A stretch of DNA of 64,000 nucleotides from Aureococcus anophagefferens (taxonomy: Eukaryota > Sar > Pelagophyceae > Pelagomonadales > Pelagomonadaceae), in contig NW_008705581.1 in NCBI RefSeq assembly GCF_000186865.1, positions 627,471-691,470 on the forward strand, written 5' to 3'. How positions within the stretch are numbered: the stretch's first letter is position 1; each line of letters begins with the position of its first letter. The position numbers were made by a program, and so were the translations under genes. This document shows, piece by piece, positions 1-64,000 of the stretch. The notes below the pieces were generated by a model. The model was not told where the DNA came from. It did not search any database and saw only the letters and a program-made list of their open reading frames with translations.

Positions 1-1213
1 CAAAGTCGCCCGTGTGGTGGAAGGCGCAGTCCCAGACGGCCTGCGTGTGGTCCGTGAACGTCGTCGCGCAGGACGCGCCCGCGAAGTCCCAGACCTTGAC
101 CGTCTTGTCGCCGGACGACGTCGCGAGGTGCGTGCCCGCGGGGTGGAAGTCGACGCCCGCGACCCAGTCCCGGTGGCCCTCGCCGGACATGACGAGGTCG
201 CAGTTCGGCACGCTCCAGAGCTTCCAGGTCATGTCGTCGGACACCGTCGCCAAAATGGGCTTGTGCGGGTGGAACGCGGCCGCGGCGACGCTGTTGAGGT
301 GGCCCCGGAACGTGCGCCGCAGCTGGAAGCGTTCCACTGATGGCGGGTCGAAGGTGAGGGCGCTGTAGGGGTTCGTCACGGACCCGGCCTGGGGCAGGCG
401 GCTGTCCGCGCCCTTCTTGGGCAGCCGCGGCTTCGACGGCGCGGCCTGCTTCGAGCCCGCGCGCTCGTCCTGGAGCTGCTTGATCTGGGCCTCGAGCGTG
501 TGGACGCGGGCCTTGATGCGGTCCCGCTCGAGCCGCGTGAGCATCTTCTCCTTCATGGCGACCTCGTACTTGCGCTGGAGGTCCTTGAGCGTCGGCTCGT
601 AGGAGAGGTAGTGCTTCCGGAGCCGCTGGAGGTCGCTCGTGAGCTTCTCCTTCTCCTGGACGACGCGCCGGTGGTGCATGCGGTGGAAGTCGCGCTCCTT
701 GCGGAACTTGTCCCAGGTGCCCTGCGCGCGCGCGGTGATCTCGCGCATCTTGTCGAGCTGCCGCTGGAGACCGACGACCTTCTCGTCGAGCTCCTGGTTC
801 CGGAGGTAGATGTCGGGCACGGTGGACGTGTACTCCTCGGCGAGCTTGCCCTTGGCCTGGAGCTCGTACCACTCGCTGTTGAAGTTGTCCAGGGTCCGCG
901 TCATGCCGACCTTGATCAAGAAGTTGCGGATGAAGTCGTCGACGACCTCGGGCCGCACCTGCGTCAGCACGCGGTCCTCGCCGTGGCCGTGGTGGCTCGG
1001 GCCCGACGCCACGGAGCCGGGCTTCTTCGCGTCCATCTTCTGCACGCTCGCCAGCGCCGCGGCGAAGTCCTCGTCGTCGTCGTCCTCCTCCTCCTCCTCG
1101 GGGTCCACGAGGCCCGCGTCGGCGGCGACGCCGGCGTAGTCGTAGTCGTCCTCCTCGTCGTCGCTGATCTCGTAGCGCTCCACGACCTCCACCTCGTTCA
1201 TGAGGTCGTCCAT
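1..1213 (-). CDS. PF20/SPAG16-like axonemal WD40 protein (3' end outside window)
   Basis: The minus-strand frame is open from an ATG at 1213 to the window edge, giving about 404 N-terminal residues. It starts with an acidic segment (MDDLMNEVEVVERYEISDD, then an E/D run). A helical coiled-coil region follows at roughly residues 95-240 and includes a PTLKDLQRKYEVAMKEKML stretch. From about residue 300 there are WD40 repeats, with blades ending in WKLW and VKVWDF. A coiled coil followed by WD repeats is the layout of PF20/SPAG16, a central-pair protein of motile axonemes. The family is inferred from layout and remembered motif resemblance. No intron is visible in this part. Other coiled-coil WD40 proteins (katanin p80-like) are the main alternative. 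Confidence 0.6.
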   Translation of the reverse strand, partial: MDDLMNEVEVVERYEISDDEEDDYDYAGVAADAGLVDPEEEEEDDDDEDFAAALASVQKMDAKKPGSVASGPSHHGHGEDRVLTQVRPEVVDDFIRNFLIKVGMTRTLDNFNSEWYELQAKGKLAEEYTSTVPDIYLRNQELDEKVVGLQRQLDKMREITARAQGTWDKFRKERDFHRMHHRRVVQEKEKLTSDLQRLRKHYLSYEPTLKDLQRKYEVAMKEKMLTRLERDRIKARVHTLEAQIKQLQDERAGSKQAAPSKPRLPKKGADSRLPQAGSVTNPYSALTFDPPSVERFQLRRTFRGHLNSVAAAAFHPHKPILATVSDDMTWKLWSVPNCDLVMSGEGHRDWVAGVDFHPAGTHLATSSGDKTVKVWDFAGASCATTFTDHTQAVWDCAFHHTGDF

Positions 1214-1395
1214 GGCGGCGCGGACCGGAGGCGAGCGCCGGGCCGCGGTTATTATGGTCCAGCAGCGCGTTGCCTGATTGATATGTGTTTGGAGAGGGTG
1301 AGTGAAGGGGTGAAGCACATGATGTTGCTTTTCTGAGGGCTCTCTTAGAGAGTCCTCTCTGGCAATGGATCCCGCCGCCAGCCGGGCTCCTCGCC

Positions 1396-2481
1396 GTGCT
1401 CGCCTCCGTCGCCGTGGCCTATGCGCTCACCCTGCCGAAGCGGCGGCGATCGCTCGGCAGGCGCGGCGCGAAGCCGCCGGCGCCGCTGCCCGCGGACTTC
1501 CCCGTGACGCCGGCCAAGGTCCTCGCGGCGTCGAAGCGCGTGGCGCCCCACGTGCACCGGACGCCGGTGCTCACCTGCGGCTGCCTCGACGCCGCCGCGG
1601 GCCGGCGGCTCCACTTCAAGTGCGAGGTGCTCCAGAAGACGGGCAGCTTCAAGGTCCGGGGCGCGACGAACGCCGCGCTCCTCCTCGAGGACGCGGCGAG
1701 CCCGCTCGTGACGCACAGCAGCGGGAACCACGCCCAGGCCATCGCCCTCGCCGCGAAGCTCCTGGGGCGCGACGCCCACGTCGTCATGCCCGACACGGCG
1801 CCGGCCGTGAAGCGGGCCGCCGTCGCGGGCTACGGCGCGACGATCACGTTGTGCGCGCCGACGAACGCCGCGCGCGCCGAGGCCGCGGCGGCCAAGTGCG
1901 CCGAGGTCGGCGGCAGCTTCGTGCACCCGTCCGACGACCCCGACGTCATCGCGGGCCAGGGCTCCGTCGCCGTCGAGTTCCTCGAGCAGGCGCCGTTCCT
2001 GGACGCGCTGATCGTCCCCGTCGGCGGCGGCGGCCTCGTCTCGGGCATCGCGGTCTACGCCAAGGGCCTGCGGCCGGACCTGAAGATCATCGGCGCCGAG
2101 CCGGCCCTCGTCGACGACGCCGCGCGGTCCAAGGCCGCGGGCGCGCGCCTCGGCTTCGCGACGGGCGACGTCGTCCCCGACACGCTCGCGGACGGGCTGA
2201 AGACGCTCCTGGGCGACAACACGTGGCCCGTCGTCCGCGACCTCGTCGACGACATCATCACCGTCGACGAGGCGGAGATCGCCGACGCGACGAAGCTCGT
2301 CTGGGGGCGCATGAAGCTCTGCATCGAGCCGAGCGCGGGCGCGGGCGTCGCCGCGGCGACGGGCGCGAAGTTCCGCGCCCGCTACCCGCCGGACGCCTAC
2401 CCCAACGTCGGCGTCGTCCTCTGCGGCGGCAACCTCGACCTCGCCAAGGCCGCCAAGACCCTCTTCGCCGAGGCCGGGTAG
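1396..2481 (+). CDS. PLP-dependent serine racemase / threonine dehydratase-like enzyme
   Basis: This is a fold-type II PLP enzyme. KTGSFKVRGA near residue 86 carries the Schiff-base lysine. SSGNHAQA (about 108-115) and the glycine loop VGGGGLVSG (about 210-218) bind the cofactor phosphate and substrate. The likely reaction is racemisation or dehydration of serine, threonine or hydroxyaspartate; the substrate cannot be told from sequence. The length (about 360 aa) fits the single-domain serine racemase group without the ACT regulatory domain of biosynthetic IlvA. The 5' end is unresolved. The frame is open back to about 1306 and encodes a hydrophobic stretch then RRR, but it has no in-frame ATG. 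Position 1396 is only a GTG, and the ATG at 1365 is in another frame. A short upstream exon or an indel is likely. Confidence 0.8.
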   Translation: MLASVAVAYALTLPKRRRSLGRRGAKPPAPLPADFPVTPAKVLAASKRVAPHVHRTPVLTCGCLDAAAGRRLHFKCEVLQKTGSFKVRGATNAALLLEDAASPLVTHSSGNHAQAIALAAKLLGRDAHVVMPDTAPAVKRAAVAGYGATITLCAPTNAARAEAAAAKCAEVGGSFVHPSDDPDVIAGQGSVAVEFLEQAPFLDALIVPVGGGGLVSGIAVYAKGLRPDLKIIGAEPALVDDAARSKAAGARLGFATGDVVPDTLADGLKTLLGDNTWPVVRDLVDDIITVDEAEIADATKLVWGRMKLCIEPSAGAGVAAATGAKFRARYPPDAYPNVGVVLCGGNLDLAKAAKTLFAEAG

Positions 2482-2616
2482 ACGTTGCACGAGCGTAACA
2501 GCACCGTGACGGGAGCGACGCGGTGTGTAACTCCGGATCCCTGCGAGAGCATTGGCTGCCCATTCGGGGGGTGACGCGGCCGCCCGGCGCCCGGGGCCGC
2601 CTCCCGGGCGCCCGGC

Positions 2617-5427
2617 ATGGCGCGGGCCATGACCGACGAGGAGGCGGCCCTCGCCTGCCCGCTCGAGTCCCACGCCGACGCCCTCGTCCCCGTCCCCGTC
2701 GACGGGCACGTCGCCGAGCAGCGGCGGCGGCGGCGGAGCCGCATCCGGTCGCTCAGCGACATGCCGCAGCTCTTCGAGGACGAGGCGTCGGACGCGCCGG
2801 CGCCCGCGCCGCTCCGGCCCACGGAGGCGCAGCGCGCCGACGCGCGGCACCGGAGCCGGCGGTCGTTCAACGACTTCGAGGCCATGCGCGGCGGCTTCGA
2901 CGCGCCCCGCCCCCGGTCCCAGAGCCGTTTAGGCGAGCAGGAGCTCGGCACGGCGGAGCTGTCCCAGTGCGAGGCGACGCTGCGGGAGCTCGCGGCGCCC
3001 GCGGACGCGGGCGCCGCGGCGGGCTTCGCCGCGACGATCAGCCACCTCCGCGCCTACGTCGTCGGCGCGCAGCTCGGCGGCGCCGCGACGCTCCGGTCCC
3101 TCCTCGAGCGCATCACGGGCTTCGCCAAGGACTTCACGTCCTGCGACGCGGCGACGCTCTACCTCGCGGACGACCGCGACGAGACGGCGCTCGTTATGCG
3201 CATGTCGACGAACTGGGCAGGAAAAGGGTGATTCAACGTCGCTTCAACGTGAGTGTTCCGCGCGCGCGCGTTCCGGGGAAAGCATCCACGCTTCGAGGGG
3301 GCTCCGAGAGATGATCGCTCGTCCAAAAATTAGCCGAAACGAGCGGAAAACGACCGAGATATGAGCCTCCAAAGTTGGAAATTTCGCACTCTTTTCCTGC
3401 CCAGGTCGACGAATTGGGACGCGCGGAACGCGGCCAAGGCCATCCGCATCCGCGCGGGCCAGGGCCTCGCGGGCATGACCATGATGGAGCAGCGGCCCGC
3501 GCGCCTCGACGACGCCTACGAGTCCAAGTACTTCCAGGCGCGCTACGACCGCGAGTCGGGCTACGTGACCCGCTCCGTGCTCTGCGTGCCGCTTTTAATC
3601 CGCCGCGACGGCGCCGCGCCCTTCCTGCTCGGCGTGCTGCAGTGCCTCAACAAGCTCGCCCCGGCCGCCGAGGAGCCGCTCGGCGACAGCATGAACTTCG
3701 ACGAGTCGGAGGCGCCGCGCGAGGTGCTCATCGTCCGCGACGGCAAGAACGGCGCGAGCCGCGACATCGCCGTGACGCCCTTCACGGCCGACGACGAGGC
3801 CGGCCTCTGCGGCGTCGCCGCGGCGGCGACGGGCGTCATCGAGAAGGTGCGGGCCCTGGACAAGGCGCTCCGCGCGTCGCAGCTCGCGAACGCGCGGCGG
3901 CCGTCGCAGCCTGTGTGCAAATCAAATCTTCAACCCGACTTCAATGTGCGCGTAATCGAACAGTTTTGACACAAACACTTCCGCTGCGCTTCGAGAACTC
4001 GCTGAGAGCAATCGATCCGTCCAAAAATCAGCCGAATCGACTTCGATTTGACCGAGATAGAGAGGTTTGAAGTTTTGCTGGACGCGTCCATTCCACTGGT
4101 TGATTTGCACACAGGTCGCAGCGCGCGCTCGAGCTCAGCGCGCTCGCGAGCTCGAGCCTGCTGAGCGACATCAACGACACCTACGCCGTGAAGATGGACG
4201 TCGCGACGTCCTCGGACGCCGCGGCGGAGCCGGGCGAGGCCGCCGCGACGCGGCGCCGGTCCAAGGGCGCGTCCTTCGACTCGCCGCGCGCCGCGCGGCT
4301 CTCGTTCGACGACCTCGCGACGATCGACGCCGCGGCGCCGCGGTCGCCCCGCGGCGGCGCCGACGACGGCGGCGCGCCGCGCCTCGCGTCCATGGGGTCG
4401 CCGGTCATCGGCCTCGAGGTGTCCGTGAAGAAGCGGCGGAGTGGCACGGTCCGCGACGACGAGGGCGGCGAGTCGCTCGCGGGGTCGCTCGCGGGCTCCC
4501 TCGCCTCGGAGGGCGACGGCCGCCAAACGGACGACAAGCCCCGCGTCGAGAACGACCCGGCCATGGTCGTCACGAGCCCCATCGTCACGCCGCCGCCGGA
4601 GCCCGCGCGCGCGGCGACCGCGAGCCCGCCGCCCGCGCCGCGCTGTGTGGAAACCAAATCTTCAACCCGACTTCAATGTGAGCGTATTCGAATGGTTTGA
4701 CACAAGCTCTTCGGCTGGGCTTCGAGAACTCGACGAGAGCCATCGATCCGTCCAAAAATCAGCCGAATCGACTTCGATGGGACCGAGCTAGAGAATTCTC
4801 AAGTTTGGTCAGGACCACCCAAACCAGCGGTTGGTTTCCACACAGGCGCCGCGGACGCTGGCCCTCAAGCTGCCCCTCGCGGAGTCGGCGGCGGCGCCGG
4901 CGGACGCCAAGGGCGCCGCGCGGGGCCGGAGCCTGCAGCCGAACCCCGTGGCGCCGACGTCGCCGAACAAGCGCGAGCGGCCGAGCCCGCGCGAGGCGCG
5001 CGGCCGCCGGGCCGGGGGCGCCGGCGCCGCGCGCGGCGTCTTCGGGCCCAACGGCATCCCGCGGTCCGCGCGCCTGACGCCCGGCGTGCCCCTGGGCTCC
5101 AACGGCTCCAACGGCGTCGACCTCGTGTCCGCGAACTCGTCGAGCGCCGCGCCCGTCGTCGCGAACGACTCCAAGGCGCGGCTCTCGCTGCACCCGGCGC
5201 CGCGCGTCAACACGATGAAGGAGCTCGAGGCCGCGGACTTTGGCCTGCCGAGCCCGAAGCGGCCGCCGCGGCCGCTGAACGTGCCCGAGCTCGGCAAGCC
5301 CACGAACCGCGCGGCGCTCTCCAAGGCCGCGCGCGCGGACCGCGTCGCCACGTGGACGCCCGTCATCGTCAACCCGGGCGTCCACGCCAAGGACAAGAAC
5401 CAGTTCGTCCCGGCGAACCAGCGATAG
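2617..5427 (+). CDS. GAF-domain protein with three introner introns
   Basis: Proposed exons are 2617-3203, 3405-3902, 4115-4634 and 4846-5427, which join in frame to 728 aa. The GAF domain spans exons 1 and 2 (about residues 150-340). It begins near LLERITGFAKDFTSCDAATLY, runs through RAGQGLAGMTM and ends near VLCVPLLIRR and LGVLQCLNK. GAF domains bind small ligands such as cyclic nucleotides; the ligand here is unknown. The N-terminal 140 residues and everything after exon 2 are low-complexity (Ala, Ser, Pro, Arg), probably disordered. No catalytic partner (cyclase, phosphodiesterase, kinase) is visible. All three introns are introners, two with GT-AG and one with GC-AG ends. Each removal restores the GAF or linker reading frame at the duplicated 8-mer. 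Confidence 0.75.
3213..3404 (+). mobile_element. Introner 1 (family 1), in GAF gene intron 1
   Basis: A 192-bp element with inverted ends CTGGGCAGGAAAAG and CTTTTCCTGCCCAG. It is flanked by GTCGACGAA at 3204-3212 and 3405-3413 (an 8-bp duplication plus one matching base). The intron is 3204-3404: the donor GT is the first two bases of the left duplication copy and the acceptor is the element's terminal CAG. Splicing rejoins the codons as MRM-STNWDAR. Oriented like introner 4 (22251). Confidence 0.93.
3911..4114 (+). mobile_element. Introner 2 (family 2), in GAF gene intron 2
   Basis: A 204-bp element with perfect inverted ends CTGTGTGCAAATCAA and TTGATTTGCACACAG. The flanking duplication GTCGCAGC is perfect (3903-3910 and 4115-4122). 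The intron is 3903-4114 with GT donor from the duplication and AG acceptor from the element. The spliced frame reads RRPSQRALEL. It shares the internal core TCCAAAAATCAGCCGAA with the other introners. Confidence 0.95.
4643..4845 (+). mobile_element. Introner 3 (family 2), in GAF gene intron 3
   Basis: A 203-bp element with perfect inverted ends CTGTGTGGAAACCAA and TTGGTTTCCACACAG. The duplication GCGCCGCG is perfect (4635-4642 and 4846-4853). Removing 4635-4845 restores the frame (PPPAPRTLAL), which makes this a GC-AG intron. A GT at element position 5 (CTGT|GTGG) is an alternative donor that would keep the frame and add four codons. It is close in sequence to the copy at 27216. Confidence 0.93.
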
Positions 5428-5608
5428 TGGGGTCCTCTTTTTAGCGGCCCGGGCGGCAGGGGGCGGACCCTGCTTGTTTCCCTCAACTTGAATTCAAGCG
5501 AGCTCGAAGTCGGGAAGGCTGAGCCTGGGCCGGGCTGCCCGCCATAGCGCCCGCGGGCTCACCGCGCCCGGTACCGCTGCAGCGCGCGCGGCATCGCATC
5601 GCCGGCGC

Positions 5609-6644
5609 ATGCGGGCCGCCGTCGCGGCGTGCCTGCTCGCGCGCGCCGGTGCGCACGTGGGCTACGGCCACCCCTTCCAGAAGCGCACGAACCTGAGCGT
5701 CTGGTGGTTGCACTTCCCCAAGACGGGCACGTCGCTGTCGAGGACCGTCGACGAGTACCCCGTCTGCTGCGGCCGCTTCGTCGAGAACCACCAGCCCCTA
5801 ACCCGCGGCGCGCGACGGCGACCAGCTCAGCTCCGTCGTCGCGCTCTTCCGGCCGCCCGCGCAGCGGCTCCTGTCGATGCACTACTGGCTCGTCAAGAAG
5901 GCGGGCCGCTGCTGTTCGACGGACTGGGGCTGGCCGCCGGCCCAGGAGGCGGCGACGAAGCGCCTCGTGGCCGCGGGCGCGCCGCCGGCCGAGACCGTCG
6001 CCGCGTTCGGAGGATGCGCGACGGCGATGGTCCTGGGGCGCAAGTGCATGGTCCGGGACCGCGCCTTCGAGGCGGCCGACGTCGACGAGGCTATTGCTCG
6101 TGTGGCTCAGTTCAAGGTCGTGGGGTTGACGGAGGAGTGGCGGCTGAGCGTGTGCCTGCTGAACGCGGTCCAGACGGGCGCGAAATTCGTGACGCCCGCG
6201 CAGATGGCCGACGTCAACCCGACGGCAGGAACCAACGCGACGATCTACAACACGACCGAGCTCGGGGCGGCCTACGCCGACGCGGACGCCCGGCTCTACG
6301 CGTTCGCGGAGCGGCGCTTCCGCCGCGACCTCGACCGCTTCGACGTGCGGCCCGACTCGTGCGCCGACGTCTCCGACGACGAGGGCGCGCGCATCCTCGA
6401 CGCCTTCGCGCTGCGGCGCGACCCGGCGGGCATGGGCCTGCATCGGCTGGCCGCCGTCGACCGCGCGCTCCGGCGCCCGAGCCGGCGCGACCCGGTCGAC
6501 GCGGCCGCCGTCGCGCGGCTCGCGGCCCGGCAGGAGGCCCTCGAGGCCGCCCTCGGCTGCGCGCCGCTCCCGCCGCCCCGAGAACGCGGCCACCGGCGGC
6601 GCCTCCGCGGTGACGCGAGGGTCTGCGCGGCTAAGACATCGTGA
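5609..6644 (+). CDS. Sulfotransferase-like secreted/Golgi protein, reading frame broken near 5800
   Basis: The N-terminus MRAAVAACLLARAGAHVG looks like a signal peptide. Around residues 35-43, HFPKTGTSLSR matches the 5'-phosphosulfate-binding loop (PKTGxS) of PAPS-dependent sulfotransferases. The frame then shifts by one base between about 5797 and 5817. It continues as DGDQLSSVVALFRPPAQRLL and on to the stop at 6642-6644. FRPPAQRLLSMHYW resembles the downstream R-x-P-x-x-R region seen in the gene at 18421. The shift is too small for an ordinary intron, so it is either a one-base assembly error or a real inactivating indel. The acceptor substrate is unknown. The family is assigned from the P-loop-like motif and layout only. 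Confidence 0.5.
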
Positions 6645-6842
6645 GGGACGGCTCGCGCTCGCCCCTGTTGTGGACAAAATCATTGCCGCCGAACCGCCGT
6701 CTGCCTCGGCCTCGGCGCGCCCGGTGTCGAGCGCTCGGCGCGTACAAACTCGCCCTCGACAAGGAACGCGGCTAATTGAAGTCGCCGTCGCAACATCTCG
6801 AGCTCTCGAAGGCTTCTCCGATCGCACCGCACTAGAACCAGA

Positions 6843-7541
6843 ATGGGTAAGAAGAGTCGACGAGTTCGTCTGGGCGGCCCGGCCAAGGACGCCGCCAATT
6901 CTTCTCCGCCGGACACGGGCGCGACCTCGAAGGGGTCTGCTCAGTCGAACGACGCCGCGGACACGGGGGCGGCCTCGACGACCTCGAAGCTGTGCGCGGT
7001 CTGCGGGAAACCCGGCGTTTCGTCGTGCTCGGCGTGTCGTCGCGAGTTCTACTGTGGTCCCACGTGTCAGCGATCGCACTGGTCTGAGCACAAACGCGAG
7101 TGCACGGGGCGGTGCAAGCTACGCTACACAGGCAAGATTACCGATGGGTACGAAGACACGAAGCGAGAAACTGAGTTCGAATTCAAGGAAGCTATCCAGA
7201 GCAAAAAGTTGGCTCGCGACTGGACTGATATTCGCAAGGGTAGCCCGATGATTGCGGGGGTTATCGACAAGTATGCTGGGGCGAAGTTTGCTCTGCGAGA
7301 CGATTGGCGTTGCATGTGCTGCGCCGAACCTGCCGTGCGAATCGTGTCGAGAGTGGACTTGACGATCGCGACTCACGTCCCCGAGGGCCCCGGTGGCATC
7401 GGATTGATGGCCGTCATGGATAAAGCCGTATGCAACAAACCAGAGTGTGGCGCTTGGGTAAAGGTGTTATGCGACATGGTAGCCGAAGAAATGAGGGACC
7501 ATGTGGCAGACGCAAAGGACGAACGGATTCGCACACTATAG
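6843..7541 (+). CDS. MYND zinc-finger protein
   Basis: An intact 232-aa protein. A low-complexity Ser/Ala/Thr N-terminus is followed by a MYND finger at about residues 49-88. Its ligands are C-x2-C (CAVC), C-x2-C (CSAC), YCGPTCQ and HWSEHKREC. MYND fingers usually mediate protein contacts. The rest has further cysteine pairs (CMCC, CNKPEC) but no domain I recognise. No SET domain is present. Base composition is noticeably less GC-rich than in the neighbours, especially at 7120-7530, which could mean a different expression class or more recent arrival. Confidence 0.75.
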   Translation: MGKKSRRVRLGGPAKDAANSSPPDTGATSKGSAQSNDAADTGAASTTSKLCAVCGKPGVSSCSACRREFYCGPTCQRSHWSEHKRECTGRCKLRYTGKITDGYEDTKRETEFEFKEAIQSKKLARDWTDIRKGSPMIAGVIDKYAGAKFALRDDWRCMCCAEPAVRIVSRVDLTIATHVPEGPGGIGLMAVMDKAVCNKPECGAWVKVLCDMVAEEMRDHVADAKDERIRTL

Positions 7542-7675
7542 AGTAAGAATCCCCCTCGAGCCGACCTCGAGCCTCGGCGACTGGCGCGCGCGCCCACCGA
7601 GAGCCAACGGCGGGATGCTTAGGTGAGGTAATTTCGACGGGGCGGCGGGGGTGTCGGGGGGGGCGCGGGCCCCGC

Positions 7676-9658
7676 TCACGCGGAGACGGAGACGCCGAAG
7701 TCGACCTTCATGGTCTTGACGCGCTCGTTGAGCTCGTCCATGGACGCGTCCTCGGCGTCGTACTCGAGCCACTCGAGCATGTTCTCGAGCGTCGCCTTCT
7801 TGGCGTCGTCCTTGCAGGCGGCCTTGGCGGCGAAGGCGGCCTCCTCGAGCGCGTTGCGGAGCCCGGCCTTGTCCGCGAAGGCCGCGTCGTCCTCGCGGTA
7901 CTTCTTGGCGTCCTCGATCATGCGCTGGATGTCCTCCTCCTCGAGGCGGCCGCGGTCCGCCTTGATCTGGGTGGACGCGGACGCGCCCGTGACCTTGTCG
8001 CGCGCGCTGACCGCGAGGATGCCGTTCGCGTCGAGCGCGAAGGTGACCTCGACCTTGGGCTCGCCCTTGCGCGCGCGCTCGATGCCGTCGATCTTGAACT
8101 CGCCGAGCTTGTTGTTGGCGGACACGGCCGGGCGCTCGCCCTCGTAGACGGCGACGTCGATGGCCGTCTGGTAGTCGTCGCACGTCGTGTACTCGCGCGT
8201 CTTCGCGCAGGGGATGGGCGTCGACCGCTTGATGAGCGTCGACATGACGCCGCCCTCGAGCTCGATGCCCAACGACAGGGGCGTCACGTCGAGGAGCACG
8301 AGGTCCTTGCAGCCCTCGGGCGCCAAATCCTCGCCGCCGTGCGTCATGCCCGCGCGGAGGATCGCGCCCTGGACCGCCGCGCCGACGGCGACGGCCTCGT
8401 CGGGGTGCACGGACTTGCACAACTCCAACTTCTCGTCGAAGAGCTGGTAGAGCGCCTCCTGGAGCCGGGGCACGCGCGTCGACCCGCCGACGAGGACGAT
8501 CTCCGTGATCTGCGAGAGCTCGCACTGCGCGTCGCGGACGACGGACTCGACCGTGCGCAGGCAGGACTCGAAGAGGTGGCCGCAGAGGCCCTCGAAGGCC
8601 TGGCGCGTGACCTTGACGCAGAGGTCGACGTCCGGGAGGATCGACGGCGCGTCGACGACGGCGTCGTCCGCGCTCGACAGCTCGCGCTTCGCGACCTCGC
8701 AGGCGGCCGCGAGGCGGCGCATGGCCTTGGACGACTTGCGGAGCTCGGCGGCGTACTTGGTCTCCTCGGCCTTCTTCTTCTTCTCCGCGGCGGACGACCC
8801 CTTCTGGTTCTTGTGGCCGTTGTTCTTCTTCTTCTCCTTGACGTTCGTGCCCGCGCGCTTCCGCGCGTACTGCATGACGACGTGCTCCACCAAGGCCGCG
8901 TCGAAGTCCTCGCCGCCGAGGTGCGTGTCGCCGCCCGTGGCCTGCACCGCGAAGACGCCGTCCTCCATGGACAGCACGGACACGTCGAACGTGCCGCCGC
9001 CGAGGTCGAAGATGAGCACGCGCGACTGCTTCGGGTTGTTCTCGTCGGAAGCGAGGTCGTGGAGGCCGTAGGCCAGCGCCGCCGCCGTGGGCTCGTTGAT
9101 GATGCGCATGACCTCGAGGCCCGCGATGCGCCCCGCGTCCTTGGTCGCCTGGCGCTGCTGGTCGTTGAAGTGCGCGGGGACCGTGATGACCGCGCGGTTG
9201 AGGTCGTCGCGGCCGAGGCGCTTCTTCGCGATGGCGACCATCTCGCCGAGGACCATGGCGCTCACCTCCTCGGGCGCGAAGCGCTTCTTCTCGCCGCGCC
9301 ACGTGACCTCGACGAGCGGGCGCTTGCCCTTGGGGTGCTCGAGGATGGGGAAGGGCAGGCGCTTCGACTCGTCCTGGACGACGTGGTCCTCGTAGGTGCG
9401 GCCGAGGATGCGCTTCACGTCGAAGAGCGTGCCCTTGGCGTTCGCGGCGGACTGCGCCTTGGCCGCGGCGCCGACGACGCGGCCCTCGTCCGTGAAGGAC
9501 ACGTAGGACGGCGTCGTGCGCGCGCCCTCGGCGTTGGCGAGGACCTTGACCTCCTTGGCCTCGTCGTCGAAGACGGCGACGCAGGAGAAGGTCGTGCCGA
9601 GGTCGATGCCCAGGACCGGGCCGCCGTCGGTGGAGGTGCCGCCCTCGAAGGATGCCAT
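7676..9658 (-). CDS. Divergent cytosolic-type HSP70 chaperone
   Basis: A 660-aa HSP70. The ATPase signatures [13 protein letters not shown] (about residue 18), [14 protein letters not shown] (about 213) and [13 protein letters not shown] are intact. The substrate-binding domain starts near [21 protein letters not shown]70s use ATP cycling, driven by J-proteins such as the one at 19550, to hold unfolded polypeptides. Two oddities stand out. There is a lysine-rich insertion ([16 protein letters not shown] and AEKKKKAEE) of about 30 residues in lobe II of the ATPase domain near 265-295. The C-terminus ends VDFGVSVSA with no EEVD co-chaperone tail and no ER-retention tetrapeptide. There is no signal peptide. 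The 287-bp spacer upstream (9659-9946) shows nothing obvious. Confidence 0.9.
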
Positions 9659-9946
9659 CGTTCAAGCTACCTGCGGTCGGCGCGCGGTGAGCCGGCGAGG
9701 ACCGTGCGACGCGAATGCGATGCGGCGATGGCGGACGCTGGACGGCGCGGTGTACTTTGCTGCTGGAGCTATCGACAAAGCACGACGACGCTGGTTTTTG
9801 TAATCGCCGTTTTTGTCGAGCGGCGCGCCCGTCCACGATTGTCCACGTCTCAGTGCTGGCGACCCCCGGCCAAAAAAACAGGATCGCCGGCGTTACCCAC
9901 CGGGCGCGAGCGGCGAGGGACGACGGCGGCGCGCGTCGCCGGTGCC

Positions 9947-12551
9947 TCACCCCTCCTCGCCGTCGCCCTCAGCCTCGGCGGCCTCGCGCTCCTCGAGCGC
10001 GCGGCGCTTGTCGATGGCGAGCGCGGTCGCGGAGTGGTCCTCGCCGGCCGCGTCCCAGATCTTCATGGTGTTGAACTCCTCCATGAGGCGCTTCTGGAGG
10101 TCCCGCGCGGAGAAGGCGAGCGTGCGGTTGTTGACGCGGAGGCGGTTGTAGGTGACCTGGACCGTGAGGAGGAAGTTGTTCGTGAGGTCGAACTCGACGA
10201 CGATCGTCGGCTTGCCGTTGCCCGGCCCCCAGTCCTCCTCCGGGTAGGTGAACTTGACGATCTCGAAGCCGTCGGAGGAGATGCCCCGCTCCTCGTAGGA
10301 GATCTTCTTCGTCGAGAGGAGCTCGTAGACCTTGTCGACGAAGATCTTCTTCTCGTAGCGGATGCGGACCGTCGTGAGCCCTTGATTCAGGTAGTTGGTC
10401 CACTGGGCGTACTTGTAGACGATGGCGGCGACGGTGATCCAGACGCCGATGGAGATCATGAACCAGATGCCCGGCATGTTCATGTAGGGCAGGAACGTGT
10501 CCGCGGCCCACTGCTGGTTCACGACGGACCAGTTGCCCGTGACGCGGTCGAGCACGGAGAAGCCGAGCACGCCCGAGAAGATCACGAGCAAAAACTGCAT
10601 GGAGATGGCCGTCGTCTCGTTGGCCGCCTGGAGCTCGATCAAACGCTTCGAGTTCGACTCCATGGACCGGTGGAGCGCGAACTGGCGGTCCTCGGCGACG
10701 ACGCCCGTCATCTCCCGGAGCACCTCCAGGTAGCGGCTCGCGCCGCCGACGTTCTTCTTCAGGTCCGTCGTGCGCCGCAGCAGCTGGGACCGCATGCCCG
10801 AGATCTCCAGCCGCTCGTACAAACTCCGGCCCGCCTGCTCCGGCGGCTCCGGCGGGATCTCGATGATGTCCAAAGCCTCGAGCAAATACCCCAAGATCTC
10901 CTCGAGCTTGATGATGTCCTCGGCGATCTTGCAGATGCGGTAGCGGATGCGGTTCAGCGCCGTCGGGTCCCGCTGCGAGTTCTCGATGATCGCGTTCGTC
11001 TTCTGCATGTCGTCCGTCAGAATCCACAGCCGCGCGAAGTAGTTCTGCATGAAGATGTCGATGGTGATGAACTGGAGGTAGGCGCACAGGAGCGGCTCGT
11101 GGTGGCGCGAGTTCGGGCCCGCCACCAGTAAACCGTAGGCGCCGAAGACCAGCGTGTCGTGCTCGGAGATGTCGTACGCGGCCTTCGTGTCGCCGATGAC
11201 CTGCTTCAGCTCGTTCTCGTACTCGCCCTTGTCCATGTACTCCTCGGCCGTGAGGTGGGGCGTGATCTCGTTGGCGATGATGAGGTTGACCTTGTTCCGG
11301 TTCGGCGCGTCGCCGAGGAAGATGAGGTCCAAAAGGTCGCGCTGGTACTGCGAGATGATGGAGTCGACGATGGACGACGAGTCCTGCTGGACGTCGACCA
11401 GCAAACGCGCGAGGTGGTCCAGGGAGATGTTGTCCTTGATGCGGTCCATGACGGCCTCGACCTGCATGCCGTAGAAGCACGTGCCCTCGGCGTTGAGCGA
11501 CACCCCGAAGGTCTCGACCTGGACGACGCCCGAGTCCTCGGAGAAGCGGATCTCCGCCTCGAAGTTGATGTGGTTCGTCAGCGTGTAGTCCAAAATGTCC
11601 ACGGCCGTCATCTCCGGCGACATCTCCATGGACGTGCCGGACGAGTCCTCGTCGATGGCCGGCGAGATGAAGCCGCCCTGGACGCGCTCCGTCGAGCCCA
11701 CGTTCGAGTTCAGCTGGACGATCTGGTTCGCGCCGAAGGGGATGTACTCGGCGACGATGATGGACACGGAGTTGAGCGTGATGACCTCGTCGAGCTCGTC
11801 GCGGATCGAGTCCGTGTTGACGGCCGACTCGTGCGCGCGGTGCGCGTTGGACAGCGTCGGCCGGCCGCCGTACCGTAGACACTGGGGCACGTAGGCCGAG
11901 CTCACGTAGGACACGTCCTCCGTCTCCGTGATCGTCGACTGGCGCTTGTAGCCCGACGCGGACGTCAAATGGTAGTTGGACCCGTCCCACGTCGCCGACA
12001 GGAGCTCGCGCGTGCCCTTGGCGTAGACGAACTCGTGCGTCGCCTCCTTCTCCTTTTGGGAGATGCGCTTGACGAGCTCGAGGCCCTTCTCCGAGATCTG
12101 GTAGCACGTCACGGGCTTGTAGGACTTCGACGCGATCTGGAGGCCGTTGAGGAGCTCCTCCTCGCGCAGGAACTCGACGTCGCTCTTGCCCTCCTGGGAG
12201 ATGTTCAAATAGACGCGCCGGTTCTCGATGAGCTCGCTCTGGGGCGCGTAGTCGTAGTCCAGCACGTTCGCGACGATGCCCTCGTAGATGAGCACGAGGA
12301 GCGCGGGCTTCCGGATCCACTCGTCCTTGTCGTCGTGGGACTCGGCCTTGTGCGTGTAGAGCGACACGAGGTAGAGCAGCCGGTTCTGGTTCTCCGTCAG
12401 CCCCTACGTTGGAAGCGCGGCGGTGAGGCGTCGCGCGCGCGCGCGCGCAAAGGGGGCGCGGGCGGCGCGCCGTGTCCTCCTCCTCCTCCGTTTCGCTCTC
12501 GGACTCGCTCCCCTCCGAGTCGGGCTCCTCGTCGTTGGGGTCGTCGGCCAT
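9947..12551 (-). CDS. Large two-TM protein of unknown function, one GC-AG intron near the start
   Basis: Exon 1 runs from the ATG at 12551 to about 12471 and encodes an acidic N-terminus (MADDPNDEEPDSEGSESES). A 67-nt GC-AG intron (about 12470-12404, acceptor ACGTAG) joins it in phase 0 to exon 2 (12403-9947), giving about 845 aa. The body is soluble up to about residue 640. A long helical region (KIAEDIIKLEEILGYLLEALD, then a coiled stretch) precedes two TM helices: MQFLLVIFSGVLGFSVLDRV and IWFMISIGVWITVAAIVYKY. A roughly 180-residue soluble tail ends in an E-rich stretch. Long helices followed by two C-terminal TM helices recall CorA-type transporters, but the GMN signature is absent, so I do not assign that family. 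Confidence 0.7.
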
Positions 12552-12792
12552 GGCGCGGGACGGCGGCGCGACGTCGGCCGGCGACCAACGACCGCGCTGC
12601 TGCGGGGCAGCTCGTAGTCGGTCCGGTTGCTTGCGCTAAACCGGGGTTCAACGATTGGATACCTGAATTGTTACCTTCTTCAAGCCAGCCTCGATCGCTT
12701 CCGCCAAGTGCCGCGCCGGCGCCGTCGCCTGCGCCTCCGCTGACTCCGCAGCACTCCGCACGCGCGCTCCGCAGCGCGCCGCAGCGCGCACC

Positions 12793-13092
12793 ATGGGCAT
12801 GTTCGAGCCCGCCGAGGGGATTAACTACAACTTCATCCTCGGCATGTACCTCTTCTTCCTGTCGCTGGGCTCGCTCTTCCTCGCGCTCGAGTTCGCCTTC
12901 AAGGTCGAGGCCGTCCAGGGCTTCTACCTCATCTTCGCCCCCTTCGTGCCCGCGCTCCTCTGGCACGCGGCGCCGCGTCTCCTTCTTTTCGCCGCGCGGC
13001 CGCGCGGCCGACCGCCTCGACCGCCCCGCAGGTGCTTCGTCGTCCGACAACGATGGCTCGCGGCGGGCGGCGACAAGGAGAAGGAGGCCTAG
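12793..13092 (+). CDS. Small membrane protein, 3' structure uncertain
   Basis: Reading straight through gives 99 aa. MGMFEPAEGINYNFILGMYL is followed by two hydrophobic helices (FILGMYLFFLSLGSLFLALEF and FYLIFAPFVPALLW). The remainder is arginine-rich and looks intron-like. A GC-AG intron at 12963-13031 (69 nt, acceptor CCGCAG) would remove it and leave LLWCFVVRQRW as the join. Because 69 is a multiple of three, both versions stay open. Function not recognised. It is divergent from the gene starting at 12551, with a 241-bp shared upstream region. Confidence 0.5.
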   Translation: MGMFEPAEGINYNFILGMYLFFLSLGSLFLALEFAFKVEAVQGFYLIFAPFVPALLWHAAPRLLLFAARPRGRPPRPPRRCFVVRQRWLAAGGDKEKEA

Positions 13093-13259
13093 CGCGCTCG
13101 CCGCGCGCGTCGTAAGGGCGCGTCTCCCGCCGACCGCGGATCGGGGACCGGGGGGGGCGGCGGGGAACGCGAGCGCCAGCCAACGCCGCCGCTCGTCCGA
13201 TCCGGCGCCGATAGACGGCGTCGACGCGAAGACGCCGCAGAGCGCAACACCTTACGCCG

Positions 13260-14867
13260 TCACGCGGCGGCCTTGACGTAGTTCGCCGGGAAGACGCCCC
13301 GCTTCCCGTCGGCGTCGCCCGTCCACCAGCCGTCGTCGGACGCGTCGACGACGGTGATCAGGGCCCCGGCGGCGAAGGAGAGCTCGCCGTCGTCGTCGCC
13401 GACGCAGTCGAAGAGCGCGACGACGACGCGGTTCGGCGCGTCCGGCGGCGTCGGCGGCGCGCCCGAGGGCCCCCGCGAGAGCCGGACGGACTTGGCCGGC
13501 GCGCGCTCGAGGGGCGCGACGTAGTTCGAGGGGAAGACGCCGGAGGCGCCGTCGTCCGTGGTGCCCTTCCACCAGCCCGCGTCGGACGCGTCCGTGACCG
13601 TCACGACGTCGCCCTTGGCCAGCGCGAGCTCGCCGTCCTCGTCGGCCGCGCAGTCGAAGAGCGCGACGACGCGAAAGCCCGCGCCGGGGGCCGGCGCGTC
13701 CGCGAAGGCGCGCGCGTTTTCGAAGCGGCCCGACGCGACGAAGCGCCGCGACGACTTGACGGGCAGTCGGCTCTGGCGCTCGTAGTCCGCCGCCGTCGGC
13801 GGCGCCCGCGGCGGCGCCGGCGGCGGCCGCGGCTGCGCGCCGGCGATGGCCGAGCCGCCGGGCACCGCGTCGCCGAGGAGCGCGTGGCGCGCCTTCGGCG
13901 ACTCCGCGTCTCCCAGGATCGCCGCGCGCGCCTGGTCCGCCTGGAGGCGCCGCCGGTCCTCGAGGTCCGCGGCCTCGCGCTTCAGGTCCGCGAGCTCCCG
14001 CTTGCCCGTGAGCACGGCGAGCGCGCGGCCCGCCGCGCTCCGCGCCTCCGGCGCGATCGCGGGCCCGCCGACCTTCACGCAGTCGCGCGTCGCGCCGCGG
14101 GCCTTGGCGACGGCGCCCGCGGGCAGCGCGTCGCAGGCCTCGCCGACGTAGCCCGCGGCGGCGGCGACGAGCTCCGCGTGGACCGCGGCGACGCAGCACG
14201 CGACGTCCTCGACGAGCTCGCGGTACGCGTCGAGCGCGGCGGCGATCGCGTCGAGCGCGGCGCGCCGCGCGAGGTCGTAGTCGGCCCTGGCGCGGTCCAG
14301 CGCGTCCGGCGCGTCCTTGGGCGGGCCACGCTTGAGGAAGTGGGCGTAGTCCGCGCGCCGCGCGTCGTAGGACGCGAGCGCGCCGGTGACGGTCCGTTTC
14401 GTCGCCGTCGCGAGCGTCCGCAGCGGGTCGAGGCAGCACTCGACGAGCACGCCCGCGGCGGAGCGCCGCACGACGGCGTTGAGGTAGGCCCAGCGCTCGC
14501 GCGCGAGCCGCGTGCCCGCCTCGACGGCCGCGAGGTCGGGACTCCGCCGCTCGGCCGCGAGGCCCGTCGCGGCCCAGGCGCCGCGCCGGTCGAGGTCGCC
14601 CCCGCCCCAGTAGCTCGCGACGACCTCGGCGAGCGCCTCGCTGTTGGCGAAGTAGGCCCGCAGGACGGCGACGTGCTCCGCGAGGCCCGCGCCGAGCTCG
14701 TCGACGCCGCCGAGCATGTCGGCGAACTCGGCCCGCCGCGCCTCCATCTCGCCGTCGACGACCTCGGGCGGCACGCGCTTCCCAAAGGCCGTCCGCCCGA
14801 AGAGGCTCAGGCGACGCCGCAGCGTCTTCACGTTCTCGACGAGGCCCCGCTTGTCCGACGCCGCCAT
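13260..14867 (-). CDS. BAR-like domain protein with two C-terminal SH3 domains
   Basis: The start is the ATG at 14867 (MAASDKRGLVENVKTLRRRL), giving 535 aa. The N-terminal half (about residues 5-300) is all-helical, with an arrangement typical of BAR/amphiphysin-like membrane-curvature domains. A proline-rich linker follows. Two SH3 domains then follow, at about 405-460 (VVALFDCAADEDGELALAKG, GWWKG, GVFPSNYVAPL) and about 480-533 (VVALFDCVGDDDGELSFAAG, GWWTG, GVFPANYVK). Both retain the ALFDC, WW and PxNY positions that bind PxxP ligands. A role in endocytic or vesicle scission complexes is inferred by family. It is divergently paired with the gene at 14940, only 72 bp between start codons. 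Confidence 0.75.
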   Translation of the reverse strand: MAASDKRGLVENVKTLRRRLSLFGRTAFGKRVPPEVVDGEMEARRAEFADMLGGVDELGAGLAEHVAVLRAYFANSEALAEVVASYWGGGDLDRRGAWAATGLAAERRSPDLAAVEAGTRLARERWAYLNAVVRRSAAGVLVECCLDPLRTLATATKRTVTGALASYDARRADYAHFLKRGPPKDAPDALDRARADYDLARRAALDAIAAALDAYRELVEDVACCVAAVHAELVAAAAGYVGEACDALPAGAVAKARGATRDCVKVGGPAIAPEARSAAGRALAVLTGKRELADLKREAADLEDRRRLQADQARAAILGDAESPKARHALLGDAVPGGSAIAGAQPRPPPAPPRAPPTAADYERQSRLPVKSSRRFVASGRFENARAFADAPAPGAGFRVVALFDCAADEDGELALAKGDVVTVTDASDAGWWKGTTDDGASGVFPSNYVAPLERAPAKSVRLSRGPSGAPPTPPDAPNRVVVALFDCVGDDDGELSFAAGALITVVDASDDGWWTGDADGKRGVFPANYVKAAA

Positions 14868-14939
14868 TGCTGGGCTTTGGATGGCTGCCCTTTCGGGGTA
14901 ACCAGTGGCTCTTGAAGTAATTACTATTGTAAGCGCGCA

Positions 14940-16058
14940 ATGGACACCGAAACTGCGGCGCCCGACCCGGCGCTCGATGCCGCCGCAGCGCCGGCCGACG
15001 CCGCCGACGCACCGGACGCCGCGGACGCACCGGACGCGTCGGACGCATCGGACGCATCGGACGCGCCGACAGCCGACGCACCCGACGCCGCCGACGCACC
15101 CGACGCCGCCGACGCGCCCGCCGATGCACCGGACGCGGCGGACGCGTCGGACGCGTCGGACGCGGGCGGCTGGGTCGTCGCCGGCGGCCGCGGCGCCTTG
15201 GTGCGCGCCTCCGCCGCCGCGGACTCGGCGCGCGTCGGCGTGCTGCCGCCGGAGACGCGCTGCGTCGCCGAGGACGCCGCGGCCGGCGACGGCGGCAAGG
15301 TCCGCGTGCGGCTCTCGTCGCCGCTCGCGGGCTGGGTGAGCCTGAAGCTCCTGCGGTGCGCGGCGCCGCCGGCGGCGCCCGCGCGGACCGTCGACAGCGC
15401 GCTCGTCACCCTCGACTGGTTCGGCAAGGACTACAGCGGCCGCTTCGCGTCCGCGAAGAGGAACGCGCTGCCCAAGAAAACGAAGATCTACGCCGTCGGC
15501 TTCGCCCAGGACTACGACGCGGGCGTTACGGCGGAGCTCGGCGAGGACGGCTGGCGCGCCATGACCTTCCCGGCGCCCTACCTGGCGCCGACGAACTGGC
15601 GCGAGTTGCCCGGCCGCGTCGGCGAGCTCGTATCGCTGAGCGACGACCACACGACGGTGCTCGCGGGCGGCGCGGACTGGGAAATAGCCGTCCACCCGGC
15701 GGCTTTAGTCGCGCGCGCGGGCCCCAGCGGGCCGGCCTTCGGGTCCTACGACGACGCGGACGGCAAGCGGACGCCGGCGCAGAAGCGCGCGGCGGACGAG
15801 AAGGCGTTCCCGTCGTCCTGCGGCTCCTGCGGCTCCTCCGACGTGACGCGCGTCCTCTTCGCCGCCATCTGCAGCCAGCACAGCTCCTACTCCATGAGCC
15901 ACTACCAGTGGGTCGTCGAGTACGAGGTCCACTGCCTCACGTGCGAGCTCGCGGGCCGCCGGCCGTACACGACGCGGACGAACCACACGTCCCACGCCAT
16001 GCCCGCGGCCCAGGGCTACATCGCGCGCGAGGCCGAGGTGCGGGGCGAGGCCCGGTAA
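14940..16058 (+). CDS. Protein with DAPDAA-type repeats and an SH3b-like segment, function unknown
   Basis: 372 aa. Residues about 5-75 are almost entirely Asp/Ala/Pro/Ser triplets (APDAADAPDASDASDAS type). A short beta-rich segment follows (VRASAAADSARVGVLPPETR, GWVSLKLL) that resembles a bacterial-type SH3b fold. The C-terminal half has cysteine pairs (CGSCGSSDV and CLTCELAG) that could bind zinc. I recognise no family. The start codon lies 72 bp from the divergently transcribed BAR-SH3 gene, so the two probably share a promoter region. Confidence 0.6.
   Translation: MDTETAAPDPALDAAAAPADAADAPDAADAPDASDASDASDAPTADAPDAADAPDAADAPADAPDAADASDASDAGGWVVAGGRGALVRASAAADSARVGVLPPETRCVAEDAAAGDGGKVRVRLSSPLAGWVSLKLLRCAAPPAAPARTVDSALVTLDWFGKDYSGRFASAKRNALPKKTKIYAVGFAQDYDAGVTAELGEDGWRAMTFPAPYLAPTNWRELPGRVGELVSLSDDHTTVLAGGADWEIAVHPAALVARAGPSGPAFGSYDDADGKRTPAQKRAADEKAFPSSCGSCGSSDVTRVLFAAICSQHSSYSMSHYQWVVEYEVHCLTCELAGRRPYTTRTNHTSHAMPAAQGYIAREAEVRGEAR
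14985..15170 (+). repeat. In-frame GACGCX minisatellite coding Asp-Ala repeats
   Basis: Imperfect tandem units of 6-15 bp built on GACGCACCGGACGCC and GACGCGTCGGACGCG encode the N-terminal Asp-Ala/Ser/Pro tract of the gene at 14940. All units keep the reading frame, so copy number can vary without breaking the gene. Confidence 0.8.
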
Positions 16059-16104
16059 TACCATATCCCGCCGGGATACACGCCGCTTCAATTTGGGCTT
16101 CAAC

Positions 16105-17799
16105 TTACTCGCGGCCCTTGGGCGGCGAGATGACGCCGGGGAAGGGCGAAAAGCCCGCGGGCAGCGGCCGGTCGCTCGGGTCGCTGAAGAGGGACGTCTG
16201 GTAGAGCACGGGCTGGGCCCGCTCGGCCAGATTGGCGTTCTCGGCGGCCAGCGCCGCGCAGCGCGCCGCGGAGGCCTCGAGCTCGGCCTTGGCCTTCTCG
16301 AGGCGCGCGCACTGCGCGACGTGCTCGTCGATCAGGACGTCGGCCGCGCGCTCGCGGACGTCCGCGGCGCGCTCGCGCTCCGCGGCGCGCGTGCCCGCGT
16401 CGGCCAAAGCCGCGGCGAGGGCCTCGCGCTCCGCGTCGAAGCGCGCCGCGTCGGCCTCGCGCGCGTCGCGCTCCGCCGCGAGGGCCTCGAGCGCGGCCGC
16501 GAGCGCCGACCGGTCGCGCGCCGCGTCGGCCTCGGCGGCCGCGAGCGCCGCGCGGAGCTCGGCGGTCTCGAAGGACGCCTTCGTCGGCGTCTTCGCCGTC
16601 GCCGCGTCCTTGCACGCGCGCGGCGACCGCCGCGCCGCGACGACCGCGGCGACGACCGCCAACACCCCCGCGGCGGCCGCCGCGGCGAGCTTCGGGCCCG
16701 CGCCGCCGCCGCGCGCGCCGCGCTCCGCCGGCGGCGCCGCGACGCCGAGGACCAGAACCTCCGGCGGCGCCGCGACGCCGAGGTTGCGGAGCGCCGCGGC
16801 CGCGACGACGGCGCCCGCGTCGTCGCCGTCGTCGAGCAGACCCTCGAGGGGCCCCCGGGCGTCGTGGTTGAGCATGAGGGCCTCGCGCAGGGCCACGTCG
16901 GCGGACAACGCGTAGAGCGCCGTCGCCGCCTCGCGCTTCGCGTCCGGCGTGCCCTCGCGGAGCACGCGGACTAGGGACGCGAGCGGCGGGTCCCGCAGGC
17001 CCTCGCCGCCGGGGCCGACGGCCTGCAGGAGCGCCGCGAGCGCGCCGACGGCGCGCGCCTCCGTCGCGCCGTCGCGGCGCCCGTCGAGCGCGGCGCCCAG
17101 CGCCGCGCCGGCGCCGTGGTCGACGAACTCGCGTGCGATGTCCGCGTCCGCCGCCGCGAGGACCGCGACGGCCTCGGCCGCGGCGCCCGCGGCGACGCGG
17201 CTCCGCAGCAGGTCCACGAGCGGCTCCGCGGCCCCGGCGCGCGCGATGGCTAGGGCCATGCGGTGGTCCGCGTGGTCGCCGGCGAGCTTCGCGAGCGTCC
17301 AGGCCGCGTTGCGCGCCTTCGTCCCGTTGCCGGGGTTCGCCGCGACGGCCTTCACGAGGGGCCCGACGACGGCCCCGCGCGCGACGACGACGAGCGTCGT
17401 CAGCAGGCCCGCCGCGGCCTCGCGGCAGGACGCCTCGGGCACGGCCAGCAGCTCCACGGACGGCGCGATGGCGCCCGCGCGGACGACGGCGATGCGGTCC
17501 GCGTCCGTCTGAGAGAGGTCGATGAGCGCGCCCGCGGCGGCCTCGCGCGCGCCGGGCCCGCCGCCGCCGAGGAGGCGCACGAGGGGCTCGAGGGCGCCGC
17601 TCCGCATGATCGACTGGACGTTCTCCGGGCACTCGTAGGCCAGGTCCATGAGCTGCCGCGCGGCCCGCTCGCTCGCGTCCGCGTCGTGGTCGTCGCGGAG
17701 GAGCGTGCTCACGCTCGTGTCGATGAGCTCCGCCGCGCTCGTCGACCCGCGCCCGACGATGAACCTGCTCAACAGCACCACGAACCAGGAGACGCGCAT
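16105..17799 (-). CDS. Armadillo-like repeat membrane protein with C-terminal coiled coil
   Basis: The start is the ATG at 17799, giving 564 aa. MRVSWFVVLLSRFIVGRGSTS is a probable signal peptide or anchor. Residues about 40-350 form armadillo/HEAT-type helical repeats (ARQLMDLAYECPENVQSIM, GALEPLVRLLGGG, AREAAAGALIDLS). A TM helix follows (AAAAAAGVLAVVAAVVAARR, about 370-390). The rest is an Ala/Glu/Arg coiled coil ending in LFSDPSDRPLPAGFSPFP. Signal peptide plus single TM suggests a luminal repeat domain and a cytosolic coiled coil; the organelle is unknown. The frame is open upstream of 17799, but that stretch is arginine-rich and lacks a convincing start. Confidence 0.65.
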   Translation of the reverse strand: MRVSWFVVLLSRFIVGRGSTSAAELIDTSVSTLLRDDHDADASERAARQLMDLAYECPENVQSIMRSGALEPLVRLLGGGGPGAREAAAGALIDLSQTDADRIAVVRAGAIAPSVELLAVPEASCREAAAGLLTTLVVVARGAVVGPLVKAVAANPGNGTKARNAAWTLAKLAGDHADHRMALAIARAGAAEPLVDLLRSRVAAGAAAEAVAVLAAADADIAREFVDHGAGAALGAALDGRRDGATEARAVGALAALLQAVGPGGEGLRDPPLASLVRVLREGTPDAKREAATALYALSADVALREALMLNHDARGPLEGLLDDGDDAGAVVAAAALRNLGVAAPPEVLVLGVAAPPAERGARGGGAGPKLAAAAAAGVLAVVAAVVAARRSPRACKDAATAKTPTKASFETAELRAALAAAEADAARDRSALAAALEALAAERDAREADAARFDAEREALAAALADAGTRAAERERAADVRERAADVLIDEHVAQCARLEKAKAELEASAARCAALAAENANLAERAQPVLYQTSLFSDPSDRPLPAGFSPFPGVISPPKGRE

Positions 17800-17973
17800 A
17801 TCGCCACGCGGAAAGAGGACGAAACAGGAGAGCGCGCGAGGCTGCCCGCAAGGCTCTCGTGGATACGTTTGCCTCACTTTGAGTACTTCATGCAAAGCTC
17901 GACCCCTGGGCTCGACCGTGTCAGCAGCGCTTCCGCCCGCGCCAGGGCCAGCGCGTCGGCGCCGCTGCGCGCC

Positions 17974-18417
17974 ATGATCTACCGAATACTCAAACGCGTG
18001 CCCGGCGGCGAGCAAACGAAGGTCTTCGTCGGCGTGTGCCTCGTGCTCGGCATCGGTGCGTCGCCAGCGCCGGAGAGCGCGGGCGCGCCGCCCGCGCGCG
18101 CGCGCGACGAGCGCATGGCTGCGCGCGCGCGCGCGCGAGAGAGACGGGCAACGCGCGCGACGACGGCCCGCGCGGGCGCGCGCGACCGACGGGCCGCGCG
18201 CGCGCGCGACGGTTCGACGGGCCGACCGCGTCGCGCGACGGTTCGACGCCGCGCGACGCCGCGCCCGCCAGGCATGGCGCCCGTCGCGTACAAGAAGACG
18301 AAGCGGGGCCACGACTACTTCTCGTCGGAGAAGCCCGAGGAGGTCGAGCAGGGCATGGCCGAGAAGGAGAAGGCCAAGTACGAGGCCATCGTCGCGAAGA
18401 ACACGTCGAAGCCGTAA
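17974..18417 (+). CDS. Small 75-aa membrane protein, one GT-AG intron
   Basis: Exons 17974-18055 and 18272-18417 are joined in phase 1 by a 216-bp intron (donor GTGCGT, acceptor CGCCAG). The product begins MIYRILKRVPGGEQTKVFVG, has one TM helix (VFVGVCLVLGIGMAPVAY) and a charged tail ending AKYEAIVAKNTSKP. The intron is a CGCG-rich low-complexity stretch without inverted ends or target duplication, so it is not an introner. Function not recognised. The size and layout would suit an organelle membrane-complex subunit, but that is only a guess. Confidence 0.6.
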   Translation: MIYRILKRVPGGEQTKVFVGVCLVLGIGASPAPESAGAPPARARDERMAARARARERRATRATTARAGARDRRAARARDGSTGRPRRATVRRRATPRPPGMAPVAYKKTKRGHDYFSSEKPEEVEQGMAEKEKAKYEAIVAKNTSKP

Positions 18418-18420
18418 CGC

Positions 18421-19392
18421 CTAGCGCCGTCGTCGCGCCGCGGGCGCGGGGCAGGCGGCGAGGGCCGCGCCGAGGGCCGCCGCGTCCGCGGCGCCGCGGC
18501 GCCGCGCGGCGCGGTCGTGCGCGCGGCGCGCGCGGTCGAACCGCTGCGCCGCGAGGTCGTAGAGCTCGACGTCCGTCGGCGAGACGTCGTGGCGCCAGAG
18601 CCGCTCCTGGCGGTCGCGCGTCTGGTTCTGCGCCGCCGTGCGGTGCGCGCGCGACGGCTCCGGGTGGGACCGGAGCGTCTCGAACGCGAAGTCGCAGATC
18701 GGCGCGGCGCCCGCGAAGTAGGGCGCGTAGAGCAGCACGAGCAACGACGCCGCGAGGTCCTCGAGCACGAGGAGCGCGTCGTAGTAGTCGACGACGGCCC
18801 GCGCCGTCGCGAGGCGGCCCCCGACGTTGAGGTAGCGGAACGCGCCGTCGCGGAGGAGCGCGCAGCGCTCGCTGAGGACGACGAGCTCGTCGGCGTCGGC
18901 GACGTCGCCGTTGCTGTGCGTCACGAGCCACGTGTCCTCGTCGAAGGAGAGGCCGCAGAAGCTCTCGCGGTTCCGCACGACCGACCGCGCGCGCGCGACG
19001 GGCTCGCGCGCGACGGACACGAGGAGGCTCCGCGCCAGCGTCGGGAAGGCCTCGAGGAGCCAGGGCCCGAGCTCGAGGTGGCGCACGTTGCACCGGTAGC
19101 CGCCCGGCGGCTCGTGCGCGCGGTAGACGTCCGCGTAGGACGGCGCGAGGCCCGCGCGGTCGTCCGGGTGGTCCGCGATGCGGCTGCAGTTGAAGCGGTC
19201 GCAGAGGCGGCCGACGACGGCGCGGGTCGTCGACGAGCCCGTCTTCGGCACGCGCACGAACAGGAGGCCGTCCGCCGGCGCGAAGGCCGCGCGCCGCGCC
19301 AGCGCCGCGGCGACCGTGCCGTTCCAGGCCCCGGCGCTCGCGTTGTCGTACGCGCGCGCCGCCGCCGCGATCAGGAGCGCGCAGCGCAGCAT
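18421..19392 (-). CDS. Sulfotransferase-like secreted/Golgi protein
   Basis: 323 aa, single exon. MLRCALLIAAAARAYDNASA is a probable signal peptide. FVRVPKTGSSTTRAVVGRL (about residues 44-62) fits the 5'-phosphosulfate loop. SVAREPVARARSVVRN (about 130-145) fits the 3'-phosphate region (R-x-P-x-x-R) of the carbohydrate O-sulfotransferase group. The expected reaction is sulfate transfer from PAPS to a glycan in the secretory path. The tail is Ala/Arg-rich. It ends 4 bp from the convergent gene at 18417. With the gene at 5609 it makes two sulfotransferase-like genes in 14 kb, though they are not close in sequence. Confidence 0.65.
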   Translation of the reverse strand: MLRCALLIAAAARAYDNASAGAWNGTVAAALARRAAFAPADGLLFVRVPKTGSSTTRAVVGRLCDRFNCSRIADHPDDRAGLAPSYADVYRAHEPPGGYRCNVRHLELGPWLLEAFPTLARSLLVSVAREPVARARSVVRNRESFCGLSFDEDTWLVTHSNGDVADADELVVLSERCALLRDGAFRYLNVGGRLATARAVVDYYDALLVLEDLAASLLVLLYAPYFAGAAPICDFAFETLRSHPEPSRAHRTAAQNQTRDRQERLWRHDVSPTDVELYDLAAQRFDRARRAHDRAARRRGAADAAALGAALAACPAPAARRRR

Positions 19393-19549
19393 CGCGGAAC
19401 GCCGTCTCGTCGACTTCTCGAGTGCGAACTCACCATCAGATTAGCATCTCTCGAGACGGGCTGCCTGACCGCCCATCGTCAAAAAAAATAGGGACGCCTC
19501 AAGAACAGATTCAAGAAGGGTGCAACGAGGAGCTAAAACGGCTATATTA

Positions 19550-20251
19550 TCAGAGACCCACGCGCTCCCGCCGCCGATTGCCGTCGTCGTTCTTCTCGAC
19601 GCGACGCGTTCGTTTGCCGCCGACGCTTTCCTCCAGCGACGCGGAGCGCGTCGTCCGGCCGGACGAGTCGGTCGAGCTCCTCATGGTTTTTGTGACGGTC
19701 TTGCCGCCGGCGCTGGTCATCGTCGAGGAGGAAAACGAGAAGGTCGAGGACCCGCCCATGCCGCCGAAGCCGCCGCCGCCCATGCCGCCGAACGCCGCGC
19801 CGAACATGGACGCGAAGGGATCCGCGCCGCCGCCGCCGAAGCCGCCGTCGCCGGCGGCGTCCATGCGCTCGAAGATCTTCTCGAAGTCCGCGAAGGGGTC
19901 GCTCGTGCCGAAGAAGTCCTTGAATATGTCGTCGGCGTTCCGGAAGCCGCCGCCGAACGGGCCGCCGCGCCCGCCGCGCCCGCCGCCGCCGAAGCCCGGG
20001 ATGCCGCCGACGGAGTCGTACTGGCGCCGCTGCTCGTCGTCGGAGAGCACCTCGTAGGCCTCGGCGACCTCGCGGAACTTCTGCTCCGCGGCCGCGCGGT
20101 CGTCCGGGTTCTTATCCGGGTGCCACTTGAGCGCGAGCGTCCGGTAGGCCGCCTTGACCTCCTTTTTGGTCGCCTTCTTGTCGATGCCGAGTGTTTTGTA
20201 GTAGTCGGAAGCCGCGGCGACGACAGCGAGCAGCGCTAGCAGGACGCGCAT
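19550..20251 (-). CDS. Type II J-protein (DnaJ) with signal peptide
   Basis: 233 aa. [15 protein letters not shown] is a signal peptide. The J domain (about residues 16-82, [20 protein letters not shown]) has the HPD tripeptide (KWHPDKN) that stimulates HSP70 ATPase. A glycine/phenylalanine-rich region follows, then a Ser/Thr-rich stretch and a basic tail. No zinc-finger region is present, so it is not type I. The signal peptide suggests it acts in the ER lumen or secretory path. No KDEL is visible. Layout is close to DNAJB6/ERdj-type proteins. Confidence 0.85.
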
Positions 20252-20505
20252 CGTTCAGCAACGACGAGGCTGGCGTCGGTCCACCGTCGACTCGACACGA
20301 GCGCGCGGCGGCCAAGAGCTTTTTTACCACAAGGTTCAAAATAAAAGTCAACTACACAGCAAAAGAGCAGCATCCTTCTCTCGTGTAGTTTGGCCGGTGC
20401 CAGCGGCGGTGTCGGCGGCCGCGGCCCGCGCGGGCTGCCGGGCTGCCCGCCCGTTCGGCCCGCGGCGGCGGCGCCGGCGGGTCGCGCCTTCGTTGAACCG
20501 CCGCC

Positions 20506-23500
20506 ATGGCGTACCAGAAGAAGCTCAAGCTCGAGGTGCGGCGCGAGCTCATCGAGGAGGAGCCGTCGAAGGAGCCGACGCTCCAGGAGCAGTTGCTGAG
20601 CCACTGCGTGAAGATCAACGGGTCCTGGCGCTACCAGGTGGACGTGAAGCAGACGGGCGAGGCCTTCGACAAGAAGAAGAAGCAGAAGAGGAAGAAGAAG
20701 CGCGGCGGCGGCCCGGACCGCGGCGCGATCCGCGAGGAGCTCGAGGCCGCGGGCGCGGACGACAAGTTCCTGGGCCAGGCGCTGAAGAAGAAGCGGCGGA
20801 AGAAGGACGCGGGCAAGAGCGCCGTCGATCTGCTCGTGGAGGCGTCCGAGGAGCTCAGCTACGATCCGGACAACGAGTCGGCGATGACCGAGGACTTGAG
20901 GCCCGGCGAGTCGCTCGTCGCCGCGCGGTTCCACCCGGACTACGCGCCGTTCATCCGCCTCGCGGCCGTGGGCGACCGATTCTTAAAGGAGGACCTCACG
21001 AAGATCATGGACAAGGAGGGCTACGACTCGGGCACGCTCTCGCGGCCCGGGAAGCTCGTCGTCCTCGAGGCGCGGCTCGTCAAGAAGCAGAAAAAGGCCC
21101 AGGAGGCCCAGGAGGAAGAGGAGACGCCCGCCGAGGCCGAGGCGGCGCGGAAGAAGATGGCCCAGGTCACGCACCGCGTCCCGCCGGCCGTCAAGCTCGA
21201 CCCGTCGCTGTCGCTGCAGGACAAGCAGATCCAGATGCTCCGGCTCGCGGACAAGGTCATCTGCTCCTACAAGAAGCTCGAGCACTTCATCGGCATCGAC
21301 AAGGTCGGGTCGCCGGACGTGGGCTACTCCATGGACATCGACGACGGCACGGTCGTCAAGGGCATCCGCGCGGTGCTCTTCGGCCAGGAACTTCCCGACG
21401 AGGACTCGAACGTCGTGTCGCTGCACACGGAGGAGGAGCTCATGGAGCTCGAGGCGGAGCGCCACGAGGAGAAGATGGCCCAGGGGGGGCACCGCGTCGA
21501 CTTTGTGAACGGGTCCAACACCTACAAGGTGGAGCGGGTGCTCTGCTACTTCCAGATGCTGGGATTTTTGTCGACGCTCGACCTGCCCTGGACGCCGCAG
21601 CTCCGCGACCAGCTGAACACGTTCCGCGTGTTCCTGGACGGCCACCTGCGGCCGCTGACGCACGCGCACAAGTTGTTGTATGAAAACACGTACTTTGGCC
21701 TGGACAAGCCGCTGTCGCTCGTCGATCTGTATTTTTATCGCGACGTCACGAAGTACTTCTACAGCATCGCGCTGAGCCTGATCCTGGTCGTGGCCCTGTT
21801 CTACCTCTGGGGCATCCACGACTACACGGACCCGAAGTTCACGAACCGCTGGCTCGACCTCCACATCGAGCACTGGTGGACGCGCGGCATCCCGCTGTCG
21901 ATCCTCTACGTCGCGGTCATCGGCGGCGTCCTGGTCGTCGGCCCGGCGGGGATCATGAAGTACTCCTACGGGCGGTCGGGCAGCGACAAGCAGGCGAACG
22001 CGATCCTCGTCTGCGGCGGCTCGCTCGCGGCGTATCTGTGGATCGCGTACGTCGTGCTCACGAGCTGCTGGCGCAAGTACTTCCGGTCCAAGGTCAAGCA
22101 CTCCAAGGCCTACGCGTCCATCGTGCTGCTGAAGGAGACGGTCAAGTCCAAGGTGACCTTCGTCTTCTGCGCGCTCTTCTACTGCTACATGCCCACGTGC
22201 CTCTACGTCGTCGGCGGCGTGATTCCCATCTATTCCATCGAGGTCTGGGACAGGGCAGGAAAGGGGTGATTCAAGTTCGCTTCAACTTGAGTGTTCCGTG
22301 CGCGCGCGTTCCGGAAAAAGCATCCACGCGTCGAGAGCGCTCCGAGGGATGATCGCTCGTCCCAAAATCAGCCGAAACGAGTGGAAAATGACCGAGATAG
22401 GAGCCTCCAAAGTTGGGAATTTCGCACCCTTTTCCTGCCCAGGTCTGGGAGCAGCACGGCGCCGACTCGCCTTCCGAGCCCCTGCCGTCGGCCTACCGCC
22501 ACGTGTCCTGCTACTGGCTGAGCTTCCCGCCGGCGATTCGGGAGCGGAAGATGAACCGCGCGCGGTCGGGGAGGCCGCTGCCGATGGGCTTCTCGGACTA
22601 CGAGCCCGTGCCGCACCGGCCCCACGACGCCATCCGGCGCGTGGAGTGCTTCGACGTGGGCGGGGTGCTCATGTTCACGAATAGCGTGCTCTGGTGCCTG
22701 CTCTACCTCGTGGGGTTCCCCGTGATGATCTACTATCTGATCGGCATCGCCCTGTGCCGGAAACAACCGCCGGTTCGGGACGTCCCGACCAAACTTTGAC
22801 ATTCTCGAGCTCGGTCACATCGAAGTCGTTTTGGCTGATTTTTGGACGAATCGAGTGTTCTCGTCGTGTTCTCGAAGCACGGCCGAAGAACTCGAAACCG
22901 TCGCATGCGCCCACATTGAAGTCGGGTTGCAGATTTGATTTCCACGCAGGCATCGCGGAGACGCAGCTCCACGCGTGCGAGTGGTGGTCCAACTACATGA
23001 CGGCCTGGCGGCGCTTCAATTTGGTGCTGCGCGAGTGCGAGGCCTGGGACCTGGGCATGATCTTCAGTCAGACCTTCGAGGTCTGGAAGGAGCAGGTCGT
23101 CGTCGACGCGAAGCAGGCGCGGCGCGACGCGAAGCGCGCGTTCGTCAGATTCTGGAAGCGCCAGGGCCGGCGCCTCTGCCGCCTGATCTGCTTCCCCTGC
23201 TTGTGTTTGCTCCGCCTCTGCCGGGGGTCCGAGGAGTCGAGGAGGCGCAAGCGCAAGTACCTGTCCATGGCCGAGGCGGGCGACGAGCCGCACCGGAAGG
23301 CGAGAGTGCTGGACGACCAGCCCCAGAACTTTTGGGCCCACGAGGAGTCCAAGGACGAGCAGTCCACGGGCAGCACGCTGACGTCGGGCTCCGCGGCGTC
23401 GCGGACCAAGCGCGGCAGCCGCGGGTCCAAGGGCGACGCGCCGAGGCGGAGTCGTCTGTCGCGGCTCAAGAAGGGTCTCGTCTTTTGCGTGACGCTGCGC

Positions 23501-26500
23501 TGGCTGCCGGGGTTGTGCCGGTGCCTCTGCCGCTGCCTGCTGACGTGCGGGAAATTCCTCTACGCCAAGTGCCGGGGCAAGGCCTACGGGCGGACCCACG
23601 TCGTCGCCGTCGACGCGGACGGCGAGGAGGTGAAGGACGACGGCGACGACGGCGCGGTGACGCTGGACCCGGATCTAGACGATGGCAAGCCGAAGATGCT
23701 GCTGGAGATTCCCGACGACGACTTCGTGATCCCGACGCGGGGCGTGCGCGGCTTCTGCTACCGGCTGCAGATGCACCCCGTCTTCGAGAACTTGATCACG
23801 CTCGCGGTATTGGTGTCGCTCACGCCGATCATCCCGTCGGTCAAGGCCGACATGCAGGACCTGCTCGGGCGCCACCCCATCGAGGGCGACGACGACGAGG
23901 CGGAGACGTCCTGCTTCCGCATGAACTGCATGTACTACGTCCTCATCGAGTGGATCTGCGGGCCCGTCTTCGTCCTCGAGGTCGTCGTGAAGATGACCGC
24001 GTTCCTCCCCAAGGACTACTTCAAGGACTGGTTCAACCGCCTCGACTTCTTTTTGATGCTGCTGTGGATCATGGACGTGGGCCTCGGCAGCGGCACGAAT
24101 CTGAGCTTCTTGAAGTCGCTCAAGGCGCTGAAATCGCTGAAATCGATGAAGGCGCTCAAGTCGCTCAAGACGCTCAAGGTGCTGCGGCTGCTCAAGTTCG
24201 GCAAGTACATCGACCCCCTCTTCCGCGCCTTCAAGCGCTGGCTCCTGCGGTGGATCGCCGACACTCGCCTCGCGTCCGAGGTCCACCTCCAGAAGGGCCA
24301 GGGCGCGCAGTCGGACTGGCGCGCGAAGCGGTCGCTGCCCGCGAAGCTCGAGATGCTCAAGAAGGGCTTCCAGCACGCGAAGCGCGAGTACGCCGTGAGC
24401 TTCGAGGAGTTCGAGCGCGACCACGAGCTCGAGATCACGAACTTCGAGGCCATCGTCGACACGGCCGCGCTCGGATACCTCATCGCGCAGTTCAAGCCGA
24501 ACGCGTCGATCTGGCGGCTCGTGCTCATCGCGGAGACGCTCATCTTTTGTATTTTGGTGACGTGGCTCAAGGCGACGCAGCAGCCCTGGGTCATCTGCGT
24601 CGCCGGGGCCCTCGTGCGCTTCGTCTTCGGGCTCTGGACGTTCCTGAAGCGGCCGTACATGTTCACGCGCGAGGGCCAGGTCGACTCGCTGACGCGGCAG
24701 ACGACGATCTTCCTGCTGGTGCTCGGCGCGCTGCTGGACCTCACGCGGGACCCGGGCTTCGGCATGGAGATGGAGGCGGACCAGGCGGAGAAGCTCCGCT
24801 ACTACGTCGACATCATCGGCGCGGCGCTGCTCTACGGGACGATCCTGCGCATCCTCTTCCTGCTGCGCGCGCACGAGATGGCCCACGACGCCGTCGTCGC
24901 CGCGATCCGCTACTGCGACGAGCAGGTGCTGACGCTCATCATCGGCCTCATCGACGTCAAGTGCTACGCGTTCGAGGACTGCAACCTCGGGCTCCAGGTG
25001 CTCCGCCAGTGGGACGTGCTCATCGACCGCCAGCAGGCGACGAAGTTGCGGGCCTGGCCGTCGCCGAACCCGTCGAACCTGCTGACGCTGTACCAGAAGG
25101 GCGTCCTCGTGAAGTGGGCCGCCGCGCGCGACCTGCGGATCTCGACGTTCCGGACGCCCACGGGCCAGTGCATCCTCCACAGCGCCATGCTCAAGGGCGA
25201 GCCGGAGATCGTCGCCTGGATCCTCTACCACCACCCGGAGCTGCTGACGGTCTGCGACGACCAGCGCGACTCGCCCGTCGTCATCGCGCTCAAGGAGCTC
25301 GCGTTCACTTTGTTAAAACACCAGAAGAAGCCGACGGAGGCGACGGCCTGGAAGCGCGCCAAGCTCGCGGAGATCCTGCTGAGCGACCAGATCCAGTGCT
25401 ACCGCGTGCCCTGGAGCCTGCCCCACTTCCGCGCGCTCGGCGACATCGCCGTGCCGCTCCTGGGAGAGCTCGTGCAGCAGCTCGCGCTGGCCCTCAACCT
25501 CCAGCCGCCGGCGGGCTTCGTGCGCATCTCCAAGTGGAGCCGCTACCCCGGCGACATCCCCGACTTTCTCGCCGAGTGCTACATCGCCTGCCGCGACGTC
25601 GTCGACACGCCGCGGTCCGAGCTCGGCGACGTCCAGGGCAGGCAAAGAGTGCGAAATTCCCAACTTCAAAGGCTCCTATCTCGGCCGTTTCCCACTCGTT
25701 TCGGCTGATTTCTGGACGAGCGATCATCTCTCGGAACGGCCTCGAAGCGTGGATTTTTTTTGGGGGCGCGCGCGCGCGAAACGCTCACGTTGAAGAGAAA
25801 TTGAATCTCTCTTTTCCTGCCCAGGCGACATCGGCGCGCGGACCTTCGAGGCCCTCACGGCGGCCCTCGAGATGCCCCAGACGACGATCACGATCCCGTC
25901 GAACTTCTTCCAGTCCTACCCCATCTACATCGTGCGCATCGACGCGCGCATGAACCGCCTCGACGGCAAGATGGGCCAGTTCGCCGCGCGCGCCATCGCC
26001 GCGAACAAGACGCTCACGTACCTGGACCTGCGCTACAACAACATCGACGACGACGGCGGCGTCGCTCTGGCCAAAGCGTTGAAGAAGAACGAGTCGCTGA
26101 CGCTCGTGTCCCTCGCGCAGAATCGGCTGGGCCCGAACGCGGGCGACGCGCTCGGGTCGATGATGCGGCGGAACATCACGATCCGCACGTTGAACTTGGC
26201 GGACAACCAGCTCGGCCCCTGCCTCTCCTACAGCAACGAGTACACGCGCGACTTCCTGCCGTCGTCGGGCCCGAAGATCTGCCACGCGCTCCGCGTCAAC
26301 GGCACGATCACCGCGCTCGACGTGTCGAACAACCGCCTCGGCGCCGACGCCGCGCAGGCGCTCGACCAGTCGTTCCGGCGGAACCCGCAGTCGGCGCTGC
26401 GGACCTTGGGCTTCGCGGGCAACGAGCTCCGCGCCGACGGCGGGAAGCACCTGGCCCACGCGCTGCGGAGCCGCGTGCAGCTCACGCACCTGGACGCGTC

Positions 26501-29009
26501 GCGGAATCGCTTTGGCGCGGGCGTCGGCGTCGCGTTCGCCGCGGCCCTCAAGAAGAACCACCACCTCGTGCACCTCGATCTGAAGGAGAACGGCCTGGGC
26601 ACGAAGAGCGGCCGCGGGTTGGCCCTGGCCCTCCAGGAGAACAAGAGCCTCGCGTCGCTGGATTTGGCCGCGAACGGCTTCGGCCCGGACGTGCTTCGGA
26701 GCTTCTCCGCGGCGCTTCTGAAGGCGCCGGGGCTCACCTATCTCAACCTCGCGCGCAACGACCTCGCGCTCAGCTCCCACGAGGGCGGCGAGCCGGAGAT
26801 GTGCGGCGGCATGCTCGGCACGGCGCTCCAGGGCAACAAGACGCTGACGGCGCTGGACCTCGGCGGCGTCAAATTCGACCCCGAGGAGCTCCTCAGCGCG
26901 TTGACGGGCTTCGCGCGGAACGCGGCCTTGCGGGACGTGTCCTTCGCGGGCCAGCCTTTTGATAATGCCAACGCGCTCAACCTGACGAACTGCCTCGAGC
27001 AGCACCGCCACCGCGAACGGCGGGTCAAGGGCCGGCCGAACACGTCCGGCGGCAGTCGCCCGAACACGGGCGCGTCGCGGCCGGGCACGGGCAAGAGCGG
27101 CAAGGGCGACCTGAAGGCGGGCGCGGACCACGGCCTGGGGCTGGTGGACGTCGTCCAGACGCCGGGGCTGCAGGCCTTCGACGTGTCCGGCTGCTCCGTG
27201 GGCCAGCGCGCGGGCCTGTGTGGAAACCAAATCTTCAACCCGACTTCAATGTGAGCGTATTCGAATGTTTTGACACAAGCTCTTTGGCCTGGCTTCGAGA
27301 ACTCGACGAGAGCAATCGATTCGTCCAAAAATCAGCCGAATCGACTTCGATGTGACCGAGCTAGAGAATTCTCAAGTTTGGTCAGGACCACCCAAACCTG
27401 TGGTTGGTTTCCACACAGGCGCGGGCCCCGTCTGCATCGCCGCGCTCGTCGCGCTGCCGCGGCTCACGGCCCTGCGCGTCGGCGGCAACGGCATCGGCGC
27501 GAAGCTCGGGGAGCGCGTCGCGGAGATCTTCACGGAGGGCTGCGAACTGGACACGCTCGACGTGTCGGCCAACAGTTTAGGCGAGACGGGCGGCCTCACG
27601 ATCGCGCGCGCGATGGAGCTCAACGTCACCCTGACGGACGTGGACATGAGCCGCAACGAGCTCAACGAGGAGGTCGGCTCCGCCGTCGCCGACGCGCTCA
27701 TCGAGCTCGTCGAGAGCGGCTTCGTCGCGCGGCCCGCGCACTGCGTCCGTTTGTGCCTGAGCCACAACCTCATCGGCACGACGGCGGCCTGCGACATCTT
27801 CACGGCGCTGCGGAACCCCGTGGCGCGCGACATCGACCTGTCGTTCTGCGGCATCGGCCCCGCGGCGGGCGAGGAGGTCGCGCGGTGCCTGCGACGGAGC
27901 ACGGTGCAGTGGAGCCGTTTAGATCTGGAGGGCAACGATCTGGGCAAGGACGGCGTCAACCCCATCATGTGGGCGCTGCGCCTCAACTGCACGCTGACGG
28001 AGCTGCTGCTGAGCAACAACGGCATCGGCGGCGACTTTGGCACGGACCGCGACCGCCGGGGCCACTACGGCAACTCGCTTCAAGGCGCCGTCGAGTACAA
28101 CTTCACGCTGAAGCGGTTGGACCTCGCGCACAACGACATCTCCCACGAGTGCGCGACGGGCCTGGCCTACGCCATGGTCGAGAACCCGTCGCTCGTGGCG
28201 CTCAACTTCGAGAAGAACCATCTCGACGCGACGGCCGCGGAGGCGCTGAGCGACCGGCTCCGGCGCGACGCGCAGATCCGTTATTTGAATTTACGGAGAA
28301 ACGATGTGTCCTGGCAGGGCGCGATCCGGCTGGCGAACGCGCTGGAGACGAACTTGGGAATTTTACACCTGGACCTCGGCTTCAACGGCGTCGGCTCGTG
28401 CGGGCCAGGGCAGCACAAGGGTGCGAAATTCCCAACTTCAAAGGCTCATATCTCGGCCGTTTTCCACTCGTTTCGGCTGATTTTTGGACGAGCGATCATC
28501 TCTCGGAACGGTCTCGAAGCGTGGATGCTTTTTCCGGAACGCGCGCGCGCGGAACACTCACGTTGAAGCGACGTTGAATCACTCTTGTGCTGCCCAGGTG
28601 CGGGCCCATCGCGGGCCGCGCGTTGGCGGACATGATCTGCAAGAACGCCATCCTGCGGCATTTAGATCTGGAGGGCAACGACATCGGGCCCGACGCCGGC
28701 GCGGCCATCGCCGCGGCGCTCATGCGGAACAACACGCTCCAGTTCATCAACATGATCAACAACCATTTGGAGAACGAGACGGGCGAGGCCTTCCTCAAGG
28801 CGCTCCGCGTCAACTCGGGCATCATGGAGTGCCACTTCTCCGTCGAGGAGATCGGCGAGGACCGCCACGGCGACATCCGGGCGCTCATGAAGAAGCGCGC
28901 GTCCCTCGACGACAACGCGAACCCGGACATCCCATGCGGCGGCGCGAACCCGACGATCCCGGGCGAGCACCTCCGCGAGGAGCTGCCCATGCGACCGCCG
29001 TCCTCCTAA
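20506..29009 (+). CDS. Giant polytopic protein: voltage-sensor-like unit fused to LRR array, five introner introns
   Basis: Exons 20506-22242, 22443-22743, 22950-25625, 25825-27207, 27419-28397 and 28598-29009 join to 7,488 nt, 2,495 aa, in frame throughout. Residues 1-400 are charged and soluble. Five hydrophobic helices follow (about 420-680). A voltage-sensor-like S1-S4 unit lies at about 950-1110: S3 is FNRLDFFLMLLWIMDVGL, and S4 has ten basic residues at every third position. After it come about four more TM helices and an ankyrin-like stretch (TPTGQCILHSAMLKGEPEIV). From about 1590 to 2460 there are ribonuclease-inhibitor-type LRRs (LTYLDLRYNNIDDDGGVALA). No selectivity filter is obvious. 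The role is inferred only: a voltage- or charge-responsive membrane protein with an LRR protein-contact platform. All five introns are introners. Confidence 0.75.
22251..22442 (+). mobile_element. Introner 4 (family 1), intron 1 of the LRR giant gene
   Basis: A 192-bp element with ends CAGGGCAGGAAAGGGG and CCCTTTTCCTGCCCAG. The duplication GTCTGGGA is perfect (22243-22250 and 22443-22450). The intron is 22243-22442, GT-AG, with join SIEVWEQHG. Same orientation as introner 1. Confidence 0.95.
22752..22949 (-). mobile_element. Introner 5 (family 2, reverse), intron 2 of the LRR giant gene
   Basis: A 198-bp element lying opposite to introners 2, 3 and 7: its 3' part reads as the reverse complement of their 5' part (CACATTGAAGTCGGGTTG). 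Ends are CTGTGCCGGAAACAA and TTGATTTCCACGCAG, so the inverted repeat has drifted. The duplication GCATCGCC/GCATCGCG matches 7 of 8. The intron is 22744-22949, GC-AG, with join YYLIGIAETQL. It probably belongs to the older insertions in this window. Confidence 0.9.
24107..24204 (+). repeat. 9-bp coding repeat forming a lysine-ladder S4 helix
   Basis: Imperfect 9-bp units of the form AAGTCGCTC / AAGGCGCTG / AAATCGCTG run about ten times and encode x-L-K / x-M-K triplets (LKSLKALKSLKSMKALKSL). The result is eight lysines, one arginine and one lysine at exact three-residue spacing at about residues 1067-1097 of the giant LRR protein. Confidence 0.8.
25634..25824 (-). mobile_element. Introner 6 (family 1, reverse), intron 3 of the LRR giant gene
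   Basis: A 191-bp element, reverse complement of introners 1 and 4 (starts with GCGAAATTCCCAACTTC). Ends are CAGGGCAGGCAAAGAG and CTCTTTTCCTGCCCAG. The duplication GCGACGTC/GCGACATC matches 7 of 8. The intron is 25626-25824, GC-AG, with join SELGDIGARTFE. Its T-run and GCGC run (25756-25779) differ from the other copies. Confidence 0.92.
27216..27418 (+). mobile_element. Introner 7 (family 2), intron 4 of the LRR giant gene
   Basis: A 203-bp element with perfect inverted ends CTGTGTGGAAACCAA and TTGGTTTCCACACAG. The duplication GCGCGGGC is perfect (27208-27215 and 27419-27426). The intron is 27208-27418, GC-AG, with join VGQRAGPVCI. It is nearly identical to introner 3 in the GAF gene, suggesting recent mobility of this subfamily. 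Confidence 0.95.
28406..28597 (-). mobile_element. Introner 8 (family 1b, reverse), intron 5 of the LRR giant gene
   Basis: A 192-bp element with ends CAGGGCAGCACAAGGG and CTCTTGTGCTGCCCAG, a variant of the family 1 end (GCAC replaces GGAA). The duplication GTGCGGGC is perfect (28398-28405 and 28598-28605). The intron is 28398-28597, GT-AG, with join FNGVGSCGPIAG. Body almost identical to introner 9 at 35590. Confidence 0.95.
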
Positions 29010-29062
29010 GTGCCCTGTGCTGTGGCCTCGGCGCGAGGAGGAGTCGCCGGTCGCGGACGCCG

Positions 29063-29446
29063 CTAGTCGCTTACGACGGCGCAGGGCGCGTACGCCGCGG
29101 CCTGCCGGTGGGCGGCGGGCGCGGCCTCGGGCCGCCGGGGCGCGGCGACCTCGCGCCGCCGGGGCTCGACGACGACGGCTGCGGGCGTCCGTCCGAGGAA
29201 CGAGCCCGCGAGCTCGACGTCGCTGCCCTTGACAATGTACGCGCGTTGCTTCTTCGGCGACGGCGGCGGCGCGGCCACGGTCGGCGCCAGGAAGTTCAGA
29301 TCGAGCAGCGGCGCCGTGCGGCTCGCGGCGCGCGCGCAGGGCTGCCACTCGCGCTGGGCGAGGCGGGCGCCGTTCGCGTTCGCTAGCAGCACGGCAGCCC
29401 GCATCTCTTGGTCACGGTCTCTCATAGGGAGCAGCCCGGTGGCCAT
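29063..29446 (-). CDS. Possible small basic protein, unrecognised
   Basis: An open frame from the ATG at 29446 (MATGLLPMRDRDQEMRAAVL) to a stop at 29063 gives 127 aa, with segments such as LLDLNFLAPTVAAP and AYIVKGSDVELAGSFLGRTP that look protein-like. The frame is also open well upstream, so the start is uncertain. It lies tail-to-tail with the giant LRR gene (stop at 29009). No domain recognised; it could be a chance frame in GC-rich DNA. Confidence 0.35.
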   Translation of the reverse strand: MATGLLPMRDRDQEMRAAVLLANANGARLAQREWQPCARAASRTAPLLDLNFLAPTVAAPPPSPKKQRAYIVKGSDVELAGSFLGRTPAAVVVEPRRREVAAPRRPEAAPAAHRQAAAYAPCAVVSD

Positions 29447-29867
29447 CGCTGGTTTTCTGCGCGGGGGCGTCTCGATGCCTCGACAGAGGGACTGTGAACG
29501 TCGGCGCCGAGACGAATGCGCAATGCTCGTGCCAGAGGAGGAATCCTCGAAAAATGCTCCCCCTTGTTGGGCGGTGACAAGGCGCGCGCGCTGGTAAGGA
29601 GGTAAGCTGCCCACAGCAACATGGGTAAAACCAAGATCCACTTGCAGTGGGAATGCTGCGCATATCAAAGAGCGGCTTGGTAAAACGCCCAGCCTCGGAG
29701 ACGACGACGTCGAGTCGCGCTCCTCGGCGCGCCCGCGTCGCGCCGGCGCGCCCGTGATCGCATAGCCGCGCCGCCGCGCGCCGCCCGCCGCAGCAGACGC
29801 GCGCCTCGCGTCGCGCCGGCCCGCGCCGAGCACACGCCGAAACACCGGGCAGCCCACCTCTGAAACC
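29447..29867. other. 421-bp region without a supported gene
   Basis: The spacer between the possible minus-strand gene ending upstream and the CFAP97-like gene. It is less GC-rich than the flanks in 29480-29660. No introner ends, tandem repeats or convincing coding frame were seen. It presumably holds the promoter of the gene at 29868. Confidence 0.5.
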
Positions 29868-31802
29868 ATGCGCGAGCGGCCGACGAACATGTTCCGGTCG
29901 ACGTGGACGTCGCCGGAGACCTGCGCGGAACGTTCCAGCATCATCCAGCGCGCGGACATGGACCGGCGCATGATGCTCCACGCGCAGCGCCTCGCGTCCA
30001 TGCGGAGCACGGTCGACACGTCGCCGCCGGACTGCCTGTCGAGCGGGCTGCGGCGCAACGTGAAGCAGGAGCTGCTCCAGCAGGAGCGCCACGACGAGAT
30101 CATGCGGGACAACCGCACGCTCATCGAGCACCTGGGCCAGATCGGCGCGCGCGAGAACGGCCACCGCCGCGACGCGAGCTTCCGCTACCCCGTGTCGCAC
30201 AGCGCGGTCGTCCGGAAGCGCGCGGCGAAGCGCATCCACGCCGAGAATTTAGCGCTGATCCAGCGCATGGTCGCGACGAAGTCGTCCTACGTCAAGGAGG
30301 ATCTCGCGCCGAAGCTGCCCCTCCACGGCGGCCACGCGGACCTGTGGCGCACGTCGCGCATGACGCTCCGGTCGTCCGCGGCGCCGCCGTCGTCCGCGCG
30401 GTCCGCGCGGTCCGCCGGCGCGTCGCCGCGGGTCCGGCGCGCCGGCGCCAAAAGCCCCTCGGAGGCGTCGCCGCCGGGCGAGCGGCCCCGCGCCGCGTCC
30501 GCGGGCCCGCGCGCGCGGTTCTCCGCGCTCGACGCGGGCGGCTCGCTCGTCACCGACTCCATCGCGACGCCGTCCGTGCTCACGTCCGCGACGCCGCGGC
30601 CCCCGGCGCGGCCCCGGAGCTCGCCCGCCGGGGGCGGGTCGCTCTACGCCGAGTCCGGCGGCGACGCGTCCGCGGCGGGCGGCTCGTCCGCGGGCCGCGC
30701 GCGGTCCGCGACGTCGCGGCCCCGGAAGCCGCGCATCCTCGCCGTCGAGGGCCTGGCGAAGACGCTGGGCTCCGAGCTCGCCGAGAAGCCCATCCTGCTC
30801 CACCGCATCGGCCTCAAGTACGAGGGCGAGTACGCGCTGGCGTCCGTGCTGCGCGCGGCGCGGAACGCGCAGCTCCTCATCGTCACCTTCTACTTCCCCG
30901 AGAAGATCACGACCTACACGACGGCCCTGTCCGTCGACGCCGCGGCGGCCTGGCTGAAGATCGACGCCAAGGTGCTCCGCGCGACGGAGCTCCGCCTGTC
31001 CGCGCGCGTCTCGCGCGAGCAGGCCGAGGACACGCGCCGGTCCGACGCGTCGCGCGCGGCCAAGTACTGGGAGCAGCTCGTCTACTGCTTCAAGCTCGAG
31101 GCCAGGGCCGACGCGGCGCCCGAGGACGGCGGCGCGCCCGCGCTGGACCTCGCGCTCTGCCTCCCGCCGAAGCCCCTCGGCCGCCGCGGCTCCCTACTCG
31201 CGGAGCCCGCGCGGGCGCGGCTCAAGGAGCGGGCCCTGGAGACGCCGCCGGCGCCGGCGCCGGAGCTGAAGCTCGCGGAGAAGCGGCGCATGTCGGCCCA
31301 GGTCGCTGCGTCGGCGATCAGATCCGCGGAGCTCGCGCGCCTCGCGGCAGAGAGGCCGCCCAAGGAGGCCGCGGCGCCCGACGCGCCCCCGCCGGAGGCC
31401 GACGCGCCGCCCGCGGAGACGGCGCCGGCGGAGACGCAGGCGCCGCCCGCGGAGACGGCGCCGGCGGAGCCGGAGGCGCCGCCCGCGGAGACGGCGCCGG
31501 CGGAGCCGGAGGCGCCGCCCGCGGAGACGGCGCCGGCGGAGACTCCGTCGCCGCCCGCGGACGCGGACGCGGGCGACGCGGACCTCGACGCGGCCGCGGC
31601 CACGCTGCAAGCGCGCATGCGCGGCCGCCAGCAGCGCGCCGAGGCCCCGGAGGAGACGCAGGTGCCGATGAAATCGAAACACCACACGCGCGCCGAGTAC
31701 GACGATTCCGAGGAGGAGGGGATCCCGCACTCGCCGGAGCCCGTCGCGCGGACGCGGGAGACCCTCGAGCCGGCGCCGGAGCCGGCGCCGCCCGCGCCCT
31801 AG
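29868..31802 (+). CDS. CFAP97/hemingway-like ciliary protein with IQ-like motif
   Basis: 644 aa, single exon. The N-terminal 150 residues hold two related helical pieces, EIMRDNRTLIEHLGQIGARE and AAKRIHAENLALIQRMVATK. They resemble the R-I-x-x-E-N-x-x-L-L-x-R core of CFAP97/Hmw (KIAA1430) domains found in axonemal proteins. The middle (about 160-290) is Ser/Ala/Arg-rich. About 300-430 is a folded-looking segment (LLHRIGLKYEGEYALASVLR, LIVTFYFPEK) that I do not recognise. The tail has Pro/Ala/Glu repeats (residues about 505-560) and an IQ-like AATLQARMRGRQQR, a possible calmodulin site. With the PF20-like gene it suggests a flagellated stage or retained axonemal genes. Confidence 0.5.
   Translation: MRERPTNMFRSTWTSPETCAERSSIIQRADMDRRMMLHAQRLASMRSTVDTSPPDCLSSGLRRNVKQELLQQERHDEIMRDNRTLIEHLGQIGARENGHRRDASFRYPVSHSAVVRKRAAKRIHAENLALIQRMVATKSSYVKEDLAPKLPLHGGHADLWRTSRMTLRSSAAPPSSARSARSAGASPRVRRAGAKSPSEASPPGERPRAASAGPRARFSALDAGGSLVTDSIATPSVLTSATPRPPARPRSSPAGGGSLYAESGGDASAAGGSSAGRARSATSRPRKPRILAVEGLAKTLGSELAEKPILLHRIGLKYEGEYALASVLRAARNAQLLIVTFYFPEKITTYTTALSVDAAAAWLKIDAKVLRATELRLSARVSREQAEDTRRSDASRAAKYWEQLVYCFKLEARADAAPEDGGAPALDLALCLPPKPLGRRGSLLAEPARARLKERALETPPAPAPELKLAEKRRMSAQVAASAIRSAELARLAAERPPKEAAAPDAPPPEADAPPAETAPAETQAPPAETAPAEPEAPPAETAPAEPEAPPAETAPAETPSPPADADAGDADLDAAAATLQARMRGRQQRAEAPEETQVPMKSKHHTRAEYDDSEEEGIPHSPEPVARTRETLEPAPEPAPPAP
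31375..31560 (+). repeat. 27-bp-type coding repeat (APPAETAPAE)
   Basis: Near-perfect direct repeats of about 30 bp (GCGCCGCCCGCGGAGACGGC and following bases) occur four to five times in frame. They encode a Pro-Ala-Glu-Thr tract in the CFAP97-like protein. Confidence 0.8.
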
Positions 31803-31836
31803 GAGCCCCCGAGCACCGACTACGAGACGTAAGCGG

Positions 31837-32952
31837 TTACGGCACGCGGACGACGACCTTGCCCGTCGTCTTGCCCGACTGGAGGTGCTTCAGCGCCCCG
31901 GGAAGGTCGTCGAAGTGGAAGGCGGCGCCGTCGAGGCACGGCGGCCGGCCGCCGGCGCAGTCGAGGAGCTCCGCGAGGGCCGCCTCGAGCACGTCCTCGC
32001 GCTCCGTGAGCCAGATCAGGTTGAAGCCGAAGACCGCGCGGTTCGTGCTCGTGAGCTCGCCCGGGTCGACCATGGGCCGCCGGAGGTAGCTCGGCACGAG
32101 CGAGAGCCACTTGAGCGGGCCGCCGGCCGCGGCGCCGTAGCTGTGCGTCGCCCCGAAGTGGACGAGGCGGCCCATGGGCGCGAGGCGGTCGAGCGCCTCG
32201 GAGAACCAGGGCCCGCCGAGCGATTCCAACACGACGTCGAAGCGGGGCACGTGGCGCAGGTGGTCCCGGTACGCGCGGTCCGGCCGCGCCGGCCGCACGA
32301 GGACCTTGAAGCGGCCGTCGGCGACCTCCGCCGGGAACCGCGCGTGGATCGCGTCCTTCTTCGCGTCGCTCGAGACGACGCCGACGGCGTCGCAGCCGAG
32401 CGCGGCGCAGATCTCGAGCGAGAGCATGCCCACGCCGCCCGCCGCGCTGTGCACGAGGACGCGCGAGCCCGCCGTCGCGGCGCCGAGCTTCGCGAGGCCG
32501 TAGTAGGCCGTGAGGCCCTGGACGAGCAGCGCGGCGGCCTCCGCGTCCGTCCAGCCCGCGGGCGTCGGCCGCAGCAGTTTTCCGCGCTGCGTGACGGAGT
32601 CGGCGAAGGCGCCGAAGCGCGTGAAGCCGAAGACGCGGTCGCCGACGGCGTAGCCGCAAGCGGCGCCGGCCTCCTCGACGGTGCCCGCGAACTCGAGGCC
32701 CGCGACGGAGAGCGGCGGCTGCTCGCTGAACGCCGCGTAGAGGCCGAGGACGCTGAAGACGTCGGCGAAGTTGAGGCCGATGGCGCCGACGCGCACGCGC
32801 GCGCAGTCCGGCGCGAGCGCCTCCGCGATCTGGATCTCCTCGAGCTCCAAATTGTCGATGCTGCCGAGCTGGCGGCTCCGCCAGACGCGGCGCGTCTGCC
32901 GCAGGGCGCCGCACCAGACGACGACGGCGCTCGCGAGGAGGAGGGTCCGCAT
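31837..32952 (-). CDS. Quinone oxidoreductase-like medium-chain dehydrogenase (VAT1/zeta-crystallin type)
   Basis: 371 aa. An N-terminal hydrophobic stretch (MRTLLLASAVVVWCGALRQ) may be a signal or targeting peptide. The catalytic N-domain has GLNFADVFSVLGLYA and AGLEFAGTVEEAG. The NADPH-binding Rossmann motif is VLVHSAAGGVGMLSLEI (about residues 165-181). LESLGGPWFSEALDRLAPMG and the C-terminal GKTTGKVVVRVP are typical of the quinone oxidoreductase subgroup, which lacks the zinc ligands of alcohol dehydrogenases. The likely reaction is NADPH-dependent reduction of a quinone or enone. Start codons of this gene and of the gene at 33224 are 271 bp apart and divergent. Confidence 0.8.
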   Translation of the reverse strand: MRTLLLASAVVVWCGALRQTRRVWRSRQLGSIDNLELEEIQIAEALAPDCARVRVGAIGLNFADVFSVLGLYAAFSEQPPLSVAGLEFAGTVEEAGAACGYAVGDRVFGFTRFGAFADSVTQRGKLLRPTPAGWTDAEAAALLVQGLTAYYGLAKLGAATAGSRVLVHSAAGGVGMLSLEICAALGCDAVGVVSSDAKKDAIHARFPAEVADGRFKVLVRPARPDRAYRDHLRHVPRFDVVLESLGGPWFSEALDRLAPMGRLVHFGATHSYGAAAGGPLKWLSLVPSYLRRPMVDPGELTSTNRAVFGFNLIWLTEREDVLEAALAELLDCAGGRPPCLDGAAFHFDDLPGALKHLQSGKTTGKVVVRVP

Positions 32953-33223
32953 GGCTGCCGGACGGCGCGCGTTCTTGCAGGCGATGCTTGCCGCTGCCGC
33001 TGGACGGCGCGCGCCGCGGAGATCTTCTCCTTTTGCAGGCGCTGCTTGCTGGACGGCGCGCGACGCCGCCGGTGGATCTTCTCCACTCGACAGAGATCGA
33101 GCTCCACGGCATCATCGGAGATTGTTGCCGTCAACACGTTGTAATTGCCGCCCGAGCCCGCAGCCCGCTGGGCAGCGCCGGCACGCCCGCGGCGCCCCCG
33201 CGGCGCCGCGCTTTTCGCGGACC

Positions 33224-36200
33224 ATGGTCGTCCTCGGGCGCAAGGAGGAGGAGATCCTGGACAGCGCCTTCCTGAAGCGCATGGAGATCTCGAACCCAAC
33301 GGACTGGAGCCGCTACGCCGACGACCCCGACGGCATCATGAACCAGCGGAAGATCACGCGCGAGGAGCGGCGGCGCCAGTTCCAGGTGTCGCTCGCCGTC
33401 GGCGACCCGCGGCGCACGGCGCCGCGCCTCTTCCGGCCCCTCTTCGAGGAGAAAAAGGCCGCGGACATCGAGATCGACAGCTACGCGGACGGCGCGCGGA
33501 TCCGGTTCCTCCGGGCGACGGGCGGCCGCTTCTGGGACCGGCTCTACCTCGCGCTGCTCGGCTGGTTCTTGGTGCTGTTCCCGGCGGTCATGGAGAACGA
33601 CTTCGACCTGGGCTGCCGCGCGCGGTCGCCCGGCGACCCGTCGCACCTCGCGGACCGGTCCGGCGGCGCGTGCACGGTGCTCTGGCCGCCGCTCGTGCTC
33701 ATGACGCTCGCCGTGGCGCCGCCGGCGCTCGGGGCGCTCTTCATGCGCGTCTTCGCCTTCGACTTCCTCAAGAAGCAGCGCGGCGAGCGGCGCCACTGGT
33801 CCTTCTTCTTCGTACTGGCGCTCAAGGCCGCCGCGCAGCCCGCGACCGTGCCCGAGGAGTTCGTCGACTCGTTCCTCTACGCGACGGAGTACGCCAAGGC
33901 CTGCCTCCGGAAGCGCCTGGGGAAGAAGTTCGGCAAGGTCGCGCCCGCGGACGACGACGACGACGACGACGAGCCGAGCGACGACGAGGAAGACGTCGCC
34001 GAGGGCCCCGCGCCCGCGCCCGGCGGCGCGCCGTCGCCCAAGAAGGGCTTCCTCGCCGCGGCGCGCCTCATGGCCGCGGGCGCCAAGAGCAAGCGCAACG
34101 TGAAGAAGAAGCGCAAGGCCGTCGAGGAGGGCCCCGCGGAGGCCCTGGGCAAGCGCGCGAAGATCAAGGCGGCCGCGGCCGCCGCCGCGGGCCTGAAGGG
34201 AGACACGCAGGAGGACAGGGAGATCACGCAGAAGCGGGCCATGGACGCGACGAGCGCGCTCCACAAGCTCCACCACGAGGACGAGGCGCGCAAGGTCGTC
34301 TGGCGCTGCGTGTCGTGCGGCCGCGACAACCGCGAGCCCCTCTCGACGAAGCACCCGGAGTCCGTGGAGATGCTCGTGCACCGCATCCAGCGCAAGTCCG
34401 GCGGCGACGACCGCATCTGCGCGTCCTTCAAGACGGAGCGCTACGTGCCCACGTGCTCTACCTGCGGCACGCCGATGAACTACAAGATCCGGCCCTCGAA
34501 CGCGCACGCGTTCCACGACCCGTCCGGCGACGCCATCCACGCCTTCACGCTGCTCAACGCCGAGCGCGCGGCCCAGGACAAGCGCATCGAGGAGGAGAAG
34601 AAGCGCGAGAAGGACCGGCAGCGGCGCGCGGCGAAGAAGAAGAAGGGGGGCGCGGCGGACCACGAGCCGTCCGCGGGCGCCAAGGCCGTGACCAAGGCCA
34701 TCGGCGCCATCAAGATGGGCGCGGCGCGCAAGGAGCGCGTCGACTGGCAGCACCAGAAGGTCCAGTTCGACGCGCTGACGGGTTTGCGGCTCGACGACGC
34801 GTCCGTCGAGGAGGAGAAGGCGGAGCCCCTCGCGAAGCGGCTCCAGCGCGGCGCGCTGGTCATCGTGACGGACCCGGGCGCGGACGCCCTGGGCGGGCCG
34901 CGGCGCGACTCGCCGACGCGGACGCCCGGCGGGTCCCGGAAGCCGGGCACGCCGGGGACGCCGAAGACGCCGGGCACGCCGGGCACGCCCGGGTCGCTGG
35001 GCAGCGACCGCGACACGGTCGACGCCGCGGCCTACATCCGCGAGATGATGGCCGCGGAGGAGGCGGCGAAGAAGAAGAAGAATTTGGCGAACTGCTTCCG
35101 GAAGGTCAAAGAGGCCTACGTCAAAGTCCGCAAGTTCCTCCGGCGCAAGGACATGCACTACGGCGACGACAAGATGCTTTTTAATGATTGGTCCTTCGCG
35201 AAGAAGGTGAAGCAGTTCAAGCCCCAGCCGGACCGGCGCGCGCTCCGGCACCTCGAGCACTACGACGTCGGCGCCGAGGTCGAGTCCTTCGAGCACATGC
35301 CGACGTGGTACCCCGCCGTCGTCGTCAAGTACAACGCCAACGGGTCCTATGTTTTGCGCTTCGACAACGGCGAGGTCGCCGACGCCGTGGACCCCGCGCA
35401 CATCCGGTTCCGCGTCGCGCCGCCGATCTCCGGGCTCCAGCAGTTCGTCTGCGCGTCGCTGCTCGTCGTCTTCGCCGTGTGGCCCGCGTGGATTGCGCTC
35501 TACCTCGCGGAGCGGGGCTTCCGGGCCTCGGGGCCGGGCGTGCTCGTCGTGCCGTTGCTATTGTTCGCGCTGCTCATGATGGTCGCGATCAGGGCAGCAA
35601 AAGAGAGCGAAATTCCCAACTTCAAAGGCTCATATCTCGGTCGTTTTCCACTCGTTTCGGCTGACCTTTGGACGAGCGATCGTCTCTCGGAACGGTCTCG
35701 AAGCGTGGATGCTTTTTCCGGAACGCGCGCGGCACACTCACGTTGAAGCGACGTTGAATCACCCTTGTGCTGCCCAGGTCGCGATCGCGCTGCAGATGTT
35801 TTTGTTATTTTTGCGGGGCGGCCAGGAGGCGGGCTGCAACCTCTTCTGCAAGATCTCGTCGTTCTACATGCTGGCGCCGTTCTTATTGTTCGTCTTCGTC
35901 TGCGTCTGCCTCGCGGGCGACGAGGGCTTCGGCGCGCTCATCCCCTTGGCGCTGTTCCTCGGCGCGCTGGTCACGGTCGCGGCGACGGTGAAGCCCCTCT
36001 ACCGCTACCTCTTCACGGCGGCGACGATGCCCCTGCTCCTCTTCGCGGCGCTGCTGGCGGAGTGGTCGACGCAGGACGGCCGCGGCTACCTNNNNNNNNN
36101 NNNNNNNNNNNNNNNNNNNNNNNNNNNNNNNNNNNNNNNNNNNNNNNNNNNNNNNNNNNNNNNNNNNNNNNNNNNNNNNNNNNNNNNNNNNNNNNNNNNN

Positions 36201-36485
36201 NNNNNNNNNNNNNNNNNNNNNNNNNNNNNNNNNNNNNNNNNNNNNNNNNNNNNNNNNNNNNNNNNNNNNNNNNNNNNNNNNNNNNNNNNNNNNNNNNNNN
36301 NNNNNNNNNNNNNNNNNNNNNNNNNNNNNNNNNNNNNNNNNNNNNNNNNNNNNNNNNNNNNNNNGCGCTCGCGACGGCGGGACGCGCGCGCCGCGGCTCG
36401 AGGCGGCCCCCGTCCCCGCAGGCTCGTGAGCATCTTCTTCCCCTTCGCGCTGCTCGTCGTCTTCAACGCGGCGGGCATGATCTAG
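33224..36485 (+). CDS. Multi-pass membrane protein with zinc-ribbon-like and Tudor-like segments, one introner, gap inside
   Basis: Exon 1 is 33224-35581 and exon 2 begins at 35778 in phase 0. Sequence is lost to an N run at 36092-36364, and the last coding part (RLVSIFFPFALLVVFNAAGMI) ends at 36485. An acceptor-like CCCCGCAG at 36414-36421 suggests another intron inside or near the gap. In order: two TM helices (about residues 105-180); an acidic tract and basic linker (about 240-340); paired cysteines WRCVSCG and PTCSTCG (about 360-410, possible zinc ribbon); a charged linker with GTPGTPKTPGTPG repeats; a Tudor-like segment VGAEVESFEHMPTWYPAVVV (about 685-740); and several C-terminal TM helices. 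Function unknown. Confidence 0.65.
35590..35777 (-). mobile_element. Introner 9 (family 1b, reverse) in the Tudor-like membrane protein gene
   Basis: A 188-bp element with ends CAGGGCAGCAAAAGAG and CCTTGTGCTGCCCAG. The duplication GTCGCGAT is perfect (35582-35589 and 35778-35785). The intron is 35582-35777, GT-AG, with join LLMMVAIALQMF inside a TM helix. Body nearly identical to introner 8, with a 4-bp shortening of the CGCG run. Confidence 0.95.
36092..36364. other. Assembly gap (273 N)
   Basis: The N run interrupts the 3' part of the membrane protein gene at 33224. The missing sequence should encode TM segments and probably one intron boundary. Confidence 0.98.
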
Positions 36486-36534
36486 GACCCCCCCCCGCGC
36501 GCGCGCCCGCCGAGACGTCCCGAAGCTTAAGGCC

Positions 36535-37668
36535 CTAGGCCGGGAGGAGGAGGAGCGCGAGGAGCGCGCCGACGAGCGGCACGGAGACGTTGTCGTCGAT
36601 GCCGATGGCCGGCGCCGGGACGACCTCGACGAGCGCGCAGGCCGCGGAGACCGCGGCGACGCGGGCCGCGAGGTCGAGGTCGACCGTCGCGAGGCCGAGC
36701 CACGCGAGCAGCCCGAGCGACGCGGCCGTCGCGCCGGCGAAAAAGGCGAGGGAGCCCGCGTAGGACTTGCCGCCGTTGCAGAACCACTTGGCGTCGCCGA
36801 AGCGGCGGCCCGCGATGTCCGCGAGGCCGTCGCCGACGGCCATCTGGCACAGCGCGACGACCGCGGCCGGCGACCGGAACCCGAAGAGCGTCGCCGCGAA
36901 GAGCACCAAGGTGTAGATGAGCGGCCCGCCGAGCACCTCCCGGGGGTCGCCCGTGCGGCTCACGGCGTCGACGAACGTCTTCTCGCCGCCGTCGACGCCC
37001 CGGTCGCGCGCGTCGACGGCGCGCTTCGTCGCGCCGACGATCTTCGCGACGTTGAGCAGGGGCACGAGCGCCGCGGCGACGCGCGCCGTCGGGTCCGCCG
37101 AGTAGAAGCGCCAGGCCAAAACGAAGAGCGGCGCGCTCCCGCAGTGGATGATCTTCCGCGAGAGCTTCGTTTCCACCAAGTCGTTGCTCGCGAGGAACGT
37201 CACGGCCCGGAGCCAGCCGACGGCGCCGGCCGCCGCCAGGGCCGACACGGCGAGGTCCCGCGGCAGGGGCACGCCGAGCGCGTCGCCCGGGAGCCCGGCG
37301 GCGCCGAGCGCGGACGCCGCCGCCGGCAGCGCGACGAGCGGCGCCGCGGCCGCGAGCAGCGCGAGCGGCGCGCGCCGCCGCCGCGGCGCGACGCGCCGGC
37401 CCGGGCCGGCCTCGCCGAGCGCCGGGGCGCTGAGGCCCACGACCTGCGGCGCCGCGGCCGCGGGCTGCGGGTGCGCATGAATCGGTTGCGTGCTGTAGCC
37501 GCCCTTGACGCGCGGCCGCAGCGGCGGTTTCTCGTCGAAGCGGCGCTTGATCCGCGGCTCGGGGGAGAGCGGGTGGGTGGCCGTCGCCGCGGCGAGCACG
37601 AGGGCCACGGCGACGGCCGCGGATCTACTTTGAAGCAACCGCATCGCCACGACTGGGGCTCCGAGCAT
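36535..37668 (-). CDS. Phytol/farnesol kinase-like (VTE5/FOLK type) membrane protein
   Basis: Up to 377 aa. The start at 37644 (MRLLQSRSAAVAVALVLAAA) gives a cleaner signal peptide than the outer ATG at 37668. The Pro/Arg-rich stretch after it would suit a bipartite plastid-targeting sequence of a secondary plastid. The C-terminal 230 residues have about six TM helices. They carry the motifs RKIIHCGSAPLFVLAW, MAVGDGLADIAGRRFG and KWFCNGGKSYAGSLAFF seen in CTP-dependent prenol kinases. Family members phosphorylate phytol or farnesol for tocopherol and chlorophyll-phytol recycling; the substrate cannot be read from sequence. Confidence 0.75.
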   Translation of the reverse strand: MLGAPVVAMRLLQSRSAAVAVALVLAAATATHPLSPEPRIKRRFDEKPPLRPRVKGGYSTQPIHAHPQPAAAAPQVVGLSAPALGEAGPGRRVAPRRRRAPLALLAAAAPLVALPAAASALGAAGLPGDALGVPLPRDLAVSALAAAGAVGWLRAVTFLASNDLVETKLSRKIIHCGSAPLFVLAWRFYSADPTARVAAALVPLLNVAKIVGATKRAVDARDRGVDGGEKTFVDAVSRTGDPREVLGGPLIYTLVLFAATLFGFRSPAAVVALCQMAVGDGLADIAGRRFGDAKWFCNGGKSYAGSLAFFAGATAASLGLLAWLGLATVDLDLAARVAAVSAACALVEVVPAPAIGIDDNVSVPLVGALLALLLLPA

Positions 37669-37746
37669 CCCAAGCGTGGCTCAACGTGGCTGCAAGGCAA
37701 ACCGCCACGCCGCAGTGACCCCTGAGGCCGTCCCCGAAATCAGCTT

Positions 37747-38490
37747 CTAAATTCCTTCTAGCAACGAGAGAACCCGCTCGTGTTCGCCATTTTGCCAGAG
37801 TGTCGTGGTCAAATTGAAGAGCTCTATGGCGGTGGCATCACCCAGGCGGAACACGTCCGGCCTCGGCACCCTGCGAAGGTCGACAACGAAGTGCAAGCTC
37901 CCCCCCTCGGCCTGCCCTTGCATTCGCCAGACGTAATGAGTGGCCTGGATGTACTGCAGCGCGCTGATCTTGATGTTCCAGCGCTGGAGGTGGTACGCGA
38001 TGGCGCGAAAGATGTGCACGTTCGTATGGCAGTAGTACGCGGAGTGCGCGAGGAGCGCCTCGCCGAGGTGTGTCGCCGCACCCGGCCCCGGGCCGAATTC
38101 GAACAGCGAGCGGAGCACCTGGAGCCTGCGGCTATCGTCGCCGATCCGCAGCGCGTCGCGCAGCGTCTCGGTCGGCACCTCGAACCTCGAGACGGGCCCG
38201 GGCCCACGGAAGTTGTCGGCCAGGCGGCGCACGCCGACGAAATCGCCGGCGATGACTGCCCGTCTCAAGGGAAGGACGTACAACAAAAGGCACTTGCGCC
38301 ACGGCTGTTCGTGCGCGAGCGACGAGCGAACGCCGAGCTCTCGACACAGATGCCGCCAAAAGGTCTCTGTCAAGGGCGCGATTGCAGCGACGAGGGCTTG
38401 GGACCGCGTGTTCACCACGATCTTGTCAAGTGGCACGAATGTGCCGAGCAGCACGCCGACATCGTTGGGCAGCTCCAGGAGGCGGCCCAT
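37747..38490 (-). CDS. F-box-like protein, unassigned
   Basis: 247 aa. The first 50 residues (LPNDVGVLLGTFVPLDKIVV then FWRHLCRELG) resemble an F-box helix set (LP...L...D......V...W). F-box proteins link substrates to SKP1-cullin ubiquitin ligases. The rest is helical and may form ankyrin-like pairs (RRAVIAGDFVGVRRLADNF), which would be a substrate-binding region. The base composition is lower in GC than the neighbours. The family call is tentative. Confidence 0.5.
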   Translation of the reverse strand: MGRLLELPNDVGVLLGTFVPLDKIVVNTRSQALVAAIAPLTETFWRHLCRELGVRSSLAHEQPWRKCLLLYVLPLRRAVIAGDFVGVRRLADNFRGPGPVSRFEVPTETLRDALRIGDDSRRLQVLRSLFEFGPGPGAATHLGEALLAHSAYYCHTNVHIFRAIAYHLQRWNIKISALQYIQATHYVWRMQGQAEGGSLHFVVDLRRVPRPDVFRLGDATAIELFNLTTTLWQNGEHERVLSLLEGI

Positions 38491-38653
38491 TCGGGCTGAA
38501 TCGGGCAGCGTGGGGTAACCTCGGCTTCAATCATCGATGTTGCAGCCATCTCCGCGGCGCTCCGTGGACCTCGTCATCGCCACCAGCGCCGGCGCCACCC
38601 ACCGCGCGCTGCAATCAACGACCGCGCCGCTGCGTTCAACGACCGCTCCGCAT

Positions 38654-40243
38654 ATGCTCATGCTTTTAGCTTTGTTGCCGGCCGCTCGCGCCCTGCGCGC
38701 TCCCGCGAGCGCGCGTGCACACCCCACCCTGCGCCGCGCGTCGTCCGTGGACCTGAGCTTCGAGGCCGCGGCGGCGCCGGCGTCGACGACGGTCTACGCC
38801 GGCCTCAAGGACGCCGTCGCGCAGCAGGCGCCGGCGGGCGTGGACGCGGCGCTCTGGGCCGCGCTCGTCGACAGCGTGAAGCCCGGCGACGACGGCGCGG
38901 CGGCGTCGACGGCCTACGCGCGCGACGGCGCGCTGCGCCGCGTCGTCGCCGCCGTGCTTCCCGACCACTGCTCGCGCCACAACTCGCCCCTGCGGCCCCA
39001 CGCGCTCGCGAGCCTCGTCGGCGCGAACGCGGGCACGGAGGACGCGGCCGTCGTCTGCCGCCTCGCGGACGGCGCGGCCGCGGCGCCGGCCGCGGCCGCC
39101 GTCGCGCGCGCGTTCCCGCTCTACGACGCCAAGAAGGGCAAGGACGACGGCGCGCCGCGCACGGTCCGCGTCGCCTTCGAGGACGCCGGCGGCGCGCCGG
39201 TGGCCGACGAGCGGACGCTGCGGGCCGCGGCCGTCGCCGCGGACGCCGTGCGCCTCGCGCAGCGCATCGTCGACGCGCCCCCGAACGAGATGACGACGAC
39301 GCGCCTCGTCGCCGAGGCGCGCGACGTCGCGGCGCGCCTCCGGGCCGCGGGCGTCGCCGTCGACGAGGAGGTCCTGGCCGGCGCCGCGCTGAGGGACGCG
39401 GGCTACGGCGGCATCTACAACGTCGGCAAGTGCGCGGTGGAGCCGCCGGCGCTCGTCGTGCTGTCGGCGAAGTTCCCGGCGAACGCGGGCGGCCCGTCCG
39501 CGGCCCTCGTCGGCAAGGGCGTCGTCTTCGACACGGGCGGCCTCTCCTTGAAAATCTCCGGCGGCATGGTCGGCATGAAGAGCGACTGCGGCGGCGCGGC
39601 CGCGGTCCTCGGCGGCTTCGAGGCCGCGTGCGCGCTCGGCGGCGGCGCCTACGAGGAAATTCATTGTCTTCTCTGCGTCGCGGAGAACGCGATCGGCCCT
39701 GACGCGATGCGCTGCGACGACATCGTCACCTTCTTCAGTGGCCTCACCTGCGAGATCAACAACACGGACGCCGAGGGCCGCCTCTGCCTCGCCGACGGCG
39801 TCGCGCGCGCGTCGACGCCCGGCGGCCTCGGGTCCAGGGACGTCGACGTCCTCATCGACATGGCGACGCTCACGGGCGCGCAGATGGTGTCGACGGGCCA
39901 GCGCCACGCGGCCGTCTTCTCCGACGACGAGGCCCTCGAGGCGCGCGCCGTCGCCGCGGGCAAGCGCTCCGGCGACCTCTGCCACCCGCTGCCCTTCGCG
40001 CCCGAGATCTACCGGGCGGAATTCAAGTCCAAGGTCGCGGACATGAAGAACTCCGTCAAGGACCGCATGAACGCCCAGGCCTCCTGCGCGGCGAACTTCA
40101 TCTACGAGAACGTCCACGCCGACTTCCAGGGGAGCTGGCTCCACGTGGACCTCGCGGGGCCCTCGACGGCGGCCGAGCGCGGCACGGGCTTCGGCGTCGC
40201 CCTCGCGCTCGCGCTCCTCGACGTCGACGGGTTCGAGGCGTAA
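38654..40243 (+). CDS. M17 leucyl aminopeptidase family protein
   Basis: 529 aa from the ATG at 38654 (MLMLLALLPAARALRAPASA, probable signal peptide). The frame is open upstream to 38537, but that stretch is not signal-like. The catalytic domain has the M17 signature NTDAEGRLCLAD (about residue 369), the metal-binding KGVVFDTGGLSLKI with the active-site Lys, and MKSDCGGAAAVLGG. It releases N-terminal amino acids using two metal ions and is usually a hexamer. VDAPPNEMTTTRLV at the domain start and the late DMKNSVKDRMNAQAS fit the NPEPL1-like branch. The signal peptide suggests secretory or plastid delivery. Confidence 0.9.
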   Translation: MLMLLALLPAARALRAPASARAHPTLRRASSVDLSFEAAAAPASTTVYAGLKDAVAQQAPAGVDAALWAALVDSVKPGDDGAAASTAYARDGALRRVVAAVLPDHCSRHNSPLRPHALASLVGANAGTEDAAVVCRLADGAAAAPAAAAVARAFPLYDAKKGKDDGAPRTVRVAFEDAGGAPVADERTLRAAAVAADAVRLAQRIVDAPPNEMTTTRLVAEARDVAARLRAAGVAVDEEVLAGAALRDAGYGGIYNVGKCAVEPPALVVLSAKFPANAGGPSAALVGKGVVFDTGGLSLKISGGMVGMKSDCGGAAAVLGGFEAACALGGGAYEEIHCLLCVAENAIGPDAMRCDDIVTFFSGLTCEINNTDAEGRLCLADGVARASTPGGLGSRDVDVLIDMATLTGAQMVSTGQRHAAVFSDDEALEARAVAAGKRSGDLCHPLPFAPEIYRAEFKSKVADMKNSVKDRMNAQASCAANFIYENVHADFQGSWLHVDLAGPSTAAERGTGFGVALALALLDVDGFEA

Positions 40244-40618
40244 GGGGGACCGCGGTGTGTTGTTGCCCGACGGGCGGGGTGCGCGCGCCAGACAGGGGGC
40301 GGAGCTGCCGAGGTCGTCGTCGAAGGCTCGAGGCGAGCGCAAGCTGACGACGAGTCGCTTGTGGCGATCGATCGAGTCGCCTGATCGAGAGGCCGACCGC
40401 GGGAGACGTCGCGCGACGCCCGACCTCATTGCAGACGTCGCAGTCCTTGGACGCAAACGAGGCGAACCAGGCCGCGAGTCCGCAAAGCCTCGGAGCGCGG
40501 CGACGCAAGGCGTTCGCTTCCGTCGGCGAGTCTGTGACCCCCAAGTCACGCACGAGATCGCGACGGGGGCGACGTTCCGCGAGGTCGACCGACGGCCGGC
40601 GTCGCAACGAGGCGCACG
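40244..40618. other. 375-bp region upstream of fucosyltransferase-like gene 1
   Basis: No supported gene. The last 120 bp (about 40500-40618) is clearly related to the 120 bp upstream of the second copy (about 42545-42666). Both share GTTCGCTTCC, GGCGAGTC, GTGACCCC, GCACGAGATCGCG and GAGGTCGACCGACGGCCGGC. The duplication unit therefore included promoter and 5' leader. Confidence 0.6.
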
Positions 40619-42409
40619 ATGCGCGCGGCGCTCCTCGTCGCCGCCTGGCTCCGATGCGTCGCGGCGGCCGCCGCCTCGTCGCGCCGCGACGAGATGCTCG
40701 GCGTCCTCTGCGCGCTCCGCGAGGCCCCGCCGCGGTCCGACTTCTTCGCGCTGCAGCGGTCGAACCCGCAGCACGGGTGCCGCACTCCGAGCAGCCGCTT
40801 GGGCTCGAAGCGGTTGCCCGTCGCGGTCGGGTACGCCGTCCCGCCGGAGCCGACCGACTGCTTCGACCTCCTCTCGTACTTCGGCCACAAGAACGCCGAG
40901 CTCGGGTTCTTGAAAGCGAACCTGCGGCCGGACCGCGAGCAGGCGCTCTACGACGCGCTGATCAAGGAAGAACACGGAAGAGCAAAACGATACGGCGGCT
41001 TGTTTTCGCAGGTCAACGTGGCGACGCAGCTCGCCTTCGACGCGGCGGCGGCGGGCGCGCGCGTCGAGTTTTCGTCGTCCCCGGTCCACAACGGGGTCGC
41101 CGGCCACACGGCCGACGACTACGGCCGCGGCTGCGGCGGCGAGGCAAGTACTGCCATCGCCCGGCGACTGGGGACGCGACCCGAGGAACGCGCCGAGCTC
41201 GCTCTCGCCGCGAAACCCGAGAAGCACTCGAAGGGCGGCAAGAAGAAGAAGGAGGGAGGTCGTCACGGTCACAAAATCAGCGCCGACGCGACGATGGGCT
41301 GCTTCTTCGCGCCCGTCGACGACGCCGCGTGCGCGGCCGCGCGCGCGCCGCGGGACGCCGCGGGCGCGTTCCGCGCGCTCGCGGCGAACTGGACGCGGCA
41401 CGAGGCCCTGGCCGCGTTCACCGAGGTCCTCTGGCGCCCGAGCGCGGCGGTCCGGGCCACGACCGCGGCGATACGCTCGGCGCTCGACCTGCCCGCGGAG
41501 ACGCGCGTCGCGCTCGGCGTCCACGCGCGCCGCGGCGACCGCCTGAGTTGGGAGAAAAAACACGTCGACGCGGGCTTTACGTTTTTTGACGACGCCGAGT
41601 GGGTGGACTTCTTCGCTCAGCACACGGCGCGCGGCGACGTCGCGGTCGTGTTGACGCAAGACGACGCGCTCGCCGCGAAGCTCGCGCGCGCGTCCGCGGC
41701 GCGCGGCGTCCGCGTCGTCCACGTCGACGCCGCGCTGAGGAGCGCGGACCTGCCCTTCGGCCAGTTCCTCGTCGCCGCGATCGCGCTCCTCGCCGAGGCG
41801 GACGTCGTCGCCGCGAACTCGGGCTCGAACATGGGCCGCGCCGCGTTCGTGTCCGCGGCGCAGCGCGCGGCGCGCGGCCCGGCCACGATGCACGACTTCG
41901 ACGGCCACTGGACGGCCGATGACGCGGCGCGCGGCTACGCGCCCTGCCTGCTCCAGTACTTGGTGCGAAGCGAGGGCCCGAAGCTCGACGGTTGCCCGGG
42001 CGACGCGCCCGCCGCTCGGGCTTCGACGCGGGAGGATCGCGACTACGACGAACGGTCCGCCATGCACTACGCCTTCCAGACGGTCGCTCCAAGGATCGAG
42101 AAACGAGACATCAGCGTGAGCAAGTTCGCCGCGCTGGTCTCCGGGTTCATCAAAGACGAATTCAACGCGACCGTCCCCCCCCGCTACATCCGCGAGGCTT
42201 ACCGGCAGGACATGGTCGAGTGCTTGCTCAACGTCGATGAGAAGAAGGTCACGAAGGTGGATCAGAAGTACGTCGCCATCCTGCGCGACGATCCGGGCTA
42301 CGAACGCGCCTTCAAAGAGGACGCGCCGAAGCCGAGCCGCTTCAACGCGGTCTCGACCGAATGGAGACTCGCTGGTCTGGGCGCCAACCTCTGCTCGCGC
42401 GTCTGCTAA
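40619..42409 (+). CDS. Fucosyltransferase-like protein 1 (HxRRGD type)
   Basis: 596 aa, single exon. MRAALLVAAWLRCVAAAAAS is a signal peptide or anchor. The core motif GVHARRGDRLSW (about residue 299) matches the H-x-R-R-G-D nucleotide-sugar motif of alpha-1,2/1,6- and O-fucosyltransferases. EADVVAANSGSNMGRAAF (about 395) is the expected second motif. A GDP-fucose donor in the Golgi is inferred by family. It has an in-frame, lysine-rich insertion of about 45 residues at 41144-41279 (HSKGGKKKKEGGRHGHKI) that the neighbouring paralogue lacks. The insertion starts with GCAAGT, a classic GC donor, but cutting it to the nearest AG would break the frame, so I treat it as coding. Confidence 0.6.
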   Translation: MRAALLVAAWLRCVAAAAASSRRDEMLGVLCALREAPPRSDFFALQRSNPQHGCRTPSSRLGSKRLPVAVGYAVPPEPTDCFDLLSYFGHKNAELGFLKANLRPDREQALYDALIKEEHGRAKRYGGLFSQVNVATQLAFDAAAAGARVEFSSSPVHNGVAGHTADDYGRGCGGEASTAIARRLGTRPEERAELALAAKPEKHSKGGKKKKEGGRHGHKISADATMGCFFAPVDDAACAAARAPRDAAGAFRALAANWTRHEALAAFTEVLWRPSAAVRATTAAIRSALDLPAETRVALGVHARRGDRLSWEKKHVDAGFTFFDDAEWVDFFAQHTARGDVAVVLTQDDALAAKLARASAARGVRVVHVDAALRSADLPFGQFLVAAIALLAEADVVAANSGSNMGRAAFVSAAQRAARGPATMHDFDGHWTADDAARGYAPCLLQYLVRSEGPKLDGCPGDAPAARASTREDRDYDERSAMHYAFQTVAPRIEKRDISVSKFAALVSGFIKDEFNATVPPRYIREAYRQDMVECLLNVDEKKVTKVDQKYVAILRDDPGYERAFKEDAPKPSRFNAVSTEWRLAGLGANLCSRVC

Positions 42410-42666
42410 AATACATGCTCCAGTAGCTAACGGCTTCGGGAGGTCGATCGCTGTTTCGCCACAGTCGACGACCAAAAGGACGCATGCGGCGATCCAGAAC
42501 GCGCGAGGCCTGGGGTCGGGGCGTTGGAGGTTTACGCGCAAGCGTTCGCTTCCTTTCGGCGAGTCCGTGACCCCGCGGCCGGCGATCGACGGCTCGCGCA
42601 CGAGATCGCGGCCTTGGCGACGTTCCTCGAGGTCGACCGACGGCCGGCGTCGCAAAGAGGCGCACG

Positions 42667-44379
42667 ATGCGCGCGGGTCTGCTCGTCGCCGCCTGGCTCC
42701 GATGCGTCGCGGCGGCGGCGGCCTCGTCGCGCCGCGACGAGATGCTCGGCGTCCTCTGCGCGCTCCGCGAGGCCCCGCCGCGGTCCGACCTGGCTTCGCT
42801 GCAGCGGTCGAACCCGCAGCACGGATGCCTCGCGCCGGCAGGCCGCCTGGGCTCGAGGAGTCCGCCGGTCGCGGTCGGGTATCCCGTCTCGCCGGAGCCG
42901 ATCAACTGCTTCGACCTCCTCGGTCGCTACTTGGAACGAGGAAGCGGGGAGCTCGCGTTATTCAAGAACGCGTCGAAGCGAGGAGGTCCCGGACGAAGGC
43001 GCGAAGAGGTCCTGGACGAATACATGCAACCGGGCCGCGAGCAGGAGCTCTTCGACGCGCTCATGAAAGAGGAGGGATTCATGTACGCCGCCAGCGGCCT
43101 CTTCGCGCAGGTCAACGTGGCGACGCAGCTCGCGTTCGACGCGGCGACGGCGGGCGCGCGCGTCGAGTTCTCGTCGTTCCGGGTCCGCAGCGGCGTCGAC
43201 GGCCACGAGGCCGACGACTACGGCCGCGGCTGCGGCGGCGAGGCCGGGGCCGACGCGACGATGGGCTGCTTCTTCGCGCCCGTCGACGACGCCGCGTGCG
43301 CGGCCGCGCGCGCGCCGCGGGACGCCGCGGGCGCGTTCCGCGCGCTCGCGGCGAACTGGACGCGGCACGAGGCCCTGGCCGCGTTCACCGAGGTCCTCTG
43401 GCGCCCGAGCGCGGCGGTCCGGGCCACGACCGCGGCGATGCGAAAGGCGCTCGACCTGCCCGCGGAGACGCGCGTCGCGCTCGGCGTCCACGCGCGCCGC
43501 GGCGACCGCCTGAGATGGGAGGCGGGCCACGCGGACGCGGGCTTCACGATGTTCGACGACGCCGCGTGGGTGGACTTCTTTGCTCAGCACACGGCGAGCG
43601 GCGACGTCGCGGTCGTGTTGACGCAAGACGACGCGCTCGCCGCGAAGCTCGCGCGCGCGTCCGCGGCGCGCGGCGTCCGCGTCGTCCACGTCGACGCCGC
43701 GCTGAGGAGCGCGGGCCTGCCCTTCGGCCAATTCCTCGTCGCCGCGGTCGCGCTCCTCGCGGAGGCGGACGTCGTCGCCGCGAACTCGGGCTCGAACATC
43801 GGCCGCGCCGCGTTCGTGTCCGCGGCGCAGCGCGCGGCGCGCGGCCCGGCCACGATGCACGACTTCGACGGCCACTGGACGGCCGAGGAGGCGGCGCGCG
43901 GCTACGCGCCCTGCCTGCTCCAGTACATGGTGCGAAGCGCGGGCCCGAAGCTCGACGGTTGCCCGGGCGACGCGCCCGCCGCTCGGGCTTCGACGCGGGA
44001 GGATCGCGACTACGACGAACGGTCCGCCATGCACTACGCGTTCCAAGAGGTTGCAAAAAAAAAATCATCGAAACGTTTGCACACGATAAGGTTCGCCACG
44101 TGGGTCTCGGAGTTCATCCGAGCAGAATTCAACGCGACCGTCCCCGGCCGCTACATTCGCGAGTTTTACCGGCAGGACATGATCGAGTGCTTAGTCATGA
44201 CCAAGACCTCCTGGAAGCTCTCCTGGGCGGACAAGCAGTACATGACCTTCATTCGCCGCGACCCGGGCTACAAAAAAGCCTACGAAAAGAGGCAGTCCAA
44301 GCCGAGCCACTTGAACGCGGTCTCGACCGAGTATAGAACCGCCGGTTTGGGCGCCAACCTCTGCTCGCGCGTCTGCTAA
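42667..44379 (+). CDS. Fucosyltransferase-like protein 2 (tandem paralogue)
   Basis: 570 aa. It is nearly identical to the gene at 40619 in the core (from FSSFRVRSGVDGHEADDYGR through TMHDFDGHW) and divergent at both ends. The HARRGD motif is at about residue 275 and the NSGSNIGRAAF motif at about 380. Instead of the lysine-rich insertion it has its own insertion near residues 95-120 (KRGGPGRRREEVLDEYMQ). The tail keeps LNAVSTEYRTAGLGANLCSR, matching copy 1. The core is so alike while the ends differ that gene conversion of the middle is plausible. Confidence 0.6.
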   Translation: MRAGLLVAAWLRCVAAAAASSRRDEMLGVLCALREAPPRSDLASLQRSNPQHGCLAPAGRLGSRSPPVAVGYPVSPEPINCFDLLGRYLERGSGELALFKNASKRGGPGRRREEVLDEYMQPGREQELFDALMKEEGFMYAASGLFAQVNVATQLAFDAATAGARVEFSSFRVRSGVDGHEADDYGRGCGGEAGADATMGCFFAPVDDAACAAARAPRDAAGAFRALAANWTRHEALAAFTEVLWRPSAAVRATTAAMRKALDLPAETRVALGVHARRGDRLRWEAGHADAGFTMFDDAAWVDFFAQHTASGDVAVVLTQDDALAAKLARASAARGVRVVHVDAALRSAGLPFGQFLVAAVALLAEADVVAANSGSNIGRAAFVSAAQRAARGPATMHDFDGHWTAEEAARGYAPCLLQYMVRSAGPKLDGCPGDAPAARASTREDRDYDERSAMHYAFQEVAKKKSSKRLHTIRFATWVSEFIRAEFNATVPGRYIREFYRQDMIECLVMTKTSWKLSWADKQYMTFIRRDPGYKKAYEKRQSKPSHLNAVSTEYRTAGLGANLCSRVC

Positions 44380-44405
44380 CGATGCTCGAGAGCGAAGGGC
44401 GCAGT

Positions 44406-45353
44406 TCAAGTTACGCGCGCCTGAGCGTAGGAGGCGTGCTGCGGGAAGGAGTCGTCCTCGAGGCACTCGCCGTTTTTCTTGAACGTCGCGACGTTCCTGA
44501 TGCAGGCGCAGGGCTGGTTCGCGCACCGCTGCTCGCCGCCGAGGCCGAACTGCGCGCGCATCTCGCTGACGAGCGCACCCGCGGCCATGGTCTCGTGGAC
44601 GTCGTCCCACGCCGCGAAGCACGGCGCGTATTCCCCGGGGATCACGTCGAGCACGTCGTGCGTGCCGTAGTCCGCCGTCGGGCCGTCGCGCACGCACGCG
44701 TCGAAGAGCGTCCAGTTGCGCACCGCGAGCGTCGTGTCCCAGCGGTTCACTACGACGAGCGCCGGCGGCCGTAGCGCGTCCTCCGCGAGGATCTCGGCCA
44801 CGCGCGCGAGCAACCCGACGACGACGTCGCGCTGCGTGACGCCGCCGTCGTTGCCCAGGTCCGCGAGGTGCTCGGCGGGCATGCCGAGCTTCGCCATGTT
44901 CGCGCGGTCCCGGGCCGTGTAGCCCTTGGCCGCGTGGGGGCGCACGACCCAGTCGCGGGCGTCGCCGCTGAGCCAGGGCGCGTACCAGCGCCGCAGCAGC
45001 GTCTCGGGGAGGTCCGCGTCGCCGCGCGAGCAGGCGTACGTCGCGGAGACGACGCGCGCCCTGCCGTAGCCGCGGTCCTCGAGCGCGTCGAGGAACGCTT
45101 TGTGCGTCTCGAAGATCGCGCGCTGCGCGGCGACGGAGCTGTTGCAGCACGTGTGCACCGTCTTCTGGCCGTGGCCGTTGCGGAAGGCCTCGCCGCGGAC
45201 GACGAAGAGCACGCCGCCCATGGAGGCGCGGGCGGCCACCAGCCGATCCCGCTCGGCGAAGCAGAGCGAGCGCACCCGCGGCGATTGCAGGTGGGCCGAG
45301 GCGCACCAGGCGAGCACCATCGTCACACACCACAACATCTCGTGTGTCGACAT
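44406..45353 (-). CDS. Secreted protein of unknown function
   Basis: 315 aa from the ATG at 45353 (MSTHEMLWCVTMVLAWCASA, signal peptide); an upstream in-frame ATG exists but does not improve the signal. The mature part has motifs such as TVHTCCNSSVAAQRAIFETH, LVVVNRWDTTLAVRNWTLF and a Cys cluster near the C-terminus (RCANQPCACIRN). I recognise no family. The N-glycosylation-like NWT and NSS sites fit a secreted protein. It converges on the tandem glycosyltransferase pair (26 bp between stop codons). Confidence 0.6.
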   Translation of the reverse strand: MSTHEMLWCVTMVLAWCASAHLQSPRVRSLCFAERDRLVAARASMGGVLFVVRGEAFRNGHGQKTVHTCCNSSVAAQRAIFETHKAFLDALEDRGYGRARVVSATYACSRGDADLPETLLRRWYAPWLSGDARDWVVRPHAAKGYTARDRANMAKLGMPAEHLADLGNDGGVTQRDVVVGLLARVAEILAEDALRPPALVVVNRWDTTLAVRNWTLFDACVRDGPTADYGTHDVLDVIPGEYAPCFAAWDDVHETMAAGALVSEMRAQFGLGGEQRCANQPCACIRNVATFKKNGECLEDDSFPQHASYAQARVT

Positions 45354-45426
45354 CAGCAAGCGTGGCGTGCGCAGCCCGGCGCATCCTCCATGCTTCAGTG
45401 CCCGGCTGCAACTTGAACCCCATTGC

Positions 45427-45548
45427 AGTTTCAAGAGGTCGATGAGCAGGCCCTGGCTCCGATCGATGCGCAAGCCCAGGCCTTGGTAGTTTCAAGAGGA
45501 TCGATGCGCAGGGCTCGGCTCCGATCGATGCGCAGGCCCAGGCCTTGG
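45427..45548 (+). repeat. 61-bp tandem duplication at the metallophosphoesterase 5' end
   Basis: Unit 1 (45427-45487) and unit 2 (45488-45548) both start AGTTTCAAGAGG and end GCCCAGGCCTTGG, with a few substitutions. Each unit also contains an internal repeat around GATCGATGCGCA. The duplicated unit carries the candidate start codons (45504, 45528) of the gene that follows. Confidence 0.85.
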
Positions 45549-46730
45549 CTCCTTTTGCTCCTAAGACACAGCAGCTCGGCCTTGCGCTGCGTGCGCGTCC
45601 ACGCGATCAGCGACCTCCACGTCGACCACGATGCGAATCTGGACTTCGTGCGATCGCTGGAGCGGCCGACGGGCGACGGCTTCCAGGCGCTCGTCGTCGC
45701 CGGCGACGTGAGCGCGGACCTGGGACGGACGCGCGAGGCGCTGTCGGCGCTCGCCGCCGCCTACGACCGCGTCTTCTACGTGCCGGGGAACCACGAGGCC
45801 TGGGTCACGAAGGGCGACCGCGACGCGGGCCTCGCCGATTCGCTCGCGAAGCTCGAGGCCGCGGAGGCGGCCGCGGCGGCCTGCGGCTGCGCCGTCGCCG
45901 CGGAGACGCTCGCCGACGACGCGGGCCGCGCCGTCACGGTCGCGCCGCTGCGCGCCTGGCCGCACGCGTCGCACGACGTCGAGCCCGACCTGCCCGGCGA
46001 ACCGGACCCGGCGGACCGGCGGTCCTTCGCGCGGCGCTGGGCCGATTTCCGGCGGTGCCGCTGGCCCGCGGCGCTGCTGGGGGCCGCGGGCGGCGACGCG
46101 CGGCCCCACGGCCTCGGCGCGGGCGACGCGGCGCTGTCGCGCCACTTCGCGGCCTCGAACGACGTCGCGGGCCTCTCCGGCCCGCTCGTCACGTTCTCCC
46201 ACTTCTCGCCGCGCCGCGAGTGCGTGCCGGAGAAGCGCTTCCTCCTCGAGCCGTCGCTCGCCAAAGTCTCCGGCTCGGACGACCTCGGCCGCGTCGTCGC
46301 GGCGCTGCGGCCGGACGTGCACGTCTTCGGGCACACGCACATCCCCGTGGACCTCGACCTCGACGGGACCTACCACGTCCAGTGGCCCCTCGGGAGCCCG
46401 CGGGAGCAGGCGCGCCAGTGCGCCCGCGTCCGCCGCCACGGGCCCCTGGAGATCTACGCGACGGACCGCGGCGTCGCGCGCCTGGGCTCGCCGGGCGCGC
46501 TCGAGCGCACGGCCTGGGGCGAGTACTACGCGACGCACGACCGCGATCCCGCGGCGACGGAGCTCGCGCCCTGGGTCCAGGCCTACCGGCTACGGCGCAA
46601 CTACGCGCCGGCGAAGGCGCGCGTCCCCCGGCACGCGGGCTACGACGACGACGTCCGCAAGCTCGCGGACCCGGACCTCACGGAGACGCCGTCCATCGTG
46701 TCGAGGTTGGAGGGGTGGCACACGGATTAA
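45504..46730 (+). CDS. Calcineurin-like metallophosphoesterase
   Basis: About 408 aa; start at 45504 or 45528. The N-terminal RPWLLLLLRHSSSALRC is a short signal or anchor. Metal-binding motifs appear in the expected order: AISDLHVDHD (about 33), VVAGDVSAD (about 63), VPGNHEAW (about 92), VTFSHFSP (about 230) and VFGHTHIPVD (about 273). This is a dinuclear-metal phosphoesterase; the substrate (nucleotide, phosphoprotein or phospholipid) is not evident. Proteins of this layout are common in algae and plants. Confidence 0.85.
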   Translation: MRRARLRSMRRPRPWLLLLLRHSSSALRCVRVHAISDLHVDHDANLDFVRSLERPTGDGFQALVVAGDVSADLGRTREALSALAAAYDRVFYVPGNHEAWVTKGDRDAGLADSLAKLEAAEAAAAACGCAVAAETLADDAGRAVTVAPLRAWPHASHDVEPDLPGEPDPADRRSFARRWADFRRCRWPAALLGAAGGDARPHGLGAGDAALSRHFAASNDVAGLSGPLVTFSHFSPRRECVPEKRFLLEPSLAKVSGSDDLGRVVAALRPDVHVFGHTHIPVDLDLDGTYHVQWPLGSPREQARQCARVRRHGPLEIYATDRGVARLGSPGALERTAWGEYYATHDRDPAATELAPWVQAYRLRRNYAPAKARVPRHAGYDDDVRKLADPDLTETPSIVSRLEGWHTD

Positions 46731-46828
46731 CCTTCGTTTTTGCGAGCCGCCTTTGCGCAATCTTCAGCTTGAACTCAACCCTCAGTTCTTTGCGGAGTTT
46801 CAGGGCCCCGGACATCTCCGCGAACGCC

Positions 46829-47268
46829 ATGCGGATGCTGCTGCTCGTGTTCGCGGTCGCCGCCGCCAAGAAGGGCGACGGCGACGGCAAGGGCGACGCC
46901 TACGACGGCAAGGGCGGCGCCTACGGGGACAAGGGCGATTATGGCAAGGGCGGCGCCTACGGGGACAAGGGCGACTATGGCAAATACACTCCCGGGCAGC
47001 CGGCCAAGGGCGACGAGGAATGGGGCAAGAAGGACTGGGACAAGGGCGACTACGAGGACTGGGCGAAGGAGAAGGACTGGGACTACGAGTACTGGTACGG
47101 CTGGGAGGACAAGGCCTGGGAATCCGAGGACGAGTGGGAGTCGCGCGGGAGGAAGGTCGAGCTGCGGGCGCCGGCGAGCGTGCCGTGCCTCTGCGACGGG
47201 ACCTGCACCTTCCAGGACGAGGAGCGCTTCTGGGTCCGCCTCGACGACGTGCGCTTCGCCGGCGAGGG

Positions 47269-47300
<32 letters not shown>

Positions 47301-49426
47301 GGCCGGGCAAGAAGGACTGGAAGAAGGGCGACTACGACGGCTGGGAGAAGCGGCGGCTCCGCCCGTCGGGCGACGTGCCCGTGCTCCGGGACAGCGGGCG
47401 GATCGAGCTCGTCGAGGGGTCCGTCTTCGGCGCCGCGGGCCTCACGGGAAGCTGCGACGGCGAAGCCGCGCTCGAGGTCGGCGCGAGCGGCGACGAAGCC
47501 TGGACCGACTGCGAGACGGGCGAGGCGCTGTTCCTCGTGACTTTTGCGTCCGCCGAGGGCTCCCTCGGGAGCTGCGGCCCCGGCGACGTCCTGCACGTGT
47601 GGCGCGCGCAGGAGGACGCCGAGCACACGTACTGGGAGGACGAGCTCGGCGAGAGCGGGTCCTGGGAGCTCGCGGAGATGGAGGCGGAGCTCGTGCGCGC
47701 GCTGGACGCCATGACGCTGAACGAGGCGCACATGGCCGTGGCGGGGCTCGACCAGGACGACTACGATGCGTTGAGCACGGAGGAGAAGCTCGACGTCTGG
47801 CGCGAGCTCGAGGCGGAAGACGAACGGTTGCGGGACCGGCGCCACGACGGCTACACGCCGCCCATGCCCGAGGCCGTCTACCTGGAGCTGCTGGATCTGG
47901 ACGAGGCGGAATGGAAGGCGTTGGACGCCAAGGAGAAGCACGTCGCCTACTCGAAGCTGCTGGACATGATCGCGTTCGACGTCGAGCCGCTCGTGGACGC
48001 CGTCGAGGACATCGAGGCCATGGAGCGCGCGTGGAAACTGGAGGAGGCCTACGAGCACGAGCACGGCCTCGAGGCGACGCGCGACGCGACCTTTGAGGCG
48101 CGCGAGGCCTGGGCCGCGCACGCGGCCGAGTTCGCGGGGCTCCCCTGCGACGACACGGCCGCGGACGTCGACAAGCCCTGGTACGACTTCGTGTCCTGCG
48201 CCGAGGAGAAGCGCCAGGGCGCCTGCGACCGCGACACGAACGAGTGGATCGTCGAGCACTGCCGCGCGACGTGCGGCTGGTGCGCCGACGACCCCCTCGA
48301 GCTCGCGCACGCCTACCGCTTCGACGGCGACGGCATATCGGGGTCGACGACGGCCGTCGAGGACCGCGCGGGCGCCTGTCACGGCAAGGTCGCCGGCGGC
48401 GCGGCGCTGCGCGAGGGCACGCCGGGCCTCAAGCTCGACGGCGACGACGACTACGTGTTCCTGCCCTGCCTCGAGGAGACGCTGGGGAAGATGACGCGCG
48501 GCGCCATCCAGCTCTGCTACGCCTTCGACTGCGAGAACCAGGCGGGCACGTCGGAGGAGGCGCGGATCTTCGACTTCGGCGACGGCGAGGACGCGAACTT
48601 CTTCTTCGCGCCGCTCAAGGACGGCTACTGCTACGACCGCTTCCACATCACCAAGGAGGGCTGGGACGTCGAGGAGACCTACAAGGGCGCGCCGCGGACG
48701 ACGGCCGCCGGCGACGAGACCTGCGTCTACGTCGAGCTCGACCGCGGCCGGAACCCCTCGGCGTCCATCTCCACGGACCGGGAGCCCTGGGACGGCGCGT
48801 GCGCGAACGAGGCGGGCGACGACGGCGGCAAGGGCGGGGGGTTGCCCTGCGTGCTCGCGCCCGCGGACCTGGGCCGCCTGAACCGGAACTACCTCGGCCG
48901 GGGCCAGGACGGCGCGCACGCGCGCATGATCCTCTTCAGCCTCGACGTCTACGCGCCCGCGGGGCGGTCCAAGATCGCCCTCGACGCCGACCAGCGCGCG
49001 CCCCTGGGCCGCGGCGGCGGCGCCGAGGATCTCGCGGCCGCGGCCTACGACCGCTACCGCCAGAAGCACGACGACGACGACGCCGCGGCCGCGGCGGGCG
49101 CCGACGACGACGACGGCTCGGGCATCGCCGCGGCGAAGACGGAGCTCCTCATGCTCGTCATCCTCTTCGCCGCCGTCGCGGCCACGGCCGTCGGCGTCGC
49201 GGTGTTTTTCGCCGCGCGGCGCCTCAAGGGCCGCGTCCGGTCGCCGAGCCACTTCGCGCCCGTCGTCGGCGCGGCCTGCGACGTCGAGCTCGCCGACGCG
49301 CGGCCCGTGGACCAGACCTTCGACGAGCTCGCGACGGTCGAGGCCGTCCGCGTCTCCGACGCGGCGCCGCCGGAGCTCGCGGTCGCCAAGGCCGCGCCCG
49401 ACGGCGCGACGGAGAAGATGCTCTAG
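46829..49426 (+). CDS. Large type I membrane protein with KGD repeats, ShKT-like and LamG-like domains
   Basis: 865 aa from the ATG at 46829 (MRMLLLVFAVAAAKKG, signal peptide). Residues about 20-60 are GGAYGDKGDYGK repeats, followed by an acidic Trp/Asp/Glu-rich region. A six-cysteine ShKT-like module lies near 445-490 (YDFVSCAEEKRQGACDRD, HCRATCGWC); ShKT modules are common non-toxin extracellular domains and nothing marks this as a toxin. A LamG/concanavalin-like domain follows (about 495-700, AYRFDGDGISGSTTAVEDRA, GLKLDGDDDYVFLP). A TM helix (LLMLVILFAAVAATAVGVAV) and a 70-residue cytosolic tail end the protein. A cell-surface or wall-binding role is inferred. A second copy of the last third lies at 53039-53710. 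Confidence 0.7.
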
Positions 49427-49642
49427 CCGGGCGGCGCCCTTTTTTATTTGTCTTGCTTCGTGTGACCGGTGCGCCTCGCACGTCGCCTCGCGGAAGTCCT
49501 CGCGGCGCTCTGCCGCGCTCATGAGCGGCGTTCCGAACGTACGCGCCGAGTCGAGCAGCTTCGGTGCAGCGGTATTGAAGGGACCGAATTCTTGTGGCAT
49601 CTCCCTTCGCCGCCACCAGTCGCGCCGTCCGCACAAACAATC

Positions 49643-50035
49643 ATGATGCGCGTCGCCCGCCCGCTGCGCCACGTCGCCGTCGCCCGCGCCTCCGCGCGGC
49701 CGATGAGCGAGATCCCCATCAAGACCTGCTGCCGCGTCGTGTCCATGAACGTCGGGGACGAGGCGACGGCCATCAAGATGGACGGCCTCGTCGCCAAGCT
49801 CAAGCCCGTGCTCGAGGCCGTGCCCGGCTTCGCGGGCCTCGACCGCAAGGTCTGCAAGAGCGAGTGGGACTACGCGACGACGATGAAGTTCGACTCCCTC
49901 GACGCGCTCAAGGGCTACCTCGGCGACGAGGCGACGCAGGCCAAGGTCAACGAGCTCCTCGCCGAGGGCGTCGACATCCTCGGCGGCGACCCGGCGAAGA
50001 TCCACCGCCAGAACTTCGTCCACGACGAGATGTGA
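49643..50035 (+). CDS. Small alpha/beta-barrel-like (Dabb/ABM) protein, copy 1
   Basis: 130 aa. The N-terminus MMRVARPLRHVAVARASARP resembles a mitochondrial targeting peptide. The mature part (PIKTCCRVVSMNVGDEATAI to KIHRQNFVHDEM) has the size and alternating strand-helix pattern of dimeric alpha/beta-barrel stress proteins (CRVVSMNVG strand, LKPVLEAVPGF helix-loop, EWDYATTMKFDSLDALKGY). The family call rests on this pattern. The protein is identical or nearly so to copy 2 at 53878, although the upstream sequences are very different. Confidence 0.6.
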   Translation: MMRVARPLRHVAVARASARPMSEIPIKTCCRVVSMNVGDEATAIKMDGLVAKLKPVLEAVPGFAGLDRKVCKSEWDYATTMKFDSLDALKGYLGDEATQAKVNELLAEGVDILGGDPAKIHRQNFVHDEM

Positions 50036-50189
50036 GCGTTGACGCGGTGGCTTTTCTCGAGCTCGCGGCGCGCTCCGTTAACCGCCGCCGTTAGTGCGTG
50101 AGGCGTCGCGGTGGCTCCGGAGCCCGAAGGGGGGACGCCGTCCCCTATTAATGGCTCCGGAGCCCGAAGGGGGGGGGCGCTGCCCCCTT

Positions 50190-51860
50190 CTAATCGCCGT
50201 CGTTAGAGGGCGCCCCGTCGGGGAACGGGGCGGCGCGGAACCCGCGCGTGAGGACGTGCTTGACGCCGGCCTCCACGGGCAGCTCCTCGCGGCGGGCCGC
50301 CGCGTGCGCGGCCACGGCGAGCCGGTCGGCGCGGAGGAGCGGCGTCCGCGCGTCGCGGAAGAAGATCGCGTCGCCGCGCTTCGGCGCCACGGTCAGGCCA
50401 AGGTCCGGGAAGGCCGTCGCGCCGCCGGCGAAGCCGTCGTCGAGGTAGAGCGCGAGCGTGGCGAAGCGGCCGCCGGCGGCGTCCGCGCGCGGCTCGTCGC
50501 CCGGGCCGTAGGTATCGACGCGCCAGCGCTCCGCGTGGGCCGGGGGCAGCTCGGCGACGGCCGCGGCGCGGAGCGCGAGGTCGCCGGGCGCCGCGGCGTC
50601 GTCGAGCCACGCGGTCCTCGACGCCGCCGCGAGCGCGGCGGCGCAGTCCGCGTGGGACGCGAAGGCCGGGAGCAGGACGACGAGGGGGTCCGCGCTGAGG
50701 ACCTCCGCGGCGCGCCCGAGCGCGAGCGAGTAGAACGTCTCCGCCTCGGCCCGCGTGCGGTGCGGCGCGACGTAGGACGCGCCGTCGACGTGGGCCGGGG
50801 CGCGGCGGATCGCCTCCGCCGCCCGGTCGGGCTCGCTCTCCTGCAGCGCGCGCCAGCAGTCGTGCGCGTTCACTCCGCCCAGCGCGAAGCGCCGGTCGCC
50901 GCGGACGAGGAGCGGCGTCGACACGCGCTTCGTCGGCCCGCCGAGGACGCGGTGGACGACGGCCCGGAAGGCACCCGCGGACGCGAGCTCCAGGAATTCG
51001 CCGGGCATGCACAGCACGTCCGTCGCTTCCGCGCCTTCGGCCGCTTCGGGGCGGACCCAGGCGTCCAGCGACGGGTCGAAGACCTCCAAACCCGGCGGGG
51101 AGCTCAAGGGCACGAGCGTGAAGAATGACGTGTCCGTGTGCGCGCCGAAGACCACGGCCTTCGACGACGGCGCGTAGCGGCAGAGGCGGTGCGCCGTCGT
51201 CGACACCTCGCGCCGCCCGCCGTCGGCGCTCACGTCGTCGGCCACGCGCGCCTCCGCGTCGGGGAGCAGGGCGCGTGCGAGGAGCGCGCCCAGCGCGCCG
51301 AGCACGCGCCGCGACTCGTCGAGCGCGGGGCCCGCCTCCGCCGCGAGGCCCGGCGGCCGCGCGCGGCCGTCGCCGCCGTAGCGGCCCTCGGCGAAGCGGC
51401 CGGGCCCGTCGCCGCCGAAGACGCCGACGAACTCCGCCGGCCGGTCCGGCGCCACGGGCGCCGCGCCGCCGACGCGGAGCAGCGCGGCGTCGTCGTCGAG
51501 CAACGCCCCCGCGGCGCTCCGGAGCCGCCCGCCGTCGAAGCCGGGCAGCCGCAGGACGGCGTAGTGCTTCGCGCGCAGGCGCGCCGCGAGCTCGCGCCGG
51601 CCGCCACCCGTCGCCAGGGCGCCGACGGCCAACGGCGCCGGCGCGGCGGCGGCGGAGGCGGCCTCCGTGGCGCAGGCCTCGTCGAGGGCGTTTTGTATGC
51701 GCGCGACGATGCCGGCGACACGCGTCGCCGTGGACGCGACGGCCGGCGTGACTGGTGCGGCCGGCGCGACCGGCGTGACGCTGCCGCTGAGCGCCCACGC
51801 CGTCGCCGGCAGCAGAAGCATGCAGGTCGCCATCATCGTCGTCACAGGTGCCGACTTCAT
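50190..51860 (-). CDS. Double 2-oxoglutarate/Fe(II) oxygenase-like protein, copy 1
   Basis: 556 aa from the ATG at 51860; the N-terminus MATCMLLLPATAWALSG is a signal peptide. The first domain resembles isopenicillin-N-synthase-type oxygenases: GAHTDTSFFTLVPL supplies H-x-D, VVHRVLGGPTKRVSTPLLV supplies the distal His and the Arg that binds 2-oxoglutarate. The second domain resembles prolyl-4-hydroxylase: LALYLDDGFAGGATAFPDLG and VEAGVKHVLTRGF. In that domain the expected H-x-D reads R-A-D (GDEPRADAAGG), so iron binding is doubtful. Fused N-active and C-degenerate oxygenase domains suggest the second acts structurally or in substrate binding. Confidence 0.7.
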   Translation of the reverse strand: MKSAPVTTMMATCMLLLPATAWALSGSVTPVAPAAPVTPAVASTATRVAGIVARIQNALDEACATEAASAAAAPAPLAVGALATGGGRRELAARLRAKHYAVLRLPGFDGGRLRSAAGALLDDDAALLRVGGAAPVAPDRPAEFVGVFGGDGPGRFAEGRYGGDGRARPPGLAAEAGPALDESRRVLGALGALLARALLPDAEARVADDVSADGGRREVSTTAHRLCRYAPSSKAVVFGAHTDTSFFTLVPLSSPPGLEVFDPSLDAWVRPEAAEGAEATDVLCMPGEFLELASAGAFRAVVHRVLGGPTKRVSTPLLVRGDRRFALGGVNAHDCWRALQESEPDRAAEAIRRAPAHVDGASYVAPHRTRAEAETFYSLALGRAAEVLSADPLVVLLPAFASHADCAAALAAASRTAWLDDAAAPGDLALRAAAVAELPPAHAERWRVDTYGPGDEPRADAAGGRFATLALYLDDGFAGGATAFPDLGLTVAPKRGDAIFFRDARTPLLRADRLAVAAHAAARREELPVEAGVKHVLTRGFRAAPFPDGAPSNDGD

Positions 51861-51913
51861 CTTGACTGCAACGAGCGGCCGCGACGACGTCTTCTCGTGA
51901 TTAGCCTTCGACC

Positions 51914-52665
51914 TCAGAACCCGTGGGGCCGCATCGCGAACTTGCCCGGCCCCGCGAACGCGAAGTACAGGGTCACGCCGAGGAACGCGAGGCAGGGCTC
52001 GTAGGTGTAGGCGCCGCGGCTCTCCGGATTCAGAGGAAACCGCTGCGGGCCGAACTTCATGAGGTGGAAGGCCAGCGCGTTCATCATCGTGCCGGCCAAC
52101 AAAAGCGACGCAGGCCGCGCGAAGATCCCGACGGCGAGGCAGAAGCTGCCCACGATCTCGACCGCGGCGGCGAGGTAGGTGAAGAAGTACGGGAACACGA
52201 GAAAGGGGAAGTACTCGGCGATGACGCCTGGAGGGCGCGTCCGGGTCTTCGGCGCGCCACCTTTTTCCCTTTCGCGCGCGGGCGCGTCTGGACGCCACCT
52301 TTTTCCTTTGGCACGCGCGCGTCCGGACGCCGGGCGCGCGCCCATCGCGAAGCCATCCGTGTTCTCCAGCTTGTCGAGGCCGCTGCGCGGACGGGAGGCG
52401 CGTTCGGTCGCGCGGCGCGGCCGCGCGCGCGCGCGTTCGAGCGCGCACGCCTTTCGTTCGCGCGCGGCGCGCGCGCCCGCAGGACGCCGCCGCAGCGCTG
52501 GTGCACGATGAGCAGCGCCGTGATCACTCGCATTACGCAGGCGCCGGCTTCGGCGAGCGTCGGATGATAGACGATGCCGAGGCCGGGCCAGGCATGCATG
52601 GCAGCCTTCCTCTTTGCATCAGACCCCATATCGTCCCACATCAACGAATAGCCACGCGCCGACAT
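51914..52665 (-). CDS. DoxX-like membrane protein, copy 1, with two GC-AG introns
   Basis: Proposed exons are 52665-52499, 52382-52342 and 52227-51914, joined to 173 aa. The joins give LLIVHHGLDKLENTDGFAMG then VIAEYFPFLVFPYFFTYL, which reconstructs the H-G-x-x-K loop and four-helix layout of DoxX/DoxD-type proteins. Helices seen: ACVMRVITALLIVH, FPYFFTYLAAAVEIVGSFCL, ARPASLLLAGTMMNALAFHL and CLAFLGVTLYFAF. Both introns use GC donors (GCGCTG and GCGCGC) and AG acceptors (GCGCAG and CTCCAG) and are low-complexity, with no introner ends. Family members are linked to redox or quinone functions in membranes; the exact role is unknown. Confidence 0.7.
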
Positions 52666-52759
52666 GGGCAGGTGCGCCTCGTGCCAAAGGCTCACTTTTG
52701 CACAAGTTGTGGCAAAAAAAGGTCAAGTAACTTAGTTGAAGCACATAAAAAAGTTATTT

Positions 52760-52988
52760 TCAGAGCGACACGGCGGACGTGCGCTTGCCGCGGGCCGGCG
52801 GCGGTACGGTGGGCAGGAGCGTGCGGCCGAGGAGGTTCGACGCGAAGTCCGCGAAGGCCCAGAAGGCGACGCCGACGGGCCGGTCCGCGGCGGCCGCGAC
52901 CTTGGTCCACTCGAGGAGCCACTTGACGAGGGCCGCCAGGGGCCCGTGGATGACGAGGTCGTGAAGCCCAAAGTCGCGTCGTACTGCC
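52760..52988 (-). pseudogene. Truncated 3' end of FSP1/AIFM2-like gene (cut by gap)
   Basis: Encodes the last 65-70 residues (DLVIHGPLAALVKWLLEWTK to GKRTSAVSL) of the protein complete at 56976-58466. It stops at the N run, and its last 40 bases before the gap contain one-base deletions compared with the full copy. It is a contig-end fragment rather than a decayed gene. Confidence 0.85.
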
Positions 52989-53038
52989 NNNNNNNNNNNN
53001 NNNNNNNNNNNNNNNNNNNNNNNNNNNNNNNNNNNNNN
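52989..53038. other. Assembly gap (50 N)
   Basis: A round-number N run that separates the two 4.2-kb copies exactly at their ends; likely a placeholder of unknown true size. Confidence 0.98.
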
Positions 53039-53710
53039 ACCCTCGGCGTCCATCTCCCGGACCGGGAGCCCTGGGACGGCGCGTGCGCGAACGAGGCGGG
53101 CGACGACGGCGGCAAGGGCGGGGGGTTGCCCTGCGTGCTCGCGCCCGCGGACCTGGGCCGCCTGAACCGGAACTACCTCGGCCGGGGCCAGGACGGCGCG
53201 CACGCGCGCATGATCCTCTTCAGCCTCGACGTCTACGCGCCCGCGGGGCGGTCCAAGATCGCCCTCGACGCCGACCAGCGCGCGCCCCTGGGCCGCGGCG
53301 GCGGCGCCGAGGATCTCGCGGCCGCGGCCTACGACCGCTACCGCCAGAAGCACCACGACGACGACGCCGCGGCCGCGGCGGGCGCCGACGACGACGACGG
53401 CTCGGGCATCGCCGCGGCGAAGACGGAGCTCCTCATGCTCGTCATCCTCTTCGCCGCCGTCGCGGCCACGGCCGTCGGCGTCGCGGCGTTCTTCGCCGCG
53501 CGGCGCCTCAAGGGCCGCGTCCGGTCGCCGAGCCACTTCGCGCCCGTCGTCGGCGCGGCCTGCGACGTCGAGCTCGCCGACGCGCGGCCCGTGGACCAGA
53601 CCTTCGACGAGCTCGCGACGGTCGAGGCCGTCCGCGTCTCCGACGCGGCGCCGCCGAGCCTCGCGGTCGCCAAGGCCGCGCCCGACGACGCGACGGAGAA
53701 GATGCTCTAG
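53039..53710 (+). pseudogene. Truncated 3' end of ShKT/LamG-like membrane protein gene (cut by gap)
   Basis: Carries the end of the LamG-like domain, the TM helix (with AFFAARR in place of VFFAARR) and the cytosolic tail of the gene complete at 46829. There is no start. The missing N-terminal two thirds would lie in the gap if this were a real second gene. Confidence 0.85.
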
Positions 53711-53877
53711 CCGGGCGGCGCCCTTTTTTATTTGTCTTGCTTCGTGTGATCGGGGCGCCTCGATGTGTCGCGTGGGGAACACGTCTTCAATCTCATTGGT
53801 GAAGCCGTGTTGAGGACCGCTTCTTGTGGCATCTCCTCGCCTCGCCGCCACCACTCTCGCCGTCCGCACAAACAATC

Positions 53878-54270
53878 ATGATGCGCGTCGCCCGCCCGCT
53901 GCGCCACGTCGCCGTCGCCCGCGCGTCCGCGCGGCCGATGAGCGAGATCCCCATCAAGACCTGCTGCCGCGTCGTGTCCATGAACGTCGGCGACGAGGCG
54001 ACGGCCATCAAGATGGACGGCCTCGTCGCCAAGCTCAAGCCCGTGCTCGAGGCCGTGCCCGGCTTCGCGGGCCTCGACCGCAAGGTCTGCAAGAGCGAGT
54101 GGGACTACGCGACGACGATGAAGTTCGACTCCCTCGACGCGCTCAAGGGCTACCTCGGCGACGAGGCGACGCAGGCCAAGGTCAACGAGCTCCTCGCCGA
54201 GGGCGTCGACATCCTCGGCGGCGACCCGGCGAAGATCCACCGCCAGAACTTCGTCCACGACGAGATGTGA
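53878..54270 (+). CDS. Small alpha/beta-barrel-like (Dabb/ABM) protein, copy 2
   Basis: 130 aa, same sequence as the copy at 49643 apart from silent changes. The upstream region (53745-53877) is about 80 bp shorter than in copy 1 and aligns only around CTTGTGGCATCTCC and CGCACAAACAATC. If the copies are alleles, this is a highly divergent promoter haplotype. Confidence 0.6.
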   Translation: MMRVARPLRHVAVARASARPMSEIPIKTCCRVVSMNVGDEATAIKMDGLVAKLKPVLEAVPGFAGLDRKVCKSEWDYATTMKFDSLDALKGYLGDEATQAKVNELLAEGVDILGGDPAKIHRQNFVHDEM

Positions 54271-54395
54271 GCGTTGACGCGGTGGCTTTTCTCGAGCTCG
54301 CGGCGCGCTCCGTTAACCGCCGCCGTTAGTGCGTGGCGAGATGTGGGGCGTCGCGGTGGCTCCGGAGCCCGAAGGGGGGGGGGGGCTGTCCCCTT

Positions 54396-56051
54396 CTAAT
54401 CGCCGTCGTTAGAGGGCGCCCCGCCGGGGAACGGGGCGGCGTGGAACCCGCGCGTGAGGACGTGCTTGACGCCGGCCTCCACGGGCAGCTCCTCGCGGCG
54501 GGCCGCCGCGTGCGCGGCCACGGCGAACCGGTCGGCGCGGAGGAGCGGCGTCCGCGCGTCGCGGACGAAGATCGCGTCGCCCCGCTTCGGCGCCACGGTC
54601 AGGCCCAGGTCCGGGAAGGCCGTCGCGCCGCCGGCGAAGCCGTCGTCGAGGTAGAGCGCGAGCGTGGCGAAGCGGCCGCCGGCGGCGTCCGCGCGCGGCT
54701 CGTCGCCCGGGCCGTAGGCCGCGACGCGCCAGCGCTCCGCGTGGGCCGGGGGCAGCTCGGCGACGGCCGCGGCGCGGAGCGCGAGGTCGCCGGGCGCCGC
54801 GGCGTCGTCGAGCCACGCGGTCCTCGACGCCGCCGCGAGCACGGCGGCGCAGTCCGCGTCGGACGCGAAGCCCGGGAGCAGGACGACGAGGGGGTCCGCG
54901 CTGAGGACCTCCGCGGCGCCGCCGAGCGCGAGCGAGTAGAACGTCTCCGCCTCGGCCCGCGTGCGGTGCGGCGCGACGTAGGACGCGCCGTCGACGTGGG
55001 CCGGGGCTCCGCGGATCGCCTCCGCCGCCCGGTCGGGCTCGCGCTCCTGCAGCGCGCGCCAGCAGTCGTGCGCGTTCACTCCGCCCAGCGCGAAGCGCCG
55101 GTCGCCGCGGACGAGGAGCGGCGTCGACACGCGCTTCGTCGGCCCGCCGAGGACGCGGTGGACGACGGCCCGGAAGGCACCCGCGGACGCGAGCTCCAGG
55201 AATTCGCCGGGCATGCACAGCACGTCCGTCGCCTCCGCGCCTTCGGCCGCCTCGGGGCGGACCCAGGCGTCCAGCGACGGGTCGAAGACCTCCAAACCCG
55301 GCGGGGAGCTCAGGGGCACGAGCGTGAAGAACGACGTGTCCGTGTGCGCGCCGAAGACGACGGCCTTCGATGACGGCGCGTAGCGGCAGAGGCGGTGCGC
55401 CGTCGTCGACACCTCGCGCCGCCCGCCGTCGGCGCTCACGTCGTCGGCCACGCGCGCCTCCGCGTCGGGGAGCAGGGCGCGTGCGAGGAGCGCGCCCAGC
55501 GCGCCGAGCACGCGCCGCGACTCGTCGAGCGCGGGGCCCGCCTCCGCCGCGAGGCCCGGCGGCCGCGCGCGGCCGTCGCCGCCGTAGCGGCCCTCGGCGA
55601 AGCGGCCGGGCCCGTCGCCGCCGAAGACGCCGACGAACTCCGCCGGCCGGTCCGGCGCCACGGGCGCCGCGCCGCCGACGCGGAGCAGCGCGGCGTCGTC
55701 GTCGAGCAACGCCCCGGCGGCGCTCCGGAGCCGCCCGCCGTCGAAGCCGGGCAGCCGCAGGACGGCGTAGTGCTTCGCGCGCAGGCGCGCCGCGAGCTCG
55801 CGCCGGCCGCACGCCGTCGCCAGGGCGCCGACGGCCAACGGCGCCGGCGCGGCGCCGGCGGAGGCGGCCTCCGTGGCGCAGGCCTCGTCGAGGGCGTTTT
55901 GTATGCGCGCGACAATGGACCCGACGCGAGTCGCCGTGGACGCGACGGCCGGCGTGACGGGCGTGACCGGCGCGACCGGCGTGACGCTGCCGCTGAGCGC
56001 CCACGCCGTCGCCGGCAGCAGAAGCATGTAGGTCGCGGCCATCGTCGTCAT
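54396..56051 (-). CDS. Double 2-oxoglutarate/Fe(II) oxygenase-like protein, copy 2
   Basis: 551 aa, starting MTTMAATYMLLLPATAWALS. The first domain is intact: HTD near residue 235, distal His near 297 and Arg near 305. The second domain again has R-A-D near 453 in place of H-x-D. Scattered replacements relative to copy 1 (WRVAAYG for WRVDTYG, LPGFASDADC for LPAFASHADC, VRDARTP for FRDARTP) avoid the catalytic positions. The degenerate motif in both copies argues that it is ancestral rather than a sequencing error. Confidence 0.7.
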   Translation of the reverse strand: MTTMAATYMLLLPATAWALSGSVTPVAPVTPVTPAVASTATRVGSIVARIQNALDEACATEAASAGAAPAPLAVGALATACGRRELAARLRAKHYAVLRLPGFDGGRLRSAAGALLDDDAALLRVGGAAPVAPDRPAEFVGVFGGDGPGRFAEGRYGGDGRARPPGLAAEAGPALDESRRVLGALGALLARALLPDAEARVADDVSADGGRREVSTTAHRLCRYAPSSKAVVFGAHTDTSFFTLVPLSSPPGLEVFDPSLDAWVRPEAAEGAEATDVLCMPGEFLELASAGAFRAVVHRVLGGPTKRVSTPLLVRGDRRFALGGVNAHDCWRALQEREPDRAAEAIRGAPAHVDGASYVAPHRTRAEAETFYSLALGGAAEVLSADPLVVLLPGFASDADCAAVLAAASRTAWLDDAAAPGDLALRAAAVAELPPAHAERWRVAAYGPGDEPRADAAGGRFATLALYLDDGFAGGATAFPDLGLTVAPKRGDAIFVRDARTPLLRADRFAVAAHAAARREELPVEAGVKHVLTRGFHAAPFPGGAPSNDGD

Positions 56052-56126
56052 CGGGGCTACAACATCACCTTGAACTGCAACGAGCCGTCGCGCGACGCAT
56101 GCACTTCTCGTGATTAGCCTTCGACC

Positions 56127-56877
56127 TCAGAACCCGTGGGGCCGCATCGCGAACTTGCCCGGCCCCGCGAACGCGAAGTACAGGGTCACGCCGAGGAACG
56201 CGAGGCAGGGCTCGTAGGTGTAGGCGCCGCGGCTCTCCGGATTCAGAGGAAACCGCTGCGGGCCGAACTTCATGAGGTGGAAGGCCAGCGCGTTCATCAT
56301 CGTGCCGGCCAACAAAAGCGACGCAGGCCGCGCGAAGATCCCGACGGCGAGGCAGAAGCTGCCCACGATCTCGACCGCGGCGGCGAGGTAGGTGAAGAAG
56401 TACGGGACACGAGAAAGGGGAAGTACTCGGCGATGACGCCTGGAGGGCGCGTCCGGGTCTTCGGCGCGCCACCTTTTTCCCTTTCGCGCGCGGGCGCGTC
56501 TGGACGCCACCTTTTTCCTTTGGCACGCGCGCGTCCGGACGCCGGGCGCGCGCCCATCGCGAAGCCATCCGTGTTCTCCAGCTTGTCGAGGCCGCTGCGC
56601 GGACGGGAGGCGCGTTCGGTCGCGCGGCGCGGCCGCGCGCGCGCGCGTTCGAGCGCGCACGCCTTTCGTTCGCGCGCGGCGCGCGCGCCCGCAGGACGCC
56701 GCCGCAGCGCTGGTGCACGATGAGCAGCGCAGTGATCACTCGCATTACGCAGGCGCCGGCTTCGGCGAGCGTCGGATGATAGACGATGCCGAGGCCGGGC
56801 CAGGCATGCATGGCGGCCTTCCTCTTTGCATCCGATCCCATGTCGTCCCACATCAACGAATAGCCACGCGCAGACAT
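56127..56877 (-). pseudogene. DoxX-like membrane protein, copy 2, with one-base frameshift
   Basis: Same exon layout as copy 1 (start ATG at 56877). Near 56405 the sequence reads GTACGGGACACGAG where copy 1 has GTACGGGAACACGAG. Losing that A shifts the frame in the first lines of the last exon (EYFPFLV then SRTSS), so the last three TM helices would be lost. Either a sequencing error or an inactivated allele. All other features, including both GC-AG introns, are kept. Confidence 0.7.
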
Positions 56878-56975
56878 GAGCAGGCGCGGCTCGTGCCAGG
56901 CTCACTTTTGCACAAAGTTGTGGCAAAACAAGTCTGATCTTTCCCTTCAACTTGAAGCACATAAAAAAGCTATTT

Positions 56976-58466
56976 TCAGAGCGACACGGCGGACGTGCGC
57001 TTGCCGCGGGCCGGCGGCGGCACGGTCGGCAGGAGCGTGCGGCCGAGGAGGTTCGACGCGAAGTCCGCGAAGGCCCAGAAGGCGACGCCGACGGGCCGGT
57101 CCGCGGCGGCCGCGACCTTGGTCCACTCGAGGAGCCACTTGACGAGGGCCGCCAGGGGCCCGTGGATGACCAAATCGTTGAAGCCCAGCGTCGCGTCGTA
57201 CTTGCCCAGGGACAGGTTGAAGATCTTCGGCGTCGCGCTGTTGCCGACGACGTCGCGCGGGTAGCTCGCGAGCGGCGGCGGCGCGACCTGCGCGGCCTTG
57301 GCGCGGGCGAGGCGGAGCACGTTCGTGGCGACGCAGTGGGCGTTGACCTCCGCCGTGTGGCCGAGCTTGAGCTCCGCGGAGCCCGCGTGGTAGCAGAGAT
57401 CGCCCGCGGCGAAGACGTCCGGCGCGCACCGGAGCGAGTCGTCGACGACGACGGCGCCCCGGGGCCCCGCGCAGGCGTCGCCCAGGGCCGAGCCCGCGAG
57501 GAAGTCGCCGTTGGGCCGCGCGCCCGTGCACTTGTAGAGCGCGTCGCACGGTACTTCGGTGCCGTCGTGGAGCGTGATCGATTTTTCCGCGACGTGGCGC
57601 AGGGGCGCGCCCAACAGCAGCTCGGCGCCCCGGGCCTCGAGCCAGCGCTTGCAGTAGCCGACGCTCCGCGCGTGGAAGCCCGGGAGGATCGTCGTCGCCA
57701 TGTCCACGAGCAGCACGCGCTTGCCCTCGGGGTAGACCGTCAGGATCTCGCCCGCGAGCTCGACGCCGACGGCGCCCGCGCCCATGATGACCACGGTCTT
57801 CGCCGCCTTGAGCGTCGCCGCCGCGGCCTCGAGGTTGCGCCGGCGCTCGTCGAGCGTCGTCTCGACGCCGCGGATCGGCGCCGCGTAGCTCGACCCGGAG
57901 CACAGCACCAGCAAATCGTAGTCGAGGCCCTTGCCGCCCTTGAGCCGCACGGTGCGCTCGCCGGCCTCGCCGTCGCCGTGGGCGACGGCGACGACCTCGC
58001 CGCGGACGAAGGCCGCGCCCGCGGGCGCGAGCGGGCAGCTCAGGCGCCGGAGGTGCGCCGGCTCCACGAGGCACCGCAACGCGCCGGGCACGTACTCGAA
58101 GAAGTCCTTGCGGTCCACGAGCGTCACGTCGACCTCGTCAATGTGATGGCCGAGCTCGTGCACGACGCCGAGGCCCGCGAAGGACGCGCCGACGACGACG
58201 ACGCGCGGCAGGTTCTTGCCCGGGGGCGGTGATTTCGGCAGGATCTTGCTGAGCGCGACGAGCACCAGGTCTATGCAGTTGAGCAGCAGCCAGAGGACCC
58301 AGATGCCGCCCTCGACGAAGAGCACGGCGAACATCCCGAAGCGCTTGCACGCCGACGACTGCCACGGTGCTGGCGGTCGAGGAGCGTGCAATTTCTTCTG
58401 GTTCAAGCGGACCATCTTGAAGTTATTGAAGGAAACTTGCACCCGGCGAGTAGATGCAAGGGGCAC
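56976..58466 (-). CDS. FSP1/AIFM2-like FAD/NAD(P)H oxidoreductase
   Basis: 496 aa. After a short N-terminus there is a hydrophobic anchor (FVEGGIWVLWLLLNCIDLVL). The FAD-binding Rossmann motif is RVVVVGASFAGLGVVHEL (about residue 88). The NAD(P)H-binding motif is TVVIMGAGAVGVELAGEI (about 228), and VFAAGDLC (about 370) contacts FAD again. The order fits the NDH-2/AIFM2 (FSP1) group, which reduces quinones with NAD(P)H. The family call is based on motifs; the quinone substrate is inferred. A 229-bp piece of its 3' end is repeated before the gap at 52760. The start may be at MPLAS (58466) or the later MVRLNQ. Confidence 0.8.
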   Translation of the reverse strand: MPLASTRRVQVSFNNFKMVRLNQKKLHAPRPPAPWQSSACKRFGMFAVLFVEGGIWVLWLLLNCIDLVLVALSKILPKSPPPGKNLPRVVVVGASFAGLGVVHELGHHIDEVDVTLVDRKDFFEYVPGALRCLVEPAHLRRLSCPLAPAGAAFVRGEVVAVAHGDGEAGERTVRLKGGKGLDYDLLVLCSGSSYAAPIRGVETTLDERRRNLEAAAATLKAAKTVVIMGAGAVGVELAGEILTVYPEGKRVLLVDMATTILPGFHARSVGYCKRWLEARGAELLLGAPLRHVAEKSITLHDGTEVPCDALYKCTGARPNGDFLAGSALGDACAGPRGAVVVDDSLRCAPDVFAAGDLCYHAGSAELKLGHTAEVNAHCVATNVLRLARAKAAQVAPPPLASYPRDVVGNSATPKIFNLSLGKYDATLGFNDLVIHGPLAALVKWLLEWTKVAAAADRPVGVAFWAFADFASNLLGRTLLPTVPPPARGKRTSAVSL

Positions 58467-58538
58467 TGCATCTAGCCTAGATATGGTGAAGCTCCCCTTG
58501 GTAGATGCGAGTTCACAAGGTGAAGCACCGCAGCAGGC

Positions 58539-60362
58539 TCACATGACCCAGGGCTGGGTCCCCGACATCTCGCCGTAGTGGGCGTGCGTGGCGTTGGCGA
58601 CCTTGACGACGTGGAGCGGGACGCCCGTGAGATTCCGCGGCGCCTCGAGGCCGTAGTCCGCGGAGCCCCACATGCAGTCCGCGATGGCGATGTAGCCCGG
58701 CTCGTCGAAGCGCGTGCCCGCGAGGCTCGGCGCGCCCGCGCCGCCGTAGACCGGCGCGTTCTCGCAGACCAGCTCGCCGACGCGGTCGTCGCAGGCCTCG
58801 AGCGGCGTGCCCTCGGGGCACGCGTAGACGGCCGTCGAGAGGCACGTCGGCGCGTGGCAGTGCGAGTTCGCCGTCACGTACGTCTCCTTGCCGACGCTGT
58901 TGCCCCGGACCGTGTGGAGCCACGTGGCGCCGTCGGCGTGGAGCGAGCACCCGGGGACGCCCAGGCCGCACTCGGGGATGTCGTACTCCCAGGGGCTGCC
59001 CAGGAGCAGCACGGAGCCGTCGCCCTCGCCGAGGCGCACGGGCGTGTGGACCGCCGCGTCGTAGGGCTGGACCCACCAGCGGATCTTCATGCGGAAGACG
59101 AGCGGCTCGTCGGCCCAGGGGATGTCCTGGTCCGCGTCGAGGAGCGACCACATGTGGTGGCAGGCCCACTGGCCGCCCCGGTACGTGCGGACGTCGCACG
59201 ACGGGTTCGCCTGGTCGAGGAGCGTCGTCGCCGGCCAGGGCGCGCAGCTCTTGCCGCCGCCGCCGAACGAGTCCGCCGCGCCGGAGCCGACGTCCTCCTG
59301 CTGCGCCGTCGCGTGGTAGACGAGCGCGCCCGTCGCCTGGCCGAAGGGCTTGGGGTCCGTCGGGCAGACGACGGCGCCGCGGGCCGTCGACGCGGCGCGC
59401 TCGTTGAAGAAGGCCGCGCCGCCCGCCACGGAGCAGGCCGGCGGCCGCGCCGCGTCGTCGCCCGTGACGTTCCGCAACGTCGCGTTCTTCGTGACCGCCG
59501 CGGCGGCCTCGAAGCACTCGTGGTACGTGACGATCGGCGACGCGCAGGACTCGACGAGCGCGTAGGCGCCGTCGACGCGCTTGCCGAGCCGCGTCGTCAT
59601 CGGGCACTCCAGGAGCCCGGAGTGGCCGGCGCCCGGCGGCGCGAGCGACGCCCGCGGCTCGGGGCCGGCGACGAAGGGCGGCGGCAGCGGCCCGTCGATG
59701 TCCATCGCGTCGCGGTTCCAGGTGTCGATCTGCATCGGCGTCACCTGCACGCTCCGCGGCGAGTCGACGACGAGCGCGTACCCGGGCGCGAACCCGTGCT
59801 GCGTCTTGCGGTATTCGCCGCCGTTGCCGCTGGAGAACGGGTGCGCCTCGCCGCCCGCGACGACGTACTGGGGCTCGTCCCAGTTGACGCGGCCGTGGCT
59901 CCGCTCGACGAGGCCGTACTCGGCCGCGCGCGGGTCGCGCGGGCCGTCGAACTTGATCTTCTCGAAGGTCGCGCCGGCGCCGGCGATGACGGACGTGAAG
60001 TGGTGGTTATACGACGCGGAGATGGGCACGGAGACGTCGCCCCGCGGCGTGACGCGGACCTGGTCCATCTCCCAGCCGACGATGGCCGCCTTCGTTCCGT
60101 TGTACTTGGCGACCATGGCCGCCGGCAGCTCCGTGGGCGCCAGCGGCTTCCACCAGACCTGGCTGTAGAGCGTCTCCATCGGCGGGCTGTACCAGTCGTA
60201 GTATTCGACCTCGCCGGGGTAGTCCCTGTATTCCTTCGGCAGCAGGTCGACGCGGCCCTTGGGCGTCGGCGAGTAGGGGTAGAGCCCGTTCATGTTGCCT
60301 TCGGAGGTCGCGTGCGCGCCGAGCGCGACGAGGCAGCCCAGCGTGAGGCTCGCGAGCGCCAT
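58539..60362 (-). CDS. Large secreted histidine-rich protein, possibly SURNod19-like
   Basis: 607 aa, signal peptide MALASLTLGCLVALGAHATS. Conserved-looking motifs are YSPPMETLYSQVWWKPLAPT, VPISASYNHHFTSVIAG, HMWSLLDADQDIPW and ANSHCHAPTCLS, with many cysteines and several NxT/S sites. The YNHH and SHCHAP histidine clusters look like metal or ligand sites. They recall the stress-up-regulated Nod19 (SURNod19) proteins of plants and algae, but I am not sure of this family. Single exon; the spacer to the divergent gene at 60485 is 122 bp. Confidence 0.6.
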   Translation of the reverse strand: MALASLTLGCLVALGAHATSEGNMNGLYPYSPTPKGRVDLLPKEYRDYPGEVEYYDWYSPPMETLYSQVWWKPLAPTELPAAMVAKYNGTKAAIVGWEMDQVRVTPRGDVSVPISASYNHHFTSVIAGAGATFEKIKFDGPRDPRAAEYGLVERSHGRVNWDEPQYVVAGGEAHPFSSGNGGEYRKTQHGFAPGYALVVDSPRSVQVTPMQIDTWNRDAMDIDGPLPPPFVAGPEPRASLAPPGAGHSGLLECPMTTRLGKRVDGAYALVESCASPIVTYHECFEAAAAVTKNATLRNVTGDDAARPPACSVAGGAAFFNERAASTARGAVVCPTDPKPFGQATGALVYHATAQQEDVGSGAADSFGGGGKSCAPWPATTLLDQANPSCDVRTYRGGQWACHHMWSLLDADQDIPWADEPLVFRMKIRWWVQPYDAAVHTPVRLGEGDGSVLLLGSPWEYDIPECGLGVPGCSLHADGATWLHTVRGNSVGKETYVTANSHCHAPTCLSTAVYACPEGTPLEACDDRVGELVCENAPVYGGAGAPSLAGTRFDEPGYIAIADCMWGSADYGLEAPRNLTGVPLHVVKVANATHAHYGEMSGTQPWVM

Positions 60363-60484
60363 CGCGTTCTCTCAAATGTTCAAGAATTCTTCACGCACTT
60401 CAATTAAGTAGCAAGTAACACCCTTTTTTCTGGCACACCTCGACGAGTGGGCAGCCATCGTCGTCGGCCCGCCGCCGCGCCGGC

Positions 60485-61378
60485 ATGGGCCCGCAGCGCA
60501 AAACGACGCGCCGGGGCGGCCGCAATAAAAATGCGTCGAGCTCGTCGGAGTCCGACAGCTTCAGCGAGACGGACTCGGAGGAGGAGCGCCAGCGCGAGGT
60601 GCAGCGCGAGCAGTGGGAGAAGTTCAAGATGGCGAACCAGAGCCCCTTCGCGCAGAACTGGGAGCTCGCGGATTTGGTGGATCTGGTCTACCAGGGCGCC
60701 GCCGAGCGGCGCATGGAGCTCGGCTGCGCGGCGCTGACCATCGGCGTCACCGACCAGTACGGCGTGCCGACGTACCTGCGGAAGATGCCCGAGGTCGGCT
60801 ACACGAAGCGCGTCCAGAAGGAGCGGCCCGAGCCGAGCTGGATCGAGCGGTCGCTGACGCTGAACCCCTGCATCGGCGCGGCCCACTTCGCGGACTTCTC
60901 CCGGAACGTGCCCTTCGGGACGATCCCCGTGAAGCACACGGACCGCGACCCGCTCCAGCAGATCGGCGTCTACCTCCTTTTTCGGGTCGTCCTCGTCGCG
61001 ACGGCGCTGGTGTTGGCGCTGGCCTTCCCCGCCGTGCGGATCGGCGCGGCGCTCCTCGACTTCGACGATAAAGCGGTGATGAAGCGGCTGACGATGCGGC
61101 TGAGCGTGCCCGTGCTCTACATGGCGACGGAGATGAAGTGCCTCTACATCCGCATGCAGGGCGCCATCCCGCTCTTCACGCCCAACGGCGAGCTCACGGG
61201 CGCCATCGGCTGCTACGCGGACCAGCCGCCGGAGATCAACCAGGACTGCCTCGAGTACGGCATCAAGTTCGCCGGCCTCCCGCTCAAGTCCAACTCCGTC
61301 GGCTACATCTGGAACAAGGCCTACATCTACACCCAGGAGCGCCGCGACGAGTTCATCGGCATGAACAGCCTCGAGTAA
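60485..61378 (+). CDS. Two-TM-type membrane protein of unknown function
   Basis: 297 aa. A basic then Ser/Asp/Glu-rich N-terminus (SSSSESDSFSETDSEEE) precedes a soluble region with LELGC-type and YGVPTYLRKMPEVGY segments. A clear TM helix follows (VYLLFRVVLVATALVLALAF, about 162-182), then a weaker hydrophobic stretch (LSVPVLYMATEMKCLYI). The C-terminus has an aromatic-rich conserved-looking piece (NSVGYIWNKAYIYTQERRDE). No family recognised. Confidence 0.6.
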   Translation: MGPQRKTTRRGGRNKNASSSSESDSFSETDSEEERQREVQREQWEKFKMANQSPFAQNWELADLVDLVYQGAAERRMELGCAALTIGVTDQYGVPTYLRKMPEVGYTKRVQKERPEPSWIERSLTLNPCIGAAHFADFSRNVPFGTIPVKHTDRDPLQQIGVYLLFRVVLVATALVLALAFPAVRIGAALLDFDDKAVMKRLTMRLSVPVLYMATEMKCLYIRMQGAIPLFTPNGELTGAIGCYADQPPEINQDCLEYGIKFAGLPLKSNSVGYIWNKAYIYTQERRDEFIGMNSLE

Positions 61379-61410
61379 GTCGCTTGAAGGGAAACTTGCA
61401 TGGGGCAGCC

Positions 61411-64000
61411 ATGCGATGGCTCGTCGCAGCGGCGCTGCTGCGGCACGGTGCGCCCAGCCCGCCGTGCTGGGTGCGCATCACGCACCCCGCGGACGGCGCC
61501 GACGTCGCGCTCGACGGCGGCTGGCTGCCGCTGGGCTTCCGCGTCGGCGGCGCCGTCGACGGGCTCGACGTGTGCGTGCAGCTGACGAACAAGCGCGTGA
61601 GCTACGAGTCCTTCACGCACTGCGGCGCGGCGTCGGCGCGCGAGTTCGTGCTGTCCGGGTTCCTGCCCGGCGTCTGGCGCGCCAAGGCCTACCTCGCGGC
61701 GAGCCCGGGCCCGGCGGGCCTGCGGCGCGGCGCCGCGCCCGACGGCGACTGCGGCGGCCACGAGTCCTGGTTCCTCGCGGACCGCGAGGCCTGGGAGCGC
61801 GACGTCGGCCTGAGCGCGGCGCCCGGCGGCAACGGCACGCGGGCGCGGCGCGTGCGCGACCGGCTCCTCGCGGCCGCGCGCGGAGGCCTCGGCGCCGAGC
61901 TCCGGGCCGCGGCCCGAGGCCGCGGGGCCCTCGTCGTGTCCATGGCCAACGGGCCCCACGTCGGCCTCGCGCTGAACATGGTGCGGAGGACGAATTTCTT
62001 CCCGTCCCTCGCTCCTCGCCGTTCCCTCTCTCGAACCCGTCGTCGCTAGGCGTACTCGGCGCGGCGGAGCCGGTGCCCCGAGGTCTTCGTCTTCGCGCTC
62101 TCCGGGGCCGCGGCGCGCGACCTCGCCGCGCACGGCGTCGCGTCCTATGCGCTCCCCGTCGAGGACGAGGCGGAGATCGCGGCGCGGCGCGACGTCCAGA
62201 GCCGCGGCTTCGGGGGCATCGCGATATTGAAGCCCGTCGCGGTGCTCGCGGTGCTCGAGGCGGGGCTCGACGCGTGGTGGGTCGATACGGACGTCGTCCT
62301 CTTCCGCGACGTCGCGGCGCTGCGCGTCCCCCGGGCCGCGGACCTCGCGATCCAGGCCGGCGGGCTCCACTCCCGCGACGTCGCGCGCGGCGAGGCCCAC
62401 TTCCACGTCGAGGCCTGCACGGGCGTCTACCTCGCGCGGCGCGGCGCCCGGGGCCTCCTCGAGGCCGCGGTGCAGACGCTCGCGCACGTCCGCGAGGCGC
62501 TGTGTGTGATGATGATGTCTGTTGAGGGGACGCGACGCGTTTTGGAAAATCGTAGGCGACTTCCGGCCCGACGACGTCTGGTTCGGCGACCAGGCGGCGA
62601 CGAACACGGCCCTCTTCGAGGCGCGGTTCCGCGGCGAGACGCGCCGCCGGCCGCCCGTCGCCGTGGTCCTCGACCCCCTCGTCGTGCCCGGCGGGGGGCT
62701 CTTCTTCGACGGGCCCCTCGGCGGCGGGCCCGACGACACGGCGCGCGTCGACCCGGTTCCCGCCAGTGTGCGGGAGAGCTCGGCATCGTCTCGAGGACGC
62801 GACGCAACCGGAGGGAAACGAACATGAAATCGGTATCGTCTCGCGACGGTTTCGCGCGGGGGACGCAGAGAACCCGTCAGGTCCTCGCGCACAACAACTT
62901 CGTCGTCGGCGAGGCGGCCAAGCTCGCGCGGTTCCGGCAGCGGGGCTTCTGGTTCGCCGAGGACCAGCCCGCGGCCTTCGCGCGCGCGCTCGCGGACGCG
63001 CCGCCGCCGGGCGTCTGCGCGGCGGCGACGGTCCGCGTCGACGGCGTCGCGCCGCGCCTCGGCGCGCTCGCGGCGGCGGCCGGGGGTTCGGTCCGGCGTC
63101 CAACCTGGCCGGGAAAGGCCGTCACCGACGCATGTCGTAGGTGCCGTCGGCGCGGGGACGGCCGCGTTCCTGCGCGACGCGCCGGACCTCTGCCGCCTCG
63201 CGCGGCGCGCGGTCGTCGTCGCGAGCCTGGGAGATCGGTCGCCTTCCGGAGTCCTCCGAGCCGACGCCCGCGTGACCGTCGTGCCTCGTAGGCCCTGGAC
63301 CGCGCACCTCCTGCCGCGGATGGCCGTCTTTTTGGCAGCGTCACACGTTCCCCGAGAAGAAACCGACCGAGAGCGAATCTCGCGCGCGCGTCGCCGCGAA
63401 CGCGAATCCCTCCCTAGGCCTACGCGGGCCGCGTCGACGCGGACCTCGTGGTCGTCCGCGAGTCGTCGTGCGTCGACACGGGCGCCGGCCCGCGTATTTA
63501 CCGTCGGGGCCCGCCCGAAACACCGCCGCGCGCAGGCGACTACGCGACCTTCGACGTCTGCGCGAAGCGGCACAAGCTCGTCGCGCTGCGCGACGCGCTG
63601 GCGCACTGGTCCCGCGTCCTGCTCCTCGACGACACGGTGGCCGTGCGGGCCGACGCGCCGGACGTCTTCGGCCTCGTCCCCGCCGTCGCAGTCGGCGCGA
63701 CGGTCGAGGACGCGCGCGTGCGGCCCGAGGCCGAGGCCGCGCGGGCCCTGGACCTCGCGCGCGCGCGCTACGGCGTCGAGCGGCCCGGCGACGGCCGCTG
63801 GTTCAACAGCGGCGTCGTCGTCGCGAGCTGGGCGCACGCGTCGCTCGTCGCGCGGCTGCCCGCGGTCCCGCTCGACCGCGCGCTCCACTGGGACCAGGGC
63901 TTCCTCAACGCCATGCGCGTCGCCTACGAGGCGCCCCTCGCCGACCTCGGCTACGCCTTCAACTACGTCGGCAGCTTCCTCACGGCGAACGCCGCGTCGC
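61411..64000 (+). CDS. Multi-exon two-domain glycosyltransferase (3' end outside window)
   Basis: Start at 61411 (MRWLVAAALLRHGAPSP, signal peptide or anchor). Proposed introns are 61981-62049, 62502-62526 (only 25 nt), 62768-62880, 63086-63140 and one ending at 63417; a further short one may end at the CGCAG near 63537. Domain 1 (about 61900-63080) has AWWVDTDVVLFRDV with the D-x-D metal site, EACTGVYLARRG and WFGDQAATNTAL, as in the nucleotide-diphospho-sugar transferase (GT77-like) group. Domain 2 (about 63418 to the end) has YAGRVDADLVVVRESS, VLLLDDTVAVRADAPDVFGL, WFNSGVVVASW and WDQGFLNAMR, a GT8-like pattern with its own D-x-D-like site. Golgi glycan synthesis is inferred. Confidence 0.6.

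Follow-up and report, generated by a model that had tools for sequence, protein, structure and literature searches.

The window analysed here, a stretch of 64 kb from Aureococcus anophagefferens, contains nine repeats (e1 to e9) with bodies of 188–204 bp, which lie within three genes and belong to two related families, A and B. The genes are listed below together with the predicted introns, each given with its left target copy; an element on the minus strand has its interior reversed relative to the gene.

2617-5427, plus strand: gene 1, encoding a GAF-domain protein of 728 aa after removal of three introners
3204-3404, plus strand: e1, family A, GT..CAG, acceptor at the right end of the interior
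3903-4114, plus strand: e2, family B, GT..CAG
4635-4845, plus strand: e3, family B, GC..CAG
20506-29009, plus strand: gene 2, encoding, once its five introners are removed, a 2495-aa ion-transport and leucine-rich-repeat protein
22243-22442, plus strand: e4, family A, GT..CAG, acceptor at the right end of the interior
22744-22949, minus strand: e5, family B, GC..CAG, repeats matching at 7 of 8 bases
25626-25824, minus strand: e6, family A, GC..CAG, acceptor at the left end of the interior, repeats matching at 7 of 8 bases
27208-27418, plus strand: e7, family B, GC..CAG
28398-28597, minus strand: e8, family A, GT..CAG, acceptor at the left end of the interior
33224-36485, plus strand: gene 3, with a provisional start, one introner (e9) and its stop at 36485
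35582-35777, minus strand: e9, family A, GT..CAG, acceptor at the left end of the interior, read from frame and anatomy only

The elements have terminal inverted repeats and are flanked by target duplications. The direct repeats are 8 bp long, with 9 matching bases in e1, e7, e8 and e9 and 7 of 8 in e5 and e6. All nine predicted introns run from the first base of the target repeat to the last base of the element, and thus comprise one target repeat of 8–9 bp plus the element, with a total length of 196–212 bp. Their 5′ dinucleotide is GT in e1, e2, e4, e8 and e9 and GC in e3, e5, e6 and e7, and CAG is found at the 3′ end of all nine. The nine junction pairs proposed in the initial annotation were therefore confirmed, as was its division by orientation, with the interiors of e1, e2, e3, e4 and e7 pointing one way and those of e5, e6, e8 and e9 the other. 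Profiles of families A and B matched the window at these nine places and nowhere else at E values up to 10, in agreement with the claim that the elements are confined to its coding regions.

Family A consists of e1, e4, e6, e8 and e9, with bodies of 188–193 bp and the ends CWGGGCAG, and family B of e2, e3, e5 and e7, with bodies of 198–204 bp and CTGTG at the intron 5′ end. The two are related, as they have a common internal core that is recognized across families by nhmmer with E values down to 7e-11. The window also contains repeats of other kinds. A tandem duplication at 48774-57178 has a unit of about 4.2 kb, matched pieces of 227–300 bases that are 97–100% identical, and no introner inside; a second one at 40546-43548 has a unit of about 2 kb and matched pieces that are 88–95% identical. 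Short-period repeats are present at 14937-15181 and 31328-31579, with steps of mostly 9 bases and of alternating 21 and 15 bases.

Exact removal of the element and one repeat keeps the reading frame at all nine sites, as had been stated before, and genes 1 and 2 then become single open proteins ending in a stop. The GAF match in the product of gene 1 (aa 159-279) spans the e1 junction. Gene 2 is open over 2495 aa once all five elements are removed, which upholds the earlier report of five insertions in one gene. The end of gene 3 had to be revised: there is no stop at 36091, where the gene had been thought to end, and the restored frame, open back to 32741, first stops at 36485.

The intron reading was then examined across the genome. 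Boundaries were called at each copy in the loci retrieved, after which coding potential was scored in six strand-and-phase states on each flank, using a codon model for which the three window genes, in their proposed spliced form, served as the training set. Independent evidence therefore comes only from the 40 copies outside the window. The same best strand and frame were found on both sides of exact removal in 46 of 48 distinct copies, and outside the window in 38 of 40 (binomial p 1.5e-27 at a chance expectation of 1/6, and 2.6e-16 at 1/3). The 48 copies include eight from the window, e3 having been dropped via duplicate handling at a locus edge; eight partial or poorly repeated hits and four edge hits were left out, and a further, uncounted set was passed over because it lay so close to a locus end that no repeat could be called. 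The non-agreeing copies are those at loci L007 and L015; in L015 a partial introner lies no more than about 60 bases from the locus edge. In all 38 agreeing copies the coding strand offers a usable acceptor; it is the only strand to do so in 32, and both strands do in six, all of family B.

The 3′ end is CAG in each of the 46 copies, and the 5′ start is GT in 23 and GC in 23. Across 65 target repeats GT was used 31 times and GC 34 times; as GT makes up 4.2% of the dinucleotides in the flanking coding DNA, and GC 15.5%, GT is favoured. The finding that all 65 target repeats start with GY is partly built in, since ambiguous boundaries were resolved in favour of GY..AG. A palindromic target preference is weakly suggested by RC at positions 7-8 in 24 of the 65 repeats (background 0.219, p 0.006).

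These data also bear on the alternative that the elements are gene-disrupting MITE insertions that are not spliced, in genes that are being lost. If retained, 44 of 46 copies would bring an in-frame stop and just one of 46 would be open and a multiple of three, which is in line with disruption. Such insertions would leave unexplained, however, the GY..CAG found at the frame-restoring boundary of the copies, the preserved frame and the usable acceptor on the coding strand in 38 of 40 copies outside the window, and the openness of gene 2 with its five insertions. We therefore regard disruption as very improbable and retain the reading of the elements as introns.

Related proteins cross five of the nine sites (e1, e4, e6, e7 and e8) without an insertion; for e2, e3, e5 and e9 the intron reading is based on frame and anatomy. 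The JGI protein P0001, encoded on a contig of 2494 bp, shares 360 of 364 residues with gene 1; it continues across the e1 site uninterrupted and then enters a B introner, unspliced, at the exact e2 base. Similarly, P0003, from a contig of 5287 bp, passes the e4 site without interruption before entering an allele of e5 unspliced. Because each contig still carries the next introner unspliced, genomic DNA lacking e1 or e4 is the likelier source, and P0001 and P0003 behave like empty-site alleles, although the same pattern could also come from a partly spliced transcript. P0004, another JGI protein, reads into e4 at the e4 site; relative to gene 2, it also lacks 16 residues upstream. P0007, which is 99.7% identical without gaps, crosses e7 and e8 exactly, on a contig that could be DNA or cDNA. 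More distant proteins cross the sites without a gap as well, namely P0008 (e6, e7 and e8), P0010 (e7 and e8) and P0012 (e6 and e7).

The e8 site is, in addition, crossed exactly by two NCBI models from A. anophagefferens, P0009 (JL722_12303) and P0013 (JL722_14482), which are 100% identical to gene 2 in their best local alignments, covering 44% and 22% of the query, respectively. In longer gapped alignments the identity of P0009 to gene 2 drops to 84% and 74%, where the model reads an introner as exon or drops an exon. A third A. anophagefferens model, P0011 (JL720_13271), is 60% identical to gene 2 as listed. At e6, P0009 and P0011 have a different boundary; P0009 takes e7 for exon, and P0011 enters introner-like residues at e8. 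We read these disagreements at e6, e7 and e8 as probable annotation errors.

The assembly, 49.05 Mb in 86 contigs, was searched for both families. A 24-base pattern of the A left end occurs 1,051 times, a pattern of the A right end 503 times and a 23-base pattern of the B left end 350 times, and the reversed control of each pattern gave no match. With 1,051 A and 350 B matches against none for the reversed controls, chance is excluded, and the end-pattern counts amount to numerous similar introns at non-homologous sites within a single genome. A density sample of twenty 10-kb stretches spread over contigs C1-C4 gave 27 hits, fragments included, in 183.5 kb of unmasked sequence, which corresponds to about 7,200 copies (4,500–9,900). 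Correcting the pattern counts for the fraction recovered in that sample (seven matches against 11 A hits, and five against 16 B hits) gave about 2,800. The two estimates disagree, and for the copy number, which the initial annotation had asked for, we state only an order of thousands genome-wide. Its central claim, that introner-type elements made the introns, is supported by anatomy, frame, copy number and alleles without insertions.

The explanation that had been offered for the two orientations was that inverted ends present CAG either way. This holds for family B. Its ends are CTG...CAG, so either strand ends in CAG, and near-identical B copies sit in opposite coding orientations. On a tree of 24 B interiors, coding orientation, as taken from the reading frame, changes eight times, compared with 8.2 in shuffles. 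The same observations are relevant to a spread as RNA, in which excised introns would reverse-splice and then be reverse transcribed, as has been proposed for fungal introner-like elements. The position of 38 of 40 copies outside the window in the coding frame and in the splice-competent direction would suit such a route. Spliced-RNA copies would, however, be expected to keep the orientation of the transcript, whereas B copies with near-identical interiors occur in both, and 8-bp target repeats lie outside the inverted ends. Among 44 A copies, the target repeats match at 8 of 8 bases in 37, at 7 in three and at 6 in four. Spread as RNA is in our opinion the least probable of the alternatives considered here, and insertion as DNA is the reading we adopt.

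For family A the explanation fails. The intron 5′ end is normally CAG, with CTG as its complement, so an inverted copy would offer no AG. Of 44 A copies, 23 have a usable acceptor at the right end of the interior, 20 at the left end, one (a partial copy) at neither and none at both. A usable acceptor is defined here by the end letters together with a fitting target base; by letters alone e1, with its CTG left end, would have two, and it is the only A copy whose end letters allow this. The same was seen in 31 A end pairs among the matches listed (23 A/A, one G/A, four T/C and three T/T), each of which has one acceptor and none two; left and right lists comprised the first 100 places each, and overlap only on contig C1 and part of C2. 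Both insertion orientations are thus seen for A and B together, and are freely mixed only in B.

The predicted acceptor polarity of A is a property of the lineage. On a tree of 22 A copies, frame-based orientation changes once, compared with 7.5 times in shuffles, none of 500 of which was as low; on a tree of 43 copies labelled by acceptor end there are three changes, compared with 14.5. The lineages are close, with mean identities of 0.92 and 0.91 within them and 0.90 between them, and a single clade for the left-acceptor copies was neither shown nor rejected (AU p 0.238, 43 copies). Since exactly one usable acceptor end was found in 43 of 44 A copies, the opposite orientations of e4 on the one hand and e6, e8 and e9 on the other would come from lineages that differ in which end has the acceptor. 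The ratio of 20 left to 23 right acceptors is biased because the A copies were partly chosen, L002-L008 for similarity to e1 and L045-L064 for an intact left end; of the 100 left-end places listed, 20 were fetched.

The acceptor end of A differs from the inverse of the free end at one base pair. This could have arisen if A once had two acceptor-capable ends, like B, and the AG at the intron 5′ end was lost after insertion, with nothing keeping it. The 5′ end of an intron is indeed unconstrained as an acceptor, and the CTG left end of e1 would fit such a history. Decay of this kind would not make coding orientation follow lineage on the A tree, as is observed, and the free base is mostly A rather than a mix with T. 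At base 2 of the A left end, the 100 places listed have T in 62, A in 31, G in four and C in three, so that A accounts for 31 of the 38 that are not T; genome-wide, A is found at this base in 336 of the 1,051 matches. In contrast, base 2 of the B left end is never A among the 100 places listed, and those ends that lost T read C or G. As free ends of A are mostly A and T-losing ends of B never are, the A at the free end would be an inherited state of the source rather than decay of T. We consider loss of the AG after insertion unlikely, although less so than either disruption or spread as RNA, and favour an acceptor polarity inherited from the source element.

The ends and repeats point to a possible affiliation of the source. 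hAT transposons are characterized by 8-bp target duplications and by termini of the form CAGNG...CNCTG. As in hAT MITEs, the target duplication found here is 8 bp, with some copies having 9 matching bases, and the free ends of A are mostly CAGGG. Unlike in hAT MITEs, the inward reading is CTG rather than CAG at the acceptor ends of A and, in most B copies, at both ends. A search of the genome with PF05699 gave four weak hAT-dimerisation matches. The loci inspected (L038-L042; C1:939001-946500, C13 and C6:236001-244000) have large open frames with weak hAT-dimerisation matches, and the copy on C1 has a 98.6% identical partner on C13. No introner-type end motifs were found in the four hAT-match loci, one of which has 436 masked bases. 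In the wider stretches around two of these matches (L041 and L042) neither the A nor the B profile matched at E values up to 1; searching these stretches for inverted ends with 8-bp repeats gave only GC-rich pairs of low specificity in L041 and none in L042.

Longer elements with introner ends were sought by patterns in which an end is followed by foreign sequence. Three A sites (reversed control, one) and one B site (control, none) were obtained. Retrieval of the A site on C1 and of the B site on C21 showed both to be introners whose inner sequence is altered, and the two other A sites were read, by the matched letters only, as introners with a one-base deletion. Patterns across the assembly and these four candidate sites thus gave no longer element with A or B ends. 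As no hAT gene or longer element with introner ends was found, the mobiliser and the assignment to hAT are unproven. In the density sample 16,462 of 200,000 bases (L017-L036) are masked as N, and a mobilising element could lie in such masked stretches.

Introners of A. anophagefferens have been described before. According to passages of PMC10228655, Huff et al. 2016 reported that introners co-opt splice sites and insert in either orientation, naming Micromonas and Aureococcus; PMC7789003 mentions canonical splicing motifs for the introners of A. anophagefferens, and PMC9481584 a characteristic length of about 210 bp. The inverted ends, target repeats, length of about 210 bp, co-opted sites and both orientations found here are the same as those of the introners of Huff et al. 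2016, as conveyed by passages of these three papers and of PMC9860276. Orientation, ends, repeats and length were thus already in print, and the novelty implied by the initial annotation does not hold: the nine elements are a re-description of introners known from A. anophagefferens. In contrast to the canonical motifs mentioned in PMC7789003, 23 of 46 tested copies start with GC.

Gozashti et al. 2022 (PMC9860276) describe introners of Symbiodinium microadriaticum that bring their own 3′ splice site and rely on the target repeat for the 5′ one. The splice-site class is the same as here, with a target repeat of 4 bp there and 8 bp here. The Aureococcus sp. example in that paper is unlike the elements described here, as it provides both splice sites itself and lengthens the transcript by 12 bp. 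The same authors searched for mobilising elements by their ends, and their method includes same- and opposite-orientation pairs. At the level of titles and abstract openings, the literature surveyed contained no report of end polarity or hAT-type ends for these introners, and we claim no priority for the polarity.

From these analyses we conclude, with a probability of roughly 0.93, that these Aureococcus introners are non-autonomous DNA transposons (MITEs) predicted to be spliced, in both directions in family B and in a direction fixed by lineage in family A, with a putative hAT-like ancestor with CAG...CTG ends. A transposase, presumably supplied from elsewhere, would insert the element, with a duplication of 8 coding base pairs. 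The upstream target copy would then supply the 5′ splice site through its first two bases, GT or GC as read along the gene. The CAG at the element's own end would serve as the 3′ splice site, behind a pyrimidine-rich stretch that would be the complement of the purine-rich inverted end. The upstream target copy and the element would be removed from the RNA as a spliceosomal intron, and because the 5′ site comes from the target copy and the 3′ CAG from the element, precise splicing would restore the original mRNA. With a potential AG acceptor at both ends, B could be spliced in either coding orientation. Family A would go back to an ancestor with hAT-like CAG...CTG ends that acquired its AG through a single base change at either terminus; with its acceptor at one inherited end, each lineage would be found in only one coding orientation.

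A further proposal, to which we give even odds, is that splicing polarity may be a heritable trait of a transposon lineage. A hAT-like MITE with symmetric CAG...CTG ends and a pyrimidine-rich inner strand would have stood a single base pair short of a 3′ splice site at either end, and would have gained AG at one end in A, with one to three switches between ends, and at both ends in B. Each A lineage would then survive in one coding orientation only, and B would be free to take either. If true, two stages of transposon adaptation to life as introns coexist in one genome.

Introners are among the most direct evidence for the bulk origin of new introns. What is added here is a comparison within one genome, between a two-way family and a sister family with inherited acceptor polarity. 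Single-base differences at the ends would account for the contrast between A and B, so that the way in which a transposon adapts to splicing can be tested one base at a time, and the states before and after insertion are represented by related insertion-free alleles. For A. anophagefferens itself, annotated proteins may contain introner-derived residues, as in P0009 at e7 and apparently in P0011 at e8.
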